Shown piece after piece: positions 1 through 61,918 of a stretch of DNA of 61,918 nt; the first letter of the stretch is position 1; each line of letters begins with the position of its first letter. The DNA is from Campylobacterales bacterium. GTDB taxonomy: Bacteria > Campylobacterota > Campylobacteria > Campylobacterales > Sulfurimonadaceae. Where the stretch lies: positions 1 to 61,918 of the forward strand of contig JAFGUB010000061.1 of the NCBI GenBank assembly GCA_016938735.1, written 5' to 3'. Under the pieces are notes generated by a model. It saw only the letters and a list, made by a program, of their open reading frames with translations, was not told the DNA's origin and searched no databases. Position numbers and translations under genes: made by a program.

Positions 1-126
1 ACCCATGCAAAAAGAGTTCAGTTGGTGGCAAGCTCAAATGAAAAGAGCTGCTTGATTTCTTTGTACCATGAAGAGTTGACAGATCAATATTGTTGTGGTT
101 CAAAATCCAGCCATTCTTTGTATGCA
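1..126. other. Left edge, no gene recognised
   Basis: This stretch lies downstream of the stop codon of the minus-strand glycosyltransferase. I see no convincing reading frame or hairpin in it. It may contain the end of a neighbouring gene cut by the window edge. Confidence 0.4.
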
Positions 127-2178
127 TCATTCCCCCAAAAGATCTATGAATCCCGAAAGATGCATCTCAGAATTAAAAAATTCCATTTGTTGACGATTCA
201 GATTCCGATACGCCTCGCACAACTGTGTGTCGCTAAGAAAATCTGACACCCGTTGCACATACTCCTCATCAGTCGCTGCGTAACGGTGCACTCCAAGTGG
301 CTCGCCTTTACAGAGCTTATCCGCTTCGCAATAGCCGTAGCGCTTGAAAAATACGTTCACTTTTGTATCTGTTTCAAGCGACGCTCTAGCATGCTCGAGA
401 TAATCCGTATCTTCAGTTTTCTGGACAAATATCCCACCTTTCGCCATGTATTCCTGAAGCGCCTCCCCGCCACTTGCCGGAAAAGTGTTGAGCCATACCT
501 CAATGATCGCACCATACACATGTGGGTCCACAAATCCAGGCATAAAAAAGCGCGATTCAAATCCCAACTCCCGCACTTTTTTGAGAATGCCCTGCGTCTC
601 CCCGCTACCCGCCGCAATGTAAATCGTATTGGGAAATTTTTCCATGATACGCGCCACTGCCTCAAGATAACCCTGATGATCCACTTTTATCAAGCGACCG
701 ATCGTACCCAAAATGGTTACATTTTGGGGATAGCGTGAGCGTTCTGCGGCGATCTTTTTCGGATCAACCTGCGGGGTGTAATACGATGTAATACGCATTG
801 GCACATCAAAGACTTCGTAGGGATACGGATAGTTAAGATTCCTGATATGCGTGATGCGCTTATCGATGCCCTCGACATCGTACACAAAATTTCCGTGACT
901 CCAAAAGTACTGCTGCGCAACACTCCGAGTGGAGAGCAAAAAATTACCTATAGGCATATTGTTGCTCGCAATGATCAGTAAGCCAATTCCGTTTTCCTGC
1001 ATGGCATGACGAATCGCGAGGGCACGTCCGAGGTGACTTTGATAGCTGCTTTGAAGATTTAAAGATACGAATGCACTCTCTATCACCACTGCCCCATGTC
1101 GTTCAAACTCCTTAATACACACTGCATCGTCAAGACTTTTTTCAACCATAGCCATTGAATAGACCTGAAGCTCATATTGAGCGGGAAAAACTTCGAATTC
1201 GCTAAGAGCCCATACAAGCGAAGCCTCGACTTTAAACGGAGCATTGAGCACAATGCGATCTTTGAGCAGAGCTACCCGCTTTCGGCTTCGCGAAGGCATA
1301 TTTTGCAGTACCGGCAGATTTATCGTGCCCCACGCAGCATAATATTTGGATGCAGGAATTTCCACATCCCGATTAAAATCTTCAAACTCTTCTTGTGTCT
1401 GTGAGGCATTCAGATAGAGATGACTCATCAGAAAATGCAAATGCATCACTGTCTCGATATGCTGCACATCACCGAGATAGACCCTAAACAATTCTAAAAG
1501 CTTTGGATAGATTTTCTCTTTCCAGAGTAAATGATTCTCATAGCCCGAAAGCTTCCAGAAAAATCCGAGAACCCAGACGAAGAGCGTATGGCGCTGATGC
1601 TCACTTCGGACGGTGTAGGCTGAAATGTTGAGCGCACGTTCGATTGCGGGAGCGACAGTGTCAAAGCCGATTTCATGCGCGCCCAAGAAATCGCCAAGCT
1701 GTTTGGCATCCCGATCCATAGTGCTATAGGCCTTTCCATCAAAGAAAAGATGCTCTGAAAGAAAAAACATCAGACCTTCTTCCCCATCACCATTGATGAA
1801 GCGCAGAATGAAAATCAGGTGAGCAAACAGGTATTTCTCTTTTTGTGCTTCATGATATCCATGGTAAGCATCCAAGAGTATCGGTAGCAACTTGTCTATA
1901 CGCGGGTCAGGCTGCAGATCAACCCCGCGAAAGAGAAAAAAGAGGTTGATATAATTGTTGTCAATCAAGTCACCTTGATGAACAAAGTTGACAATCTGTG
2001 CTCTGAGTGCATAAAGTGTCCAGCTGAAAAGCGCCTTATCTGCACTGCGCATGATGGCATGGTGTTCATAGAAAAATCCAAGCTGCTGCTGCAATAGTTG
2101 TTCAAATGCTTCACGCGGCAGCCCTGACTCTAGTATGCCACAAAGCTGCACCCAGCGCTCTTTGATTTCATGTATCAT
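127..2178 (-). CDS. Glycosyltransferase-like protein, probable flagellin or surface glycan modification
   Basis: A 683-residue protein. The first 450 or so residues are helical and unlike a catalytic domain. The last 200 residues look like a GT-B fold of the GT4/GT41 (O-GlcNAc transferase) type: a beta-strand and glycine turn (TILGTIGRL, about residue 490), a second Rossmann core (IYIAAGSG), then a donor-site region with FMPGFVDP and TFPASGGEALQEYMA. The start overlaps the end of the Maf gene upstream by 11 bases, so the two are probably co-translated. Position beside Maf and flagellin suggests O-glycosylation of flagellin, for example with a pseudaminic-acid-type sugar; that is inference from context. 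No signal peptide is seen, so it should be cytoplasmic. The substrate cannot be read from the sequence. Confidence 0.72.
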   Translation of the reverse strand: MIHEIKERWVQLCGILESGLPREAFEQLLQQQLGFFYEHHAIMRSADKALFSWTLYALRAQIVNFVHQGDLIDNNYINLFFLFRGVDLQPDPRIDKLLPILLDAYHGYHEAQKEKYLFAHLIFILRFINGDGEEGLMFFLSEHLFFDGKAYSTMDRDAKQLGDFLGAHEIGFDTVAPAIERALNISAYTVRSEHQRHTLFVWVLGFFWKLSGYENHLLWKEKIYPKLLELFRVYLGDVQHIETVMHLHFLMSHLYLNASQTQEEFEDFNRDVEIPASKYYAAWGTINLPVLQNMPSRSRKRVALLKDRIVLNAPFKVEASLVWALSEFEVFPAQYELQVYSMAMVEKSLDDAVCIKEFERHGAVVIESAFVSLNLQSSYQSHLGRALAIRHAMQENGIGLLIIASNNMPIGNFLLSTRSVAQQYFWSHGNFVYDVEGIDKRITHIRNLNYPYPYEVFDVPMRITSYYTPQVDPKKIAAERSRYPQNVTILGTIGRLIKVDHQGYLEAVARIMEKFPNTIYIAAGSGETQGILKKVRELGFESRFFMPGFVDPHVYGAIIEVWLNTFPASGGEALQEYMAKGGIFVQKTEDTDYLEHARASLETDTKVNVFFKRYGYCEADKLCKGEPLGVHRYAATDEEYVQRVSDFLSDTQLCEAYRNLNRQQMEFFNSEMHLSGFIDLLGE

Positions 2179-4006
2179 AATGACTCCCCTGTCGCTTTAT
2201 GGCGACGAGCATTGCTTCGACACAGCCTGCAAAAGAGAACAGCAGCTCTTTATAAAGCTCTGTCAGAGCGTCACGCACCTTGACAACATCGTCTTGTGCC
2301 ACCGGCTTCATGACACTTAGCTCGGCAATACGCATCTCCAGATGAAAGATCATCGCCTGCGTCGCTTCTTCAAGAATTTGACGGTGTTTTGCATCATGCA
2401 TAGTCTGGACAAAACGCTCGGCTTCGACAAGTAACGTCTGTATCTGCTCCCCTGTTTTGATTTGATTAAGCGCTAAAAAGTGCTTCTCTGCTGCCGCCTT
2501 GACTTCAAGAAGTATTTTCTCTATCGATTTTTTTGCCTCACGCGCCTTTCTTAATGCCAACTTTAAGTCACTTTTCTTCGTTGCTTGAAGCACAATCGGC
2601 TTTTTGACCTCTTTATTGCGGTATTTCGTGACTGCTTCTGAAAAAGGCATCTCCACCGCACCGTGAATGCGTGCGCCCCCCTCTGTAGCATTGATGGTCT
2701 CCATGCGTGCCGATGTTTCACGAATATCGGTTTCAAAAAAATTCCTAAAACCATTCCATATCTGACTCGTTCTTATTGTTCCGTTTCCGCCATAACGAAC
2801 CACCTCCAAGTCGCTGGGCTTGAACTTCACCTCATCTTCACCGAATACATGCCCTTGCGCATGGGAATGCCCACTCTCTGCATAGGCCAGATCTTGCCCG
2901 ATCAGCACACAATGTTTAAAACCACTATGATAAATGATTTCATAAGCCATATTCGCTGCACTCATCCCGATGCCTACATACCCCCAAGCATCAAGCCCAA
3001 ATGCCTGCATGAACCCAAAAGGACGCATACTCATCTGAATGGTGCCACCTTTGATGCTTCGAATGACTTCAGGATGTTGCAAAGAGCTAAGCGCGAATAC
3101 CACGCTTTCATGATATTTTTCATCCGTTTCCTTGAAAAAACGGCTGCTTAATACAACACGTTCCATCGAAACTACGATATCCGGACGAATGTCATAACGG
3201 CTTAGTACAGGGAAACTGGCATCGACAGCTACGATCGTCACATAAGGGGCCACCTCCTTAAGCAAGGGAAGCTGCTTCGTCAAAGAAGGACCGGTGGAAA
3301 CCAAAACTGCCAACGACGTATTCCCGGCCTTCCTAAACAGCTCGTGCAGTGTCGGTGTTTGCACCATCATCTCTACATGCCGAAAATGGTGCTCAAGCCC
3401 GATTAGCGTATCGGTTACATCATTACCAACCGATGTTATCACATGCTGCAATGCCTCAATGCAGAGCCTATTAAAACGCTGCAGAATCTCAGCATAACGA
3501 TCGTAATAGCGTGCCGCAGTCAGTACTTTAAAGACTCTAGCGTAGCGCTTTACATCGTTATCGCCAAAAAGAGAGCGAATGGAGGCAAAGTCCAGTGACT
3601 CCGTACCGATTAATACCAAACGCGATGCTAAGATGTCCTGCTCAAAATCGAAAAGGTTTAAGACGATCCAGAGAATTTCAGGCTCTGGTTCACACACAAC
3701 CAAACGTTTATGCTGCGGATTTTTAAGAAGTGTTTCAACCAAGGCTCCATTGCCTATCCCAAAGAGATACAAGAACGGATAGTCGGTGTATTGAGCAAAA
3801 TCCTCCAAGCTGCTCACTAGAGCTTCTGTAGGACGTTCCTCATACAGAGGTATAAAAGAGCGTTTGTCAATAAGATTTAAGGTTTCACGCCGCTCTGCTT
3901 CCATGTGCACGTCAAATACTTGATTGGTCGCAAACTGCGCCAGGGTGGTCACCAAAGGAAGATTTTTGTTTTGAAGAACACGAAGATTTTTTTGAAGAAA
4001 AGACAC
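2168..4006 (-). CDS. Maf (motility accessory factor) family protein, DUF115/MptE-like domain
   Basis: A 612-residue protein with the MAF_flag10/DUF115 core at about residues 205-380. The telling motif is LAVLVSTGPSLTKQLPLL near residue 232, followed by VDASFPVL and DIRPDIVVSMERV. In Campylobacter, Helicobacter and Aeromonas, Maf proteins are needed to add nonulosonic acids to flagellin. The chosen start is a GTG preceded by AGGAAGG at 4-5 bases spacing. The gene lies about 100 bases downstream of flagellin on the same strand and overlaps the putative glycosyltransferase by 11 bases, so the three form a flagellin plus flagellin-modification unit. The C-terminal third is a long charged helical region (about residues 470-600) of unknown role. 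Family assignment is firm; the exact sugar is not known. Confidence 0.85.
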   Translation of the reverse strand: MSFLQKNLRVLQNKNLPLVTTLAQFATNQVFDVHMEAERRETLNLIDKRSFIPLYEERPTEALVSSLEDFAQYTDYPFLYLFGIGNGALVETLLKNPQHKRLVVCEPEPEILWIVLNLFDFEQDILASRLVLIGTESLDFASIRSLFGDNDVKRYARVFKVLTAARYYDRYAEILQRFNRLCIEALQHVITSVGNDVTDTLIGLEHHFRHVEMMVQTPTLHELFRKAGNTSLAVLVSTGPSLTKQLPLLKEVAPYVTIVAVDASFPVLSRYDIRPDIVVSMERVVLSSRFFKETDEKYHESVVFALSSLQHPEVIRSIKGGTIQMSMRPFGFMQAFGLDAWGYVGIGMSAANMAYEIIYHSGFKHCVLIGQDLAYAESGHSHAQGHVFGEDEVKFKPSDLEVVRYGGNGTIRTSQIWNGFRNFFETDIRETSARMETINATEGGARIHGAVEMPFSEAVTKYRNKEVKKPIVLQATKKSDLKLALRKAREAKKSIEKILLEVKAAAEKHFLALNQIKTGEQIQTLLVEAERFVQTMHDAKHRQILEEATQAMIFHLEMRIAELSVMKPVAQDDVVKVRDALTELYKELLFSFAGCVEAMLVAIKRQGSHYDT

Positions 4007-4064
4007 GAAAACCTTCCTGAAACCGGGTTGCTCTTTTTAAGCAAAAAATATTCCAGAAAGTCCA

Positions 4065-4089
4065 CTTAGGAGAATGTGTATCTCCTAAG
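4065..4089 (-). terminator. Hairpin after flagellin
   Basis: A perfect 9-bp inverted repeat (CTTAGGAGA at 4065-4073, TCTCCTAAG at 4081-4089) with a 7-base loop lies 17 bases past the flagellin stop. No strong T-run follows on the minus strand, so it may stabilise the 3' end of the abundant flagellin mRNA and allow partial readthrough into maf as well as terminate. Confidence 0.55.
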
Positions 4090-4106
4090 CTTTTAAAGAC
4101 TCAAAA

Positions 4107-5564
4107 CTACTGAAGCAGTCTGAGTACGTTTTGTTGTACTGAGTTGGCCTGACTCATAGCGTAAGAACCTGACTGCGCAAGAATATTGAACTTGCTAAAG
4201 TTCGCAGACTCTGCAGCAAAGTCAACATCACGAATCTGTGATTCGGCCGCCTTCACATTGACCTGAGTGATGGTAATATTGTTGATCGTAGAGGTCATCT
4301 GATTCTGAGCCGAACCGATATCAGAACGGATCTTATCCAGTGTACGGGTCGCAGACTCTGCGACGCTGATCATCGCTTGGGCACCGGCATAGGTAGTGAC
4401 ACCGGCAGAAAGTGTCTGGCTGGCATTGATCACATTCGCATTGGCTACCGCACCCATTGCAATGGCTTCGGTATTCGTCAATTCACTCATCATGTCACGT
4501 AAACCAATACTTGCATTGGTAAATGCACCTGTAAAGGCACCTGTAAATGACATGTTAATGTCTGCAGCACCTAATTTGGTCATAGTCAGACGTCCAACCT
4601 GATTGCCATCAGCAATCAAGCCTACAGTTCCCAGACCGCTAACTTGAATCGCACGACCGTCAGTCGAGGTCAGCTCCAAGCGTCCGCGTTCATCCGTACT
4701 TGCCTGAACACCGGTTGTTGTCGTGAACTGGTTGATCGCATCAACCAAAACCCCAGAACTGTCATTGTCCTTGACATCAAGGGAACTTGCCACTACAGTA
4801 CCGTTGATCGTCAGGTTTGTGACGGTACCGGGTGCGATTACTGCAGTACCCGTCATGACGTTAGTCCAGCTGGCTTTCACACCTGTCAGATCTGAGTTTT
4901 TATTGATCACCTCCGCCAACGCACCGATACCCGTACCTGCGGACGTACTCATAACGACCGCTTCGAGCGCCGTAGCATTACCTTCAGCATCGGTATATGT
5001 CGCAGTTACAGCAGCCAAGGTCGTTTCTACGGCGCTGGTTTCAAAACGCGTCTGCCCGATTTTATCTGAACTTGTGGCACCGATAGACATATTGATTGTC
5101 TGATTGCTATAGGCTCCAACTTGAAATGAGGCGTTAGTAAACTGCCCGGACAACAGCGCTTTGCCATTAAAAGATGTTGTCCCTGCGATGTTATCAAGAG
5201 ACTCAACCAAACGCTTGATGTCTGCTTGAAGCGCTTTACGTGATTCAGCACTCTGACCCTCTTGAGCCGATTGAGTTGCTTTAGTTTTGATGCGGTCTAG
5301 AATCTGAATCTGCTCATCCATTGCCTTATCTGCAATCTGCGCCATACCGACTCCATCGTTCGCATTTGCGATCGCTTGACCAAGTGCAGATGCTTGTGAA
5401 CGAAGACTGTCTGCAATCGCCATACCCGATGCGTCATCGGCTGCACTATTAATGCGAAGACCTGAGCTCAATTTTGAGAGTGAGCTATCTAAATTTCTGT
5501 TATTCAACGCAGACGCGGCATGAGCGTTCATCGCCGCGATGTTGGTGTTAATACGGAATCCCAT
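4107..5564 (-). CDS. flaA: Flagellin
   Basis: A 485-residue flagellin. The conserved N-terminal D0/D1 part starts [18 protein letters not shown] and contains the [20 protein letters not shown] block. The C-terminal D0 ends [22 protein letters not shown]-like, with [12 protein letters not shown] just before. The centre (about residues 180-390) is the variable surface-exposed D2/D3 part, rich in Thr, Ser and Ala, as expected for a flagellin glycosylated on Ser/Thr. The start has an AAAGGA Shine-Dalgarno and a sigma-28 promoter further upstream. Only one flagellin copy is present here; many relatives carry two. The symbol flaA is by family analogy. Confidence 0.95.
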
Positions 5565-5630
5565 TGTAAATCCTTTAAGGGAAGAGCCTCTTTGGCTCTG
5601 TCAAATTAAGCATCCTTGCTTCTACTGACT

Positions 5631-5657
5631 AGATCGGCAGCCCAAAATTCTACTTTA
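5631..5657 (-). promoter_or_regulatory. Sigma-28 (FliA) promoter of flagellin
   Basis: Read on the minus strand: TAAAGTAG (5650-5657), an 11-base spacer, then GCCGATCT (5631-5638). This matches the FliA consensus TAAAGTTT-N11-GCCGATAA in spacing and in most bases. It lies 67 bases upstream of the flagellin ATG and faces away from topA. Confidence 0.85.
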
Positions 5658-5710
5658 GGGTTTTGGAAAATTTTTTTGATACACTTTCACACTTTTTGCA
5701 CGTCGGCAAC

Positions 5711-5716
5711 TATAAT
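5711..5716 (+). promoter_or_regulatory. Probable -10 box of topA
   Basis: TATAAT lies 21 bases upstream of the proposed TTG start of topA. A T-rich stretch upstream (5671-5697) replaces a clear -35 box, as is usual for the housekeeping sigma factor of Campylobacterota. A start here would exclude the upstream ATG at 5663. Confidence 0.55.
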
Positions 5717-5737
5717 ATTGAGAACACAGGAACACCA

Positions 5738-7948
5738 TTGCAGCTTATCATCGTCGAATCACCCGCCAAGGCCAAAACCATCAAAAACTTTTTGGGCCGT
5801 GAGTATGAGGTGATCGCCTCCAAAGGCCATATCCGCGACCTTCCGCAGGCGCGTTTTGGCATCAAGATCGAAAACGACCGGTTTGTCCCCGAGTACAGCG
5901 TCTCCAAAGAGAACGCCGCCACGCTGAAGCAGATCATGACGCTGGCCAAAACAGCCGATCAAATCTACCTCGCGACCGACGAAGACCGCGAAGGAGAGGC
6001 AATCGGCTGGCACATCGCGCACGCGCTGGGACGCGATCCGCTCACCTTGCCGCGCATCGTCTTTCACGAGATCACCAAAACTGCCATCATGCACGCGCTC
6101 GAGGCACCGCGCAGCATCGACATGAACCGCGTCAACGCCCAGCAGACACGCCGTTTGCTTGACCGCATCGTCGGCTACAAGCTCTCGCCGCTGCTCAGCT
6201 CCAAGATCCAAAAAGGGCTCTCCGGCGGGCGCGTACAATCCTCCACGCTCAAAATCGTCGTAGACCGCGAACGCGAAATCCGCGCCTTTGTACCGCAGGA
6301 GTACTGGAGCATCGACACCCTTTTTGCCCCAAGTATCGAAGCCAATCTGGTCGGTTTTGAGGGCGAGAAGATCGAAAAACTCTCGATTGCCAACGAAGAG
6401 CGCGCCGCGTATGTCTTACATGTAATAGAAAAAGAGGCGTTTAAGGTGCACGCCATCGAGACCAAAGAGCGCAAAAGCGCCACGCCGCCCCCTTTTATGA
6501 CCTCGACGCTCCAACAGACTGCTTCTAGTCGTCTAAGCCTTTCGCCCAAAAAGACCATGATGATCGCCCAGACCCTCTATGAAGGGGTACAAACCCCCGA
6601 TGGCATCTCAGGCGTCATCACCTACATGCGTACCGACTCACTCAACCTTGCGCACGAAGCGGTCGAATCGGCCAGAGCGCACATTATGCAGCGTTACGGC
6701 AAAGCCTATCTGCCCGAGCAGGCGAAGGTATACACCAAAAAAGCCAAAGGGGCGCAAGAGGCGCACGAAGCGATCCGCCCGACCATGGTGGAGTTTACTC
6801 CTGAAATTGCCGAAAAATACCTAAAACCCGACGAGCTCAAACTCTACCGCCTCATCTACAACCGCTTTTTGGCCTGCCAGATGAACGACGCGCGCTTTGA
6901 GCAGCAGAGCATCACCTTTTTAAGCCCCAAGGCCGAATACCGCGCGACGGGGCGCAAACTGCTCTTTGACGGTTTTTATATTTTAGAGGGCAGCGACGAT
7001 AAAGACAAACTGCTCCCCACACTCAAAGAGGGCGACAACGCCGCTATCGAGAGCATCAAACCCGTCCAACACTTCACCGAGCCCCCTGCGCGCTACTCCG
7101 AAGCGAGTCTGATCAAAAAACTCGAAGCGGAGGGGATCGGTCGTCCCTCCACCTACGCGCCCACCATCTCCACGCTCCAAGCACGCGAATACATCACCCT
7201 AGAGAAGCGCCAAATCGTCCCGACAGAGATTGCCTTTACAGTCACAGAGATTTTGGAGCAGCACTTTGAAGAGATCGTCGATTCGGGCTTTACCGCCGGC
7301 ATGGAAGAGCTGCTCGACGACGTCGCCGAAGAGGGCAAAGATTGGCAAAAGGTACTGCGCGACTTCTACGGTCCCTTTAGCGAAAAGATCGAGCAGGGCA
7401 AAAGCGCCATCAAAAGCCAAAAAACGGCCACCCCGATCGGACGGCAGTGCCCCAAATGCGGCGCTGAACTGCTGCTGCGCTCGGGCCGCTTCGGCGAGTT
7501 CATCGCCTGCAGCGCCTATCCTAAATGCAAATACACCGAGCAAGTCGGCGGTGAAGAGAAAGCCCAAGAGAGAGAGCCTGAAGAGATCAGCGACGAAAAG
7601 TGCGACAAATGCGGCAGTGCGATGCTCATCAAAAACGGGCGCAACGGCAAGTTTCTGGCCTGTAGCGCTTACCCCAAATGCCGCAACACCCGATCGCTCG
7701 AAGCGCCCAAAAGCTCAGGCGTCCCCTGCCCGCTCTGCGGCGGCAAGCTGCTGTGGCGCACCTCCAAGCGCGGCGCGTTCTGGGGTTGTGAAAACTACCC
7801 CAAATGTACCTTTATTTCCAAATTCGAGCCCTCCGGCAAAAAATGCACGCAAGAGGGGTGTGAAGGCATTCTGGCGCAGCGCACCTACCGTGGCAAAGAG
7901 GTCTTTGAATGCCTTACATGTAAGACCCGTACGCCGGTTGAGGAGTAG
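5738..7948 (+). CDS. topA: DNA topoisomerase I (type IA)
   Basis: Relaxes negative supercoils by transient single-strand cleavage. The TOPRIM domain is at the N-terminus (LIIVESPAKAKTI, then ATDEDREGEAIGWH, the acidic metal site). The catalytic tyrosine lies in GVITYMRTDS at about residue 296. The C-terminus holds three full four-cysteine zinc ribbons (CPKCG...C...PKC, CDKCG..., CPLCGG...) and a fourth, looser one ending CLTCKTRTP. I choose the TTG at 5738, which gives 736 residues: it has AGGAA five bases upstream, sits just before the conserved LIIVESPAKAK strand, and follows a TATAAT box. An in-frame ATG at 5663 would add 25 unconserved residues. Two TTACATGTAA copies lie inside the gene (6416, 7914), one encoding part of the last zinc ribbon. 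Confidence 0.95.
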   Translation: MQLIIVESPAKAKTIKNFLGREYEVIASKGHIRDLPQARFGIKIENDRFVPEYSVSKENAATLKQIMTLAKTADQIYLATDEDREGEAIGWHIAHALGRDPLTLPRIVFHEITKTAIMHALEAPRSIDMNRVNAQQTRRLLDRIVGYKLSPLLSSKIQKGLSGGRVQSSTLKIVVDREREIRAFVPQEYWSIDTLFAPSIEANLVGFEGEKIEKLSIANEERAAYVLHVIEKEAFKVHAIETKERKSATPPPFMTSTLQQTASSRLSLSPKKTMMIAQTLYEGVQTPDGISGVITYMRTDSLNLAHEAVESARAHIMQRYGKAYLPEQAKVYTKKAKGAQEAHEAIRPTMVEFTPEIAEKYLKPDELKLYRLIYNRFLACQMNDARFEQQSITFLSPKAEYRATGRKLLFDGFYILEGSDDKDKLLPTLKEGDNAAIESIKPVQHFTEPPARYSEASLIKKLEAEGIGRPSTYAPTISTLQAREYITLEKRQIVPTEIAFTVTEILEQHFEEIVDSGFTAGMEELLDDVAEEGKDWQKVLRDFYGPFSEKIEQGKSAIKSQKTATPIGRQCPKCGAELLLRSGRFGEFIACSAYPKCKYTEQVGGEEKAQEREPEEISDEKCDKCGSAMLIKNGRNGKFLACSAYPKCRNTRSLEAPKSSGVPCPLCGGKLLWRTSKRGAFWGCENYPKCTFISKFEPSGKKCTQEGCEGILAQRTYRGKEVFECLTCKTRTPVEE

Positions 7949-7951
7949 GGC

Positions 7952-8467
7952 GTGACCATCGGATTACTCTCCGACACCCACCGCCGCAGTGACTATGCCA
8001 AGACGGCCATAACGCATCTGCTGGATGCGGGAGCAGAGTTTCTGATCCACGCCGGAGATATCGGCGAAAAGGCGACGCTTGATCTGCTTGAGCGCAGCGG
8101 CAAGCGCTACGTTGCGGTTTATGGCAACAACGATGCCGCGCTGACGCACTACCACAATGCCTATGCACTGGTACAAGAACCCTACCTCTTCAAGTTGGCC
8201 GACACCACCTTTAAACTGATGCACCTCCCCTTTTACCTCACCCCTGATGCCGACGTGGTGATTTTCGGCCACACCCACGCCTTTGAGTGCGACTACAAAG
8301 GCAACACCCTCTATCTCAACCCCGGCGAGACCTGCGCGCGCAACAAAGACCTCAGCGAATGCGCGCTGCTGCGCCTTAGCCATGAGCGCTTCGACGTCAC
8401 CTACTACAGCCGCAGCAGCGCGCAAAGCACTTTTGACGCGCAGCACTTTAGCTATGAACGGCGGTAA
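7952..8467 (+). CDS. YfcE/MJ0936-type metallophosphoesterase
   Basis: A 171-residue calcineurin-like phosphodiesterase of the small YfcE family. Metal-binding motifs are in order: LLSDTHRR (D-x-H), IHAGDIG (G-D), YGNNDA (G-N-x-D, usually GNCD) and FGHTHAF (G-H-T-H), with the family signature LNPGETCA near the end. The GTG start lies three bases past the topA stop, with AGGAG overlapping the end of topA, so the two are co-transcribed. Members hydrolyse cyclic or model phosphodiesters in vitro; the physiological substrate is not known. Confidence 0.85.
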   Translation: MTIGLLSDTHRRSDYAKTAITHLLDAGAEFLIHAGDIGEKATLDLLERSGKRYVAVYGNNDAALTHYHNAYALVQEPYLFKLADTTFKLMHLPFYLTPDADVVIFGHTHAFECDYKGNTLYLNPGETCARNKDLSECALLRLSHERFDVTYYSRSSAQSTFDAQHFSYERR

Positions 8468-8471
8468 TGCG

Positions 8472-9326
8472 ATGCAAAAGATCTTTCTCTGCTCCATCAG
8501 CAACATCAACAGCGGTACATGTAACGAAGATTGCAAATTCTGCTCCCAAAGCGTGCGCTACCGCGCCAAAATCGAGCGTTACGTCCGAAAGCCGATTCCC
8601 GCCATCGTCGAAGAGGCGCGCGCATTAGAGCGTCTTGGAGCTTTGGGCTTTTGCCTTGTGACCGCCCAAAAGGGGCTGGATGACAAGACACTGGAGTTTG
8701 TCTGCGAAGTGGCACGAACGGTCAAGGCCGAAGTCCCCAGACTGCGCCTTATCGCCTGCAACGGCACCGCGACGCTAGAGCAGCTTCAAGAGCTCAAGCG
8801 GGCGGGCATCAGCGCTTACAACCACAACTTAGAGACCTCCGAAGCCTTCTATCCGCAGATCTGCACCACCCATCCATGGAGCGAGCGCTTTGAGACCTGC
8901 GAGCAGGTACGCCGCGCGGGACTGAGCCTCATCTGCGGCGGCATCTTCGGTCTGGGCGAAACCCAACAAGACCGCCTTGAGATGCTCGAATCAATCCGCT
9001 CCTTGCACCCCGTCTCCGTACCGCTTAACTTCTACCACCCCAACCCCGCTCTACCGCTCAACCCGCCCAAGCTCAGCGTCGATGAGGCACTAGAGTTGAT
9101 CCGAATCTCACGGCGCGTGCTGAGTGATGTCGATCGTATCATGATCGCCGGCGGACGCGAAATCACCTTTGGAGCACGCCAAGAGGAGATTTTCGAGGCC
9201 GGAGCCAACAGTATCGTGATCGGTAACTACCTTACCACCCTAGGCCGTGACGCCCATGAAGACCTGCAGATGCTTGGCCGCCTCGGGTTTGTCGTTGCCA
9301 CCGATACGCAAGTAGCGCGCCCATGA
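8472..9326 (+). CDS. bioB: Biotin synthase, radical SAM
   Basis: Inserts sulfur into dethiobiotin, the last step of biotin synthesis. The radical-SAM triad is Cys17, Cys21, Cys24 in GTCNEDCKFC. Other BioB motifs are YNHNLETSEAFY, CGGIFGLGE and PLNFYHPNP. At 284 residues it is the short form found in Campylobacterota. I choose the ATG at 8472 (GGCGG at 7 bases); an ATG at 8454 overlaps the preceding gene and has no ribosome site. The gene begins five bases after the phosphodiesterase stop and ends with an ATGA overlap with the next gene. A TACATGTA core falls exactly on the first catalytic cysteine codon. Confidence 0.93.
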   Translation: MQKIFLCSISNINSGTCNEDCKFCSQSVRYRAKIERYVRKPIPAIVEEARALERLGALGFCLVTAQKGLDDKTLEFVCEVARTVKAEVPRLRLIACNGTATLEQLQELKRAGISAYNHNLETSEAFYPQICTTHPWSERFETCEQVRRAGLSLICGGIFGLGETQQDRLEMLESIRSLHPVSVPLNFYHPNPALPLNPPKLSVDEALELIRISRRVLSDVDRIMIAGGREITFGARQEEIFEAGANSIVIGNYLTTLGRDAHEDLQMLGRLGFVVATDTQVARP

Positions 9327-9856
9327 GCCGCTCCTTGCTGCTTGATCTTGCCAGAGCCTCGATTGAAGAGGTGCTCGAAGCGCAGCGCAGTATCGACACC
9401 GAAGCCCTCAAGCGTGAACACCCTGTTTTGAACACCCCCATGGCCACCGCCATCACTCTGATGCTAGGCAACGAGGTGCGCGCACACTATTGCTCGCTTC
9501 ATGCAACCAAACCACTCATCGACGATCTGATCTACAACGCCAAAGTCGCGGCCTTTGAATCTCCCCACACGCCACCGCTCAGCACCTCGGAGTATTTACA
9601 TGTAAGCGTTACCATTCATCTATTGGGTGCGCTTGAGCCCATCGAAGCAGACACGATTAACGCCCCCTGCAGCCTACTGATGCGCCATGGTGATCAAGAG
9701 GCGTACATCTTCGAAACGTCATGGCAGGAACGCAAAGCCGCAGAGGTGCTTGATGATCTGCGCACGCTGCTGGGGCTTGACGCGAAAAGCCGCGTGGAGC
9801 TCTTTCACTTTTCGCTTCAAAGCGCGACCGATCTGCCGATGTTACGGCATATATAA
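9323..9856 (+). CDS. AMMECR1-domain protein
   Basis: A 177-residue protein that fits the AMMECR1 fold: a central VRAHYCSLHATKPLIDDLIYNAKVAA-like segment takes the place of the RGCIGTL region, followed by PPLSTSEYLHVSVTIHLLG, which matches the family's PLS..EL..L.IEVS pattern. The N-terminal glycine-rich RGCIG loop is not well kept, so assignment is moderate. In bacteria the domain often accompanies MEMO and radical-SAM proteins, and here it directly follows BioB with a 4-base ATGA overlap. Function unknown; translational coupling with bioB is clear. Confidence 0.65.
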   Translation: MSRSLLLDLARASIEEVLEAQRSIDTEALKREHPVLNTPMATAITLMLGNEVRAHYCSLHATKPLIDDLIYNAKVAAFESPHTPPLSTSEYLHVSVTIHLLGALEPIEADTINAPCSLLMRHGDQEAYIFETSWQERKAAEVLDDLRTLLGLDAKSRVELFHFSLQSATDLPMLRHI

Positions 9857-9865
9857 GGAGTTATT

Positions 9866-10248
9866 ATGTCTTTTAACATCACTTTTTGCGATAGAAGACA
9901 CTGATGCACTACATCATTCAGCGGGTGCGCGAACCGAGATTGAAACATTTTTTGGCCTATCCGGTTCCGCGTTACATCTCTTCGCCCCAGACCGATAACA
10001 TTATTATGGAGTTCATCATTGAGGGTAAAAAGGTGCGTAAATGGGCGGCAAAAGCCGATATCATCCTCATCACCGAGGATGAACAACTCTACCGCACTAC
10101 CCTAGAGCAACTTCGCACCATCGAGCAGAAGCATTTACAACAGATTGCAGAGGCGCAAAAGCAGATGCAAAAGAGTGAAAATGCACTAGAGAGCGATCTT
10201 GACGTCGCTTTCGAAGCGATCCGCAACAGCTGTCCACTACCGCTTTAA
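9866..10248 (+). pseudogene. Frameshifted small conserved-type gene (intact 3' ORF 9904-10248)
   Basis: A ribosome site (AAGGAG) precedes ATG 9866, but that frame gives only 12 codons. Sense-looking protein continues in the next frame (AIEDTDALHHSAG, TEIETFFGLSGSALHLFAP), then moves to a third frame at about 9990 (QTDNIIMEFIIEGKKVRKW, ILITEDEQLYRTTLEQLRTIE) to the stop at 10248. Removing one T at about 9889 and one C at about 9985 would join these into a protein of about 126 residues with an acidic, helical C-terminus. Otherwise the ORF from ATG 9904 (114 residues) could be expressed from the TGATG overlap. I do not recognise the family. It ends 12 bases inside convergent msrA. Confidence 0.5.
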
Positions 10249-10770
10249 ACGCTCTGGAAACTTCGTTAAAAATTTCTCCACCTTCGGCGCGACAACCATA
10301 CGGCAATAGCCTTGATTAGGGTTGTGGGTGAAATACTCCTGATGATAGTGCTCGGCAGGGTAAAAAGGGGCGGCAGGGCTGATCTCGGTCACGATTGGGT
10401 CGCGTAGCTGCTGCTGTTTCACCTCCATGCTCTGCAACGCACGCCTATGCTGCTCCTCGTTTTGATAAAAAATGACGGAGCGGTATTGCGTCCCCTTATC
10501 GGCACCTTGACGGTTGAGCGTGGTGGGATCGTGGATCTCCCAAAAGATCTCCAAAATCTCCTCAAACGAGATCACCTCTGCGTCATAACGGATCTCTACC
10601 ACCTCTGCATGTCCCGTCGCACCGCTGCAGACCGATTCGTAGCTAGGATTGCTTCGCGCCCCGCCCGCATAACCGCTGATCGCGCTAAGTACCCCTTGCG
10701 TACGGCTGTACACCGCCTCGATACACCAAAAACAGCCTCCCCCCAACAGGGCGATCTCCTCTTTTCTCAT
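10237..10770 (-). CDS. msrA: Peptide methionine-(S)-S-oxide reductase
   Basis: A 177-residue MsrA, which reduces methionine-S-sulfoxide in oxidised proteins. The catalytic motif GGGCFWCIEAVY has the nucleophilic cysteine near residue 14. GYAGG, YDAEVISFEEIL, FWEIHDPTTLNRQG(A)D and QYRS follow in the usual order, and the C-terminal HQEYF ... NPNQGYC holds the resolving cysteine. Ribosome site AAAGGA lies upstream. It stands alone on the minus strand, convergent with the frameshifted gene to its left. Confidence 0.95.
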   Translation of the reverse strand: MRKEEIALLGGGCFWCIEAVYSRTQGVLSAISGYAGGARSNPSYESVCSGATGHAEVVEIRYDAEVISFEEILEIFWEIHDPTTLNRQGADKGTQYRSVIFYQNEEQHRRALQSMEVKQQQLRDPIVTEISPAAPFYPAEHYHQEYFTHNPNQGYCRMVVAPKVEKFLTKFPERLKR

Positions 10771-10828
10771 TCTTTTTCCTTTTTCGGCGATTATCTTATT
10801 TTATACTTTAAACCCGTGTTGCAATAAT

Positions 10829-10838
10829 CTACATGTAA
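10829..10838. repeat. Dispersed palindrome, intergenic copy (CTACATGTAA)
   Basis: A one-mismatch copy of TTACATGTAA, 51 bases upstream of the PAS/GAF sensor, just before a possible -10 box (TATGATAAA, 10851-10859). It could sit in the promoter between divergent msrA and the sensor. Confidence 0.8.
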
Positions 10839-10889
10839 AGTTTTTTAAACTATGATAAAACCCTCAAATCCAATCACAGACTCACGCCT

Positions 10890-12353
10890 ATGAACATTCT
10901 ATATTGCTACCTTTTACTCGCGTTGCTCATGGGGTCCGGGGTATGGATCTATCTGCTGATGAAGCGCATCCATACCCATCAATCCCGGCTCATGGCGCAG
11001 GCACATGCCTGCGAAGAGCGCGAAGCCCAAACCAAAGCCATGGCCCAAACACTCGCGACTTCTGAGTCGCAAGCTGCCTTTAGCCTACTGCAGCTCGATC
11101 TACATACCATTATGCTCGATGCCGAAGAGAGCGGTAGGATGCTGCAGCATCTATGCGACCGACTCTACAGCTACGCCCCTTTTAGTGTTGCGTGGATCGG
11201 TCTGGCCAACTATACCGAACATGAGATGCACTGCAGCTACCTCTGCGACCGCGCCGAGCCGCGTTTTTTACCGCCGGAACTCTCTATCAACCTCAACCCC
11301 TTAGAGGCTGATCAAACCGATCCCGCTGCTTTATCTTTGCTTGGGGGTCGCACCATCGTGATCGAAGAGAGCCAAAATGACCCTCGCTTTGCCAAATGGA
11401 AAAGCCGCGCCAAATTTTCCCGCATCACATCATACACCTGCTTTGCCCTACATCCGGAAGCAGACAAGCGCCCTATCGGCGTTTTATGTATCGGCAGTGA
11501 ATTGCCCCTACATAGTGACGACGCCACTATCACCGCACTTGAGGCCATCGCACGGCGCATGGGCGCACACTTGCACGACATAGAGCTACAACGCCACCTC
11601 AGCCTCGAACGCCGCAACGCGACCGAACATGCACAAGCCTTGCATCAACTTCTTGACGCGCTGCCCGTCGGCATTTTCTGGAAAGACCTCCATCTACGTT
11701 ACGCCGGAGCCAACCGCGCCTTCTATCAGCACTATTTGGGGCTCACGCCCGCTGAGGCCATCGGCAAAAGCGATGAAGAGCTCGGATGGCCCCTTGGTGC
11801 CCCCCAGCTTGCGGTGCAAGAACGTGAGCTTTTCTATGGGGGACAAAACCAAGCCAACCGTTTCGAACAACACAATAAACGCTGGATGCTTGCCAGCCGC
11901 AGTCTACTGCGTGACGGAGAAGGTCATCCGTTACAACTCGCCGGCGTCATGGTTGAGAGCAGCCAACTCTACCACCACTACCGCTTGATGCAGACGCAAA
12001 ACAAAAACCTTGCCAAACTCATCGAACTGCTCCCCTTCCCGATCTGTGCTTATGACCAAAACCGCCAGATCAAAATCTGGAACCACGCGTGCGAACTGCT
12101 CTTTGGCTATTCCCCGCAAGAAGCACTAGAGCAAAAGCTTGAAACGCTGATCATGCCGCCGCCGCAACGCAACCCCTTTATGGCAAAACTCGACGCATGG
12201 TTCACCCAAAACCGCCCCATGCTCGATGGGAAAATGCTCCTAAAAGCCAAAACCATCCCCGTCATTGAGCGTTACGCCACCCACTGGCTGCTAGACCGTA
12301 TGAGCGAACAACCTCTGGTGGTTTCGATCTTTACCGATAAAATGACGAACTAA
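10890..12353 (+). CDS. Membrane-anchored GAF-PAS-PAS sensor without a recognisable output domain
   Basis: A 487-residue protein. One N-terminal transmembrane helix (residues 2-24) is followed by a short coiled coil. A GAF-like domain covers about residues 75-235 (YSYAPFSVAWIGL ... IGVLCIGSE). Two PAS-like domains follow: about 245-365 (LLDALPVGIFWKDLHLRYAGAN) and 370-470 (LIELLPFPICAYDQNRQIKIWN). No kinase, GGDEF, EAL or methyl-accepting part follows, so output must go through a partner or the protein is a truncated sensor. It is monocistronic, with a weak ribosome site. The ligand cannot be predicted. Confidence 0.7.
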   Translation: MNILYCYLLLALLMGSGVWIYLLMKRIHTHQSRLMAQAHACEEREAQTKAMAQTLATSESQAAFSLLQLDLHTIMLDAEESGRMLQHLCDRLYSYAPFSVAWIGLANYTEHEMHCSYLCDRAEPRFLPPELSINLNPLEADQTDPAALSLLGGRTIVIEESQNDPRFAKWKSRAKFSRITSYTCFALHPEADKRPIGVLCIGSELPLHSDDATITALEAIARRMGAHLHDIELQRHLSLERRNATEHAQALHQLLDALPVGIFWKDLHLRYAGANRAFYQHYLGLTPAEAIGKSDEELGWPLGAPQLAVQERELFYGGQNQANRFEQHNKRWMLASRSLLRDGEGHPLQLAGVMVESSQLYHHYRLMQTQNKNLAKLIELLPFPICAYDQNRQIKIWNHACELLFGYSPQEALEQKLETLIMPPPQRNPFMAKLDAWFTQNRPMLDGKMLLKAKTIPVIERYATHWLLDRMSEQPLVVSIFTDKMTN

Positions 12354-12388
12354 TAAAAGAAGATATTGACTTTATTCGTCACTTTTTG

Positions 12389-12427
12389 TATTATTGTGCA
12401 TTATTGATTTTATAAAAGCACATAATA
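12389..12427. promoter_or_regulatory. Imperfect inverted repeat upstream of the SQR-like gene
   Basis: TATTATTGTGC (12389-12399) and GCACATAATA (12418-12427) form an imperfect inverted repeat that overlaps the probable promoter and abuts the ribosome site AAAAGG. It could be an operator for a regulator or an mRNA hairpin covering the translation start. Low confidence. Confidence 0.3.
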
Positions 12428-12438
12428 AAAGGTATACC

Positions 12439-13656
12439 ATGAAAAAAGTTCTTGTCCTTGGCGGCGGATTCGCCGGTATCGAAGCGGCGATCTACCTTAG
12501 AAAAGCGTCATTTGATGTCACGGTCGTGAGTGATCGTGACTATTTTTACATCTACCCCACCTCTATTTGGATTCCCACCAATGAGGCAGAATTTAGTGAT
12601 GTTTGCGTGGAGTTAGAAGCTCTGCGTCAAGCACACGGTTTTCATCTGATCATCGACCGTATCACGGCTATTCGCGCCAAAAACAACGAGGTCGATTTAG
12701 AGCGTATGGGCACCTATCGCGACTATGACTACTTGGTGATTGCGCTGGGTGCGGGTAAAATGAAGCATCCGGGTATCGAGCACACCCTCTCCATCTGCGG
12801 CGTACCGGAACACTCTTTGGAGATCCGCGATCGCCTCAACGCCTTGATCGCCAAGGGCAGCGGCTCCATAGCGATGGGGTTTGGCGGCAATCCCAACGAC
12901 AGCTCCGCAGTGCGCGGAGGACCGGGGTTCGAGCTGATCTTCAATGTCCACAACCATCTCAAAAAGCTAGGGATTCGCGACCGCTTTGAACTCACCTTTT
13001 TTGCCCCCATGAAAGAGCCCGGAGCGCGCATGGGACCGCGCGCGCTCAAGATGATGGATCTCTTTTTCCGTCGTTTGAACATTAAAGCCCATTTCGGCAA
13101 AAAGATCTCCGCTTTTGAAGCGGACGGCATTCGCTTTGAAGATGACTCGAAGCTCCTCAGCGACCTTACCATGTTCATCCCCGCAGGCGACGGTCATCCC
13201 ATCGTCAAAACATCCGATTTACCTCTGAATAAAGCGGGATTCATCCACATCAATGACCACTGCGAAGTCGATTACGAGCACGCCGATCACTTTTTTGAAG
13301 ATATTGATGGCATCATCAAACAGCACTCCAACGTCTTTGCCGTCGGCGATGTCGCTTCTATGGATGGACCGGACTGGCGGGCCAAACAAGGGCACGTCGC
13401 AGAGGTCATGGCGCGCGCTACGGCGTTTAATATCGAAGCAAGAGAGAGCAATAAAATCGAGCGAGAGGGATATCAAGAGCATATCAACATTTTGTGTGTT
13501 ATGGACAGCGGTGATGGGGCAGCTTTCGTCTATCGAGACGAACATCGTGCCTTTATGCTTCCGATGCCCATCGTCGGGCATTGGCTCAAAAAAGGGTGGG
13601 GCTGGTACTGCCGCAACTCCAAACTGGGCCGCATTCCCCGCATTCCGGGGATGTGA
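12439..13656 (+). CDS. Sulfide:quinone oxidoreductase-like FAD protein lacking one canonical cysteine
   Basis: A 405-residue two-dinucleotide-fold flavoprotein. GGGFAGIEAA (residues 8-17) binds FAD; DYFYIYPTSIWIP, LVIALGAG and NVFAVGDVAS are typical of sulfide:quinone oxidoreductases and related NDH-2 enzymes. SQRs use three cysteines: one is seen in SICGVPEHS (Cys120) and one in ILCVMDSGDG (Cys353), but the middle one, normally in a CFGxAYE-like motif, is replaced by RGGPGFELIFN (about residues 159-169). Extra cysteines are at 56, 275 and 391. This may be an unusual SQR type or a related quinone reductase. The amphipathic C-terminus (LKKGWGWYCRNSKLGRIP) could dock on the membrane. ATG 12439 has AAAAGG upstream. 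It overlaps the next lipoprotein gene (TGATG). Confidence 0.75.
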   Translation: MKKVLVLGGGFAGIEAAIYLRKASFDVTVVSDRDYFYIYPTSIWIPTNEAEFSDVCVELEALRQAHGFHLIIDRITAIRAKNNEVDLERMGTYRDYDYLVIALGAGKMKHPGIEHTLSICGVPEHSLEIRDRLNALIAKGSGSIAMGFGGNPNDSSAVRGGPGFELIFNVHNHLKKLGIRDRFELTFFAPMKEPGARMGPRALKMMDLFFRRLNIKAHFGKKISAFEADGIRFEDDSKLLSDLTMFIPAGDGHPIVKTSDLPLNKAGFIHINDHCEVDYEHADHFFEDIDGIIKQHSNVFAVGDVASMDGPDWRAKQGHVAEVMARATAFNIEARESNKIEREGYQEHINILCVMDSGDGAAFVYRDEHRAFMLPMPIVGHWLKKGWGWYCRNSKLGRIPRIPGM

Positions 13657-14108
13657 TGCGTTTAGCCGTACTCCTTTACGCACTCCTCTTAACGGCGTGC
13701 ACTCCGCCGATCTACTCTCAGTTTTGCGGCAAACGTACTGACAAAATCGCTTCATTTCAAAGCGCAGACGATGCAACGCGAGCACTTCTTGATCCTGAGC
13801 TCCTTCGCTTTTTAGACGAGGCTTCTCCCTATGTACTGCAGATTCAAGTAGTACATGCCCTTACATGTAACAATCCTCAATCCATAGCGCTCGGCAAAGA
13901 CTTCGACGGATACGTGCGCATCCAGCTCTCTGATCACGAGCACTGCTACTGGAGGGCGCAACAGGACTTTAAAGGGGATGGAGATCGCCAGACGCTAGAG
14001 CGCCTACTGGAACGTTTTCACTCTGAGCTGCTATCCGCTTCGGAGGCAACAGGTAAACCACTTCACGTTGCGCCAGACGCGCTCCGTCAAAACGGCTCAG
14101 GCGATTGA
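13656..14108 (+). CDS. Small lipoprotein, unknown function
   Basis: A 150-residue protein with a lipoprotein signal peptide (MRLAVLLYALLLTAC, lipobox LTAC, Cys15). The rest has five further cysteines or more and no recognisable domain. The start ATG overlaps the SQR-like stop (TGATG), so the two are coupled, which hints at a periplasmic role linked to that enzyme. Its last 140 bases overlap the end of the convergent glucosaminidase gene. A TTACATGTAA copy at 13861 encodes LTCN. Confidence 0.65.
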   Translation: MRLAVLLYALLLTACTPPIYSQFCGKRTDKIASFQSADDATRALLDPELLRFLDEASPYVLQIQVVHALTCNNPQSIALGKDFDGYVRIQLSDHEHCYWRAQQDFKGDGDRQTLERLLERFHSELLSASEATGKPLHVAPDALRQNGSGD

Positions 14109-15015
14109 TGCGGATCATCTTTTTGAGTCCCTCAGTGTATTCACGACCGCGTTCGGAGTATTTATCGAGAAAATCGGCCAACACAAGCGCATCGACTTCC
14201 ACCCCTGCTTCGCGCATCGCCTGACGTTTGTAGCGCATCTTGATGTAGGCGCGGTTGGAGTTGAGATTGTGCATATAGGCCAGAATCGAATCAAGCGGTG
14301 TTTCGAAACGGGCCAAGCCGTAGTTGCCTAGTTCGCTGCGCTGCTCTTTGGGTGTCATGGCACTTTTAGAAAAACTCCACTGCCCAAAGAGGGCATTGCC
14401 CTCAATCGCAAAACGCGATGTCCCCCATCCACTCTCCTCTGCCGCCTGAGCCAACGCCAAAGAGGGGGGAATTGCATCGACACGGCGCAGCAGCATCTCC
14501 AGCTCTTCATCGTTGACGTGACTGGTGCGCTCTTTGGGGACAACTTTGTATTTTTTGGCCAGATCGATCAACCAATCCAAATCTTCTTGCTCAACGTCTA
14601 CCGGCTGGCCAAGATGTGCCAAAAGACGGTTGCGCTCTAACAAAATCAGCTCATTAGCGCGCAGCACGGAGGGAAGCAGCAGTTTGAAAAAGAGCTCTTT
14701 CTTCTCGGCCACCCCCATGCGCTTGGTCTGCTCTGCCCAGCAGCAGGAGAGACGACGTAGATAAAGGCGCGGCACCTCCTCTTCAATATTCTGACGGTTG
14801 TAGCCGATCGCGTTAAAAAGCCTGCGTAGATCATCAATACTGCGTGCGCGAACGGAACGGGTCGGCAAAACACCTTCATCGAAGATTTCAGTCAGAAGGT
14901 AATAGGTCGAAACCGTGACCTCTTCGCTACGGTTGTGCTCAACGTCTTGGGGTTCGCGCAAAGTATCACACCCCCAAAACAACCACAGTACAACCGACAA
15001 AAACGCCAATCTCAT
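13969..15015 (-). CDS. Bax-type glucosaminidase lipoprotein
   Basis: A 348-residue lipoprotein (signal MRLAFLSVVLWLFWGC, Cys16) with a GH73/Bax-like mannosyl-glycoprotein endo-beta-N-acetylglucosaminidase domain at about residues 150-310. The diagnostic motifs are SLALAQAAEESGWGTSRFA, with the catalytic glutamate in AAEESGWG, then GNALFGQW, ARFETPLDSILAYMHNLN and YSERGREYTEGLKKMI. It probably cleaves peptidoglycan at the outer or inner membrane face. It is convergent with the lipoprotein gene to its left; the coding ends overlap by 140 bases, which is long for bacteria. Confidence 0.85.
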   Translation of the reverse strand: MRLAFLSVVLWLFWGCDTLREPQDVEHNRSEEVTVSTYYLLTEIFDEGVLPTRSVRARSIDDLRRLFNAIGYNRQNIEEEVPRLYLRRLSCCWAEQTKRMGVAEKKELFFKLLLPSVLRANELILLERNRLLAHLGQPVDVEQEDLDWLIDLAKKYKVVPKERTSHVNDEELEMLLRRVDAIPPSLALAQAAEESGWGTSRFAIEGNALFGQWSFSKSAMTPKEQRSELGNYGLARFETPLDSILAYMHNLNSNRAYIKMRYKRQAMREAGVEVDALVLADFLDKYSERGREYTEGLKKMIRINRLSRFDGARLAQREVVYLLPPKRIAAQSENVPVGALASGDLHPL

Positions 15016-15108
15016 GTCAACTCCTTACTTCTAATTATACCCTATGGCACTTGGGTACCCATTTCACGCCTCTTTTGGCAAGCCTGCGCTAAAATAAACG
15101 CTTCATTT

Positions 15109-15118
15109 TTACATGTAA
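15109..15118. repeat. Dispersed palindrome TTACATGTAA upstream of metH
   Basis: An exact copy ending nine bases before the metH ATG, so it covers or replaces the ribosome site region of metH. Confidence 0.85.
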
Positions 15119-15127
15119 AGCAGTCCT

Positions 15128-18100
15128 ATGTCGATCAAAACAGCCCTACTTCACACCCTCAAAACCCGTCCGCTCATCATCGACGGCGCGATGGGCACTC
15201 AGCTTCAAGAGCGCCATGCACAGATTCCGTCCGAAGCGTGGGAGGGTAATGAGGGGTGCAACGAGCTGCTCAACGTCACCTGTCCTGAAGTGATGGAGTC
15301 GATCTTCAACGCCTACCTGACCGCCGGGGCAGACCTCATCACCACCAACACCTTCGGCAGCTTCTCTTGGGTGCTTGAGGAGTACGGCATCGGCCACCGT
15401 GCCTATGAGCTTTCCAAAGCGGGCGCGGCGATTGTGCGCAAAAAGTGCGACGCGTTTTCGACACCCGAGCAGAGGCGCTACGTGCTGGGCTCCATCGGGC
15501 CGGGCACCAAACTGCCTTCACTGGGGCATATCGGTTATGATGCGATGTTTGAGGGGTATCTGGAGTGCTGCCTGGGGCTCATTGACGGCGGCTGCGATAT
15601 TTTTCTGCTTGAAACCTGCCAAGATCCGCTGCAGATCAAAGCGGCGCTGCACGCCTGCGAAGCGGCCAACCGTGAGCGCGGTACCGATCTGCCCATTATG
15701 GTTTCAGTGACCATCGAGCTTTCAGGCACCATGCTCATCGGCACCGACGCGCAGACGATCGCCGCCATCTTGGAACCTTTTGATATCCTCTCGCTGGGTT
15801 TTAACTGCGGCACGGGGCCCGAGCAGGTGGCCAAACACGTCAAAACCCTCTCAGAGGTGTGGGGCGGTCTCATTTCGGTTCATGCCAACGCCGGACTGCC
15901 GCAAAATCGGGGCGGTTACAGCTTTTATCCGATGGGGCCCGAGGAGTTTGCGCAGCGCCAAGAGGGCTTTTTGGAGTATGCGGGAGTGAGCTTTTTGGGC
16001 GGCTGTTGCGGTACGACGCCGCAGCATATCCGCGCACTGGTCAACCGCGTTACATGTACACAACCCAAAGCCCCCTCAGGCAGCCAGCCCCGCGCCCTTG
16101 CCTCACTTTTTCATACGGTTCCTCTGATGCAAGAGCCCGCCCCGCTGCTCATCGGCGAGCGCTCCAACGCCACGGGTTCCAAAGCCTTTCGGGAGCTGCT
16201 TTTGGCAGAAGATTATGAAGGAACGCTCAGCGTCGGACAGCAGCAGGTGCGCGCCGGAGCGCACGTGCTGGATGTCTCGGTGGGCTTTGCCGGACGCGAC
16301 GAGACCAAAGATATGGCGCAGGTGATTGACCTCTACGCCCAGAAACTCTCGCTCCCACTCATGCCCGACTCCACCCAAACCCCAGCACTCGAAGCGGCGC
16401 TTAAACGCATCGGTGGACGCGCCTTCATTAACTCCGTCAACCTCGAAGACGGCATCGAAAAATTCGACATCGTCTGCACTCTGGCCAAAAAATACGGCGC
16501 GGCACTGGTGTGTCTAACCATCGATGAGACGGGCATGGCCAAGACGGTAGCGCGCAAACTTGAAATCGCCGAACGTATCTATGAACGCGCCACCGTCTTG
16601 CACGGCCTCGATCCGCGCGATCTGGTGTTCGATCTGCTCACCTTCACCGTCGGCAGCGGCGATGAGGAGTACCGCGACGCGGCGGTGCAGACCATCGAAG
16701 CGATCCGAGAACTGCGCACGAGACATAGCGAAGTGGGCGCGGTGCTGGGGCTTAGCAACATCTCATTCGGTCTCGATAAAAACGCCCGCCCCTACCTCAA
16801 CTCCATCTTCCTCGACCACTGCATCAAAGCGGGGCTCACCGCCGTGATCATCAACGTCGCGCACATTATCCCGCTGAGTAAAATGAGCGAAGCCGATCAA
16901 AGGGCGTGCAACGATCTGCTCTTTGATACCAAACCGAACGGTCAAGCACTTTTTGATTTTATCGCGCATTTCGGCTCCAAAGAGGTGGTCGATCACGCCG
17001 CTGATGACGCGGCCTACAACGCCCTAAGCCCTGAGCTTAAAATCCGAAAACTGCTGATGGATGGCGACAAGGAGCGGATGTTGCCGCTGGTGGAGAGTGT
17101 ACATGGTAGCCTTGGTGCCGAGCGCATCGTCAATGAGATCCTGATTGACGCCATGAAAGAGGTGGGTGAGCTCTTTGGATCAGGCAAGATGCAGCTTCCT
17201 TTTGTCCTGCAAAGCGCCGAGACCATGAAAGCCACGGTCGATGCCCTGCAACCCTACCTGCCCAAAACCGAGAAGGCCGCCGATACGACGCTGATTCTAG
17301 GCACCGTCAAAGGTGACGTGCACGACGTGGGCAAAAATCTGGTAAACATCATCCTCTCTAACAACGGCTTCAAGGTGATCAACCTTGGCATCAAAGTGGG
17401 CATCGAAGCCTTTATCGACACGCTTCAAAGCAGCGGTGCGCAGGCCATCGGCATGAGCGGATTGCTGGTTAAATCCACGCAGGTGATGCAAGAGAACTTG
17501 CACGCGCTCAAAGCAGCGGATATCACCGTCCCCGTACTGCTAGGCGGTGCGGCGCTCACGCGTAACTTCATCGATGAGTACTGCCGCCCCAACTACGACG
17601 GGCCGATCTTCTACTGCAAAGACGCTTTTGACGGCGTCACCGCCATGAGCCGCATCGAAAAAGGCAACTTCGATACGCAGTTACATGTACGAGACGAGAT
17701 TGAAGAGATCAAAGAGCACACGGAGGTGATCATTCCGCCGTTTGCGCAGCTCTCTATGCCATCGCGCGATGTGCGCGTACCGACTCCACCGTTTTGGGGG
17801 CGGCGCGTCATCACCCTTACCCCCGCTCAGATCAACCTCGCCTTTGAGTGGATCAACCACAAAATCCTCTTCAAACAGCGCTGGGGCTACAGCTCCAAAG
17901 GGATGGACAAAACCCTCTACCGCGAGCAGATTGAGCGGGTCGTACGGCCGGCGTATGAGCGGCTCAAAGCGCAGTTTATCGACCAACAACTCTTCGAGCC
18001 CACGCTCATTTACGGTTACTACCCCGTGCGTAGCAGTGAGCGTAGCCTCTATATCTTCGATGAGGGCGAAGGCTTTACATGTAACGACGATATCAACCGC

Positions 18101-18616
18101 GAACACCTTGAGCACATCATCGGCCGCGCCACGCATGAGCTGCACTTTCCGCGCCAGCGCAAACAGCCCCACCGCGCCTTAAGCGACTTTTTTCACCACG
18201 AGCGCCACGACGTGATGGCCCTTACCTGCGTGAGCGCCGGTGCCAAAATCAGCGCGTATGAGCAAGAGCTCTACAGCGCGGGCAAATTCACCGAGTACTA
18301 TCAGGTGCACGGCCTTGGCGTCGAACTGGCCGAAGCACTGGCCGAAATGGTGCACAAACAGATACGACTCGATCTGGGCATCTGCGAGGGCGAGGGCAAC
18401 ACGCTTGCCGACGTGCGCATGAACCGCTATCAAGGGGCACGCTACAGCTTCGGCTACCCCGCCTGCCCCGATCTGGAGCAAAACCGCGTCGTTTTTGATC
18501 TGCTGCGGCCCGAGGAGTTTGGCATAGAGCTCTCCGAAACCTTCCAGATCCACCCGGAGCAATCCACGGTGGCGCTGGTGGTGCATCATCCAGGTGCTAC
18601 TTATTTCAGCATTTGA
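15128..18616 (+). CDS. metH: Cobalamin-dependent methionine synthase
   Basis: Transfers methyl from 5-methyltetrahydrofolate to homocysteine through B12. A full-length 1162-residue enzyme with all four modules. The homocysteine domain carries zinc ligands Cys227 (GFNCGTG) and Cys293-Cys294 (GGCCGTTPQH). The pterin-binding domain contains LLIGERSNATGSKAF and VGFAGRDET. The B12 cap and Rossmann domain carry the cobalt ligand His732 in GDVHDVGKN. The C-terminal reactivation domain includes ALAEMVHKQIR and ARYSFGYPACPDLEQN. Three copies of the dispersed palindrome lie inside (16051, 17682, 18075) and one just upstream. No B12 riboswitch is evident in the 110-base leader. Confidence 0.96.
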   Translation: MSIKTALLHTLKTRPLIIDGAMGTQLQERHAQIPSEAWEGNEGCNELLNVTCPEVMESIFNAYLTAGADLITTNTFGSFSWVLEEYGIGHRAYELSKAGAAIVRKKCDAFSTPEQRRYVLGSIGPGTKLPSLGHIGYDAMFEGYLECCLGLIDGGCDIFLLETCQDPLQIKAALHACEAANRERGTDLPIMVSVTIELSGTMLIGTDAQTIAAILEPFDILSLGFNCGTGPEQVAKHVKTLSEVWGGLISVHANAGLPQNRGGYSFYPMGPEEFAQRQEGFLEYAGVSFLGGCCGTTPQHIRALVNRVTCTQPKAPSGSQPRALASLFHTVPLMQEPAPLLIGERSNATGSKAFRELLLAEDYEGTLSVGQQQVRAGAHVLDVSVGFAGRDETKDMAQVIDLYAQKLSLPLMPDSTQTPALEAALKRIGGRAFINSVNLEDGIEKFDIVCTLAKKYGAALVCLTIDETGMAKTVARKLEIAERIYERATVLHGLDPRDLVFDLLTFTVGSGDEEYRDAAVQTIEAIRELRTRHSEVGAVLGLSNISFGLDKNARPYLNSIFLDHCIKAGLTAVIINVAHIIPLSKMSEADQRACNDLLFDTKPNGQALFDFIAHFGSKEVVDHAADDAAYNALSPELKIRKLLMDGDKERMLPLVESVHGSLGAERIVNEILIDAMKEVGELFGSGKMQLPFVLQSAETMKATVDALQPYLPKTEKAADTTLILGTVKGDVHDVGKNLVNIILSNNGFKVINLGIKVGIEAFIDTLQSSGAQAIGMSGLLVKSTQVMQENLHALKAADITVPVLLGGAALTRNFIDEYCRPNYDGPIFYCKDAFDGVTAMSRIEKGNFDTQLHVRDEIEEIKEHTEVIIPPFAQLSMPSRDVRVPTPPFWGRRVITLTPAQINLAFEWINHKILFKQRWGYSSKGMDKTLYREQIERVVRPAYERLKAQFIDQQLFEPTLIYGYYPVRSSERSLYIFDEGEGFTCNDDINREHLEHIIGRATHELHFPRQRKQPHRALSDFFHHERHDVMALTCVSAGAKISAYEQELYSAGKFTEYYQVHGLGVELAEALAEMVHKQIRLDLGICEGEGNTLADVRMNRYQGARYSFGYPACPDLEQNRVVFDLLRPEEFGIELSETFQIHPEQSTVALVVHHPGATYFSI

Positions 18617-18702
18617 GTGATCGTTTTTTAATTGGCTACGCTCATTAAGAGCTTTTAAGCGTCAATAGCCTACGATTTGTGATCTTCTTTCAAAGGAATC
18701 TT

Positions 18703-19614
18703 ATGAATCGTGTTTCATTGTTTCTCAGCGCTGCGGCGCTTGCTTTTTTGACGGCATGTGGTGGTGGAGGCAGCAGCGGGGGAAGCAACACCGCTTCTAG
18801 CAGCTCAGCCCCTGTTAATGGTTCAACCTCTTCTCAAGCCAGCAGCATCCAAAGCGTATCGAGCAGTAGCGCCCAAGGCACGCAAAGCAGCAGCAGTTCA
18901 CTCACCGCGCAAGCCAGTACATTGGCAGCAGCCGGAATGCTGGTTGATTCGGAATTTATTTCAGGAATGTTGGGTATTGCAAACGCATTTAGCAACACAG
19001 GATTCGCTAGCAACCTCCGCGCTGCACAGACGATTCCATGCCAAAGTGGCACCATGAACTATGACATCACTACAGGTGGTCCAAATATCACTTTCAACCA
19101 ATGCGTCAACGACGGCACAACTATCAACGGCACCATGAGCAGCAGCAACTTCAACGCAAGTGCCAATGGCTACTCAGGCACCTATACCTTCTCGAATTTT
19201 ACTATTGATGACACTGAAACACATACCTTCATGAACCTCTCCATGCAGACCAATGTGCAACTCTCCGGCACCACACTCACCTCTTATGATGTCACCATGA
19301 ACGGTAGAATGGAAGCGACGGAAGAGGGTCAGATGAGTCGCCTCACCTTCACCGATTACCGCGCCGTTATGACGAATAATTCGGTCTCCATTAGCGGAAC
19401 ATTCGAGCTCTACCGCGATCCTGAAGTTTGCAATGCCAACGGCACCTATACCATTACCACCGTCACACCCATCACCTACAATACCAACGGCGAAGTTACC
19501 GGTGGTGCCCTCAACATCAACGGTACTGTCTATACATTCAACGCAAATCAAACCGTCACCGTCAACGGACAAACCTACGATCTTGAAGAACTTGAAAGTA
19601 CATGTAGCGCTTAA
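18703..19614 (+). CDS. Surface lipoprotein with Ser-rich linker
   Basis: A 303-residue lipoprotein (MNRVSLFLSAAALAFLTAC, Cys19 followed by GGGGSSGG). A long Ser/Ala/Gln linker (to about residue 80) precedes a Thr/Asn-rich beta domain that contains three cysteines near 110, 135 and 245. No known enzyme motif is seen; it resembles secreted Campylobacterota proteins with GGGSSG-type tethers. AAAGGAA supports ATG 18703. The last codons contain a TACATGTA core (19599) encoding STC. Confidence 0.7.
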   Translation: MNRVSLFLSAAALAFLTACGGGGSSGGSNTASSSSAPVNGSTSSQASSIQSVSSSSAQGTQSSSSSLTAQASTLAAAGMLVDSEFISGMLGIANAFSNTGFASNLRAAQTIPCQSGTMNYDITTGGPNITFNQCVNDGTTINGTMSSSNFNASANGYSGTYTFSNFTIDDTETHTFMNLSMQTNVQLSGTTLTSYDVTMNGRMEATEEGQMSRLTFTDYRAVMTNNSVSISGTFELYRDPEVCNANGTYTITTVTPITYNTNGEVTGGALNINGTVYTFNANQTVTVNGQTYDLEELESTCSA

Positions 19615-19636
19615 TAGACGCTATTAGCAATCACTC

Positions 19637-19667
19637 ATTCCGTTACTAAGGTAACGGAATCGTTACC
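19637..19667 (+). promoter_or_regulatory. Two mutually exclusive hairpins in the leader of the lamin-tail protein
   Basis: ATTCCGTTAC (19637-19646) pairs perfectly with GTAACGGAAT (19651-19660) over a 4-base loop. The same right arm can pair instead with the next segment: GGTAACG (19650-19656) with CGTTACC (19661-19667), also over a 4-base loop. It could be a terminator for the upstream lipoprotein or an attenuator for the downstream gene; no T-run follows directly. Confidence 0.45.
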
Positions 19668-19749
19668 GTGGCTGTTTTGAACGTGCCTTAACCGTAACCC
19701 TATTTTCTTATGATGTGCTTTAAATTCAACACTTGAATCAAGGAACATC

Positions 19750-22700
19750 ATGCACCCAAATACCCTCAAACGGTTTGCGCTCGCGGCCCTGCCGTTTTGT
19801 GCTGCGCTCTCTTTGTACGCCGATGCGAGCGACATCGTCATCAACGAAATGCGCTCTACGGGCGATTATGACTACATCGAGCTTTACAATAAAAGTGCGA
19901 CGCCTTACACCTTTACGGCAAGTGAATGGGTCGTCAAAGACAGCAAAGACGAAGACAACTTCGCCATCCCGGGCGGCACCACCATCGCGGGCAACGGCTT
20001 TTTGCTGCTGCTGGTCGATAACACGACCTTGCCCGCAGGCGCGCCCGCTACGGCACTCCTGGCACAAACCGGCGCCGATTTCGGTCTGGGCAAAGGCGAT
20101 ATGGGACGCCTGTTTCACAACAGCAACTTGATGGACAGCCACACCATCACCGCCGATGCCCACGCCGATACCGAAGGGCGCTATCCTGATGGTAGCGACA
20201 CTTGGGAAGCGGGTCTCATAGCCTCACCCGAAGCGGCCAACCAAACCGCCGGCAGCGTCGTCTTTGATCCTGCTTCGATCATGATCAACGAAGTCTGCTC
20301 CAATGCACCGTGCACTTACGACTTCATCGAACTCTACAACACCGGTATCAGCGACTACACCTTTGCCGAGGGAGAATGGGTGGTCAAAGACGGCGATGAC
20401 GCACATGCCTTTGCCATCCCTGCAGGCACCGTGATCAAAGCCGGCGGCCATCTACTGATTTTGCCTGATAGCACCACACTGCCCGAAGATGCTCCATCAA
20501 GTGCGCTCATAGCCGCCAGCGGAAGCGATTTTGGTTTGGGTAAAGGCGACAGTGCGCGGCTCTACTACAACACAACACTCGTGCATGAGTATGCCTGGGC
20601 TTCAGGCACCCATGCCGCAAGTAACGGCAGTATTCCAGATGGCAATGCAACCATCAGTGTCGGCATCACCCCAACCCCCGGTCTGATCAACCAACCCGCA
20701 AGCAGCGGCGATATCGTCATCAACGAAGTCTGCTCTAATGCCCCGTGCGATTACGATTTTATCGAGCTTTACAATAAAAGTGCCTCCAACTACACCTTTA
20801 GCGGCACATGGGAGGTTAAAGATAACGATAACACCCACAGCGTCACGATTCCTGCAGACACCACCATTCCCGCAAACGGCTTCCTGCTTGTAGCCGTCGA
20901 TGACTCAAGCATTCCTGCCGGTGCACCTGCCGATACCATCGTCGGCGGAGCAAACGGTTTTGGTCTGGGCAAGGGTGACAGTGCGCGGCTCTTTCAAGGC
21001 GGTGTGCTCAAAGACAGCTTCACATGGCCTAGCGATACCCACGCCGGTACACTCGGGCGCTTCGCCGACGGCGCAGCGTGGAGTGCCAAAACGCAAGCCG
21101 CCACACCCGGTGAAGCCAACGCCTTTGCCGCTACATCGGGCAGCCCAAGCGATATCATGATCAATGAAGTACGCTCAACCGGGGACTTCGACTACATTGA
21201 GCTCTATAACGGCGGTACCCTGGCCTACGCCTTCGCTGCTGGCGAATGGGTCGTCAAAGACAGCGACGACGCCCATGCCTTTGCGATTGCCGGCGGCACG
21301 ACCATCGATGCCAAAGGCTTCTTGGTACTGCTCGTCGATAACGACGCTCTGCCCTCTGGCGCTCCTGCAGGCGCTCTGGTGAACTCGGGGACTACCTTTG
21401 GCTTGGGCAAAGGCGACAGCGCACGACTTTATCACAACAGCGCACTAATGGACAGCCACACCATCACCTCCGGCAGCCATGCCGACACAGACGGGCGTCT
21501 GCCTGATGGCGGCTCATGGCACAGCGGCCTTGCGGCCAGCGTTGGTGGCAAAAACAGGCAAAATCCTGCGCAAACGCTTAGCGCAACCATCCTCGATTTT
21601 AGTGCTTTCAATGCCCAGGAAGCCGCGCTTGAGGCTCAGGGAATGCGCGTATTTGGCCCTAACGCTACACTCGCGCAAGACGTCGAACCCGAATACGTCG
21701 CCATCGCCAAAGACGGCAGCGCGGCGTGGGTGAGCCTGCAAGAGAACAATGCCATCGCCAAAATCACGCTGGGTGCCACACCGACCATCAGCGCCATCTA
21801 TCCGCTGGGCTATAAAGACCATGGTCTGAGCCAAAATGCCATCGATGCCAACGACAAAGACGGCGCACTGGTACTCAAAACCTACCCCGGCCTCTATGGC
21901 ATCTATCAACCTGACGGAATCGCCACGTTTAAAGATAACGGTGTCGATTATGTCATCTCCGCCAACGAAGGGGATGTACGCGACTGGTTTACAGGCTTTG
22001 ATGAATCCTCCCGCGTGAGTGCACTTGATCTGGACGATACAGCGTTTGCTAATGAAGCCACGCTTAAAACCGATGCCGAAATGGGCCGTCTGACCGTCAC
22101 CAAAAACCTCACCTCTGCCACACCGGAAACAACTTTTGATACCCTACATGTATTCGGTGGACGCTCATTCTCGATCTGGAACGGCGCGACGGGTGCGCAG
22201 GTGTTTGACAGCGGCAGCGATATCGCCATGCGTGCCAACGCCGCAGGCATCCACCCCGACGGACGCAGCGACAACAAAGGCAACGAACCCGAGAGCGTCG
22301 CCGTTGGAATGGTTGGCAGCACGCGCCTTGCGTTTGTAGCACTCGAACGCTCGCACGCGGTGATTGTCTATGACATCACCAATCCTTCCGCGCCTGTTTT
22401 CTCGCAGATCCTCACCCACACAGGCGATGAAGCACCCGAAGGCGTGCTCTTTATCGACGCCACGCAGAGCCCAAGCGGCAAAGCACTTTTGGTGGTGAGC
22501 AACGAAGACAGCGGCACGGTAAGCGTTTATGAAAACGGCAGCGACACTACCTTTGCACACAAAGACACCATCGCTCTTGAAGGCGGCACGGCTGCAGCGG
22601 AGATCAGCGCCTTTGATCCCGTGAGCAAAAAACTTTTTGTCATCAACAACTCTGCAGCCGCAGGCTCACGTATTGATGTCATCGATATGAGCAATCCGGC

Positions 22701-23700
22701 CAATCTGACTGCTTCAGGCTCTATTGACATCACCCCCTACGGCAGCGCCATCAACAGCGTCTCGGTGCGCAGCGGTCTCGTCGCGGGTGCGCTTGAAGGC
22801 TTTGATCGTCAGGGCGCGGGTTCGGTTGTGATCTTTAGCACTACCGATTATGCTTTACAAGGATGGGTCGAAGTGGGTGCACAACCCGATATGGTGACCT
22901 TCTCAAGCGACGGTAAATACCTCATCACTGCCGATGAGGGAGAACCTTCGACGGACTACAGCGCCGATCCGCTCGGTAGCGTCTCCATCATCACGATGCC
23001 TGAAGCTTACCTCGACACCGACGGCGACCATGTGCCCGATAGCGGCGATAACGCCCCGACGATTTCCAATACCGATCAAAACGACAGCGATAGCGACGGT
23101 CAGGGCGACGTGGCCGAGCAAGGGCCAAGCGGTGATAACCCGAATTTTGACGGCAACAACGATGGTACGCCGGATAAAGAGCAGGCTTATGTTCAAACCG
23201 TAACGATCAACGGTGGCAGTGCGGCCATCACCGTCACCCTGCCGAAAGGCAGCAGTTTTGCCAATGGCAATGAAAAGGCAGAACCGACTACCGATCCTAG
23301 CGGCGGCGATCTGCCCGAAGGCGTGACCTTCCCGTTGGGTATGATCGATATCGACGTGGTGCCCGACAGCAATGGCCATGCCGTTGTAGAAATCTTCCTG
23401 CCCGCAGGTGTGAGCGCCAACAGCTACTACAAATACACCGCGACACCCGATAATCAGACACCGCACTGGTACGAGTTTCTTTATGACGGCACTACAGGGG
23501 CCATCATTTCGGGTAACAAAATCACCCTTCACTTCCAAGACGGGCAGCGCGGTGATGACGACCTGAGCGTCAACGGCCATATCGACGACCAAGGCGGGCC
23601 GGTTACTGTTGCGACCGCCGTGCCGCTTTTTGGGCCTTTTGGGTATCTACTACTGGTCTCACTTATGGGACTGGTCGCCTCGCGCCGGCTTAAAGCCTAA
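19750..23700 (+). CDS. Large secreted lamin-tail-repeat / choice-of-anchor I protein
   Basis: A 1316-residue exported protein (signal peptide to about residue 26, ending LSLYADA). Four lamin-tail-like domains of about 145 residues follow, each beginning (D)I(V/M)INE(M/V)(R/C)S and ending in GLGKGDSARLY(Y/H)N-like segments. From about residue 615 to 1080 comes a choice-of-anchor I beta-propeller-like domain (VEPEYVAIAKDGSAAWVSLQ, PDGIATFKDNGVDYVISANEGD, GNEPESVAVG, LVVSNEDSGTVSVY). Next are thrombospondin type-3-like calcium repeats (DTDGDHVPDSGDNAP, about 1090-1140), a choice-of-anchor U domain, and a C-terminal sorting-type tail: PLFGPFGYLLLVSLMGLV then RRLK. Such proteins are often outer-surface or biofilm-matrix proteins, some with phosphatase or nuclease activity; the activity here is not known. 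Confidence 0.8.
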   Translation: MHPNTLKRFALAALPFCAALSLYADASDIVINEMRSTGDYDYIELYNKSATPYTFTASEWVVKDSKDEDNFAIPGGTTIAGNGFLLLLVDNTTLPAGAPATALLAQTGADFGLGKGDMGRLFHNSNLMDSHTITADAHADTEGRYPDGSDTWEAGLIASPEAANQTAGSVVFDPASIMINEVCSNAPCTYDFIELYNTGISDYTFAEGEWVVKDGDDAHAFAIPAGTVIKAGGHLLILPDSTTLPEDAPSSALIAASGSDFGLGKGDSARLYYNTTLVHEYAWASGTHAASNGSIPDGNATISVGITPTPGLINQPASSGDIVINEVCSNAPCDYDFIELYNKSASNYTFSGTWEVKDNDNTHSVTIPADTTIPANGFLLVAVDDSSIPAGAPADTIVGGANGFGLGKGDSARLFQGGVLKDSFTWPSDTHAGTLGRFADGAAWSAKTQAATPGEANAFAATSGSPSDIMINEVRSTGDFDYIELYNGGTLAYAFAAGEWVVKDSDDAHAFAIAGGTTIDAKGFLVLLVDNDALPSGAPAGALVNSGTTFGLGKGDSARLYHNSALMDSHTITSGSHADTDGRLPDGGSWHSGLAASVGGKNRQNPAQTLSATILDFSAFNAQEAALEAQGMRVFGPNATLAQDVEPEYVAIAKDGSAAWVSLQENNAIAKITLGATPTISAIYPLGYKDHGLSQNAIDANDKDGALVLKTYPGLYGIYQPDGIATFKDNGVDYVISANEGDVRDWFTGFDESSRVSALDLDDTAFANEATLKTDAEMGRLTVTKNLTSATPETTFDTLHVFGGRSFSIWNGATGAQVFDSGSDIAMRANAAGIHPDGRSDNKGNEPESVAVGMVGSTRLAFVALERSHAVIVYDITNPSAPVFSQILTHTGDEAPEGVLFIDATQSPSGKALLVVSNEDSGTVSVYENGSDTTFAHKDTIALEGGTAAAEISAFDPVSKKLFVINNSAAAGSRIDVIDMSNPANLTASGSIDITPYGSAINSVSVRSGLVAGALEGFDRQGAGSVVIFSTTDYALQGWVEVGAQPDMVTFSSDGKYLITADEGEPSTDYSADPLGSVSIITMPEAYLDTDGDHVPDSGDNAPTISNTDQNDSDSDGQGDVAEQGPSGDNPNFDGNNDGTPDKEQAYVQTVTINGGSAAITVTLPKGSSFANGNEKAEPTTDPSGGDLPEGVTFPLGMIDIDVVPDSNGHAVVEIFLPAGVSANSYYKYTATPDNQTPHWYEFLYDGTTGAIISGNKITLHFQDGQRGDDDLSVNGHIDDQGGPVTVATAVPLFGPFGYLLLVSLMGLVASRRLKA

Positions 23701-24884
23701 ACTTTGAGGCCCAGCGCCTCGAACCACTTTTTCATCTTTCCCTCATACCCTGCATCTTTAAGCGCTACAAATTTCAAAGGTTTACTCAAATACTCCTCCT
23801 GTTCCACCCATCCGCCAAAATCGTGCGGATACATGTAACCCTCATAGTGCTGTCGTATCTGCTTGGGAATCTCCAGAATCTCGCCGCTCTGCACCGCTTT
23901 TTGCGCAGCGTTGATGGCGGCGTAGGCGCTGTTACTTTTAGGTGAGCCGCAGAGGTAGATGACGGTCTGCGCCATAATGATCCGTGCTTCGGGGTAGCCG
24001 ATCTGCTTGACCGCCATCAGGCACGACGTAGCGAGTGTGAGCGCCTGCGGGTTGGCGTTGCCCACATCTTCGCTAGAGAGGATCACCAAACGCCGCGCGA
24101 TAAAATCAGCGGGTTCACCCCCCTCAATCAGGCGTGCGAGATAATAGATGGCGGCGTCGGGGTGGCTGCCGCGTATGCTCTTGATGAGCGCCGAAGCGAG
24201 ATCATAATGCACGCTTGCCTCAGAACTGCCATCACTCAGTGCCACGGGGCGCAGTTGCATCAGCAGTGTAAGGCTTACATGTAAGGAGATGGCTGAGGCA
24301 AATTCAAGTAGTTTGAGCATCGCTCTGGCATCACCGCCGCTGGAGCGCAGCAGATAGTCTCGCGCGTCATCTTCTACATGTAAGCCCTCACGCTCCTTGG
24401 CGCGTGCTAACAACAGCGCTAACGCTTCGGTTTTGATGGGGTAGAGTTCAAAGAGCATCGAGCGCGAGCGCATCGCGGCGGTGAGGGAGAAGAAGGGATT
24501 TTCTGTCGATGCGCCGATGACTAACACGGCGTTTGTCTCCATCACGGGAAGTAAAACCTCCTGCTGGTTTTTGGCCAGACGGTGCACCTCATCGATAAAG
24601 ATCAGCGGCCGCTGCAAAGTGCCGCGAGTGCGCTCAAAGATTTTGCGCAGCTCTTCGATTTTGAGGCTGGTGGCATTCAACTCATAAAAAGGGAGCTCCA
24701 TCACCCGCGCAATAATCCGCGCCAGCGAGGTCTTGCCGCAGCCCGGCGGGCCAAAGAGAAAACTATGCCCCAAAGCGCCCTTTTCGCACAACACTCTTAG
24801 CGGCGCATCAGATGCGCTCAAGTGGCGCTGACCTACCAAATCGTCAAAGCACTCAGGCCGCAGCAGATAGCTAAAATCGGCCAT
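23697..24884 (-). CDS. rarA: Replication-associated recombination ATPase RarA (MgsA)
   Basis: A 395-residue AAA+ ATPase related to the clamp loader, acting at stalled forks. Walker A is FGPPGCGKTSLAR (about residue 43), Walker B is IFIDEVHRLAKNQQ, and sensor 1 is IGASTENPFF. The C-terminal tetramerisation part includes AIYYLARLIEGGEPADFIARRL and ASSEDVGNANPQAL-like motifs. It overlaps the lamin-tail gene by four bases at the convergent 3' ends. It is the last gene of a kdsD-rluB-rarA operon (3-base gap to rluB). Three TACATGTA cores lie inside (23830, 24275, 24375). Confidence 0.94.
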   Translation of the reverse strand: MADFSYLLRPECFDDLVGQRHLSASDAPLRVLCEKGALGHSFLFGPPGCGKTSLARIIARVMELPFYELNATSLKIEELRKIFERTRGTLQRPLIFIDEVHRLAKNQQEVLLPVMETNAVLVIGASTENPFFSLTAAMRSRSMLFELYPIKTEALALLLARAKEREGLHVEDDARDYLLRSSGGDARAMLKLLEFASAISLHVSLTLLMQLRPVALSDGSSEASVHYDLASALIKSIRGSHPDAAIYYLARLIEGGEPADFIARRLVILSSEDVGNANPQALTLATSCLMAVKQIGYPEARIIMAQTVIYLCGSPKSNSAYAAINAAQKAVQSGEILEIPKQIRQHYEGYMYPHDFGGWVEQEEYLSKPLKFVALKDAGYEGKMKKWFEALGLKV

Positions 24885-24887
24885 GCT

Positions 24888-25652
24888 TTAGGCTTCGACG
24901 CCTTTGAGAAAGTCACGCAGTTTGGCGTATTCGCTGCGGGTAAGGTAGCGGGTTCTGCCCTCGGGGAGGTTGTTGAGCTCAATCCCGCCGTAGCTTAAGC
25001 GGCGCAAATCCACCACATCCGCGCCAAAATGGGCGAAAAAGCGGCGTACTTCGCGGTTTTGTCCTTCACCGATGGCGATTTTCAAAACGGAGAAATCGTG
25101 TTTGTTTTTCATGATCTTGTAGGCGTAAAACGGTGCGAAATTCATCCCCACCACCTCGCTCTCTTTGTGCCCTCCGGCGCTGGCGTCTTCAAGATTGAGG
25201 CCGTTTTGCATCGCGGCCTCCATCCCCTCGGCGATCGCGCCTTTGATCTTGACTTTGTAGATGCGCTCCAGATTAGAGGTCATCAGCGCCGTGGCGATGC
25301 GCGACGCATCGGTCAGCAGCAGCAGCCCTTCGGTGGCAAAGTCAAGCCGACCTACGGGGATAAAGTGGCGAAACTCTTTGGCCAGCGTGTCATAAATGGT
25401 GCGCCGACCTTGGGGGTCTTTTTTGGTGACCAGCTCCCCTTTGGGTTTGTTGTAGACGATGACCGTAAATTTTTCGGTGGGGGCGACGTGCTTGCCGCTC
25501 ACATAGACCTGATCGCGCGCCTCATCCACCTGCGTGGCCAAATTGGTGATGATCTCACCGTTGATACGGACGTAGCCCGCTTCGATGACGCGGTCGGCCT
25601 CGCGGCGCGAGTAGGTGGAGTAGTGGGCGATAAATTTGTTCAGACGCATCAT
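24888..25652 (-). CDS. rluB: rRNA pseudouridine synthase, RsuA/RluB family
   Basis: A 254-residue enzyme with an N-terminal S4 RNA-binding domain (MRLNKFIAHYSTYSRREADR, GYVRING) and a catalytic domain with the aspartate in GRLDFATEGLLLLT (about residue 103). NREVRRFFAHFG follows near residue 205. The length and motif GRLD(x)ATEGLL fit RluB (23S rRNA U2605) better than RsuA, but the target cannot be proven. The start overlaps the end of kdsD by four bases. Confidence 0.85.
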   Translation of the reverse strand: MMRLNKFIAHYSTYSRREADRVIEAGYVRINGEIITNLATQVDEARDQVYVSGKHVAPTEKFTVIVYNKPKGELVTKKDPQGRRTIYDTLAKEFRHFIPVGRLDFATEGLLLLTDASRIATALMTSNLERIYKVKIKGAIAEGMEAAMQNGLNLEDASAGGHKESEVVGMNFAPFYAYKIMKNKHDFSVLKIAIGEGQNREVRRFFAHFGADVVDLRRLSYGGIELNNLPEGRTRYLTRSEYAKLRDFLKGVEA

Positions 25653-26629
25653 GATTTGATTCCTGCTTCGACCAGGTCGTGCAGGTGCAGCACGCCTAGA
25701 ATGTGTTGAGCTTCGTCGGTGACGACGAGCAGTTGGATTTTGTAGTTTTCGATCAGTGCGAGCGCATCGCTGGCGAGCATAGAAGCATCACTCATCGTTT
25801 TGGGTGTGCGCGTCGCGTAGCGCAATACGTCGTGATCGAGTGAAAAGTCGCGCTGCATCAGGGCGCGGCGGATGTCGCCGTCACTGGCGATGCCCACCAA
25901 GCGCTGATGCGCATCGGTGATCAAAACCGTCCCCAAACGCCCTTCGCTAATGCGCAACAGCGCTTCACGCAAAGGGGTCTCTTGGGAAACGATGGGGAGA
26001 TTTTGCGTACGCATCAGATCGCCCACTTTGACAAAGAGCCGCCGACCCAAAGAGCCGCCCGGATGAAACGAAGCGAAATCACGCTGCGCAAAGCCCCGCG
26101 CCTCCATCAAACAGACCGCGAGTGCATCCCCCAGAGCCAGAGTCAGTGTCGTAGAACTCGTAGGCGCAGCGCCCAGCGGACACGCTTCACGCGCTACATG
26201 TAAGGGGATATAGACATCGCTGAGCCGTCCAAGCGTTGAATCTTTGGTGCGCGCCATTCCGATGAGCGGCACCGCGAAGCGCTTGATATGCGGCAGCATC
26301 CGCACCAGCTCTTCACTCTCGCCGCTGTAGCTAATCGCCAAAACCACATCGTCCGCTCCGATCATCCCCAGATCGCCGTGCATCGCTTCGGTGGGATGCA
26401 GAAAAAAGCTGGGCGTGCCCGTAGAGGCGAAGGTGGCGGCGATTTTGGCCCCCACCAACCCCGACTTGCCCACGCCCGTAACGATAAGCTTGCCTTTACA
26501 TGTAAGGATGAGTTCGACCGCCTGTGTCATCTCATCGGCGAGTGCGGCGGCGGCGTCTAGCAAGGTTTGTGCCTCGGTGTTCAAAACACTACGGGCAATG
26601 GAGGAAAAATCGTGCTTCATAAGCGCCAT
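25649..26629 (-). CDS. kdsD: Arabinose-5-phosphate isomerase (KdsD/KpsF)
   Basis: Converts ribulose-5-phosphate to arabinose-5-phosphate, the first step to Kdo for lipopolysaccharide. From ATG 26629 it has 326 residues: a SIS domain (about 40-180; IVTGVGKSGLVGAKIAATFAS, STGTPSFFLHPTEAMHGDLG, ISYSGESEELVRMLP) and two CBS domains (about 200-325; VGDLMRTQNLPIV, LVGIASDGDIRRAL). The longer upstream frame to 26734 runs through a REP-like sequence and is not used. Two palindrome copies lie inside (26195, 26496). First gene of a three-gene operon, divergent from dedA. Confidence 0.92.
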   Translation of the reverse strand: MALMKHDFSSIARSVLNTEAQTLLDAAAALADEMTQAVELILTCKGKLIVTGVGKSGLVGAKIAATFASTGTPSFFLHPTEAMHGDLGMIGADDVVLAISYSGESEELVRMLPHIKRFAVPLIGMARTKDSTLGRLSDVYIPLHVAREACPLGAAPTSSTTLTLALGDALAVCLMEARGFAQRDFASFHPGGSLGRRLFVKVGDLMRTQNLPIVSQETPLREALLRISEGRLGTVLITDAHQRLVGIASDGDIRRALMQRDFSLDHDVLRYATRTPKTMSDASMLASDALALIENYKIQLLVVTDEAQHILGVLHLHDLVEAGIKS

Positions 26630-26644
26630 TATAACCGATTCGCG

Positions 26645-26671
26645 CACCACAACGCAGAGAACACAGAGGAT
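26645..26671. repeat. REP-like short repeat (CTCTGTGTTCTCTGCGTTG type)
   Basis: On the minus strand the sequence reads ATCCTCTGTGTTCTCTGCGT followed by TGTGGTG. It resembles the CTCTGTG-TTCTCTG type of repetitive extragenic element found in many bacterial genomes. A second copy is not present in this window, so the call rests on recollection. Confidence 0.35.
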
Positions 26672-26784
26672 AGGACGCAGCAGCATTTTGGCTACGGATG
26701 GGTTACTCTGTGAAACGCTTAACCTCCGATTCAATGCTTATCCCGTAAGATGCCATCCACAATTCAACCCCAAAACGGATCGAT

Positions 26785-27387
26785 ATGGAAGAGCTCTTGA
26801 TCGGATGGCTTAAAGAGTACGGCTATATCATCTTATTTTTCTGGAGCATCACCGAGGGCGAAATCGGTCTCATTATGGCAGGCATCCTCTCGCACACGGG
26901 CGATATGTGGGTGCCGGCGGCGATCTTTGTCGCCGGCCTCGGAGGCTTTGTGGGGGATCAGATCTACTTCTACATCGGGCGTTACAACCGAAACTACATC
27001 TACAAAAAGCTCTACACGCAACGGCGAAAATTCGCCATCGCCCATCTGCTGCTCAAAAAGTATGGCTGGCCGCTGATTTTCGTACAGCGTTACATGTACG
27101 GAATGCGCACCATCATTCCCATGAGCATCGGGCTGACCCGCTATTCGGCCAAAAAGTTCGCGCTCATCAACCTGCTCAGCGCCTGGGCATGGGCGGCAAT
27201 GACCATCATTCCGGCCTACTACCTAGGCGACGAGATCATCAAGTTACTGGAACACGCCAAAGCCTACTGGTATCTTTCCATCCCCGTCGGCGCGCTCTTT
27301 GCTTTTTCGGTCTGGTACTTCTTTCACTCGGTCGAAAAGAGCCTTTCGCGACGCAAAGCCCGTGACTCTGAGCCTTTATCCCTCTGA
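26785..27387 (+). CDS. DedA-family (VTT domain) membrane protein
   Basis: A 200-residue integral membrane protein of the DedA/Tvp38 superfamily, which includes lipid (undecaprenyl phosphate) flippases. The conserved reentrant regions are seen: [18 protein letters not shown] with an acidic residue, then [40 protein letters not shown] with basic residues, and [20 protein letters not shown]. About five hydrophobic segments. It is divergent from kdsD and its last 12 bases overlap convergent clpX. The YMY codons at 27091 come from the palindrome. Confidence 0.88.
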
Positions 27388-28593
27388 GTTTTGCTCACTT
27401 TGATACATGTAGATCGGTTCGCTCTGATCGCTTGAATGTACAAAGGCTTCGGTAATAATGACCCGCTCCAGAGCCTCTTTGCCGGGGCAGGTGTATTGCA
27501 GCGGCAGCATAATCTCTTCGATAATGCCGCGCAGTCCGCGTGCGCCGACCCCTTTGTCGATGGCGCGTTGCGCGATCGCTTCGAGCGCCCCCTCTTCAAA
27601 CTCCAGCGCGATGCCGTCCATCTCAAAAAGCGCTTGAAACTGCTTGATCAGCGCATTGTCGGGTTCGCGCAAAATCTGCATCATCTGCGCTTTGTCCAGC
27701 TCTCTCAGCTGCGCGATGACGGGAATACGCCCGATAAATTCGGGGATCATGCCGTACTGAATGAGTGCTTTTTGATCGACTTTGAAGGGCTTCTCGTCGC
27801 TTTTGAGCGCGCTTTTATTGAACCCGACTTTATTGGACTTTTTGGTGTGTTTATCGGGCACCAGCCCCACAAAGGCGCCGCCGCAGACAAAGAGCACATG
27901 GGCGGTGTTAAAGAGTACCGTTTCGGTGGTGGAGTTTTTGCGGCTTCCCTTGACCGGAACATAGACCTCTGCGCCTTCAAGCATCTTGAGCAGTCCCTGT
28001 TGCACCCCCTCGCCCGAGACGTCGCGCCCCATCGTAGCACTCTCGCTTTTTCGGGCAATCTTGTCGATCTCATCGATATAGACGATGCCGCGCTGCGCCA
28101 GCTCGATGTCAAAATTGGCCGCCGCCAGTAGCCGCGAGAGAATACTCTCGACATCCTCGCCTACATAGCCCGCTTCGGTCAGCGCCGTCGCGTCGGCAAT
28201 CGCAAAAGGGACGTTCATAATGCGTGCTAACGATTTGGCTAACAAGGTTTTACCGCTTCCGGTGGGGCCTAGCAGCAGGATGTTGGACTTTTCCAGCTCC
28301 ACGTTGTTATAGATCGGGTTTTCGATCCGTTTGTAGTGGTTATACAGTGCTACCGCCATCACCTTTTTGGCCTCTTCCTGGCCGATGATGTATTTGTTCA
28401 AAAAGGCGACGATCTGTTCAGGCTTAGGGAGCTGCTGCTGCAAGGCGCTGCGCTGCTCGAAGCGCACCTCTTTTTGGAGGATGTTGTTACATGTAACGAC
28501 ACATTCGTTGCAGATATGGGTCTGCTCGGAGCTAAAAATCTTCTTGACTTCGGACTGTTTGCGTCCGCAAAAGGAGCAGCTCTTTTCGCTCAT
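27376..28593 (-). CDS. clpX: ATP-dependent Clp protease ATP-binding subunit ClpX
   Basis: A 405-residue AAA+ unfoldase that feeds ClpP. The N-terminal zinc domain has [10 protein letters not shown] and ICNECVVTC. Walker A is [17 protein letters not shown] (about residue 113), the pore loop is [13 protein letters not shown], Walker B is [15 protein letters not shown], followed by the RKH-type [26 protein letters not shown] segment may be the IGF loop for ClpP docking. The end ([17 protein letters not shown]) is normal. The start overlaps clpP by four bases. This pair lies next to nif genes; a second ClpXP elsewhere in the genome is possible. Confidence 0.95.
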
Positions 28594-29186
28594 TGCTTAT
28601 CCTTTGAAAGGGAGGTGAGGATGGTGTCGGCCAGACCGAATGCCACCGCCGCTTCGGCTTCAAAGAAGTTGTCGCGGTCGCTCTCTTTTTCGATGGTTTT
28701 GACGCTTTGGCCCGTCGCGGCTGAGAGAATCACATAGAGCCGCTTTTTCAGGTTTAGAATATGCCGCGCCGCAATCTCGATGTCGCTCGCCTGCCCAGAC
28801 GCCCCGCCGAGCGGCTGATGGATCATCACTTCTGCGTTGGGCAGAATGTAGCGATGGCCCTTCTCTCCGCAGGTAAAGAGCACCGCCGCCATCGACGCGA
28901 CCATCCCCATGGCGTAGGTGTGTACGGGGGCTTTGATCAGGTTCATCGTGTCCAAAATCGCCAGCCCCGCCATGACTGAGCCGCCAGGAGAGCTGATGTA
29001 CATGTGAATCGGCTCCTCTGAGTCGAGCGCTTCAAGGTAGAGTAGCTGGGAGACGATAACGCCCATCATGTGATCGTCGATCGCTTCGGTGATGACGATG
29101 ACGCGGTCACCTAGAAGTTTGGAGAAAAGGTCAAAATAGCGCTCCCCGCGCGGGGAGAGGTCTTTGACGGTAGGAATATAGGGCAT
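28590..29186 (-). CDS. clpP: ATP-dependent Clp protease proteolytic subunit
   Basis: A 198-residue serine peptidase. The triad is Ser98 ([11 protein letters not shown]), His123 ([12 protein letters not shown]) and Asp172 (ESDRDNFF). The chosen ATG at 29186 has AGGAAG upstream; an upstream in-frame start would run into the SIR2-like gene. The active-site surroundings ([12 protein letters not shown] rather than AASMGAVLL) mark it as a divergent ClpP paralogue. Operon SIR2-like, clpP, clpX. Confidence 0.93.
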
Positions 29187-29196
29187 GGGGCTTCCT

Positions 29197-30063
29197 TTAG
29201 ATGAAGGCTTCGATGAAGGCGCCAAGGCTCATCGGAACCACTTCGAGGTTGTGTTTATCGATAAATTTCTTCTCTTTTTTGGTCAGCTCCGCGTCGGTGA
29301 TGACGTAGCCGCCCTCCAGATCCAAGGTCAGCTCATTGGCCACCATACGGTCGGTGTCGCGGTCAAACGAGGTGCCCAAAAAGAGGTATTTTTTGGCTTT
29401 GCGGTAGCTTTTGAGCGTGGGCGGCACGGCAAAGCCCCCCATCGCTTCGGTGAGCCAGTCCACATAATCGGCGTCGGAGATGATAAAGTGGGGTTCGGGC
29501 AGCGGCGAGCCCATCGGCTTGAAGAGGATCGTCTTGGCCTCGCCCAGCGCCTCTTCATCGACCTGAAAGTACTTCTTGTTTTCGACGTCCCATTCAAAAA
29601 TGTCGTAGCGCTCCACGCTGCCGAGCAGCCGCGCCTTGCCCACGATCACGCAGTGCGGCGCGAAGGCGTAGAGCTCTTGGAGCTTCGTGTCGCGGTTGGT
29701 ATCGACGATGTAGCGCGGGGCCATATTCACAATCGCCTTGTGCAGCGGCGTCGGATCGAAGGGTTTGGTATAGATGTGGTTGATAAGCTGGCGAATATAG
29801 TCCACCCCACGGCGCTGCTCCAGATGCATCGCGGCGCGCGAATACTCAAACATCAGCCGCTGACTCATCGGCCTTCCGCCGTTCATCATCAGTATGAGTG
29901 AGTCGGAGTCATGCGGCATCGCCTCATTCTCCTTGGTCATAACGCCCTCAAAAATCCCCAGCCCGAAATAGGGCACCGTACTTTGGTTGCGGATCTCCGC
30001 TTTGATTCGATCTATCATGCTTGCCATCCTTTGCAGAGGTGAATGCATGATCTGTTCTAGCAT
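29197..30063 (-). CDS. SIR2-like domain protein
   Basis: A 288-residue protein with features of the SIR2-like (SIR2_2) family: an N-terminal YFGLGIFEGV motif, a Rossmann-type CVIVGKARLLGS region, and the C-terminal signature YLFLGTSFDRDTDRMV followed by GGYVITDAELTKKEKKFI. Related proteins occur in defence systems as NADases, but also as stand-alone genes in nitrogen-fixation regions. Here it leads a SIR2-clpP-clpX operon, with its end only ten bases from clpP, so a role in marking or feeding substrates to ClpXP is possible. Catalytic NAD+ residues cannot be confirmed by eye. Confidence 0.65.
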   Translation of the reverse strand: MLEQIMHSPLQRMASMIDRIKAEIRNQSTVPYFGLGIFEGVMTKENEAMPHDSDSLILMMNGGRPMSQRLMFEYSRAAMHLEQRRGVDYIRQLINHIYTKPFDPTPLHKAIVNMAPRYIVDTNRDTKLQELYAFAPHCVIVGKARLLGSVERYDIFEWDVENKKYFQVDEEALGEAKTILFKPMGSPLPEPHFIISDADYVDWLTEAMGGFAVPPTLKSYRKAKKYLFLGTSFDRDTDRMVANELTLDLEGGYVITDAELTKKEKKFIDKHNLEVVPMSLGAFIEAFI

Positions 30064-30112
30064 GGCCCGGTTTGCTTTTTGGTTATAATGGCTGCACGTT
30101 ACCCAAGGAACG

Positions 30113-30340
30113 ATGATGCGCCATTACCACTCCATAATCACCATCGACCCCAACATACGATCAGGCAAACCGACCATACGCGGTATGCGTATCACGGTAT
30201 ACGACATCCTTGAGATGCTTGCACAAAAGATGACGTTTGCGCAGATTATCGAAGATTTTCCGGAGCTTACCGAAGAGGACATTGTCGCCGCTCTGTCGTT
30301 CGCGGCGGACAAAGAGCACCAACGCCTTATTTGTGCATGA
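30113..30340 (+). CDS. DUF433 antitoxin (VapB45-like)
   Basis: A 75-residue DUF433 protein: ITIDPNIRSGKPTIRGMRI, then VYDILEMLAQKMT and IIEDFPELTEEDI make up the winged-helix fold used by VapB45-type antitoxins. It has AAGGA upstream and a TATAAT at 30084-30089. It overlaps the remains of its toxin by four bases (ATGA). The antitoxin is intact while the toxin is not. Confidence 0.88.
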   Translation: MMRHYHSIITIDPNIRSGKPTIRGMRITVYDILEMLAQKMTFAQIIEDFPELTEEDIVAALSFAADKEHQRLICA

Positions 30341-30511
30341 AGCTGCTTTTTGATCAGAATCTCTCCTATCGGCTCGTCGCTAGATCTGCTATGGCTTCGC
30401 ACTGGCAACGCATCGGTCGAAGCGATCGCACAATCGATTCTCTCTCACGCCGCACTCATCTACTCCGGCCTTAGCACGCAAGAAACAGGCATTATCGAGA
30501 TTCAGCGCTAG
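30337..30511 (+). pseudogene. DUF5615 PIN-like toxin with internal deletion
   Basis: The ATGA overlap leads into MKLLFDQNLSYRLVA, the exact N-terminus of DUF5615 PIN-like toxins with the first catalytic aspartate. About 17 codons in, at about 30389, the remaining sense-looking protein is in another frame: LWLRTGNASVEAIAQS, then LIYSGLSTQETGIIEIQR and a stop at 30511, the usual C-terminus. The middle of about 60 residues, with the other acidic residues, is missing. In frame, the ORF ends at 30474 after 45 codons. The toxin should be dead. Confidence 0.75.
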
Positions 30512-30518
30512 AGACTTG

Positions 30519-30528
30519 CTACATGTAA
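30519..30528. repeat. Dispersed palindrome, intergenic copy (CTACATGTAA)
   Basis: Lies between the toxin remnant and the convergent Tpx-like gene, six bases past that gene's stop codon, where a terminator would be expected. Confidence 0.8.
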
Positions 30529-30534
30529 AGCGCC

Positions 30535-31050
30535 CTAATGACACCCTTTGCCGGTGTAGCAGCTCTGCGCCGCGAAGATTTTGCGCTCCAGCGTCTCAAG
30601 GTTGAAGCGCTCAAGCAGGTTGGAAGGAATCTCTTCGTAGAAGATCGCGCCGTCTTTGCTGATGAGAAAGAGCGCTTTGGCCAACTCGCCGCCGCAAGGG
30701 CCGTTTTTGATGCGTACACCGTAAAAGTCGCCGAACTCCCCTTCGCTATCGATGAGGGTCTCGAAGCCTTCAATAGCTATCAGCGTGTGCGCCGCATGGG
30801 CAACGATCAACGCTGCTTCTACCGGGTAATCGCCCCCTTTTGGCAAAATAGCGGCAATGCCTTGTAGCTCCTCTATGAAAGCCTCATCTACAAACGGGGC
30901 ACCGATGAGAATCTGCGTCTTGCCGTTTTGACCGCCGATAAAGCGCTCTTGGCCCTCTTGGGTACTTAGCCGCACCTTTTCCGAGGCGTAGCCGATATCG
31001 AGCGGCGGCTCTTCCAGGCTCATAACGGTGGTGTTAAGAATGATCTGCAT
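30535..31050 (-). CDS. Thiol-peroxidase-like protein lacking the peroxidatic cysteine
   Basis: A 171-residue thioredoxin-fold protein close to Tpx in layout: QERFIGGQNGKTQILIGAPFVDEAFIEEL corresponds to the Tpx segment that normally ends SLDTPVC, but the peroxidatic cysteine is absent. FGDFYGVRIKNGPCGGELAKALFLIS and AIFYEEIP match the rest of Tpx. It has only Cys near 118 plus a C-terminal tail SCYTGKGCH with two cysteines and a histidine, which may bind metal or form a disulfide. It is downstream of the NifX-like gene by 19 bases, so it is probably part of the nif regulon. A classical peroxidase role is unlikely. Confidence 0.6.
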   Translation of the reverse strand: MQIILNTTVMSLEEPPLDIGYASEKVRLSTQEGQERFIGGQNGKTQILIGAPFVDEAFIEELQGIAAILPKGGDYPVEAALIVAHAAHTLIAIEGFETLIDSEGEFGDFYGVRIKNGPCGGELAKALFLISKDGAIFYEEIPSNLLERFNLETLERKIFAAQSCYTGKGCH

Positions 31051-31069
31051 GGGTACTCCTGCGGTGAGA

Positions 31070-31501
31070 TTAGAGCGCCGCGACGATCATGTCGGGGCGC
31101 GCGGCGATTTTAGCGCCGATGAGAAAGTGGCGGATCGCTTTGTCGATCGTGTTGCAAAAAGGGGGAATCCCAAAGAGCTTGATCCCTGCATGGCGCATCG
31201 CCCTTTTGGTATTTTCGCAGGCACTGCTCACCAGCAGGTAGCGACAACCACTAATCGCCTCGAGCACTCCGTAGTGCTCCACAAAGTGCGCCGTATCACC
31301 GCGCAACTCGGCAGGGCAGGAGGATTCATCCGCTTTTAGGCTACAGTCTCCCCCCTGCCACGGATTGGGCGCGACAAAAAGGCGGCTGTAGAGGATGCAA
31401 CCCTCTTGCTCATGGGCCGCATAGATGCCAAATTGCGGCGCGGTACAGGGGTTGTGCATATAGAGGCTACAGCGTGCATCGAGCGGCAGGGCAAATTTCA
31501 T
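31070..31501 (-). CDS. NifX/NafY-type dinitrogenase cofactor-binding domain protein
   Basis: A 143-residue stand-alone Nitro_FeMo-Co domain. It starts MKFALPLDARCSLY, as in NifX/NifB C-terminal domains. TAHFVEHYGVLEAI takes the place of the H-x(n)-L block, and it ends with IKLFGIPPFCNTIDKAIRHFL, the usual helix. It is unusually rich in cysteine (eight by my count). Such domains hold FeMo-co or NifB-co during nitrogenase maturation. AAAGGAG lies upstream. It is divergent from nifB, sharing a 210-base intergenic region. Confidence 0.72.
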   Translation of the reverse strand: MKFALPLDARCSLYMHNPCTAPQFGIYAAHEQEGCILYSRLFVAPNPWQGGDCSLKADESSCPAELRGDTAHFVEHYGVLEAISGCRYLLVSSACENTKRAMRHAGIKLFGIPPFCNTIDKAIRHFLIGAKIAARPDMIVAAL

Positions 31502-31625
31502 CGCGTCTCTCCTTTATGTCTACCCATTGCAAGAAACATTCTTGTATGAAGTACACGCAACGCCTCGGCAAAGCCAAAACGAACATTTTTGTCACGCTTA
31601 GTCTCTAAGGTGCAGCTAAAGCGCA

Positions 31626-31639
31626 GGAACGCCAAATGC
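31626..31639 (+). promoter_or_regulatory. Weak sigma-54-like site upstream of nifB
   Basis: AGGAAC-GCCAA-ATGCA has the obligatory GG and GC with ten bases between them, as in TGGCAC-N5-TTGCA, but with three mismatches. It lies about 73 bases upstream of the nifB ATG. I do not see a NifA site (TGT-N10-ACA) upstream. Low confidence. Confidence 0.3.
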
Positions 31640-31693
31640 AAAAGGGCACTCAGACATGGTGTTTGCCGGATGAGGCAAGATCGAAATAACCTC

Positions 31694-31703
31694 TACATGT
31701 AAG
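31694..31703. repeat. Dispersed palindrome fused to the nifB ribosome site
   Basis: TACATGTA at 31694-31701 with the final A running into AAGGAG, the nifB Shine-Dalgarno. A protein bound here would block nifB translation initiation or a promoter. Confidence 0.8.
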
Positions 31704-31711
31704 GAGTTCCT

Positions 31712-33130
31712 ATGAGCTGTAGTTCAAGCAATCCTGCCGAAGCGTTTTTGCCGGCCGACATTCAAGACAAAATCCACAACCACCCCTGTTATAGTGAAGG
31801 GGCGCACCACCACTACGCCCGTATTCACGTTGCCGTGGCTCCCGCGTGCAACATCCAGTGTAACTACTGTAACCGTAAATACGACTGCTCTAACGAGAGC
31901 CGCCCCGGCGTCACTTCCGAGCGCCTTAGCCCCGAAGAGGCCGCCAAAAAGGTGATGTTTGTTGGAGGCGAAGTGCAGCGTCTTAGCGTTCTAGGTATCG
32001 CCGGCCCCGGCGACGCACTGGCCAACCCCAAAAAGACCTTTGACACCTTTAGAATGGTGCGCGAAAAAGCGCCCGATCTGAAGCTCTGCCTCTCTACCAA
32101 CGGCCTTGAGCTGCCCCAGTATGTCGATGAGATGGTCAAGTACGACATCGATCACATCACCGTCACCATCAACAGTGTGGATGAGACGGGCGAGATCGGT
32201 AGCCAAATCTACCCGTGGATCTTTTACAACAACAAACGCATCTACGGCAAAGAGGCCGCCAAGATTTTGCTTGAGCGCCAGCTTGAGGGGATGAAAAAGT
32301 GCGTTGAGAAGGGGATTTTGATCAAAGCCAACTCGGTACTGATCCCCGGCATCAACGACGAGCATCTGCCGCTCGTGGCCAAAAAGCTCAAAGAGATCGG
32401 TGTCTTTTTACACAACGTGATGCCCATCATCTCCGAGCCGGAATTTGGCACCAAGTTTGCGCTTGACGGCATACCTTCTGCCACCGATCAGCAACAAATG
32501 GCGGTTCAAGAAGCATGCGGTATGGATATGAAACTGATGCAGCACTGCCGCCAGTGCCGCGCCGACGCGGTAGGACTCATCGGTGAAGACCGTGGTCAAG
32601 AGTTCACCAAGTCGGTCTTTAGTGATCTGAGCTTTGATGAGCTGGAGATCAAATACGACCTCGAAGGGCGCAAAGCGGCGCAGGCCAAAATCGAAGAGTT
32701 CCGCTTCTTTTTAGATCGCGCCAACGAGCGCGTACGCAAGGAGAAAGAGGATCTGAGCTCTGATGGCAACACCATTTTAGTCGCCGTCACCACCGCAGGT
32801 GAAGGGATGATCAACCAGCACTTCGGATCGGTCAAAGAGTTCTTGATCTACGAGGCCGGCGATAAAGGCATTCGTTTTATTCATCACCGTAAAGTCGATG
32901 TAGAGTACTGCGCGGGGCCGGATGGCACCAATCCGCTTGCTCCGATCCTTGATCGACTCAAAGACGTTAAGCTGATTCTCACCGCCAAAATCGGCGGCTG
33001 TCCGCAAAACGACCTCGCAGCGGCGGGGATTGTGGCCGATCAGAGCTACGCCTTTGAACCTATAGAGGTATCGGTGCTTAAAGCAACACGCAAGTACTTT
33101 GGATACCCAGAGGAAATGGAAGCCAACTGA
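31712..33130 (+). CDS. nifB: FeMo-cofactor biosynthesis radical SAM protein NifB
   Basis: Builds NifB-co, the 8Fe-9S-C precursor of FeMo-co. The 472-residue protein has the radical-SAM triad Cys46, Cys50, Cys53 (ACNIQCNYCNRKYDC), a conserved HPC-containing N-terminus (HNHPCYSEGAHHHYARIH), GIAGPGDALANPKKT, and the C-terminal cofactor-binding motif CRQCRADAVGLIGEDR. From about residue 350 a NifX-like domain follows (LVAVTTAGEGMINQHFGSVKEF, CAGPDG). The stop overlaps the nifV start by one base. Presence of nifB strongly implies a nitrogenase elsewhere in the genome, since nifHDK are not in this window. Confidence 0.96.
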   Translation: MSCSSSNPAEAFLPADIQDKIHNHPCYSEGAHHHYARIHVAVAPACNIQCNYCNRKYDCSNESRPGVTSERLSPEEAAKKVMFVGGEVQRLSVLGIAGPGDALANPKKTFDTFRMVREKAPDLKLCLSTNGLELPQYVDEMVKYDIDHITVTINSVDETGEIGSQIYPWIFYNNKRIYGKEAAKILLERQLEGMKKCVEKGILIKANSVLIPGINDEHLPLVAKKLKEIGVFLHNVMPIISEPEFGTKFALDGIPSATDQQQMAVQEACGMDMKLMQHCRQCRADAVGLIGEDRGQEFTKSVFSDLSFDELEIKYDLEGRKAAQAKIEEFRFFLDRANERVRKEKEDLSSDGNTILVAVTTAGEGMINQHFGSVKEFLIYEAGDKGIRFIHHRKVDVEYCAGPDGTNPLAPILDRLKDVKLILTAKIGGCPQNDLAAAGIVADQSYAFEPIEVSVLKATRKYFGYPEEMEAN

Positions 33131-34248
33131 TGGCCCTCATCAACGACACCACCTTGCGCGACGGTGAGCAGGCGCCCTACGTCGCCTTCAACACCCGTGA
33201 GAAGATCGAGATTGCCACAGCCTTAGATGCGTGCGGAGCGGATGAGCTCGAAATCGGCATCCCGGCTATGGGCGAAGCGGAACAGGCGGATATTCGCACT
33301 CTGCTCGGACTCGGTCTGCGCGCGCGCATGATGACCTGGAACCGCATGAAACAAAGCGATCTTGAAGCCTCCCTCTCCTGTGGCGTCAAAGCCGTGGATT
33401 GCTCCATTCCGGTCTCCGATCTGCTCATCGACGTCAAATTCGGCGGCGATAAAGAGCGGCTGCTGCGTGAGGTGGAGTCGGTGGTGGGCATGGCCAAACT
33501 TGAAGGGCTTTTTGTCTGTATCGGAGCCGAAGACTCTTCGCGCGCCGATCTCTCATTTATTGAAGAGGTGATGCGTCTGGGCAAAAGCCTCGGCGCCGAT
33601 CGCTTCCGCTACTGCGATACCGTGGGTATCCTCACGCCCACGCGCACGTACAACACCATCAAACACCTCGTCAGCCTCAACCTGCTGCCCATCGAGATGC
33701 ACACCCACAACGACTTCGGTCTCGCCAATGCCAACGCCCTTAGCGGCCTTGATGCCGGCGCCATCAGCGTCAACACCACCGTAGTGGGTCTGGGCGAGCG
33801 TGCCGGCAACGCTTCGTTTGAACAGATGCTCATGACACTTAAACATCTCTACAACGAAACGCGCGAGATCGATCCGCTCGCCATCAAAACGCTTGTTAGC
33901 CTCGTTTGTGAGGCTTCGGGCATGTCGCTACCGCTCAATGCGCCCATTGTGGGGGAGCGCATTTTTGCACACGAAAGCGGTATCCATGTCAGCGGTATGC
34001 TCAAAAACGCTCAAGCCTACGAACCCTTCAGCGCCGAAGAGCTGGGCTGCGTACGCGACTACCCCATCGGCAAACATTCCGGCACCTCAGCGCTCTCGTA
34101 CCATCTGGCGCGTCTAGGCATCGACAGTGACGCGGGAACGCTCTTTGGGCTCTTACCGCGCATCCGCGAGATCGTCACCGGACGCAAACGGGTGCTTGAT
34201 GAGCAGGAGCTGTGCAAACTCTATCGGGAGATGCGCCCATGTTCATAG
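33130..34248 (+). CDS. nifV: Homocitrate synthase NifV
   Basis: Condenses acetyl-CoA with 2-oxoglutarate to homocitrate, the organic ligand of FeMo-co. The 372-residue enzyme has the DRE-TIM motifs INDTTLRDGEQAPYVAF (R-D active site, metal aspartate) and EMHTHNDFGLANANA (metal HxH), and GLGERAGNASFEQ. The C-terminal SGIHVSGM and GKHSGTSALSYHLA are typical of the family. In an operon with nifB and the GNAT gene. NifV rather than LeuA is favoured by length and context. Confidence 0.94.
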   Translation: MALINDTTLRDGEQAPYVAFNTREKIEIATALDACGADELEIGIPAMGEAEQADIRTLLGLGLRARMMTWNRMKQSDLEASLSCGVKAVDCSIPVSDLLIDVKFGGDKERLLREVESVVGMAKLEGLFVCIGAEDSSRADLSFIEEVMRLGKSLGADRFRYCDTVGILTPTRTYNTIKHLVSLNLLPIEMHTHNDFGLANANALSGLDAGAISVNTTVVGLGERAGNASFEQMLMTLKHLYNETREIDPLAIKTLVSLVCEASGMSLPLNAPIVGERIFAHESGIHVSGMLKNAQAYEPFSAEELGCVRDYPIGKHSGTSALSYHLARLGIDSDAGTLFGLLPRIREIVTGRKRVLDEQELCKLYREMRPCS

Positions 34249-35066
34249 GGTGGCTCAAATTCGCCGATGTCGCCAACCTCGTCACCATTGCCGAAGAGGC
34301 GGGCTGGCTGGTGGACGGGTATCATCTCAAACTGATGCTGATGCACTCGCCGCATCTGTGCTACGGTGCCTACTTTGACGGGCAGCTTGTCGGTGCGGTA
34401 TTGGCGATCGAGTTTGAGCGCAGCGCGCAGATCAAATACTTTATGATGAAGCCCACCTATCAACGTCAGGGCTTCGGCAAGCGCCTTTTTGAAACCCTGC
34501 TAGGAGCGCTTCGCCCTCAATATGAATCGCTATACATTCATGTTAACCCCTCTTTGGTAGGTTTTTTCGAACGCTACGGCTTCGTGCGCAAATGCGACGT
34601 GGGACGCTTTCTCAACGTCGGAAAAGTACCCCCCTTTAACTTTACCAACGCCCACGCCAAAGAGCTTGACGGCGGCAACTTCGAGCAGGCGATCAGCAAA
34701 ATAGACTTCGAGACCTTCGGCGAAAACCGCCTCACCTTCTTGCACGATGAGATGGAGCGCACCAGCTCACTCAAATTCACCCAGCCCAACGGCTTTCAGC
34801 ACTCCAGCGTCGTCAATGCCCGCAGCGTCTATCTAGGACCGTGGCAAGTACGAGAGGGCTTTGATGAGGAGGCAGAGAAGATGATGCGCGGCGTGCTCTA
34901 CTTTCGCGGGCTCAAAAAGGTCTACGCCGATATCCCGCTATGCAACGAACGTGCGCTCCATCTCTACAAAGCCTACCACTTCGAGAAAAAGGCGACCTTT
35001 GTACACATGTGTACGGGTCTTACATGTAACGTCAAATTTGAAAACATTTTTGCGTTTTCACTCTAG
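34239..35066 (+). CDS. GNAT-family acetyltransferase in the nif operon
   Basis: A 275-residue protein with an N-terminal GNAT domain: YFMMKPTYQRQGFGKRLFETLLG is the acetyl-CoA-binding motif (Q/RxxGxG/A), followed by LYIHVNPSLVGFFERYGFVRKCDVGRF. The C-terminal half (about 125-275) looks like a second, degenerate GNAT half (ALHLYKAYHFEKK). It overlaps nifV by ten bases. Proteins of this type in nif clusters are uncharacterised; the target is unknown. A TTACATGTAA copy is at 35020. Confidence 0.75.
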   Translation: MFIGWLKFADVANLVTIAEEAGWLVDGYHLKLMLMHSPHLCYGAYFDGQLVGAVLAIEFERSAQIKYFMMKPTYQRQGFGKRLFETLLGALRPQYESLYIHVNPSLVGFFERYGFVRKCDVGRFLNVGKVPPFNFTNAHAKELDGGNFEQAISKIDFETFGENRLTFLHDEMERTSSLKFTQPNGFQHSSVVNARSVYLGPWQVREGFDEEAEKMMRGVLYFRGLKKVYADIPLCNERALHLYKAYHFEKKATFVHMCTGLTCNVKFENIFAFSL

Positions 35067-35140
35067 GGGGTTGAGCGCTCTTGTTCACTAAGGCTTCGCA
35101 CTTTGCGCTGCAGAATCGTTCACAAGAGCGCTCAACCCCC
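35066..35140 (+). promoter_or_regulatory. Perfect 19-bp intra-operon stem-loop
   Basis: GGGGGTTGAGCGCTCTTGT (35066-35084) and its exact reverse complement ACAAGAGCGCTCAACCCCC (35122-35140) enclose a 37-base loop. The stem begins on the last base of the GNAT stop codon and ends six bases before the AAAAGGAG of the next gene. There is no T-run, so I favour an mRNA-processing or stabilising element that sets the level of the small metalloprotein; a short mobile inverted repeat is the alternative. Confidence 0.75.
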
Positions 35141-35159
35141 AACACAAAAGGAGTCAAAC

Positions 35160-35348
35160 ATGGATGAAAAAGAACTCAAAAAAGAGCACGCCAAGCTCAA
35201 ACGCGAAGCCAGCGACATCGCCTCGGCGATACACGACATCGTAGAGGACACCCTCTGGGTTGACCACGTCAAAATGCCGGATTTGGCCAAACAGCTTTAT
35301 GAGGCGGTCGAGAAGGCCAACAACTTTAAAGCGGAGCATGGGCTTTAA
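35160..35348 (+). CDS. CCE_0567-type small metalloprotein (nif-associated)
   Basis: A 62-residue helical hairpin protein (MDEKELKKEHAKLKREA, LHDI-like IHDIVEDTLWVDHV, DLAKQLYEAVEKA). Proteins of this size and pattern (CCE_0567 family) occur in nif operons of cyanobacteria and proteobacteria, near nifX, and bind metal through histidines. ATG 35160 has a strong ribosome site. Function unknown. Confidence 0.7.
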   Translation: MDEKELKKEHAKLKREASDIASAIHDIVEDTLWVDHVKMPDLAKQLYEAVEKANNFKAEHGL

Positions 35349-35395
35349 AAGCCCGCAACATCACACCTCTTTGGTCAGCTTTGGCCATTTTCTCC

Positions 35396-35425
35396 TTGCA
35401 CGCTATCACTCAGCCGCCTTATAAT
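35396..35425 (+). promoter_or_regulatory. Housekeeping-type promoter of the beta-lactamase gene
   Basis: TTGCAC (35396-35401) and TATAAT (35420-35425) with 18 bases between them lie 25 bases upstream of ATG 35451. Confidence 0.6.
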
Positions 35426-35450
35426 ACGCCTACCGTATAAAGGAGTGCAC

Positions 35451-36134
35451 ATGCTTACATGTAAGCCATATGTCATGAAGCTATTCGCCTTGCTTTGCTT
35501 GCTTGCCCCGGCATACTTAGGTGCCTGGGCGGAGCATGAGGGGGTGCGCTCCCTTTTTGAGCGTGCTGAGGTGAATGGCACCTTTGTGCTGCTGGATGCC
35601 CAGACACGCACGCTGCAAGGCTACAACCGTGAGCGTGCTGACACGCGCTTTAGCCCCGCATCGACGTTCAAAATCGCCAATGCGCTGATAGGACTCTCTA
35701 GCGGCGCCGTGAAAAGTGTGGATGAGGTGCTGCCCTATACGGGGCCAAAAGCGCCTTTTATCGCGGCGTGGGCGGAGGATATGGCGCTGCGTAAAGCGAT
35801 GGGGCTCTCTAATGTGCCGATTTTTCAGGAGCTTGCGCGGCGGATCGGGCATCGGCGTATGGCGCAGGGCGTGGCGGCTTTGGGCTATGGCAACGCCCGA
35901 ATCGGCGCGGCGGTCGATCGCTTTTGGCTTGACGGGCCGCTTGAGATCAGCGCGGTAGAGCAGAGCCTCTTTTTGGCCGCGCTCGCGCAGGGTGATCTCA
36001 ACTGCTCCCAAGCGGCGCAAAGTGCGCTATGCGACATCATGCTGCTGGAGCAGACACCCAAAGCCAAGCTCTACGGCAAAACAGGGTGGCAAAACGCTCC
36101 ATATAGCGGGGTCGGCTCTAATTCGTTGGGCTAA
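35451..36134 (+). CDS. Class D (OXA-like) beta-lactamase homologue, C-terminally short
   Basis: Serine beta-lactamase fold: FSPASTFKIANALIGL holds the S-x-x-K nucleophile (the lysine is carbamylated in this class), ALGYGNARIG is the Y-G-N motif, and AKLYGKTGW is the K-T-G strand. After KTGW only QNAPYSGVGSNSLG remains (227 residues). Normal OXA enzymes continue with GWWVGW and another 30 or so residues that form the last strand and helix, so this copy is probably impaired. ATG 35451 has AAAGGAG; a TTACATGTAA copy (35455) sits immediately after it, and a second ATG (35475) begins the signal peptide (MKLFALLCLLAPAYLGAWA). Exported to the periplasm. Confidence 0.75.
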   Translation: MLTCKPYVMKLFALLCLLAPAYLGAWAEHEGVRSLFERAEVNGTFVLLDAQTRTLQGYNRERADTRFSPASTFKIANALIGLSSGAVKSVDEVLPYTGPKAPFIAAWAEDMALRKAMGLSNVPIFQELARRIGHRRMAQGVAALGYGNARIGAAVDRFWLDGPLEISAVEQSLFLAALAQGDLNCSQAAQSALCDIMLLEQTPKAKLYGKTGWQNAPYSGVGSNSLG

Positions 36135-36195
36135 GGTACAATGATCGGTGATGATTTCATGGCCTAGCGTATCAAAAGACGATACGATTGATGCT

Positions 36196-36205
36196 TTACA
36201 TGTAA
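36196..36205. repeat. Dispersed palindrome TTACATGTAA upstream of the fetB leader
   Basis: An exact copy whose last bases run into AAAGGAG, the ribosome site of the 22-codon leader ORF. The last copy before the AT-rich island. Confidence 0.85.
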
Positions 36206-36214
36206 AGGAGTCCC

Positions 36215-36283
36215 ATGCTTTTAAAACCCCTCAATTTTACCGCGATCTACAAAGCGCATCAAAGCGCAAAGCAAAACACATGA
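36215..36283 (+). CDS. 22-codon ORF translationally coupled to fetB
   Basis: ATG 36215 follows a strong AAAGGAG and encodes MLLKPLNFTAIYKAHQSAKQNT, whose stop overlaps the fetB start (ATGA). FetB normally follows a FetA ATPase gene; this may be the remains of fetA after an internal deletion, or a leader peptide. Too short to recognise. Confidence 0.4.
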   Translation: MLLKPLNFTAIYKAHQSAKQNT

Positions 36284-36972
36284 ACACCATAGCCCTTGCC
36301 AATCTGCTCTACATGCTGCTTCCTCTGGCGATGGTCGGGTATCTCTATTACCGATGGCTTGGAGATATGCAAGAGATCGCCTATGCGTCGCTGCGTATGG
36401 TGTCGCAACTACTGTTGATCGGGTATCTGCTGGTGTTCATCTTCCAAAACGACGCCACGATGACGGGTGTGCTGATTGTGTTCTTTATGATCGCGGTCTC
36501 AAGCCTGATCGCCCTGCGCCATTTCAAAGAGCGTTCACGTGCGCACTACCTGCTGCTTTTGGGTGCGATTGGCATCGGGGGGACGTTTAACCTGCTGATC
36601 GTCTTGATTTTGGTGCTGGAGCTAGAACCGCTCTATCAGCCGCGCATCGTGATTCCGCTGGCGGGAATGATCTACGCCAATGCGATGAATGCCGTCTCGT
36701 TGGCCGCTGAGCGCTATGAAAGCGAACGCGCGCACGCACAGCAAACAGCCCGCGTGAAGGCGTTTCGATCCGCTTTGATCCCTCAGGTGAATGCTTTTAT
36801 GGCCGTGGGTTTGGTCTCCTTGCCCGGGATGATGACAGGACAGATTCTTGCCGGAGTCGATCCGCTCATTGCCGTGCGCTATCAGATGATGGTGATGGCG
36901 ATGGTACTTGGGAGCGCGGGGATCTCCGTGGGGATTTATCTCGCGCAGATTGAGCGTTTGCGGCAACGCTGA
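36280..36972 (+). CDS. fetB: FetB/YbbM-family (UPF0014) ABC transporter permease
   Basis: A 230-residue permease with six or seven hydrophobic segments. Family motifs: YASLRMVSQLLLIGYLL near residue 30, VIPLAGMIYANAMNAVSLAAERY (the conserved P-x-x-G-M-x-x-x-N-A-M), and FMAVGLVSLPGMMTGQILAGVDP. In E. coli FetAB exports iron. No ATPase gene is adjacent, apart from a possible 22-codon remnant, so the ATPase must be elsewhere or the permease is orphaned. The upstream in-frame extension to 36148 lacks a ribosome site. Confidence 0.88.
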   Translation: MNTIALANLLYMLLPLAMVGYLYYRWLGDMQEIAYASLRMVSQLLLIGYLLVFIFQNDATMTGVLIVFFMIAVSSLIALRHFKERSRAHYLLLLGAIGIGGTFNLLIVLILVLELEPLYQPRIVIPLAGMIYANAMNAVSLAAERYESERAHAQQTARVKAFRSALIPQVNAFMAVGLVSLPGMMTGQILAGVDPLIAVRYQMMVMAMVLGSAGISVGIYLAQIERLRQR

Positions 36973-36994
36973 TAGGGTGTCGCTTGCCCTAACC

Positions 36995-37312
36995 CTATTG
37001 AAATCTCATACACAAAATGTCAATCACTTGACGCTTGAGATGATCCCCAAGCGTGGCCATTTTTTTGGTGAGTCTTCGCTTGGAGATCGTGCGCACCTGA
37101 TGACACAATATGATGGCCTCTTGATCCTCAAGTATCATGAGTAGCTCATTGGGATAGATTTTTCGTCCCTCTTTTCGCGACGTGATCGGTATGATCGTGA
37201 TGATCTCCATCTGATTTTCGATATCGTTGGAGACAACCAAAACCGGACGATGACCCGACTGCTCCCTGCCGACACTCGGATTTACATCCGCCCAATAGAT
37301 ATCAAAGTGCAC
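36995..37312 (-). CDS. mazF: MazF/PemK-family endoribonuclease toxin
   Basis: A 105-residue toxin: FDIYWADVNPSVGREQSGHRPVLVVS holds the conserved (G/R)xxxGxxRP(V/A)LVVS core, then IITIIPITS and CHQVRTISKRRL with the catalytic threonine and arginine region. It looks intact. It follows its antitoxin with an 11-base overlap on the minus strand, at the left edge of the AT-rich island. Confidence 0.9.
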   Translation of the reverse strand: MHFDIYWADVNPSVGREQSGHRPVLVVSNDIENQMEIITIIPITSRKEGRKIYPNELLMILEDQEAIILCHQVRTISKRRLTKKMATLGDHLKRQVIDILCMRFQ

Positions 37313-37550
37313 TCAGTTCACCGTCTACAAAGGCAAAATCGTCCGTGACACCGCTAATGTCGCTCTGCACCAAAGGGTCACGGCTCATCTTCTCCAGCTC
37401 TTTTTTGTACCGCTCTCTCTTGATCGCTTCAACGGTCGTGCGCAGAGAGTTGGAGACCAAATCGGAGAAATTTTTGAACTGTTCGAATGCGCCCTCTTTT
37501 TGCAGCTCCAAAAAAAGATGCTCGTCGATGGTGATGGTTTTTCGTAACAT
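37302..37550 (-). CDS. Antitoxin partner of MazF (ribbon-helix-helix type)
   Basis: An 82-residue protein starting MLRKTITIDEHLFLELQKEG, a ribbon-helix-helix DNA-binding fold, with an acidic C-terminus (SDISGVTDDFAFVDGEL) that would wrap the toxin. I choose the ATG at 37550 rather than the longer frame to 37583. The inverted repeat at 37597 is its likely autoregulatory operator. Confidence 0.8.
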   Translation of the reverse strand: MLRKTITIDEHLFLELQKEGAFEQFKNFSDLVSNSLRTTVEAIKRERYKKELEKMSRDPLVQSDISGVTDDFAFVDGELSAL

Positions 37551-37596
37551 TCCAGCGCCTTTGTATGAGAATAGATCATACATTTTATCATACTAT

Positions 37597-37613
37597 GTGT
37601 CGCATCGCGACAC
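37597..37613. promoter_or_regulatory. Operator-like palindrome of the mazEF operon
   Basis: GTGTCGC-ATC-GCGACAC, a perfect 7-bp inverted repeat, lies 47 bases upstream of the antitoxin ATG next to TATGATAAAA on the minus strand. It is the expected place for binding by an antitoxin ribbon-helix-helix dimer. Confidence 0.6.
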
Positions 37614-37775
37614 TCTACCAATACAAAAGAACTTCATCAAGCTTCCATAACCTTGACATCTTCTATCTCTAAACCCTGCGTATAGATAGGAAGCATGTGT
37701 TGACTCAATGGTTAGATTGAAAAAGGTGGTTTTTGATCCGTAACCAAATTTCAGTCGATTCTTAGTGCAGCTTCA

Positions 37776-37901
37776 TTATAGTTGTTGAATTCCACAAACA
37801 AAGTCTCTTTCATCGTTATTTTGCAGCAACGTATCGTACGCAAAAATGTCTGCTAATGGGCTCTCTTGGATGGATTCAATGTCAAAATCTATGCACGCAA
37901 G
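37776..37901 (-). pseudogene. Possible C-terminal gene fragment in the 37.6-37.9 kb gap
   Basis: The 343-base gap between the antitoxin and the repeat protein contains a 41-codon minus-strand frame without a start codon: ...CIDFDIESIQESPLADIF and LLQNNDERDFVCGIQQL, then TAA. It reads like the end of a real acidic protein, but the family is unknown. The rest of the gap shows nothing apart from the promoter region of the repeat protein. Confidence 0.3.
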
Positions 37902-37926
37902 TTAGATAACAAAACAAGGAATCAAT

Positions 37927-38247
37927 ATGGCAAACAAAATTGAGCTATCAAAACAATGGGTATGTGATGGCCACGTACTCAAACCAAAGAATAGTGCTAG
38001 CTTGAGCAATACGTGGGTTTTTGACGGCAAAGAGATAAAGCCTAAATCAGGAGCCAACTCTAGCAACACGTTCGTATGGAACGGAAAAGAGCTTAAACCT
38101 AAATCAGGAGCCAATTCCAACAACACATGGATTATTGAAGGCGGAAAAGTAAAGCCCAAAAGTGGAGCCAACTCAAACAATACATACGATTGTAGCGATG
38201 ATAGTATTCTCGTGATTGCAGGTCAAGTAATGCTAAAGCTCTGGTAG
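37927..38247 (+). CDS. Small protein of four 19-residue repeats, first gene of the island operon
   Basis: A 106-residue protein. After ten residues come four tandem 19-residue units (11-29, 30-48, 49-67, 68-86), such as WVFDGKEIKPKSGANSSNT and FVWNGKELKPKSGANSNNT. The pattern is aromatic, hydrophobic, x, D/N/E, G, three residues, KPKSGANSxNT. A 20-residue tail, DCSDDSILVIAGQVMLKLW, ends the protein. Units are 57 bp at DNA level, and three are nearly identical around CCTAAATCAGGAGCCAA, so copy number may vary. Each unit could form a beta-hairpin, giving a short beta-solenoid. AAGGA lies upstream. It is 11 bases from the KAP gene and probably co-transcribed. I know similar small repeat proteins of unknown function; a role as target sensor or regulator of the NTPase-nuclease pair is inference. 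Confidence 0.75.
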   Translation: MANKIELSKQWVCDGHVLKPKNSASLSNTWVFDGKEIKPKSGANSSNTFVWNGKELKPKSGANSNNTWIIEGGKVKPKSGANSNNTYDCSDDSILVIAGQVMLKLW

Positions 38248-38258
38248 GGTGTGTGATC

Positions 38259-39974
38259 ATGCACTATTTTGGCATTAGGGATCTTCCTATTGAAAGTATT
38301 GGTGATGAGTCGCTTGGATTAATACCCTACATTCAAAGCTTGTCAGATTTTGTTCTCGCTTGCGAAACACCTATGACCATCGCCATCCAAGGTGATTGGG
38401 GCAGTGGGAAAACAAGTGCAATGAATATGATTAGAGAAAAAATCTCATCGGAAGTGGTACCTATTTGGTTTAATACATGGCAATTCAGCCAATTCGAGAT
38501 GCAAAAAGAGCTCTCCATCTCTTTACTTTCATATTTTGTCGATGAGCTGGATGACAAAGAAGCAACTTTCAAGAAAAAAATAGGCGGACTGCTTAAAGGC
38601 CTCGGCAAAATGACCGCTGCCGTTATTGCGGAACAGACCGTAGGCGAGACGATGGCAGGAAAAATCGCCGACGCACAAAGCGAACCTGTCGATTCTGCAA
38701 AAGCGCTTAAAAATCTTAAATCTGAACTCCATAAAGCGGTTGAACAAAAACTCAAACTGGCAAATAAAGCACGGATTGTTGTCTTTATTGATGATCTGGA
38801 TAGACTTCAACCTGAAAAAGCCGTTGAGATGCTTGAGGTTATGAAGCTCTTTTTGGATCTACCTTTTTGTGTCTTTGTTCTTGCAGTTGATTATGGTGTC
38901 GTCATTAGAGGAGTGCGAAAAAAGTATGGAGATGAAAAGGGTAGAAGTTTTTTCGACAAAATAATTCAACTTCCATTTAACATGCCAGTAGCTCAATACA
39001 ACATTGAAAATTACTTTTCTGACTTGCTTAAAAAAACAAAAATTCAATTTTCTGACAAAGATGTACGACTTTATAGGGATTTAGCGGCATACTCTATCGG
39101 AATAAACCCTAGAGGACTCAAAAGGCTATTTAATCTTTTGTTACTGCTCAATATAACAGCCAAAAATCAAAATCTTCTTGAAAGTTCTGAAGAGGTAAAG
39201 GTATCTGAAAGACAAAAAGTTATCTTCGGTGTTCTGTGTCTGCAAAGCGGTTTTGAGGAAGCTTATAGATTTTTGTCAAGATCAAACATTTCTGAAGAAC
39301 TTTTACGAAGCATGGCAGACAGAGATAAGCTCAAAAATAGTTTAGAGTTTGAATCTTTGAGAAAAGATATAAAAGATGATGAAAAAATAGAAAAGTTAGC
39401 AGAGTTTATAGAAGTTTTTATAGAAGCTCTTCAAACCGAATATGATGGCGAAGACAAAATATCAAACAAAGAGATTAAAAATCTTTTAGAAATATTGAGA
39501 TTTTCATCTATCACAAGCCTAGATGAGAGTAGGGCAAGTAATGGCTTAAATTACAATGAAAGAAAAGAAAATAGGGAAGCTCTAAAACATTTTTCTGAAG
39601 AACTAAATAAGAAATATAAACAAAAATTAAAACTGCTAAAAGAGCAATTCTATGTTTATCAACCAAGAGATGAAAGCTACGCTTCTTTGTATCTTCACAT
39701 TCAATCTAATGGCCTCTTCTCAATAAACTTCTCTTTTGATCAAAACGGATTTGCTATTTATGAATCTGATAGTGGCTCAAAAGTAAACAGCAGCGCTGGA
39801 ATTCAATTTTTTAATTCGGCGTTTTCCGGTCTTGGATTTGATAAAATCGACTACGAAAATGAAATAGCTTTTTCTGAGAAATTTGAAGAGTCACACCCTT
39901 TTAATAAAAAGCTTGAAAGATTCAAAAGCAAGACTGCAGAAACGCTTGAGAAAGTGTTTGAAAGGCTATCATGA
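38259..39974 (+). CDS. KAP-family P-loop NTPase
   Basis: A 571-residue KAP NTPase (from ATG 38259; a GTG at 38253 is also possible). Walker A is IQGDWGSGKTSAMNMI (residues 43-58, Lys51), followed by the KAP signature VPIWFNTWQFSQFEMQ. Walker B with double aspartate is IVVFIDDLDRLQPEKAVEML (about residue 172). FFDKIIQLPFNMP and SIGINPRGLKRLFN are further KAP motifs. The C-terminal 250 residues are charged and helical with a beta-rich end. No transmembrane pair interrupts the domain, so it is soluble. KAP NTPases include PifA of plasmid F, which aborts T7 infection. Base composition is very AT-rich (13 G/C in 39361-39420). Its stop overlaps the nuclease start (ATGA). Confidence 0.88.
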   Translation: MHYFGIRDLPIESIGDESLGLIPYIQSLSDFVLACETPMTIAIQGDWGSGKTSAMNMIREKISSEVVPIWFNTWQFSQFEMQKELSISLLSYFVDELDDKEATFKKKIGGLLKGLGKMTAAVIAEQTVGETMAGKIADAQSEPVDSAKALKNLKSELHKAVEQKLKLANKARIVVFIDDLDRLQPEKAVEMLEVMKLFLDLPFCVFVLAVDYGVVIRGVRKKYGDEKGRSFFDKIIQLPFNMPVAQYNIENYFSDLLKKTKIQFSDKDVRLYRDLAAYSIGINPRGLKRLFNLLLLLNITAKNQNLLESSEEVKVSERQKVIFGVLCLQSGFEEAYRFLSRSNISEELLRSMADRDKLKNSLEFESLRKDIKDDEKIEKLAEFIEVFIEALQTEYDGEDKISNKEIKNLLEILRFSSITSLDESRASNGLNYNERKENREALKHFSEELNKKYKQKLKLLKEQFYVYQPRDESYASLYLHIQSNGLFSINFSFDQNGFAIYESDSGSKVNSSAGIQFFNSAFSGLGFDKIDYENEIAFSEKFEESHPFNKKLERFKSKTAETLEKVFERLS

Positions 39975-41155
39975 TGAAAAATAGTGAATTTGCCACTTTC
40001 TTTATGGCTGCAAAATCAGCGGTTCTGGCAACAGAACAGAATAGTGCGTCTAGCGGTGGTGGCTTTAATATTTTTTCTATTTTAGGAGTCGAGCACAAAG
40101 AGGTGACCACGCACTCTGCACTTTTAAGAGAATTGCTGGATCCAAAAGGCTCACATGCTCAAGGTGATAAGTTTTTAATTGAGTTTCTGAAAGTGATTGA
40201 TTTTTTAGGATTTGACACAAAAAACACAAGTGTACACGCTGAATTGAATGCTACCGAAGGGCTTGGCAGGATGGATGTCGTTTTGGATGAGCCCAACAAT
40301 CTTATTGTTATTGAGAATAAAATATATGCGCCAGATCAAAAAAACCAACTTGAGCGATACGAAAAATATGCAAAAATGCAAAACAAAAATCACAGGATTT
40401 TTTATCTAACGCTAGATGGAAAAGAAGCTGAAGAGCAAGAGAGTGAGGGGGTTGATTACCATGCGATCTCTTACAAATCTGAAATTTTGGAGTGGATTGA
40501 GAACTGCCTACAATTGGCGATTCCGCCTAGAATTTCTTATGTGCTTCATCAGTATAAAGATACGATTAGACAACTCACCAACCAAGCAAGCGCGGAGATA
40601 GAGATGGAAATTGAGAAAATACTCGACACCGTAGACAACATTAAAATAGCCAATGCAATTTATCAAAGTTTCCCAAGCATTCTTACAAGAAAAGAGTTGT
40701 TATTCTGGAAAAGTGTAGCAAAAGAGCTAGAAAATATTACTCACGAATTCGGCTATAAAGTAGCCACAATTGATGAAGATACTCTGCTACATGACCTTCG
40801 AAATAGACCTAAGCAGGGCGTAAATTGTATTTGGATTAAAACAGAAACCTATGCTGATAATAAATATATTTGGGTTTGTATTGGATTTGACGGATATAGT
40901 CCAAAACTCTATCTTTCAGTTTCACCCTATGATGAAATTGGTGAAAACCATCTTGGTGATGATGATCATAAATACATCGCAAGCAGACTGGCTTTTAAAG
41001 ATCGCAAATATTATAAATACATCTGCAAAAATTATGATATGTACAACTACGGAATCATAAAACTCTTGGAAAATCAAAATGATCATATATTCTTAGAAGA
41101 TATACAAGTAGAACTTGAGAATTTTTTTGATCTTCTGGCAAAAACGAAATTTTAA
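39971..41155 (+). CDS. PD-(D/E)XK nuclease-family protein (PDDEXK_4-like)
   Basis: A 394-residue protein. The nuclease core is at about residues 35-135: FNIFSILGVEHKEVTTHSALL, GSHAQGDKFLIEFL, GRMDVVLDE (Asp102), IVIENKIYAP (Glu115-x-Lys117) and QLERYEKY. That is the D...ExK site followed by the Q-x3-Y of PDDEXK_4 proteins. The C-terminal 250 residues, with many aromatic residues, are probably a target-binding part. Coupled to the KAP gene by a 4-base overlap, so a KAP NTPase-nuclease complex is likely. AT-rich like its partner. Followed by about 110 bases without a gene, up to the terminator of the convergent efflux operon. Confidence 0.82.
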   Translation: MMKNSEFATFFMAAKSAVLATEQNSASSGGGFNIFSILGVEHKEVTTHSALLRELLDPKGSHAQGDKFLIEFLKVIDFLGFDTKNTSVHAELNATEGLGRMDVVLDEPNNLIVIENKIYAPDQKNQLERYEKYAKMQNKNHRIFYLTLDGKEAEEQESEGVDYHAISYKSEILEWIENCLQLAIPPRISYVLHQYKDTIRQLTNQASAEIEMEIEKILDTVDNIKIANAIYQSFPSILTRKELLFWKSVAKELENITHEFGYKVATIDEDTLLHDLRNRPKQGVNCIWIKTETYADNKYIWVCIGFDGYSPKLYLSVSPYDEIGENHLGDDDHKYIASRLAFKDRKYYKYICKNYDMYNYGIIKLLENQNDHIFLEDIQVELENFFDLLAKTKF

Positions 41156-41267
41156 AAACCGACATAATGCAAATTTTAGATATGCTAAGAGCTCATCTTG
41201 TCCGTGCTTGAGCCCTGTCTACCCTAGTAAGTAAAAAGAGTTTAGTAGTGGAGCAAATTAACAAAAA

Positions 41268-41285
41268 GGGCTTACATGTAAGCCC
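41268..41285 (-). terminator. Rho-independent terminator of the efflux operon, built on the dispersed palindrome
   Basis: GGGCTTACATGTAAGCCC is a perfect 18-bp palindrome starting directly after the RND stop codon. It can fold as a 7-bp stem with a CATG loop, and on the minus strand it is followed by TTTTTG. The core is an exact TTACATGTAA (41272-41281). It also separates the efflux operon from the convergent nuclease gene. Confidence 0.75.
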
Positions 41286-44200
41286 CTAAATGTGCCCCCG
41301 CTCATAAAAGCGCCGCAAATACGCATCCAGCGGATACATAAAGCGATAAATCGCGGGAACGATCAGCAAGGTCAGAACCGTCGAGCTAATCAGTCCGCCG
41401 ATGATGGCAATGGCCATCGGGGCGTTGCTCTCATGCCCTGCGCCGCTGCTCAGCGCCAAGGGAAGCATCGCGCCGATCATCGCAAAAGTGGTCATCAAAA
41501 TGGGGCGCAAGCGGCGCTCTCCGGCTTCAAGCAGGGCGGTTTCTACCTCTTTGCCCTCTTTGATGGCGCGATTGGCAAAGTCCACCACCAAGATGGCGTT
41601 CTTGCCCACCATCCCCATCAGCAAGATGATTCCGATGAGCACAAAGATGCTAAAGGGGTTGCCGCTGAGATAGAGCGCCAAAATCACCCCCGTAAAGCTC
41701 AGCGGCAGCGCCACCATGATGATGATGGGTTGGATGAGCGACTCATAAAGCGCGGCAAGGATGATGTAGATCAAAATCAGCGAGAGCCCCACCGTAAAAG
41801 CAAAGGCCGCCGCCGTCTCTTGCATCCGTTCGATATCGCCCGTGTAGCGGTAGTGGTAGCCCGGCTCGAGCATCGTCTTCATCGCTTCATCAATTTTCGA
41901 GACCACATCGCTCAGCGCCGCTCCTTCGAGGTTGGCGGTGACAAGAATTTTGCGTTCGCGGCTAAAACGGTTGATCGATGCCGCCCCCTCGCGCATCTCA
42001 AAGCGCACCAAGCCCTCAAGAGCGACAAAATCTCCGCTTGCGGTTTTGATCTGCAGCTTTTTGATATCTTCGACGCTTTTGCGGTATTCATCGCCGAGGC
42101 GCAGGGTGATATCGTATTGACGTCCCTGCTCTTCAAAGCTTGAGACGGCACTTTCGCTCGAAAAGGCGCTCGAGAGCAGCGCAGCGATCTGCTCTACGCT
42201 CACCCCCACACGCTGCGCGTTTTCGCGCTCGATGACGATGCGTACCTCGCTTTTACCCGGTTCAAAATCGCTATCGATATCAATCACTCCATCCATCCCC
42301 CCAAGCAAGGTTTGCAGCTCTTGCGAGAGCGCTTCGAGCTGGTTTAGATCGGGCCCCGTGAGCACCACCTGAACGGGGGTATTGGACTCACCCGAATCAA
42401 TCGGCGGCAGATCCTCAACGCTGATGGTAAAGCCCTTAAAGGCGGCAAACTTCCTGCGGTACTCCCCCACAATCTCCTCTAAGCCCTCCCTGCGCGCCTC
42501 GACAGGGACGAGCTTGACGTAGATCATCGCCTTGTGCGGCTCATTGGCGCTCGTGTAGCCGACGCTCAGCGCCACATCCTCGATGCGCGCGTCACCTTCG
42601 AATACATGTAACATCTTGGTAGTCGCCCTATTCATCGCCTCGAGCGAGGTGCCTACCTCACCTTTGATGAGCACGCGTAGTTCGCGCATATCCTCCATCG
42701 GTACGAAGGTGCCCCCGATTTTGCCCGCAAGGCTCCCCGAGAGCACCAGCACCCCAACGGCGCCCAGAAGGGTGAAGGTTTTGTAGCGAATCAGTGGACG
42801 CAGCAGCGCGCGGTACCCACGATCCAGCCGCACAAACAGCGGCTCCGTGGCGTGCCAAAAGCGCCCCTCGTGGCCGCTAAGAATCCGCGCCCCCACCGAG
42901 GGGATAAACATGATCGCCACAAAAAAGGAGAGCACCACCCCCGAAGCGACCGTCATCGCAAAGGAGTTGAAAAACTTGCCGACGATGCCGTCCATATAGG
43001 CCACCGGTACAAAGACCGCCAGCAGCATCGCCGAGATCGCCAGAATCGAAAAGGCCATCTCCGCGACCCCCTCAAAAGCGGCGCGAAATCCCTCGATGCC
43101 CTGCTCCATCTTTTTCGAGATGTTCTCGATCACCACAATCGCATCGTCGATAAAAATACCGATCGAGAGGGTAAGACCGATCATCGTCAAGCGGTTAAGG
43201 TCATAACCCAGCATATCAATGAGCGCAAAGGTGCCGATGATGGAGGTGGGAATCGAGAGCGCCGAGACCAGCGTTGCCTTGGCGTTGCGCAAAAAGAGAA
43301 AGACGATCACGATGGAGAGCAGCGCCCCAAAGAGCAGATCAAATTTGACGTGGTCGATATTGACCATAATCTTGCCCGACTGATCCTCAACCGGGGTGAT
43401 CGTATAGTCGCTTCCCGCAATCGCCTGCAGCCCGGAAAGCGCTGCTTTGACCCCCTGCGCCACATCCAGCGTATTGCTCCCCGAGATCTTTTGGACCTGC
43501 AGCAGCACCCCGGGCGTACCGTTCACCAGAGAGTAGCTTTTGGCATCCTCAAGACCGTCTTCGACGCGCGCAATATCTTCCAGCCGCACCCCCGGACGCA
43601 CCATCAGTGCACGCAGCTCCTCCACACTTGTAGCGTCGCCGCGCGTCTTGATGATCAGATCGTGCGACGCATCCACCAGCTTGCCGCCGCCGGCGCGCAC
43701 ATTTTGGCGTGCGATCAGATCGCTCAGCTCGCTGGCGGAGAGGGCGTATTTGCTCAGCAAAAAGGGATCGACAAAGATGCGGATTTCGCGCTCGCGGTAT
43801 CCGACGATCTTCACCTCGGCGACATCTTTGATCCGTTGAAGCCGGGGCTTGAGCTGCTCATCGGCTAAGCGCATCAGCGCGGGGATATCGCCCGTCTTGG
43901 TCGAGACAAAGAGCTTGATCGCCGCCGCGCCGCTGGTGCTCACCTTTTTGACAATCGGGGCCTGCACACCGTTTTCAAAGCGGATACCGCCGATTTTGTC
44001 ACGCACGTCATTGGCGGCTTCTTCAATCCCTTTGAAGAGCTCAAACTGGATCATCACGACACTCATGCCCTCATAACTGGTAGAGAGCAGTTTATCGATG
44101 CCATCAATCCCCGAGACCGCCTCTTCGATCTGGTCGGTCACTTTGGATTCGACCGTTTCGGGATCAGCCCCGTAGTAGGCCGTCTCGATGGTGATAATGG

Positions 44201-44321
44201 GAATGTCGATATTAGGAAAGAGCGCCACGGGCATGGAGCGAAACGACATTACTCCAAAGACGATGAGCGAGAGCACCATCATCAGCGTGGTGATGGGTCG
44301 ATTAATAGCGAAGCGGTACAT
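41286..44321 (-). CDS. RND-family (HAE1-type) efflux permease
   Basis: A 1011-residue AcrB/MexF-like inner-membrane pump. It starts MYRFAINRPITTLMMVLSLIVFG (TM1). Further features are two large periplasmic loops after TM1 and TM7 (YYGADPETVESKVTDQIEEAVSGIDGI), the TM4 proton-relay region GLTLSIGIFIDDAIVVIENISK with two adjacent aspartates, and the C-terminal GIILLMGMVGKNAILVVDFAN. It is the last gene of TetR-TolC-MFP-RND on the minus strand, abutting the MFP gene without a gap. Substrates unknown; drugs or solvents are usual for HAE1. A long opposite-strand frame (42852-43868) is a shadow. Confidence 0.93.
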   Translation of the reverse strand: MYRFAINRPITTLMMVLSLIVFGVMSFRSMPVALFPNIDIPIITIETAYYGADPETVESKVTDQIEEAVSGIDGIDKLLSTSYEGMSVVMIQFELFKGIEEAANDVRDKIGGIRFENGVQAPIVKKVSTSGAAAIKLFVSTKTGDIPALMRLADEQLKPRLQRIKDVAEVKIVGYREREIRIFVDPFLLSKYALSASELSDLIARQNVRAGGGKLVDASHDLIIKTRGDATSVEELRALMVRPGVRLEDIARVEDGLEDAKSYSLVNGTPGVLLQVQKISGSNTLDVAQGVKAALSGLQAIAGSDYTITPVEDQSGKIMVNIDHVKFDLLFGALLSIVIVFLFLRNAKATLVSALSIPTSIIGTFALIDMLGYDLNRLTMIGLTLSIGIFIDDAIVVIENISKKMEQGIEGFRAAFEGVAEMAFSILAISAMLLAVFVPVAYMDGIVGKFFNSFAMTVASGVVLSFFVAIMFIPSVGARILSGHEGRFWHATEPLFVRLDRGYRALLRPLIRYKTFTLLGAVGVLVLSGSLAGKIGGTFVPMEDMRELRVLIKGEVGTSLEAMNRATTKMLHVFEGDARIEDVALSVGYTSANEPHKAMIYVKLVPVEARREGLEEIVGEYRRKFAAFKGFTISVEDLPPIDSGESNTPVQVVLTGPDLNQLEALSQELQTLLGGMDGVIDIDSDFEPGKSEVRIVIERENAQRVGVSVEQIAALLSSAFSSESAVSSFEEQGRQYDITLRLGDEYRKSVEDIKKLQIKTASGDFVALEGLVRFEMREGAASINRFSRERKILVTANLEGAALSDVVSKIDEAMKTMLEPGYHYRYTGDIERMQETAAAFAFTVGLSLILIYIILAALYESLIQPIIIMVALPLSFTGVILALYLSGNPFSIFVLIGIILLMGMVGKNAILVVDFANRAIKEGKEVETALLEAGERRLRPILMTTFAMIGAMLPLALSSGAGHESNAPMAIAIIGGLISSTVLTLLIVPAIYRFMYPLDAYLRRFYERGHI

Positions 44322-45062
44322 CTACTCCACCTCGATACTGCCCTCACCGAAGAGCCCGACCATCAGACCTTCGGTGAGCACTTCGGCGTAGGCTTTGCGC
44401 GTTTTGGGATCGACGCTGGGATAGACCTTGGCAATCACCCCTTCGCGCTGTGTATCCGAACCATCAACCCTGTAGCGTACATGTAAGCCCGGTTTGATCT
44501 TCTGCCAATACTTCTCATCAAACCCCGCCACCAACTTCACGCTAGAGTCATCAATGAGCGTCAAAACGGGTGAGAGCATCGCCCCGCTTACCCCATCGCC
44601 CACCTGTTTGTGCCGCTTGGTGATCACCCCTGCATACGGGGCGCGCAAAATGCTCTTTTGCAGCGTCGCTTCTTTGAGCGAGAGGTCGGTTTTGGCGCGG
44701 CGCAGCGCGGCCTGAGTTTGAAGGTAGGCCGATTCGACCTCTTCAAAGCGCTCCTCATCCATCACGTCGCGCACCTGTTTAAAGCGCTCAAACGACTGCT
44801 GTGCAAAGCGTGCGCGCAGCTCAGAGAGCGCCACGTCGTCGCGGGCCAGCGCCACGGAACGCTCCAGATCGTCGTTGTCGAGCGCCAGCAGCACATCGCC
44901 CGCTTTGACGCGCGAGCCGACATCCACGCGCATGGTCTCAATCACCCCCGTTGAGGTAAGGGTGAGTTCAGACTCTTGAAGCGCCACGACATCAAAGGTC
45001 ATATAGACGGACTCCGCGCTCAACACAGCGGCGCACCAAAGGGAAAGTAGTACAGTTTTCAT
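44322..45062 (-). CDS. Periplasmic adaptor (membrane fusion) protein of RND efflux
   Basis: A 246-residue HlyD/AcrA-type adaptor with a signal peptide (MKTVLLSLWCAAVLSAES). The split lipoyl domain is MRVDVGSRVKAGDVLLALDNDD and ILRAPYAGVITKRHKQVGDGVS, on either side of an alpha-helical hairpin (about 70-125). The beta-barrel and a short membrane-proximal part follow. It is shorter than AcrA (about 390) and typical of small Campylobacterota adaptors. It overlaps the TolC gene by four bases. Confidence 0.88.
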   Translation of the reverse strand: MKTVLLSLWCAAVLSAESVYMTFDVVALQESELTLTSTGVIETMRVDVGSRVKAGDVLLALDNDDLERSVALARDDVALSELRARFAQQSFERFKQVRDVMDEERFEEVESAYLQTQAALRRAKTDLSLKEATLQKSILRAPYAGVITKRHKQVGDGVSGAMLSPVLTLIDDSSVKLVAGFDEKYWQKIKPGLHVRYRVDGSDTQREGVIAKVYPSVDPKTRKAYAEVLTEGLMVGLFGEGSIEVE

Positions 45063-46294
45063 CGGACAAACTCCTTGATATCGTATCCAGCGTGGTAAAG
45101 ATAAAGTGCATGCGCCATCTGCAGCGCATGTTTGGCGCGTACACGTTGCGCTTTGGCTTTGGTAAGCAGGGAGAGCGCATCGAGATACGCCACATAATCC
45201 ACAAGGTTGGCGCGGTATTGGCGCTCAACCGTCTCAAAGGTGCGCGTCGAGGCATCCAGCGCGGCTTGCGCGGCGTCGATCATCGCCTCGGCGCGCTCTA
45301 TATTGGCTTTTGAAAGCGCCACATCCGAGGCCACGCGGCGCTCTTCATAGGCGCGGTGTGCATCGAGGGCGAGCTTTTGGCTCATTGCTCCCTCTTGGGC
45401 CTTTGATGAAGCAAAAAAGTCAAAAAGAGTCATATTGGCCGCAAAGACCAAACGGTTTTGATGCTCCACGCGATCCAGCGGAAAAACGCTCGATTCATTG
45501 GCATAGCCGTAGTAGGTGTAGCTGTCCTCCACCGATAAGGTCGGATAGTACGCGGAGAGCTCCCGCTGCGCGCCGCTTAACGCCGCGTCGGATTGGTAGC
45601 GCAAAGAGCTAAGCAGGTCGTGCTCACGCAGCTCAAGCGCCTCAGGCAGAGCAAGATCAGCATCTTCGAGGCTCTGTACCTCTAGCGCGCTGCGCGTATA
45701 GAGCGCCGCCATAAGCCGCTGCTCTTCATAACGCAGATCATGCAGCCGATACGTCGCATCGGCTTTGGCCGCGCGCAGCCTTTCATACGCCTCTTGGCTG
45801 ACGATACGTGCATGCAAAAACTGCTTTTGACGCTCCAGCTCTTCGCTGAGCTTTTGAAGGCTCTGCTCTTGGGCGGCGATATCACCGCGCAACGAGAGCA
45901 GCTCAAAGTAGTACTGCGCAATCTCCAGCGAAAGGGCCTTTTGATCGGCGCCGGTTTGCGCACTGCGCGCCGCTTTGCGCGCTTCGAGTTCATCCAGCGT
46001 ATGCTCCCGCGCAAAGCCGTCAAAAATCAAAAAGCTGGCTTTGGCACCGCCGCTGTAGCTCTCGCCCACGTCGATGCTGCCGCGCTCATCCACCAGCGCG
46101 GCGTTGCCAAAGAGCTCGATACGCGGTAAATATCCGCGTGACGCGGCACTTTTTTGCTCTTGCAATGATCGCTCTTCAAGCTTCCATGCCGAGACCTTTT
46201 CACTCTGTGATGCGGCCTCTAAAAACATCGAAAGCGTCTGTGACGCCAGCGCCGCATGGCAGAGCGCCAAGAGGCCGGTGACTATTTTGTGCAT
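45059..46294 (-). CDS. TolC-family outer membrane channel
   Basis: A 411-residue outer membrane factor with a signal peptide (MHKIVTGLLALCHAALA). Two repeats of long coiled-coil helices with the typical AAKSAQT- and ERAEAMIDAAQAALDAS-like stretches, LEARKAARSAQ and RQYRANLVDYVAYLDALS (the OEP motif before the C-terminal helix). It completes a tripartite pump with the downstream MFP and RND genes. Overlaps the TetR gene by 13 bases. Confidence 0.88.
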   Translation of the reverse strand: MHKIVTGLLALCHAALASQTLSMFLEAASQSEKVSAWKLEERSLQEQKSAASRGYLPRIELFGNAALVDERGSIDVGESYSGGAKASFLIFDGFAREHTLDELEARKAARSAQTGADQKALSLEIAQYYFELLSLRGDIAAQEQSLQKLSEELERQKQFLHARIVSQEAYERLRAAKADATYRLHDLRYEEQRLMAALYTRSALEVQSLEDADLALPEALELREHDLLSSLRYQSDAALSGAQRELSAYYPTLSVEDSYTYYGYANESSVFPLDRVEHQNRLVFAANMTLFDFFASSKAQEGAMSQKLALDAHRAYEERRVASDVALSKANIERAEAMIDAAQAALDASTRTFETVERQYRANLVDYVAYLDALSLLTKAKAQRVRAKHALQMAHALYLYHAGYDIKEFVR

Positions 46295-46881
46295 GTTTTC
46301 CCCCTTTCAAGAAGTGTTAAAAAGTATCCGACCGTTTCATCACAACGCTCCATCAACGCTTCGCCGGTGATGGTGGTGTATTTGATGGCGCCAATGGTGA
46401 GTCCTTCAAGCAAAAAGGTGAGCTCCATCGGATCTTTGCTGCTGCCAAAGTGCTCTGCGAGCGGCACCATCACCTCATCGGCGATGAAGCGAAACAGCTC
46501 CATAAGCGGATGTTCCTCGTCGGTGTTGTTCATAAAAAAGGTAGGGTCGTTAATGATGCTCTGGCGCAGCGCGTTGCGGTTTTTCGTCATCGCTTCGTAC
46601 TTGAGCGCCACCAGCTTGTGCACGCGCTCAACCGGACTCTCAATCGGGGCGATCTCTTCGCGCAGCAGTGCACCGTAGTATTCGATCTGCGATAAAACAT
46701 AGTTGGTGTAGAGGTTCTCTTTGGAACCAAAGAGGGTGTAGATGGTGCCGACGGAGAGTTCGACGGCTTTGGCCAGATCAGCGATTTTCATATTTTCATA
46801 ACCATCGCGCACGAAGAGTTTTCCCGCCTCTTCGAGGATCAGATCACGTTTGTAGGCCTGCATTTTGGCACGTACGGACAC
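46282..46881 (-). CDS. TetR-family repressor of the efflux operon
   Basis: A 199-residue regulator. The N-terminal helix-turn-helix is LILEEAGKLFVRDGYENMKIADLAKAVELSVGTIYTLFGSKENLY (quoted in part: IADLAKAVELSVGTIYTLFG, about residues 33-52). The C-terminal ligand domain is unspecific. The start is a GTG with AAAGGAG six bases upstream. First gene of the operon, so it is expected to autoregulate from the palindromes at 46926 or 46953. Confidence 0.9.
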   Translation of the reverse strand: MSVRAKMQAYKRDLILEEAGKLFVRDGYENMKIADLAKAVELSVGTIYTLFGSKENLYTNYVLSQIEYYGALLREEIAPIESPVERVHKLVALKYEAMTKNRNALRQSIINDPTFFMNNTDEEHPLMELFRFIADEVMVPLAEHFGSSKDPMELTFLLEGLTIGAIKYTTITGEALMERCDETVGYFLTLLERGKTCTK

Positions 46882-46925
46882 GGGCGGCTCCTTTACATAT
46901 AAAGATGAATGCCGCTATTATGAAC

Positions 46926-46938
46926 TTAATACTATTAA
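46926..46938. promoter_or_regulatory. Candidate TetR operator
   Basis: TTAATA-C-TATTAA, a perfect 13-base palindrome, 45 bases upstream of the TetR start, in the promoter region of the efflux operon. Confidence 0.45.
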
Positions 46939-46952
46939 TTGATACTTAAATT

Positions 46953-46981
46953 CTTAAAAATGAATAAGATTCATTTTTAAG
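46953..46981. terminator. 13-bp inverted repeat at the end of the BLUF gene
   Basis: CTTAAAAATGAAT (46953-46965) and ATTCATTTTTAAG (46969-46981) are perfect complements over a 3-base loop and include the BLUF stop codon. On the minus strand the right arm ends in a T-run (TTTTTAAG), so it may terminate BLUF. The inner AATGAAT-N3-ATTCATT also looks like a TetR-type operator for the divergent-facing efflux promoter. Confidence 0.5.
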
Positions 46982-47402
46982 CCATTAGAACAATCTTTGA
47001 GACCAAACGTAGCAGTTGTTCGGGCGTTGCCTGATAGGGATCAAAAGGGAGCGTTTTAACAATCGGGAGTACATGTAGATAAAACGCGCCGGAGATGTCG
47101 CTCATCGTCCAAGCCTCAAAGCGCCGCGCATCAATAGGGTCATGGATCACCGTTGTCACGTCGTGATGGCGCGGATCTTTTTTGATGTGGGCGTAAAGCG
47201 CTTCGATCTGCGCGCGCTCGCCTTCGAGATACTGCATAAAGTAGGTGCCGTCATAGATCAGCGCACCCGTCAGACCGCGCGCTCGGTTGTTGCGCGCCGA
47301 GAGGGTCAAAATGGCCTGAATCTCTAAAAACTCCAAAGTAGGATCACCCCTGCTAATATACAACAACGCGATCAACGCTTCTTGTTTGACAGCTTCGTTC
47401 AT
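46977..47402 (-). CDS. BLUF-domain blue-light sensor
   Basis: A 141-residue single-domain BLUF protein that binds FAD. ALLYISRGD carries the key tyrosine (about residue 15), RNNRARGLTGALIYDG carries the asparagine and arginine, and YFMQYLEGER carries the glutamine. RHHDVTTVIHDPIDARRF and WTMSD complete the domain. No output domain is fused, so it must signal by protein contact. A TACATGTA (47070) encodes LHV. Confidence 0.92.
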   Translation of the reverse strand: MNEAVKQEALIALLYISRGDPTLEFLEIQAILTLSARNNRARGLTGALIYDGTYFMQYLEGERAQIEALYAHIKKDPRHHDVTTVIHDPIDARRFEAWTMSDISGAFYLHVLPIVKTLPFDPYQATPEQLLRLVSKIVLMA

Positions 47403-47474
47403 CTGCTCTGCTTTATCATAAAATATTATCCGCGCATTATAACATTAGAAAAAATGATCACCGCAGCATCGTCG

Positions 47475-48608
47475 CTACACGCCTCTCTTTCGAAGCGTCA
47501 ATGTCCCTACAAGTAGAAGCAGCACCGCACCTAAAAAGAGAAAAAACCGCTGCACTCCGAGCGTCGAAACCAACGGATGAAAGAGCAGCGGCGAAGCGAA
47601 CTACCCCATAAAAAGTGCGCCGGTGAGGTAGCCTGATGAGCGCACGCGACGACTGTGGTGGCTTTTTGAGAGCATCCACGCGGTGACGTTGGTCATCAAA
47701 ATCCCCCCGCCAAAGCCCATGATCGGCGAGGTAATAAAAAAGAGCCGCACATCGCGTACCAATCCTATGAACACAAAGCCCACCGCCACAATCACCATCC
47801 CGATAAGGTAGATCTGCGCATAATCAAAGCGCTGCTTGAGCTTGGCAAAAGAGAGAGCGCCTAGGGCGTTAAAGATAAAGGCCGACGCGATGATCGAACC
47901 CGTCAGCGCCCCGCTTGCGCCAAAGTGGTTGATCATCAAAAAAGGCATCTGCGTGGGCAGCAGATAAAAGAGCAGCATCAGCGTAAACGCCAGCAGATAG
48001 ATCCGCCACAGCGACGGATGGAGTGCATCTGCGGGTGTGACGGCAGCCGGACGCTGCGGCGCTTTGATAAAACGCAGCGCCAAAGGGATGTAGAGCAGCC
48101 CCAAAAGATAGATGCCAAAAGCGTAGCGCCAATGAATATCACTCAGCCACCCGCCGCCCACCAAGAGCGCCAAACCGCCGATGGAGGAGAAGGCGCTTTG
48201 CAACCCCATGTAGCGGTGGCGCCGCTCGGCGTCGAAATAATCCCCCACCAGCGCGGTGGTGAGAATCATCAGCGATGCCACCGCCACCCCAAAAAGGGCG
48301 CGAGAGAGCAACAGCGCCTCGATGCTCTGCACATACAGCCCCGCACTGCCAAAGAGGGCAAAAAAGAGCAACGCCACGCCAAGGGTGCGCGAACGCCCGA
48401 ACGGGGCGAGCCAATGGCCCAAAAAGGGGGCAAGCAGGGCGATCGAGAGCGAAGGCAGGGTGATCATCAACCGTGAAAGCAGCTCAATGTGCGGCTCATG
48501 AGGAAAATGCTCGCCAAGACGCGGCAACGCCGTGATGATGGCCACGTTGGACATCATCGTCGTCATGGAGATGAGCAAAAGGGTGATTTTGGTGGCGATA
48601 GAGATCAT
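47475..48608 (-). pseudogene. MFS transporter interrupted by one in-frame TAG
   Basis: A 12-helix major facilitator of the sugar/drug type: MTTMMSNVAIITALPRL in TM1, GRSRTLGVALLFFALFG in the loop 2-3 region. The reading frame stops at TAG 47601-47603 after 335 codons, within YLTGALFMG. The same frame then continues for 41 more codons (FASPLLFHPLVSTLGVQ, FFLFLGAVLLLLVGTL, RKRGV), the expected last helix, and ends at TAG 47475-47477. The missing residue is most simply glutamine (CAG to TAG). Either a recent pseudogene, a readthrough site or an assembly error. It is downstream of a GGDEF gene. Confidence 0.8.
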
Positions 48609-48615
48609 CTAAGCC

Positions 48616-48625
48616 TTACATGTAA
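48616..48625. repeat. Dispersed palindrome TTACATGTAA between GGDEF and MFS genes
   Basis: An exact copy in the 26-base gap, ending eight bases upstream of the MFS start codon on the minus strand. Confidence 0.85.
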
Positions 48626-48634
48626 ACTCAAGCC

Positions 48635-49423
48635 TTAGGCGATACGCCGCTTGATCTTGGCTTTGTCCTCATAGAGTGCGGCATCGGCTTTGGTCACAAC
48701 CTCGCTAAAACGTTCGCCGATTGAAAAAGGAGCGATACCGTAGGCGAAACTGACCGCAAACTCGTGTGTTGCGGTACGGATTTTGCGCTTGCGGTGCAGC
48801 TCGCGCATGACATTGACGATATCGTGCACCTCATTGAGCGCCTGACGCTCGAAGATCAGCAAAAACTCATCCCCGCCGTAGCGGATCACATGCGCCTGAA
48901 GCTGCATCAGACGACCCGCAAGGTGGATCAGCACCTTATCGCCGACGGCATGGCCGTAAAGATCGTTGACCTGCTTGAAATCGTTCAGATCGATCAACGC
49001 CATCACCCCCTCTTTGGCAAAACATTCACCCGCCTCATCCAAAAAGAAGCGCTCCAACCAGCGCCGATTAAGGGTGCGGGTGAGGCTGTCTTGATAGGCG
49101 ATTTCGCGCAGACGCGCTACCTCTTGTTGCAGCCTCTTAGCCTCTTCAAGCACACGTGTGAGCTCCGCCTCATCTTTGGCATGGATCGCTTCGATGGCGC
49201 GGTTGGTGTTGGCATCAAGTGCAAGGACATGGTTGTAAACCTCTTCGTTGATCTCTTCATTGCTGCGGATGCTCTCCGCGCCGATATCAATGTGATACTT
49301 TTTGGCAAGGCTTGAGAAGACAACACGGTAGGTTGAGGGGAGAACCACCTCTTTTTGGTTGACCAGATCCATCGTTTTTTGGGTGACTAACTTAAACCCT
49401 TCATAGCTTTCGGACTGTTTCAT
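48635..49423 (-). CDS. Diguanylate cyclase (GGDEF)
   Basis: A 262-residue protein that makes c-di-GMP. The N-terminal 95 residues are helical and unlike known sensors, followed by a short coiled coil, AKRLQQEVARLREIAYQDSLT. The GGDEF domain (about 115-255) has DSLTRTLNRRWLE, DLNDFKQVNDLYGHAVGD and the active site RYGGDEFLL. The I-site RxxD is not evident. It is soluble and is followed by the MFS pseudogene. Confidence 0.92.
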   Translation of the reverse strand: MKQSESYEGFKLVTQKTMDLVNQKEVVLPSTYRVVFSSLAKKYHIDIGAESIRSNEEINEEVYNHVLALDANTNRAIEAIHAKDEAELTRVLEEAKRLQQEVARLREIAYQDSLTRTLNRRWLERFFLDEAGECFAKEGVMALIDLNDFKQVNDLYGHAVGDKVLIHLAGRLMQLQAHVIRYGGDEFLLIFERQALNEVHDIVNVMRELHRKRKIRTATHEFAVSFAYGIAPFSIGERFSEVVTKADAALYEDKAKIKRRIA

Positions 49424-49552
49424 CGCTGATCCTGATGGGAATTAATGATTAAACAGACTATAACACAAACATCTTTTGAAGGGCTGAAATTTTTTAGTCC
49501 GTTGTGCTACAATAGGTTGGCCACACCCCACATTCAAAGAGGGTACTTTTAG

Positions 49553-53214
<3,662 letters not shown>

Positions 53215-53218
<4 letters not shown>

Positions 53219-54459
53219 ATACCCCCGCCATCTTAATTGTCGATGACGAACCGATCAACATCACCCTGCTCGCCGAGCTGCTACGGGAGCGCTATCAGAT
53301 CCGCGTCGCGCCCAGCGGCGTAAAGGCACTTGAGAGCATCCAAAAAAAGCGCCCCGATCTGATTTTGCTCGATATTCACATGAGCGATATGGACGGCTAC
53401 GAGGTGGCCAAACGCTTGCGCAGTGAAACGCACACTGCCGCCATCCCCTTTATCTTTCTCACCGCCAAAGGGGAGAGCGAGGCGATCCGGCGCGGTTTCG
53501 AGCTCGGCGCCGTCGATTACATCACCAAGCCCTTCAACAAAGAGGAGCTGCTGGTACGCATCGACAACCACCTCAAAACCCAAAAGCTTCAAAGCGATCT
53601 CTCCAAAGCGCTCTTCGAGAGCCGCCGCCGACTTGGCATCATCGATCGCTACATCGCCTACATCAAGACCGACACCCAAGGGATCATCCTAGAGGCGAGC
53701 GAGCGCTACTGCCACTACGCGCACTGCACCAAAGAGATGCTGATCGGACATAACATCAACGTTCTGCGCCACACCCAAACCCCAAAAACGCTCTATGAGC
53801 AGCTCTGGGCGCATCTGCAAGAGGGGCGGGAGTTTTCATGCGAGATCGAAAACCGCAACTTCGAAGAGGGCACCAACTGGTACAGCGTCACCATCTCCCC
53901 TGAGTATCAAGAGAGCGGCATACTTGGAGGCTACATCGCCTTTTACGAGCTGATCGATGAGAAAAAGACCATCGAGCGCCTCTCTCAGACCGACGCCCTT
54001 ACGGGTCTGTACAACCGGCTCAAACTCGACACCCTGATTCAAGAAGAGCACGCGCGCGCGCTACGCTACGGCTTTGCGCTGAGCATCTTGCTCATCGACA
54101 TCGACCATTTTAAAAAGATCAACGACCGCTACGGCCATCAAAGCGGCGATCGGGTGCTTGTTGAGGTGAGTGCGCTGATGCAAGACGCCACGCGGCGCTC
54201 CGATGCGCCCGGACGCTGGGGCGGAGAGGAGTTCTTGATCGTTTTGCCGCATACCGACGCGGCGCAGGCAACCGTTCTGGCCGAAAAACTGCGCCGCCGC
54301 ATCGAGCAACACGATTTTGGTATGGTGGGGACACAGAGCGTAAGCATCGGGGTGAGCCAGCTTACAGAAGCGATGAGCATCGAAGCGCTCTTCCGCAGCG
54401 CCGATGAGGCGCTTTACCGAGCCAAGAGCGAAGGGCGCAACCGCGTCGTCACTCTGTAA
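53215..54459 (+). CDS. Response regulator REC-PAS-GGDEF
   Basis: A 414-residue c-di-GMP-producing regulator. REC at 1-125: LIVDDEPINITLLAELL, LILLDIHMSDMDGYEV (phosphorylated aspartate about residue 54), FLTAKGE and DYITKPFN. A PAS domain follows (about 140-260; YIAYIKTDTQGIILEASERY). GGDEF at 265-410: DALTGLYNRLKLD, DIDHFKKINDRYGHQSGD, active site GRWGGEEFLIVLP. The start overlaps the stop of the hybrid kinase (ATGA), so they are a pair. Its last 11 bases overlap convergent recQ. Confidence 0.93.
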
Positions 54460-56251
54460 CATAGCGTCGGCACAGCGCCAAAAAGGCTTCGCCGTAACGC
54501 TCGAACTTCACCGCTCCGATCCCGCCGACACGCAGCATCTGCTCCTCGTTTTGCGGCAGCGCCAAAGAGAGCTCTTTGAGGGTTTTGTCGCTGAAGATCA
54601 CATACGGCGGGACCCCTTGCGCCTGCGCCAGCTCGCGGCGCAGCGTGCGCAAGGCATCAAAGACCCGCTCGTCGTATTCGCCTGAGGCGGGCGCTTTTTT
54701 GGCCGCGCTCGCTCTAAGCTCCAGCCGATCGGAGCGGATCTCGACGCTCTGTTTGCCGCGCAGAATCATTTCGCCGACGGGGGTGAGGGAGAGCACCTGA
54801 AATTCCCCTACATGTAAGGCCTCAAGCTCCAGCAAACGCTCAAAAAGCACCATCCACTGCTTTTTGTGCCACGCTTTCCCGATGCCGTAGACCGAAAGCG
54901 CATCATGGCCGTTTTCCAGCAGGCGCTTCTCTTTGGATCCCATCAGCACGTCGATGAGGTAATTTTTGCCAAACCGTGCACCGCAACGATAGAGCGCGGA
55001 GAGAAACATCTGCGCTTCGCGGCTAATGTCGCGCTTGGCGCGGCTGGTGTCGGTACAGTTGTCGCAGTGTGCGCCGCACGGCTCGATGGTATCGCCGAAA
55101 TAGCGCGCCAAAGCCTGATGGCGGCACCCCTCCTGCGCGGCAAAGCGGCTCATGGCATCAAGCTTGGAGAGCAGATGATCGCGGTATGGTCCCGCTTCGA
55201 GCGGCTCGATAAAGCGCTTTTGCGCAATCACGTCACTCGCCCCAAAGAGCGCCACCACCTCCGCATCATCCCCATCACGCCCCGCGCGGCCGATCTCCTG
55301 ATAGTAGTTCTCCAGCGTCTTGGGCAGCGCGGTATGCAGCACGAAGCGGATGTTGGATTTGTCGATCCCCATCCCAAAAGCGATGGTGGCGACAATGATG
55401 CGGGTCTCGTCATGCACGAAGGCGCGGTAGATCTCGTTGCGCACACCCGCCTCCAGCCCCGCATGGTACGCCTGCGCTTCAAAGCCCTTGCGACTGAGCA
55501 TCTGCGCGATGCGTTCGGTGCTTTTGCGCGAAAGCGCGTAGATGATGCCGCTTTGATCCTTGCGCTCTTTTAAAAAGGCGACGATCTGATCATCTCCATC
55601 ACCGATGCGGTGCTTACATGTAATGAAGAGATTGGGCCGATAGAGCACTCCGCGCAGAATCAGCGGATCGTTTAGCGCCAAATGATCGACAATATCGTGA
55701 CGCACCGTGTCGGTTGCGGTCGCGGTAAAGGCGGCGATGGGGGTATGGGGAAAGTGTTCGCGCAACTGCGAAAGTGCGCGGTAGTCGGCGCGAAACTCAT
55801 GCCCCCATTCGCTAATGCAGTGCGCCTCATCGAGCACAAAAAAGTTGATCCTGACCCGCCGCAGCAGCGCGCGCAGCGCATCGGTGTTGAGCCGCTCGGG
55901 CGAGAGGTAGAGAAACTCCAAGGCACCCTCTAGCAACTGCTCGACGATCTGCGCGCTTTCACGCTGATCTTGCATCGAAGAGAGCATCTGCGCGCGCATC
56001 CCCGCAGCGCGTAGCGCCGTAACCTGATCATGCATCAGCGCGAGCAGCGGCGAAACGACGACCGTGGTGCCGCCCATGAGCAAGGTCGGGAGCTGATAGC
56101 ACAGCGATTTTCCGCCGCCGGTGGGCAGGATCATGAGCAGATCGCGGCCGCCGATGAGCGCCTCTACCGCCTCTTGCTGGAGGGGACGAAAAGCGCTGTG
56201 CCCGAATCGGGACTGGAGTACTTCTAAAGGCTGTGGATTCATGCGCGCCAT
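54449..56251 (-). CDS. recQ: ATP-dependent DNA helicase RecQ
   Basis: A 600-residue 3'-5' helicase of recombination and fork repair. Motif I is ILPTGGGKSLCYQLP, motif II is VLDEAHCISEWGHEFR, motif III is AFTATAT, motif V is IIVATIAFGMGIDKSNIRFV, and motif VI is QEIGRAGRDG. The zinc-binding RecQ-Ct has CRHQALARYFGD, then CGAHCDNCTD. A C-terminal HRDC domain follows (about 520-595; PPYVIFSDKTLKELS). Start either ATG 56251 or ATG 56242 (MNPQP). Two palindromes inside (54809, 55614). Confidence 0.95.
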   Translation of the reverse strand: MARMNPQPLEVLQSRFGHSAFRPLQQEAVEALIGGRDLLMILPTGGGKSLCYQLPTLLMGGTTVVVSPLLALMHDQVTALRAAGMRAQMLSSMQDQRESAQIVEQLLEGALEFLYLSPERLNTDALRALLRRVRINFFVLDEAHCISEWGHEFRADYRALSQLREHFPHTPIAAFTATATDTVRHDIVDHLALNDPLILRGVLYRPNLFITCKHRIGDGDDQIVAFLKERKDQSGIIYALSRKSTERIAQMLSRKGFEAQAYHAGLEAGVRNEIYRAFVHDETRIIVATIAFGMGIDKSNIRFVLHTALPKTLENYYQEIGRAGRDGDDAEVVALFGASDVIAQKRFIEPLEAGPYRDHLLSKLDAMSRFAAQEGCRHQALARYFGDTIEPCGAHCDNCTDTSRAKRDISREAQMFLSALYRCGARFGKNYLIDVLMGSKEKRLLENGHDALSVYGIGKAWHKKQWMVLFERLLELEALHVGEFQVLSLTPVGEMILRGKQSVEIRSDRLELRASAAKKAPASGEYDERVFDALRTLRRELAQAQGVPPYVIFSDKTLKELSLALPQNEEQMLRVGGIGAVKFERYGEAFLALCRRYVTE

Positions 56252-56285
56252 TATAACCGTTTCAGCGGTTTGACACTTTAAGCGG

Positions 56286-56291
56286 TATAAT
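56286..56291 (+). promoter_or_regulatory. Probable -10 box of the GGDEF-EAL gene
   Basis: TATAAT 25 bases upstream of ATG 56317. TTGACA at 56270-56275 is only 10 bases away and cannot be its -35. Confidence 0.5.
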
Positions 56292-56316
56292 GGTTTTTTT
56301 CATGGAAGGAGTCTTC

Positions 56317-58287
56317 ATGCGCCCAAACAACCGCAGCAACTTTGAAAGCGCGCTCAAGATCACCCTGATCTACGTCGCTTTTGGGGTGTTGTGGATCTAT
56401 CTCTCCGATATGCTCGTCGCCTTGTCGGCTCAAAGCCATGAGGAGTTCTGGCGTCTGGAGACCTACAAAGGTTGGCTTTACGTCGTGCTCACGGGAGCGC
56501 TCCTTTTTGCCGTGAGCTACCGTTTTTTAGTGCGCCGCGCACTCAAAGAGCGCGAGATGGTTGATGAGATTCGTGCGCGCGAAGCGCTGCTGCATACCAT
56601 CGTGCACAGCACACCCGACGCCGTCTTCGTCAAAGACATGGAAGGAAACTACCGACTCTTCAATGAAGGAGCGGGTCGACTGGTGGGCAAAACACCTGAA
56701 CAGGTAATCGGACGAGACGACGCCGCGATTTTCGATGCGCCGACCGCGGAACGCATCCATGCAATCGATATTGCCATCATTCAAGAAGGGACGATACGCA
56801 GCCATGAAGAGCTGCTACGCACTGCATCGGGAGAGGAGAAGTACTTTTGGGTCACCAAAGGGCCGCTCTATGACGCACAAGGGGAACCGATCGGCCTTTT
56901 TGGCATCTCGCACGACATCACACTACACAAAAAACACGAAGAGGTCCTGCGCGCCGCCAAAGAGCGCTTCGAGCATCTGGCGCACTATGATATGCTCACG
57001 CGGCTTCCCAACCGCCTCAGCATGATCGAAAAGCTCGAAGCGCTTACCCTCTCACGCGACCACTTTATGCTGCTGGTGCTGGATATGGACAACTTCAAAC
57101 ACATCAACGACTCCTACGGACACCGCTTCGGCGATCGGGTGATCGTACAGACTTCAAAGTTGCTGGAGCAGACCTTTGGGCAAGAGGTCTCCTTGATGCG
57201 CACCGGAGGCGACGAGTTTGCGATGATTTTAGGCAACACTTACGGGCTGGAACGAACCCACGAAGCGTTGCGCCGTCTGCGCGAACACCTCAGCGCCCCT
57301 TTTCGCATCGATCAAACCGACCTCTCGGTGAGCCTGAGTATCGGCATCGCCCGTTTTCCCGACGACGCCGCCGACGCCCAATCGCTGCTGCGTAATGCCG
57401 ACGCCGCGATGTTCGATGCCAAACACAAAGGCAAAAACACCTACAGCTTTTACGAGCCGCGCTTCACCCGCAAAGCGATCGAGAACGCCACCATCGCCGC
57501 ACAGCTCAAAATCGCCCTCAAAGAGGGGGGATTTAGCCTCTGCTATCAGCCCCAGATCAACCCGCGCGACGGTTCGGTCATCGGTGCCGAAGCTTTGCTG
57601 CGCTGGAGCGGCAATGAAGCGCAGATGCCCCCTTCGTTCTTTATCCCCATCGCCGAAGAGAGTGGGCTGATCTGCGATCTGGGCAGTTACGTCATCCGCC
57701 AAGGGGTACAAGATATGCTGCAGTGGCAGCGTATGGGTCTTTACAACGGCAAGATCGCGCTCAACGTCTCCGCCAGACAGCTCATACAGCCCGACTTTCT
57801 GAAAATGCTCGATGCCATCATGCAAGAGCTGGGCGCGTCCACGGAGCACTTTGAGCTGGAGATTACCGAGAGCGTCGTTTTGGAATATCCCGAAAAGACG
57901 GTCGATCTGCTGCGCGCCATCAAAGATCGGGGTTTTGACATCTCGCTGGATGATTTCGGTACCGGCTACTCCTCGCTTGCTTACCTCACCCAGCTCCCCA
58001 TCGACAAGCTTAAAATCGACCGCTCTTTTATCCGCAAGGTGGTCGATGACGATAAAGGGCGCGCCGTCGTTGCGGCCATTATCGCCCTGGGTAAAGCGCT
58101 GGGGATCTCCGTTTTGGCTGAGGGGGTGGAGTATGAAGCGGAGCTCGCATTCTTACGCGAAAGCGGCATCGACGCCATTCAGGGCTATTACTACTACCGT
58201 CCGCTGACGCACGCTGATTTTGAGTCGTTACTGCGCACTAAACAGTCAGAAGCGGCGGCACTTGCCTCGAATATACTCAAAAAATAA
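56317..58287 (+). CDS. Membrane PAS-GGDEF-EAL protein
   Basis: A 656-residue c-di-GMP turnover protein. Two transmembrane helices (about 12-35 and 52-75; TLIYVAFGVLWIYLSDMLVAL and LYVVLTGALLFAVSYRFLV in part) are followed by a PAS domain (HTIVHSTPDAVFVKDMEGNY), a GGDEF domain with intact RTGGDEFAMI, and an EAL domain with GAEALLRW, LEITESVVLEYPE, DDFGTGYSSLAYL and KIDRSFI. Both catalytic sites look intact, so which activity dominates cannot be read. ATG 56317 has AAGGAG five bases upstream, which is preferred over the ATG at 56302. Confidence 0.93.
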   Translation: MRPNNRSNFESALKITLIYVAFGVLWIYLSDMLVALSAQSHEEFWRLETYKGWLYVVLTGALLFAVSYRFLVRRALKEREMVDEIRAREALLHTIVHSTPDAVFVKDMEGNYRLFNEGAGRLVGKTPEQVIGRDDAAIFDAPTAERIHAIDIAIIQEGTIRSHEELLRTASGEEKYFWVTKGPLYDAQGEPIGLFGISHDITLHKKHEEVLRAAKERFEHLAHYDMLTRLPNRLSMIEKLEALTLSRDHFMLLVLDMDNFKHINDSYGHRFGDRVIVQTSKLLEQTFGQEVSLMRTGGDEFAMILGNTYGLERTHEALRRLREHLSAPFRIDQTDLSVSLSIGIARFPDDAADAQSLLRNADAAMFDAKHKGKNTYSFYEPRFTRKAIENATIAAQLKIALKEGGFSLCYQPQINPRDGSVIGAEALLRWSGNEAQMPPSFFIPIAEESGLICDLGSYVIRQGVQDMLQWQRMGLYNGKIALNVSARQLIQPDFLKMLDAIMQELGASTEHFELEITESVVLEYPEKTVDLLRAIKDRGFDISLDDFGTGYSSLAYLTQLPIDKLKIDRSFIRKVVDDDKGRAVVAAIIALGKALGISVLAEGVEYEAELAFLRESGIDAIQGYYYYRPLTHADFESLLRTKQSEAAALASNILKK

Positions 58288-58350
58288 TCACAAAACTGCT
58301 CTTTCACGTGTAGCGCAGTGCTAGAATGCGCCAAAAACGAGGAGCAGCCC

Positions 58351-58887
58351 ATGTCTGCCAAAGCCTTATTCATACAGCATTTTCGGCACGCACGCACCAA
58401 ACACCTGCAGTGGATCAATCAGGTCAAACTGATGATCAGCGGCATCGAACAGCCAGAGCTGCCGCTTAATCAGGCGCAAAGCGCCTTTGGCGCGTGGCTC
58501 TTCGATGAAGCGCTGATGCTCACAAGCAGCGCGGCCAGACGGATGATCGACGAGCTGATCGCCTTACATACGGAGTGCTACGACCACTACATCCGCATCT
58601 ACCACATCCTGCACAAAGAGGCAGGACTGCTTCAGGGCATCTTCGGGATCGGCAAAAAAGCCTCAAGCTACGAGCTGCAACTCGCGCAGCGCTACTACGA
58701 AACCCTGATCGAGCGTTCCGATCAGATGCTCTCACGCACGCGCCAGCTTGAGAGCTATCTGCTCGCCCTAGCCGAGAGCGAGTATGAGTCGATGTTCATC
58801 GAGAGCACTCCCGCTGCGCAGCCGCCACAGCCGCAGCGCAGCGCTACTACAGGAGTGAGCTACTACCGCGGACAGCGCATAGAATAG
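58351..58887 (+). CDS. Stand-alone CZB-like zinc-sensing protein
   Basis: A 178-residue protein with a chemoreceptor zinc-binding (CZB)-like helix bundle in the first 90 residues: HFRHARTKHLQWINQVKLMISG (first histidine), QSAFGAWLFDEA (usually CxFGxW) and ELIALHTECYDHYIRIYHIL (last histidines). The C-terminus is helical and ends in a proline/glutamine-rich tail. It may sense zinc or redox state for a separate signalling partner. GAGG upstream of ATG 58351. First of four genes running up to the MoxR ATPase. Confidence 0.6.
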   Translation: MSAKALFIQHFRHARTKHLQWINQVKLMISGIEQPELPLNQAQSAFGAWLFDEALMLTSSAARRMIDELIALHTECYDHYIRIYHILHKEAGLLQGIFGIGKKASSYELQLAQRYYETLIERSDQMLSRTRQLESYLLALAESEYESMFIESTPAAQPPQPQRSATTGVSYYRGQRIE

Positions 58888-58917
58888 CAGTTGCATTCAA
58901 ACGCCAAAGGAGCTTTC

Positions 58918-59103
58918 GTGAGCGTACAGGACAAAATCAAAGAGAATCTACTCAAGCAGATCTACACCGACATCGACAAGATGTACGACTTTATGGCGCA
59001 GCACTACCGCCTCTCAAGCGAGCATGAGGACCTGATCGTCAAACAGCTCAACCGCCTCAAAGATCAGTTTTACCTCATCTCCGAGCACAGCGACCTCTCC
59101 TAG
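58918..59103 (+). CDS. Small helical protein, unknown
   Basis: A 61-residue protein, SVQDKIKENLLKQIYTDIDK and so on, wholly helical, with a histidine-containing middle. The GTG start has AAAGGAG five bases upstream. No family recognised. Position before nifQ suggests the same transcript. Confidence 0.6.
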   Translation: MSVQDKIKENLLKQIYTDIDKMYDFMAQHYRLSSEHEDLIVKQLNRLKDQFYLISEHSDLS

Positions 59104-59147
59104 AACGCCATCTGCATACACGCTCGTATCTTGTTTAAGGATACGCC

Positions 59148-59474
59148 ATGTTTGAAGAGTATCTCTACGAAGCGGTGCGCGACCTGCTGCGCGCGCACGC
59201 GATCAACGGCTACGCCGCGAATATTTTAGCCCCTCATGTGGCGCGAACCTCGCTGCAGATGAACCACCTCTATGAGGATCTGGGCTTTAAAAGCCGCAGC
59301 GAAATGGGGCGCTTTATGAGCCGTAACTTCCCCACCCTCGCCGCGCAAAAGCCCAAAGAGAAACTCTGGAAAAAGTTTCTCTACGACTCTATCGGTGCTG
59401 TTGCTCCGGCCTGCATTACATGTAACGACCAAGCCACCTGCTTTACATGTATGCTCAGCGAGATGAGCGCATGA
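59148..59474 (+). CDS. nifQ: NifQ-type molybdenum donor for FeMo-co
   Basis: A 108-residue short NifQ. The match to the second half of NifQ is strong: NHLYEDLGFKSRSEMGRFMS (family: HLWQDLGLRSRDEL), NFPTLAAQ (family: FPPLAAR), KLWKKFLYDSIG (family: MRWKKFFYRQLC), then the cysteine motif ACITCNDQATCFTC (C-x2-C-x5-C-x2-C; the family has C-x4-C-x2-C-x5-C). NifQ carries a Mo-Fe-S cluster and passes Mo to FeMo-co assembly on NifEN. The first 60 residues of classical NifQ are absent. Two palindrome copies (59416, 59444) lie in the codons of this cysteine motif. The stop overlaps the MoxR start (ATGA). Confidence 0.8.
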   Translation: MFEEYLYEAVRDLLRAHAINGYAANILAPHVARTSLQMNHLYEDLGFKSRSEMGRFMSRNFPTLAAQKPKEKLWKKFLYDSIGAVAPACITCNDQATCFTCMLSEMSA

Positions 59475-60484
59475 AGAGTCCTTCGATTTCAACTGCCGAG
59501 CTCTACACCCACCTCGAAACCCTCATTCGTACCGATACGCCGCTCTTTATCCACGGCAGCCCGGGGATCGGCAAGTCCTACATCGTCGCCGACGTGGCGC
59601 GCAAACACGGCCTCGAGCTCATCGACGTGCGCCTCTCCCAGCTCGACCCCGTCGATCTGCGCGGGGTGCCCGCCATCAAAAACGATCAGACCGTCTGGAT
59701 GCCGCCCGTCTTTTTCCCCAAAGATCCCCATTCCAAAGGGATCTTGTTTCTCGATGAGCTCAACGCCGCGCCCCCATCGGTGCAGGCGGCCATCTACCAG
59801 CTTGTGCTCAACCGCCGCATGGGCGAATACGTGCTGCCTAGCGGCTGGCGCATCATCTGCGCGGGCAACCGCATCAGCGACCGTGGCGTCGTCTTTCGCC
59901 TGCCGACGCCGCTGGCCAACCGTATGGTACACCTCTGCGTCGAAGCACGCTTTGAGGAGTTCAAACAGTTTGCCATAAAGGCAGGCTTACACCCCTTTGT
60001 GATCGGATTTTTGGGCTTTCGCCCTGACTTGCTCTCGACCGAGCCCGTGGTTGAGGATGAGGGCAACCCCGCGTTTGCGACGCCTAGAAGCTACCACATG
60101 CTAAGCACTATCCTCAAAAGTGACTCGAGCATCGAGCGCATCGCCCCTATCATCTACGGCACCATCGGCTATGGCGCGGGGATCGAGTTTGTCGCGTATG
60201 TGAAGGTGTATGAAACGCTACCCGATATGGCGGCGATTTTTGAGGGGATCTACCCCGAGATCCCCAAAGCGCCCGCCATCCTCTACGCGCTGGTATCGGC
60301 GATGGTGGCCTATTATGAGAGCAGCGACGCACACAAAGCGCACGTCTTTGCCATCAGCGACCTGCTGCCCAAAGAGTTCGCCGTGATGCTGATCAAAGAC
60401 ATGATTGTCAAAGACGAATCACTCGCCGCGCATGAAGCCTTTGAAGCGTGGCTGGCGAAGTATGGGGAGTACATCATCGCGTAA
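59471..60484 (+). CDS. MoxR-family AAA+ ATPase coupled to nifQ
   Basis: A 337-residue ATPase. Walker A is FIHGSPGIGKSYIVAD (about residue 30), DLRGVPAI is the MoxR-typical loop, Walker B is GILFLDELNAAPPSVQAAIYQLVLNRR, sensor 1 is IICAGNRISDRG, and the arginine finger region is FRLPTPLANRMVH. MoxR ATPases (for example NorQ, CbbQ) work with a VWA-domain partner to insert metals or activate enzymes. No VWA gene follows here; the downstream DNA holds toxin-antitoxin remnants. The 4-base overlap with nifQ suggests a role in nitrogenase or Mo maturation (inference). Confidence 0.85.
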   Translation: MKSPSISTAELYTHLETLIRTDTPLFIHGSPGIGKSYIVADVARKHGLELIDVRLSQLDPVDLRGVPAIKNDQTVWMPPVFFPKDPHSKGILFLDELNAAPPSVQAAIYQLVLNRRMGEYVLPSGWRIICAGNRISDRGVVFRLPTPLANRMVHLCVEARFEEFKQFAIKAGLHPFVIGFLGFRPDLLSTEPVVEDEGNPAFATPRSYHMLSTILKSDSSIERIAPIIYGTIGYGAGIEFVAYVKVYETLPDMAAIFEGIYPEIPKAPAILYALVSAMVAYYESSDAHKAHVFAISDLLPKEFAVMLIKDMIVKDESLAAHEAFEAWLAKYGEYIIA

Positions 60485-60487
60485 GCG

Positions 60488-60622
60488 GTGGCGTACCGAC
60501 AAAGAAATAACGACTTTAAAACGGTACCGCTTGCAGACCCTGACTATTTGCGCTCCTGCTTTGTCGATTTTGGCGCTTTGTCTTGGAAAAATGCTCTTGA
60601 GCTAAGCCCATCAAATGCTTAA
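60488..60622 (+). pseudogene. C-terminal remnant of a DUF2442 protein
   Basis: A 44-codon frame from GTG 60488: AYRQRNNDFKTVPLADPDYL then SCFVDFGALSWKNALELSPSNA and stop. The end matches DUF2442 (F.DFG.L.W.NG.ELSP), a small domain often paired with DUF4160 in toxin-antitoxin-like modules. The N-terminal half is missing. It is the first of several decayed modules after the MoxR gene. Confidence 0.55.
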
Positions 60623-60694
60623 AAAGGGTGGATTATTAGAACATGACGAGAGGAGTGTAGCGTGATAAGCAGGGTTGGTGCACCTTGTTTTTCG

Positions 60695-60704
60695 TTACAT
60701 GTAA
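60695..60704. repeat. Dispersed palindrome TTACATGTAA, last copy
   Basis: An exact copy in the 220-base gap between the DUF2442 remnant and the DUF4258 gene. Apart from this and the short repeat at 60729 nothing else is seen in the gap. Confidence 0.85.
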
Positions 60705-60728
60705 GGGAAATTGGGTGTAAAGTAGCCT

Positions 60729-60741
60729 CGTCCCCATTTTC
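60729..60741. repeat. Short repeat CGTCCCCATTTTC, copy 1
   Basis: The same 13 bases occur again at 61265-61277, so the two copies flank the DUF4258/YgiT pair at about 536 bases distance. They resemble REP-type elements spread near toxin-antitoxin genes, and could mark recombination ends. Confidence 0.5.
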
Positions 60742-60842
60742 TTCTTGTCTTTAAATCAGAATGGATTCAGCCTCGAACCCATAGAATAGGTCTTCACATT
60801 TTTTGGGAACCAGCGTGCCGAGCATACGCATAGGAGAAGTTG

Positions 60843-61009
60843 ATGAACTGCAGCGAAATCATCTGGCGCAAACACGCACTTGAGCGAATGATGCAGCGCA
60901 ATATCAGCCGAGAGGCAGTCAAAGCGGTCGTAGCACAAGGGCGTGTACAGCGTATATGCCTGATCAAAACTATTTTGAAGAAGATTTCATCACAAGGAAA
61001 AACCTATGA
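60843..61009 (+). pseudogene. DUF4258 toxin-like gene with internal deletion
   Basis: ATG 60843 (AGGAGA upstream) gives NCSEIIWRKHALERMMQRNI and SREAVKAVVAQGR, the N-terminus of DUF4258 proteins (RHALERM.QRgIs..eV). From about 60950 the typical C-terminus continues in another frame: TAYMPDQNYFEEDFITRKN and TGA 61007-61009, which overlaps the next start. About 40 residues of the middle are lost with a frameshift, so the toxin is very probably dead. In frame the ORF runs on to 61061 inside the antitoxin gene. Confidence 0.7.
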
Positions 61010-61248
61010 AACAGTGCCCGCTTTGTCAAGGAGCAATTGCCCAAGGCCACACCACCTTTAGCGCTGATCTAGGCTTTGACGTGGTAGTAGTGCGCCATGT
61101 ACCCGCTCAAGTATGCGCACAGTGCGGCGAGGAGTGGCTGGATGATGCCACCTCTACTGTGCTTGAGCAGACGATTGAACGTGCGCGAGAAAATAGACCT
61201 GTGGTTGAAGTGATCGAGTGGCAAACTAAAGTTGTAAAGGTGGCGTAG
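61006..61248 (+). CDS. YgiT-type zinc-finger antitoxin (MqsA N-terminal-like)
   Basis: An 80-residue protein with two CxxC knuckles: MKQCPLCQGAIAQGHTTF and VPAQVCAQCGEEWLDD, the YgiT/MqsA zinc fold. It lacks the HTH half of MqsA. It is translationally coupled to the DUF4258 toxin remnant (ATGA overlap), the standard order for this pair. It looks intact. Confidence 0.82.
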   Translation: MKQCPLCQGAIAQGHTTFSADLGFDVVVVRHVPAQVCAQCGEEWLDDATSTVLEQTIERARENRPVVEVIEWQTKVVKVA

Positions 61249-61264
61249 TGGTTGTATTGTTGCC

Positions 61265-61277
61265 CGTCCCCATTTTC
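61265..61277. repeat. Short repeat CGTCCCCATTTTC, copy 2
   Basis: Identical to 60729-60741. It lies between the YgiT gene and the AT-rich T9-tract gene. Confidence 0.5.
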
Positions 61278-61335
61278 CACAGTTTCAGGACGTTGGGAAC
61301 GAGAAAAATATAATAGTGCAAATAAAGGACAAAAA

Positions 61336-61853
61336 ATGAGGTATTTACTAATAATAACACTAAGTTTATCTTTACATGGATGGGAAATTTCACATTCTAA
61401 AGATGCATTTGAAAAGACTGAAACAACTATACTGAGTCAAAAGTCTGAAAAACCCATTCCAAATATAATTGGTTTACCCGTATATCCAGAAATGGTAGTT
61501 CGAGTGACTAATGGTGAAATGGAAATTTTTTTAGATGTAAAAAGATATATGGGCGGTGTCACATATACTATTCATAATTATAAAGCAAGAACGGAAAATG
61601 GAGATATAGGTAGAATTAAAGAATTCAATTGGTCAAAAATAAAGAAGCTTTTTTTTTCAATGAATTGTTTTTTACTAAATGGATTGACATATTCAAGTAC
61701 AACAAAGAATTAATATGGAAAATAGATGTTTATCAATCTTCACCTGTTGTTATAGAATTTTCATTAAATGGATTTACAGAAAAATTTGATGCATATATAA
61801 AACCGATCACAAAACCAATTCAAAATGTTGATTCTTACTCCACGACAAAATAG
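61336..61853 (+). pseudogene. Exported protein gene broken (or phase-variable) at a T9 tract
   Basis: ATG 61336 (AAAGGAC upstream) encodes a signal-like start (MRYLLIITLSLSLHGWEIS). The first frame ends at 61713, but from the run of nine T at 61649-61657 the sensible protein is in another frame: ELFFTKWIDIFKYNKE, VVIEFSLNGFTEKFDAYIK, stop 61853. With ten T the frame is restored to a protein of about 172 residues. The layout (W at the start, PEMVVRV, WxxS, FxLxGFxEKFxAY at the end) recalls VasI-like T6SS-associated and phage proteins, but this is a weak match. Very AT-rich, thus probably acquired. Downstream, 61854-61918 shows nothing. Confidence 0.5.
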
Positions 61854-61918
61854 GAACCCAAATTGCTTAAGCTGATCCAAAAAGCATTTGAGGGTACAAA
61901 CAGATGGAATATGTCGAG

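What the first reader, a model, noticed from the sequence alone, without database searches (positions are those of the whole stretch)
6416..60704. Genome-wide palindrome TTACATGTAA: a HIP1-like dispersed motif in a Campylobacterota backbone
Seen: 37 TACATGTA cores in 62 kb, 19 extended to TTACATGTAA. At equal base use one TACATGTA and 0.06 TTACATGTAA are expected. Almost every ACATGT in the window (37 of about 40) is flanked by T and A, so the longer palindrome is what is selected. It occurs in all three codon phases, on genes of both strands and between genes, so the pressure is on DNA and not on protein. It even falls on the codons of catalytic cysteines (BioB, NifQ, TopA zinc ribbon). Established parallels are HIP1 (GCGATCGC) of cyanobacteria and the uptake sequences of Neisseria and Pasteurellaceae. 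Inference: target of a methyltransferase, a nucleoid or segregation protein, or an uptake/recombination signal.
Basis: partly seen in the sequence, partly recalled or inferred. Interest (0 to 1): 0.88.

Follow-up and report, generated by a model that had tools for sequence, protein, structure and literature searches.

The report
A palindrome stamped across sulfur-bacterial genomes
A ten-letter DNA palindrome is written about a thousand times across this bacterium's genome, strongly enough to leave its mark on the proteins, and is kept or lost from relative to relative, often together with a stand-alone DNA-marking enzyme; it may be a self-recognition tag, but what maintains it is not yet known.

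Summary
The window has 19 TTACATGTAA and 37 TACATGTA (0.01 and 0.28 expected); the whole genome has 1061 TTACATGTAA, reversed control 0. Of 397 genomes of the class, 25 have 194-1496 copies, 9 have 15-107, 363 have 0-11. One-letter variants of the 8-bp core are not enriched overall. Sites are 3-5 times denser between genes and 2-4 times rarer in strain-specific DNA. Leu-His-Val occurs 112 times against 24 expected, 92 spelled TTA-CAT-GTA. Between motif-rich relatives at 80% identity, 76-78% of sites stay intact against 24-25% of control 8-mers. In two relatives without one orphan methyltransferase only 10-16% survive, at or below controls. That D12 adenine methyltransferase, apparently of a CATG-reading family, is full-length in 18 of 25 motif-rich genomes; seven lack it, so it is an associate, not a proven cause. 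MutL was found in 0 of 30 genomes, so the mismatch-repair model proposed for cyanobacterial HIP1 cannot apply as written. Best reading: a HIP1-like element outside cyanobacteria, most likely a methylated self-recognition (DNA-uptake) tag. That function is inferred.

The parts
6416..6425 (.). TTACATGTAA, in topA (LHV)
7914..7923 (.). TTACATGTAA, in topA near the C-terminus (TC)
8516..8523 (.). TACATGTA, in BioB-like gene (TC)
9596..9605 (.). TTACATGTAA, in AMMECR1-domain gene
10830..10837 (.). TACATGTA, intergenic by ORF picker
13861..13870 (.). TTACATGTAA, intergenic by ORF picker
15109..15118 (.). TTACATGTAA, intergenic by ORF picker
16051..16058 (.). TACATGTA, in metH
17682..17689 (.). TACATGTA, in metH
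18075..18084 (.). TTACATGTAA, in metH
19599..19606 (.). TACATGTA, coding
22145..22152 (.). TACATGTA, in choice-of-anchor I/LTD gene
23830..23837 (.). TACATGTA, coding on - strand (YMY)
24275..24284 (.). TTACATGTAA, coding on - strand
24375..24382 (.). TACATGTA, coding on - strand
26195..26202 (.). TACATGTA, coding on - strand
26496..26505 (.). TTACATGTAA, coding on - strand
27091..27098 (.). TACATGTA, in VTT-domain gene (YMY)
27404..27411 (.). TACATGTA, in clpX (- strand, YMY)
28487..28496 (.). TTACATGTAA, in the clpX zinc finger (- strand, TC)
30520..30527 (.). TACATGTA, intergenic by ORF picker
31694..31701 (.). TACATGTA, intergenic by ORF picker
35020..35029 (.). TTACATGTAA, in GNAT gene
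35455..35464 (.). TTACATGTAA, at aa 4 of a transpeptidase-domain ORF (start codon uncertain)
36196..36205 (.). TTACATGTAA, in UPF0014 gene
41272..41281 (.). TTACATGTAA, intergenic by ORF picker
42603..42610 (.). TACATGTA, coding on - strand
44478..44485 (.). TACATGTA, in HlyD-domain gene (- strand)
47070..47077 (.). TACATGTA, coding on - strand
48616..48625 (.). TTACATGTAA, intergenic by ORF picker
49791..49800 (.). TTACATGTAA, in PAS-domain gene
51960..51969 (.). TTACATGTAA, coding
54809..54816 (.). TACATGTA, in recQ-like gene (- strand)
55614..55623 (.). TTACATGTAA, in recQ-like gene (- strand)
59416..59425 (.). TTACATGTAA, in a short ORF
59444..59451 (.). TACATGTA, in the same short ORF
60695..60704 (.). 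TTACATGTAA, intergenic by ORF picker

Best explanation
TTACATGTAA (core TACATGTA; ACATGT in some relatives) is a highly iterated palindrome maintained across the chromosome by a process that reads DNA, not protein. SHOWN: a roughly 60- to 1000-fold excess (8-mer to 10-mer), near all-or-none specificity, conservation between motif-rich relatives, loss in two relatives that lack one orphan D12 methyltransferase, an excess of the peptides that the motif spells, and flank variants (dialects) in relatives. INFERRED: the palindrome is the target of that orphan adenine methyltransferase (of a family that probably reads CATG and would methylate the A of the central CATG), and the methylated palindrome is a self-recognition tag for DNA taken up in natural transformation. 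Copies would accumulate because fragments that carry a tag are taken up and recombined more often, while mutated copies are overwritten. This is the logic of uptake sequences, with CtsM-methylated DNA in Campylobacter as the precedent in the same phylum for methylation as the licence.
For: Counts. Sporadic distribution over 397 genomes. Sharpness: one-letter variants of the 8-mer 64 observed, 62.7-74.4 expected. Maintenance: G056/G206 (95% identity) 79 of 83 intact against 2488 of 3263 same-composition 8-mers, p 8e-6; G272/G265 (80%) 29 of 38 and, the other way, 32 of 41, against 24-25%, p 4e-11 and 3e-12. Loss without the enzyme: G272 to G182 5 of 32 against control 38% (p 0.009), to G146 5 of 50 against 30% (p 0.0014). 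In genus g29, 10 genomes with the g29 enzyme have 1056-1496 copies and 4 without have 49-934 (exact p 0.001, not corrected for kinship). A full-length D12 relative in 18 of 25 motif-rich genomes. The family probably targets CATG: in 71 loci with homologues and not titled Campylobacterota, CATG is 613 against 1534 expected. Protein mark: 92 of 112 LHV spelled as motif. Uptake-like geography: intergenic 1.78-1.89 per kb against coding 0.35-0.56; convergent spacers 4.0-5.2 per kb against divergent 1.1-1.9; unshared DNA 0.14-0.22 against shared 0.51 per kb. Dialects. ComEC domain in 42 of 42. Precedents: PMC8468864 and PMC8627207 (CtsM passages), PMC3630211 (passages).
Against: Seven of 25 motif-rich genomes have no full-length member of this D12 family (G129, G165, G182, G240, G307, G351, G368). 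G129, G165 and G240 keep the motif with no significant excess of decayed copies. So the enzyme is not strictly needed, or is replaced by one not found. On the tree only 5 independent pairs exist and the association is not significant (median p 0.25 or 0.5 by threshold). Counted from G265 instead of G272, the low survival in G182 (4 of 37 against 23%, p 0.11) and G146 (5 of 44 against 23%, p 0.10) is not significantly below controls. In G056/G206, 11 of 171 common 8-mers, mostly A/T-run types, are more conserved than the motif. The dispersed uptake sequences that I know of are not palindromes (recalled). ComEC is present in motif-poor genomes too. No receptor was found, no methylation data were available, the D12 specificity was not measured, and spacing is not consistently even.
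Confidence: 0.4

Rival explanations
1. Chromosome-function site: the palindrome is bound by a nucleoid, segregation, replication or recombination protein (perhaps sensing methylation), and each site is kept by direct selection. The methyltransferase is at most a partner.
For: Conservation and genome-wide spread; sharp specificity; persistence in D12-less genomes such as G240 and G165; rarity in unshared DNA.
Against: The sites could be lost in G182 and G146, which still exist as species; an excess of about 90 LHV tripeptides in a 0.4-Mb sample points to a force stronger than weak site-by-site selection; no consistent regular spacing; no binding protein known.
Confidence: 0.3
2. Uptake tag read by a competence receptor alone; the orphan D12 methyltransferase is incidental.
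For: Dialects and geography fit uptake sequences; D12-less genomes with the motif.
Against: Within genus g29 the enzyme tracks copy number and sites are lost where it is absent; the centre of the palindrome is the CATG that the enzyme family probably reads.
Confidence: 0.12
3. Mutational or repair ratchet without function: repair bias towards methylated sites creates the palindromes, as proposed for HIP1 by Elhai.
For: One-letter deviations lie at the outer letters, as reported for HIP1.
Against: The MutL family (PF01119) gave no match in 30 of 30 panel genomes while the control set rings in 11 of 14, so the MutS/MutL route is not available; core neighbours are not enriched overall. A ratchet by another repair or conversion enzyme is not excluded.
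Confidence: 0.1
4. Transcription-factor sites or a restriction-modification by-product.
For: Relatives of the D12 enzyme are CATG enzymes, in part beside NlaIII-like nucleases (PMC4687069 passage).
Against: Most sites lie inside genes (208 of 262 in the G000 sample); divergent spacers are not the densest; restriction sites tend to be avoided, as CATG is near homologues elsewhere; no nuclease was recognised by eye near the enzyme in 10 genomes.
Confidence: 0.05

Closest known systems
HIP1 (GCGATCGC) and alternate HIPs of cyanobacteria (PMC4390886)
   Same: Palindrome of 8 or more bp dispersed genome-wide, deviations at the outer letters, orphan methyltransferase for the centre in most but not all carriers, sporadic gain and loss.
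   Different: AT-rich not GC-rich; CATG-family D12 enzyme; genomes without MutL; density here 0.37 per kb (10-mer) to 0.65 per kb (8-mer), HIP1 about one per kb.
DNA uptake sequences of Neisseriaceae (PMC3630211, passages)
   Same: Short dispersed motif in very many copies, dialects among relatives, permissive and intergenic positions.
   Different: Perfect palindrome; no receptor known; uptake not tested.
CtsM / RAATTY methyl-licensed DNA uptake in Campylobacter (PMC8468864, PMC8627207, passages)
   Same: Same phylum, stand-alone adenine methyltransferase, palindromic target.
   Different: Other target; RAATTY has about 28,000 copies in C. coli against about a thousand here; licensing not tested here.
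hpyIM / NlaIII-type CATG methyltransferases
   Same: A Helicobacter-like relative (L164) lies after a cysE-like gene, the order I recall for hpyIM; palindrome centred on CATG.
   Different: No nuclease recognised nearby; on the tree outside the generic 22-row clade; goes with motif excess, not CATG avoidance. The G000 enzyme was not aligned with hpyIM itself.

Membership tests
Highly iterated palindromes (HIP) | Palindrome grossly over-represented genome-wide in coding and non-coding DNA | tested here: met
Highly iterated palindromes (HIP) | Single-letter deviations concentrated at the outermost letters | tested here: met
   108 of 118 one-off 10-mers deviate at an end letter
Highly iterated palindromes (HIP) | Few deviations at the methylatable central letters | tested here: inconclusive
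   central A 4 against 13.1 in G000, but 14 against 13.0 in G056
Highly iterated palindromes (HIP) | Cognate orphan methyltransferase in carriers | tested here: inconclusive
   full-length D12 in 18 of 25 motif-rich genomes, 7 without; specificity not measured
Highly iterated palindromes (HIP) | GC-rich sequence, as in the cyanobacterial HIPs | tested here: not met
   TTACATGTAA is 80% A+T; hence HIP-like, not one of the cyanobacterial HIPs
DNA uptake sequence | Preferential uptake of DNA that carries it | not testable with these tools
   -
DNA uptake sequence | Non-palindromic, oriented motif (recalled) | tested here: not met
   perfect palindrome; only 2 half-site pairs with a spacer of 1-11 bases in 400,753 bp
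DNA uptake sequence | Competence machinery present | tested here: met
   ComEC domain in 42 of 42, not discriminating
DNA uptake sequence | Dialects among relatives | tested here: met
   G186, G328, G209, G331 flank variants
CtsM-type methyl licensing | Orphan adenine methyltransferase whose methylation licenses uptake | tested here: inconclusive
   orphan D12 present; licensing, and homology to CtsM itself, not tested
D12 class adenine methyltransferase | PF02086 domain with motif I and DPPY motif | tested here: met
CATG restriction-modification (NlaIII type) | Cognate nuclease next to the methyltransferase | tested here: inconclusive
   none recognised in 7-14 kb around the enzyme in 10 motif-rich genomes; ORFs were listed and clustered, not scanned one by one

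The most novel reading that the evidence does not exclude
A palindromic, methylation-licensed DNA self-recognition tag: an orphan CATG-family methyltransferase with an expanded 8-10 bp target marks the chromosome of sulfur-oxidising Campylobacterota, and biased uptake and recombination of marked DNA have written about a thousand copies into the genome, altering proteins on the way. This would be a third kind of uptake signal, joining uptake sequences with CtsM-like licensing, and a MutL-free explanation for HIP-type palindromes.
Probability: 0.3. Interest if true: 0.92.

Novelty: new variant of a known kind. Interest (0 to 1): 0.8.

Why it matters
HIP1 has long been an unexplained feature of cyanobacterial genomes (recalled). 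A counterpart in another phylum, with natural gains, losses and dialects among close relatives, is an independent experiment on why bacteria iterate palindromes. It rules out the MutL-based explanation for these genomes, ties the phenomenon to an orphan methyltransferase of another family, and offers genomes in which the force was lost and its decay can be timed. If the uptake reading holds, it shows how bacteria mark their own DNA and gives a genetic barrier between species that can be read from sequence.

Tried and rejected
Peptide preference or codon bias: rejected. Chance or composition: rejected. PF01555 methyltransferases: none in G000, in 9 of 22 panel genomes, none in G129, G351, G165, G182 or G368, so not the common factor. 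The C5 methyltransferase of G000 sits beside an EcoRII-C nuclease: an ordinary restriction system. Two HsdM and one Eco57I-like methyltransferase were also seen in G000 in a motif scan that I followed only in part (one search gave 70 places; one search read 51 loci), so the inventory is not complete; none was traced in relatives. Even spacing: low spread in two G000 stretches (p 0.027, 0.019), not in the other five, and G056 and G206 are more uneven than random. Decayed copies in D12-less genomes: G351 6 against 2.6 (p 0.05), the other five not significant; G000, which has the enzyme, shows 10 against 3.4 (p 0.003), and its third-letter variants are 21 against 12.4. Depletion at the central A, a HIP1 hallmark, holds in G000 but not in G056, so it is not claimed. 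Viral contigs with D12 relatives: 70 loci, 792 kb, 0 TTACATGTAA, 7 TACATGTA. The 71 loci not titled Campylobacterota show no motif excess (2 TACATGTA against 8.3). Of the nine that I took as Campylobacterota from their titles, three carry the motif (L270 4, L271 6, L290 4 TTACATGTAA), five do not (L286, L319, L331, L337, L348), and L339 has ACATGT 11 against 2.9 without TACATGTA. The tool kept the best 80 of 544 relatives; all 80 were counted. PDB sequence search with the D12 enzyme: no hit. Structure prediction was not used.

Papers: PMC4390886 abstract, section 13, section 18 part 1 and passages; PMC8468864, PMC8627207, PMC4687069, PMC2749054 and PMC3630211 passages only; all others search listings only. 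That this motif is not described rests (30 of 290 papers listed; titles and abstract starts seen), 12, 66, 67, 68, 82 and 83 in an open-licence library; subscription papers were not searched.
Full report
WHAT IS THERE. The window holds 19 TTACATGTAA (0.01 expected from dinucleotide shuffles) and 37 TACATGTA (0.28 expected); 37 of 41 ACATGT lie in TACATGTA. The genome that contains the window (G000, 2.85 Mb) has 1061 TTACATGTAA and 0 copies of the reversed control. In 400,753 bp of it (window included, 52.6% G+C) the 8-mer is 262 against 2.1-4.2 expected and the 10-mer 138 against 0.14-0.20.

HOW SHARP IT IS. All one-letter variants of TACATGTA together number 64, with 62.7-74.4 expected depending on the background model. 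By position, the third letter is somewhat over (21 against 12.4) and the central A under (4 against 13.1) in G000; in the full 10-mer context core variants are 10 against 3.4. So there is no large cloud of near-misses, but a faint one in G000. Of 118 one-off variants of the 10-mer, 108 differ only at an end letter: the unit is an 8-mer with favoured outer T...A, then G/A and G/C. In genus g29, 82 of 88 8-mers in 200 kb of G056 are the full 10-mer. Half-sites with spacers of 1 to 11 bases occur twice in all.

IT MARKS PROTEINS. Leu-His-Val occurs 112 times in the coding sample against 23.9 expected from residue frequencies, and 92 are spelled TTA-CAT-GTA (0.42 expected); without these, 20 remain, near expectation. 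In g29 (four genomes pooled) the figures are 133, 28.1, 116 (3.57 expected) and 17. Thr-Cys spelled ACA-TGT is 70 against 5.5 in G000 and 81 against 34 in g29. The pressure is on DNA and, by this excess, strong enough to change amino acids. Coding calls here use a simple ORF picker (90 aa or more), not curated genes.

WHERE IT LIES. Density is 0.56 per kb in coding and 1.78 in intergenic DNA of G000, and 0.35 and 1.89 in g29. In convergent, tandem and divergent spacers it is 5.2, 1.5 and 1.9 per kb in G000 and 4.0, 2.2 and 1.1 in g29, which does not favour promoters. In G056 and G206, DNA shared by both has 0.51 per kb and unshared DNA 0.14 and 0.22 (p 0.001 and 0.02); a 29.7-kb motif-free stretch of G206 is 31% shared and low in G+C. 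Spacing is not consistently even.

WHO HAS IT. Of 397 genomes of the class, 25 have 194-1496 copies: 6 in family f1 (the window's), 18 in f10, 1 in f3. Nine have 15-107 and 363 have 0-11; the reversed control ranges from 0 to 9. Record titles of three motif-bearing loci with a D12 relative (a Sulfuricurvum sp. MAG, a Helicobacteraceae MAG and an Epsilonproteobacteria MAG) place such relatives in Campylobacterota. Some mid-count genomes and one motif-rich genome carry dialects: ACATGT 40 against 9 with loose flanks in G186, ACATGTCA and ACATGTAA in G209, CTACATGTAG in G331 (40 kb each).

IT IS MAINTAINED, AND LOST. Between G056 and G206 (95% identity over 164 kb aligned) 79 of 83 sites are intact against 2488 of 3263 same-composition 8-mers (p 8e-6); 11 of 171 common 8-mers, mostly A/T-run types, are more conserved still. 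Between G272 and G265, at only 80% identity, 29 of 38 and 32 of 41 are intact against 24-25% (p 4e-11, 3e-12). G182 (238 copies genome-wide) and G146 (49) are nearer to G272 (86% and 83% identity) than G265 is, and in rpoB they are nested in the motif-rich clade (support 95/93 for the 13-row fork, 86/93 for the pair). There only 5 of 32 and 5 of 50 G272 sites survive, below controls of 38% and 30% (p 0.009, 0.0014). Counted from G265 instead it is 4 of 37 and 5 of 44 against 23% (p 0.11, 0.10), so loss is clear but 'faster than control' is shown only from G272. The few sites left are old: 7 of 7 in G146 and 5 of 6 in G182 are also in G272. At motif tripeptides the protein identity of G182 and G146 to G272 is 75% and 69% against 93% and 90% background, while motif-keeping G265 shows 92% against 86% (21, 33 and 26 coding sites). 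The simplest reading is that the force was lost in these lineages and codons and residues held only by the motif then changed.

THE METHYLTRANSFERASE. G000 has no PF01555 enzyme, one C5 enzyme in an EcoRII-like system, HsdM and Eco57I-like enzymes (list not complete), and one D12 enzyme (PF02086, 1.6e-36) at G000:C43, between a gene I read as recO and one I read as an Rrf2 regulator (names by eye). Of 397 genomes, 247 have some relative of this family at E 1e-3. Among the 25 motif-rich genomes 18 have a full-length one (over 400 bits). On a tree of 37 members, 12 of 13 rows from genomes with 300 or more copies lie outside a moderately supported clade (93/87) of 22. That clade holds 16 rows from genomes with 0-9 copies, 5 with 31-107, and one exception, G195 (446). 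Three Helicobacter-like rows (family f2, 0-2 copies) also lie outside it. Several motif-rich rows have long branches, so their place is unsure. For the 30-genome test I counted 16 enzymes as motif-associated: 10 placed on the tree and 6 (G123, G229, G248, G265, G272, G380) assigned from genus and score only. In g29, 10 genomes with the g29 enzyme have 1056-1496 copies, 4 without have 49, 238, 412 and 934; G209, with a different D12 and 411 copies, was left out of that test (exact p 0.001, not corrected for kinship). Tree-based independent pairs number 5 and do not reach significance. In the 7-14 kb around the enzyme in 10 motif-rich genomes no partner gene was common to the lineages; within g29 the neighbourhood is partly shared, response regulators recur, and a gene I read as trmA is near it in three genomes.

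WHAT THE ENZYME PROBABLY READS. One Helicobacter-like relative (L164) follows a cysE-like gene and precedes HAD-like and ABC-like genes (by eye), the order I recall for hpyIM; a second (L159) has other neighbours. Papers call hpyIM CATG-specific (PMC4687069 passage; a reference title in PMC2749054). In 71 loci with homologues and not titled Campylobacterota, CATG is depleted (613 against 1534), as a CATG restriction system would leave it. The palindrome is centred on CATG. That the G000 enzyme reads the longer palindrome is inference.

AGAINST IT. Seven motif-rich genomes lack a full-length enzyme of this family. G129 (one contig), G165 and G182 have neither PF02086 nor PF01555 matches, and G129, G165 and G240 show no significant excess of decayed sites. 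Either another enzyme stands in, or a different reader maintains the motif. In g29 the deepest branches G351 and G240 lack the enzyme but have 412 and 934 copies, so it may have joined an existing motif.

MECHANISM. Elhai's model makes HIPs by methyl-directed mismatch repair (PMC4390886, section 18). MutL (PF01119) gave no match in 30 of 30 genomes here (control set 11 of 14), so that route is closed for them. A drive that acts on DNA, indifferent to phase and strand, strong enough to place amino acids, weakest in newly arrived DNA, with dialects among relatives, is what uptake sequences show (PMC3630211 passages; in part recalled). Campylobacter jejuni uptake is reported to be limited to DNA methylated by CtsM (PMC8468864 passage). 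I therefore favour a methylated self-recognition tag at 0.4, with chromosome-function sites at 0.3 and a methylation-independent uptake tag at 0.12. The ComEC domain is present in 42 of 42 genomes tested, motif-rich and motif-poor, so competence is possible in all but explains nothing by itself.

VERDICT. A real, strong, HIP1-like element outside cyanobacteria, with natural losses that make its cause testable. The agent that maintains it is not proven.

Noticed in passing
L014, L015 (G009:C1): In motif-poor G009 a non-palindromic 8-mer CTCACGCA/TGCGTGAG occurs 18 times in 40 kb against 1.1 expected (10-mer CTGCGTGAGC 4 times), possibly another dispersed motif.
   Followed up: no
L081 (G056:C2, 39.9-kb second contig): A second D12 relative lies on this small contig, and 4 TACATGTA occur in 3.9 kb, so a possible plasmid carries both enzyme and motif.
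   Followed up: no
L245-L249 (G265): GATC is strongly under-represented in this g29 genome: 115 against 332 expected in 100 kb.
   Followed up: no
L339 (Campylobacterales MAG): ACATGT 11 against 2.9 expected but no TACATGTA: a further possible dialect beside a D12 relative.
   Followed up: partly
family f3: Many f3 genomes carry a divergent D12 relative of about 340-380 aa at E about 1e-55; it may be CtsM, not verified.
   Followed up: no
L117:473-3631 (-): A 1053-aa ORF that looks by eye like Cas9 lies near the D12 gene of G109.
   Followed up: no
G000:C40 (L114): C5 methyltransferase with an N-terminal HTH beside a convergent EcoRII-C nuclease gene.
   Followed up: partly
window 127-2178 (-): A 683-aa ORF two genes from the flagellin gene has no Pfam match.
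   Followed up: no

Follow-up and report, generated by a model that had tools for sequence, protein, structure and literature searches.

A laterally acquired three-gene operon was identified at positions 37927 to 41155 of the window, which is the whole 61,918-nucleotide stretch of Campylobacterales bacterium DNA (GCA_016938735.1 JAFGUB010000061.1:1-61918) analyzed in this study. The three genes, all on the + strand, encode a small repeat protein (REP), a soluble KAP-family NTPase and a PDDEXK_4 nuclease. Across this KAP subfamily, both the nuclease and the small protein encoded first can be exchanged. The locus is probably a modular conflict system, most likely anti-phage, in which the KAP NTPase would license the nuclease, and REP would set the trigger or act as an inhibitor. 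The operon is a candidate for a new, modular form of KAP-based system rather than for a category of its own.

The genes are AT-rich and tightly ordered, as first described by a sequence-only reading of this DNA. The REP gene (37927 to 38247) encodes 106 aa and is followed by the KAP gene (38253 to 39974), which encodes 573 aa when counted from a GTG start and 571 aa when counted from the ATG at 38259. The 11-base gap previously assigned between the two genes is correct for the ATG; the mechanical ORF starts at the GTG at 38253. The same choice affects the Walker A lysine, which is Lys51 as first numbered when counted from the ATG, and residue 53 when counted from the GTG. The nuclease gene (39971 to 41155) encodes 394 aa and is joined to the KAP gene by an ATGA overlap, which was seen at 39971-39974.

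The operon is located within an AT-rich, foreign-looking block (37584 to 41270) with a GC content of 32-41% versus about 55% outside. Synteny of the downstream efflux operon with a congener begins only at 41270, which is 115 bp past the nuclease. The three-gene operon is missing in this congener, and other genes occupy the place of the block. DNA-level repeats or an element end were sought around the operon, and none was convincing. A toxin gene (36995 to 37312, - strand) and the gene of a presumed 93-aa antitoxin (37302 to 37583, - strand) are neighbors of the operon and had been described as a MazEF pair. The toxin is indeed of the MazF/PemK type (PF02452, 2e-24) and may or may not belong to the system. 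Its partner did not match any MazE family, and its profile matches give it a weak likeness to ribbon-helix-helix antitoxins. The left edge of the block (37584-37926), a stretch of about 340 bases that separates REP from the antitoxin, contains no convincing ORF, and a broken reverse-frame reading there suggests decayed sequence.

The KAP protein matched the Pfam family KAP_NTPase (PF07693) at 5e-40, with 138 bits against a cut-off of 20. The FNTWQF signature and the IDDLDRL motif of the Walker B region (38787 to 38807, + strand) are both present as proposed; they are conserved in 22 sequences and are invariant or nearly so among the relatives. Within the Walker A motif GDWGSGKTS (38391 to 38417, + strand), G50, G52, K53, T54 and S55 are invariant in GTG numbering. 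Many KAP members carry transmembrane helices inserted in the P-loop domain, a feature that is not required by the Pfam model. These inserted helices are absent from the window protein, which places it in the soluble branch. No transmembrane segment was found by hydropathy scan, the most hydrophobic 19-mer being the core strand FVLAVDY, and the initial description of a soluble protein was thus correct. Among solved structures, the single weak match of KAP was a 170-residue chain deposited as OR280.

The nuclease matched PDDEXK_4 (PF14281) at 4e-32, with 112 bits against a cut-off of 22.3, and the PADLOC model PDC-S26 at 1e-78, nearly end to end. The catalytic residues first read as Asp102 and Glu115-x-Lys117 are intact (D102 ... 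E115-N-K117; 40274 to 40321, + strand). D102, E115, K117 and Q126 are invariant over nine sequences.

KAP NTPases include several anti-phage proteins, as the earlier reading had stated for PifA. PifA excludes T7 (PMC8594841). QatA, also a KAP ATPase, binds DNA in both single- and double-stranded form, forms a 7- or 8-mer and influences which phages are defended against (PMC13279940). Escape from Tmn has been mapped to a DNA-modification gene of the phage (PMC11846954). The window KAP matched the PADLOC models of PifA, QatA and the candidate PDC-S20 over the NTPase region. However, each of these systems differs from the window operon. QatABCD also combines a KAP NTPase with a nuclease (QatD, TatD-type) in a defense operon, but QatB, QatC (QueC) and the TatD nuclease are absent here, and the QatA equivalog model gave 107 bits, below its cut-off of 600. 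PifA of the F plasmid shares the KAP domain (1e-33, residues 10-278), but it is a single-gene exclusion protein, and the match is limited to the NTPase part (profile positions 8-290 of 720). Tmn is an anti-phage KAP-family NTPase with two transmembrane domains (PMC11846954), whereas the window KAP has none and has an operonic nuclease. PDC-S20 (KAP, 5e-27) and PDC-S26 are single-gene candidates by model name, whereas here the matching proteins are joined with REP. In agreement with the original claim, the libraries and papers searched yielded no named system of this composition.

By analogy with these systems, KAP is proposed as an ATP-dependent switch and the nuclease as a DNA-cleaving effector. 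KAP would form an ATP-dependent oligomer and recognize a phage-associated state, which might be foreign or modified DNA or a phage protein. The activated KAP would then license the PD-(D/E)XK nuclease, and DNA would be cut. REP, as a small, rotationally repetitive beta protein, would be the functional equivalent of the DUF6150 and 5-fold beta-flower-like proteins found elsewhere. It would bind the KAP-nuclease assembly, and either set its trigger or keep it off until infection.

REP contains four copies of a 19-residue unit, W-x-x-[DNE]-G-K-x-[LIV]-K-P-K-S-G-A-N-S-x-N-T, and a hydrophobic C-terminal segment. The number of self-matches at shift 19 was 41, and the maximum in 2000 shuffles was 18 over all shifts from 5 to 59. 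This indicates that the periodicity of the four KPKSGANS repeats noticed at the outset is far above chance. No convincing family was found for REP in Pfam, NCBIfam or PHROG. An AF2 model built from seven sequences, with the plasmid-derived row omitted from the alignment, reached a pLDDT of 69 and a pTM of 0.57; the model from the single sequence was poor. The seven-sequence model, of medium confidence, predicts eight main strands arranged as four beta-hairpins, 9-residue long loops and a C-terminal helix at residues 94-105. Beta-flowers are 4-, 5- or 6-fold rings of short hairpins. They have been described as shallow barrels of 8, 10 or 12 strands with nine- versus four-residue loops and a C-terminal hydrophobic helix (PMC10584680). 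The four hairpins, the long loops and the C-terminal helix of the REP model are reminiscent of this description, and REP may resemble beta-flowers in architecture, without membership in their families. REP matched neither the beta-flower families PF21784, PF21785 and PF21786 (E up to 1; up to 10 for the REP relatives) nor the DUF6150 profile (PF19647). The beta-flower hairpin-tip motif [DNEQ]XXG is absent from REP, where the alignment gives [DNE]G at the tip. Profile-profile comparison by hhalign showed no similarity between REP and DUF6150 and gave no support for homology of REP to beta-flower-like proteins. Mutual sequence homology among REP, DUF6150 and beta-flower-like proteins was not detectable. 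Foldseek with the REP model returned nothing significant, and among solved structures REP, DUF6150 and the nuclease had no credible match. A 7_1-knotted fold is not proposed for DUF6150: the knotted Ureaplasma protein exists (PDB 8IWA, PMC13352647), but the DUF6150 profile failed to reach it.

REP and DUF6150 also occupy a second type of operon that has no KAP gene. In two Campylobacter-like genomes, REP is followed by a restriction-like protein and an Ion_trans channel (L071 8238-10026, L075 8454-10176). In two other genomes, DUF6150 is followed by an ion channel and a restriction-like protein (L136 7334-9129, L137 6714-8575). The channels and the restriction-like proteins remain homologous between the two sets (best restriction-like pairs, E 3e-10 to 7e-14). 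The restriction-like proteins have the D..E-x-K motif in common with PD-(D/E)XK enzymes, and hhalign did not support a relation to PDDEXK_4 beyond this motif. REP and DUF6150 replace each other in homologous operons and therefore look functionally interchangeable, though without a detectable sequence relation. On a prophage-like viral contig (L157, 6007-7056), REP stands directly before DUF6946 (1.7e-76), a Pfam family assigned to a nuclease clan (PMC10584680). This REP gene is flanked by lysis-type genes and an integrase, as identified by reading, and the site is likely a cargo or defense slot. A Salinibacter plasmid record with five matching places (L038) encodes a REP-like protein (1477-1938) that has a larger number of repeats, seems to bear a signal peptide and adjoins an ion transporter.

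These neighborhoods bear on the role of REP, which the sequence-only reading had stated to be a sensor or target adaptor. That role is one option, and an effector inhibitor fits the neighborhoods about as well. In the inhibitor version, REP would be an antitoxin-like protein that holds the nuclease or the KAP-nuclease assembly inactive, and would be lost or displaced on infection. REP is the small first gene of the operon, and it is swapped for unrelated small proteins, as is often so for antitoxins. The common neighbor of REP in the window, in the L071 and L075 operons and on the prophage-like contig is a PD-(D/E)XK protein at the family or motif level, which also favors inhibition. However, the beta-flower-like proteins of Firmicutes adjoin KAP without a recognized nuclease, and the signal peptides apparent in some REP and DUF6150 members would be odd for a cytosolic antitoxin. 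A dedicated antitoxin-like role is somewhat unlikely, and REP is best read as an exchangeable sensor, adaptor or inhibitor.

The recurrence of the operon was examined by a KAP scan of 84,980 genomes, which gave 39 loci; further searches added more. The three-gene neighborhood had been proposed for search in other genomes. The exact trio was not found: REP is present in 5 other genomes of 298 from Campylobacterota and on one plasmid, never with KAP. The REP relatives come from five Campylobacter-like genomes, the Salinibacter plasmid and the prophage-like viral contig, and KAP accompanies none of them. Single-sequence queries with REP and the nuclease found nothing in viral contigs, alignment queries found the one prophage-like REP locus and two close KAP loci, and REP was not found in phage records. 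The architecture was found with its first gene replaced. In a Sulfurovum-related genome (G300; L114, contig C98), a DUF6150 protein is encoded 4 bp before KAP. The KAP gene is split between contigs: contig C95 starts with its remainder, at the very point where the first piece breaks off (query residues 1-220 and 220-770). A PDDEXK_4 nuclease with an intact D..E-x-K motif follows KAP by 9 bp (L174). We infer, across this contig split, that the genome has the order and strand of the window with DUF6150 in the place of REP. In the same locus (L174, 2431-4105), the first PDDEXK_4 gene is followed, with a 14-base overlap, by a gene whose 226-aa product belongs to no known family; another PDDEXK_4-like protein, which is divergent (323 aa, 8.5e-05), comes next.

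The KAP-PDDEXK_4 pair was also found in a Sulfurovum genome (L108), where the genes overlap, and in Lachnospiraceae (L149), with a 4-bp gap. At L103, the nuclease is upstream of KAP with one gene between. Together with the order in the Sulfurovum-related genome, the recurring pair supports the original view of the three genes as one unit. KAP and the nuclease could instead be independent single-gene defenses, PDC-S20-like and PDC-S26-like, lying in one island with REP as a passenger. PADLOC names both as single-gene candidates. Across the phylum, PDDEXK_4 and KAP homologues are mostly non-adjacent, so each may be able to act alone. This explanation is nevertheless unlikely: the two window genes share the ATGA overlap, Campylobacterota and Lachnospiraceae show the pair in one and the same order with an overlap or a gap of less than 10 bp, and the position directly upstream of KAP is again taken by a small repeat protein elsewhere.

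Module exchange is visible around KAP in 37 subfamily loci. A nuclease was found within 1.5 kb of KAP in 10 of the 37 (PDDEXK_4 in four, GmrSD in four, one of them weak, and HNH in two); these counts exclude the nuclease of the Sulfurovum-related genome, found later on a separate contig. A small beta-repeat protein was within the same distance in 10 of the 37 (beta-flower-like in five, DUF6150 in four and REP in one), the beta-flower-like matches being below the Pfam cut-off (best E 0.0028). Recognized partners were absent at 13 loci. The exchange occurs between close relatives: the KAPs of L087 and L108 are 69% identical, and their partners are GmrSD and PDDEXK_4, respectively. The KAPs of L108 and L114 are 91% identical over 220 residues, and DUF6150 is alongside L114 only. 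DUF6150 is rare (4/298 Campylobacterota genomes); in 16 KAP-bearing genomes, four of five DUF6150 genes are within 1.5 kb of KAP. The probability of this proximity by chance is about 1e-10 under uniform placement, a rough value, given the clustering of operons and the choice of the sixteen genomes for their KAP genes. The KAP subfamily is patchy in its occurrence (9/299, 2/175 and 2/179 genomes), and its loci keep company of the defense type, namely McrBC and WYL and, by reading, an AbiEii-like pair.

A regulatory ATPase made of KAP and REP, acting in stress or at the membrane, with the nuclease only incidental, is very improbable: many loci of the subfamily do lack a recognized nuclease, and some are flanked by ion channels, MORN or secreted proteins, but one of three nuclease types is near KAP in more than a quarter of the loci, and the distribution is patchy and foreign-looking. 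For the modular conflict system preferred here, we tentatively suggest that the REP repeats, DUF6150 and the 5-fold beta-flowers, unrelated families of very small beta proteins with internal symmetry, might constitute one functional class. They would be interchangeable trigger or inhibitor cartridges for the KAP-nuclease, KAP-GmrSD, nuclease-ion-channel and prophage nuclease cassettes of mobile defense operons. KAP NTPases recur in phage defense (PifA, QatA, Tmn), and the exchange seen here genetically separates the switch, the effector and the candidate trigger. DUF6150, beta-flower-like proteins and KPKSGANS repeats are tied to a single operonic slot, and their function thereby becomes testable. 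In such a mix-and-match operon, phage specificity might follow the small protein when it is swapped between operons.

Other genes also accompany this subfamily. Zinc-ribbon mini-proteins adjoin four KAP loci, and UDG-like proteins adjoin four. The zinc-ribbon protein is conserved, with a core of about 56-64 aa, and lies upstream or downstream of KAP (L087 183-377, L090 7801-7971, L108 11593-11787, L122 9727-9963, L174 4102-4368). The UDG-superfamily-like family, with a weak Pfam match, adjoins both KAP and REP genes (L085 7198-7989, L096 9752-10546, L100 2437-3192, L115 6605-7297, L123 6206-6955; L072 8934-9656, L074 10739-11461). A Sulfurimonas contig with DUF6150, an ion channel, KAP and GmrSD (L083 14547-17512, L181 39-4357) also has a KAP gene of another, distinct subfamily. 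An AbiEii-like toxin and its partner were identified there by reading, and the contig is an apparent defense island.
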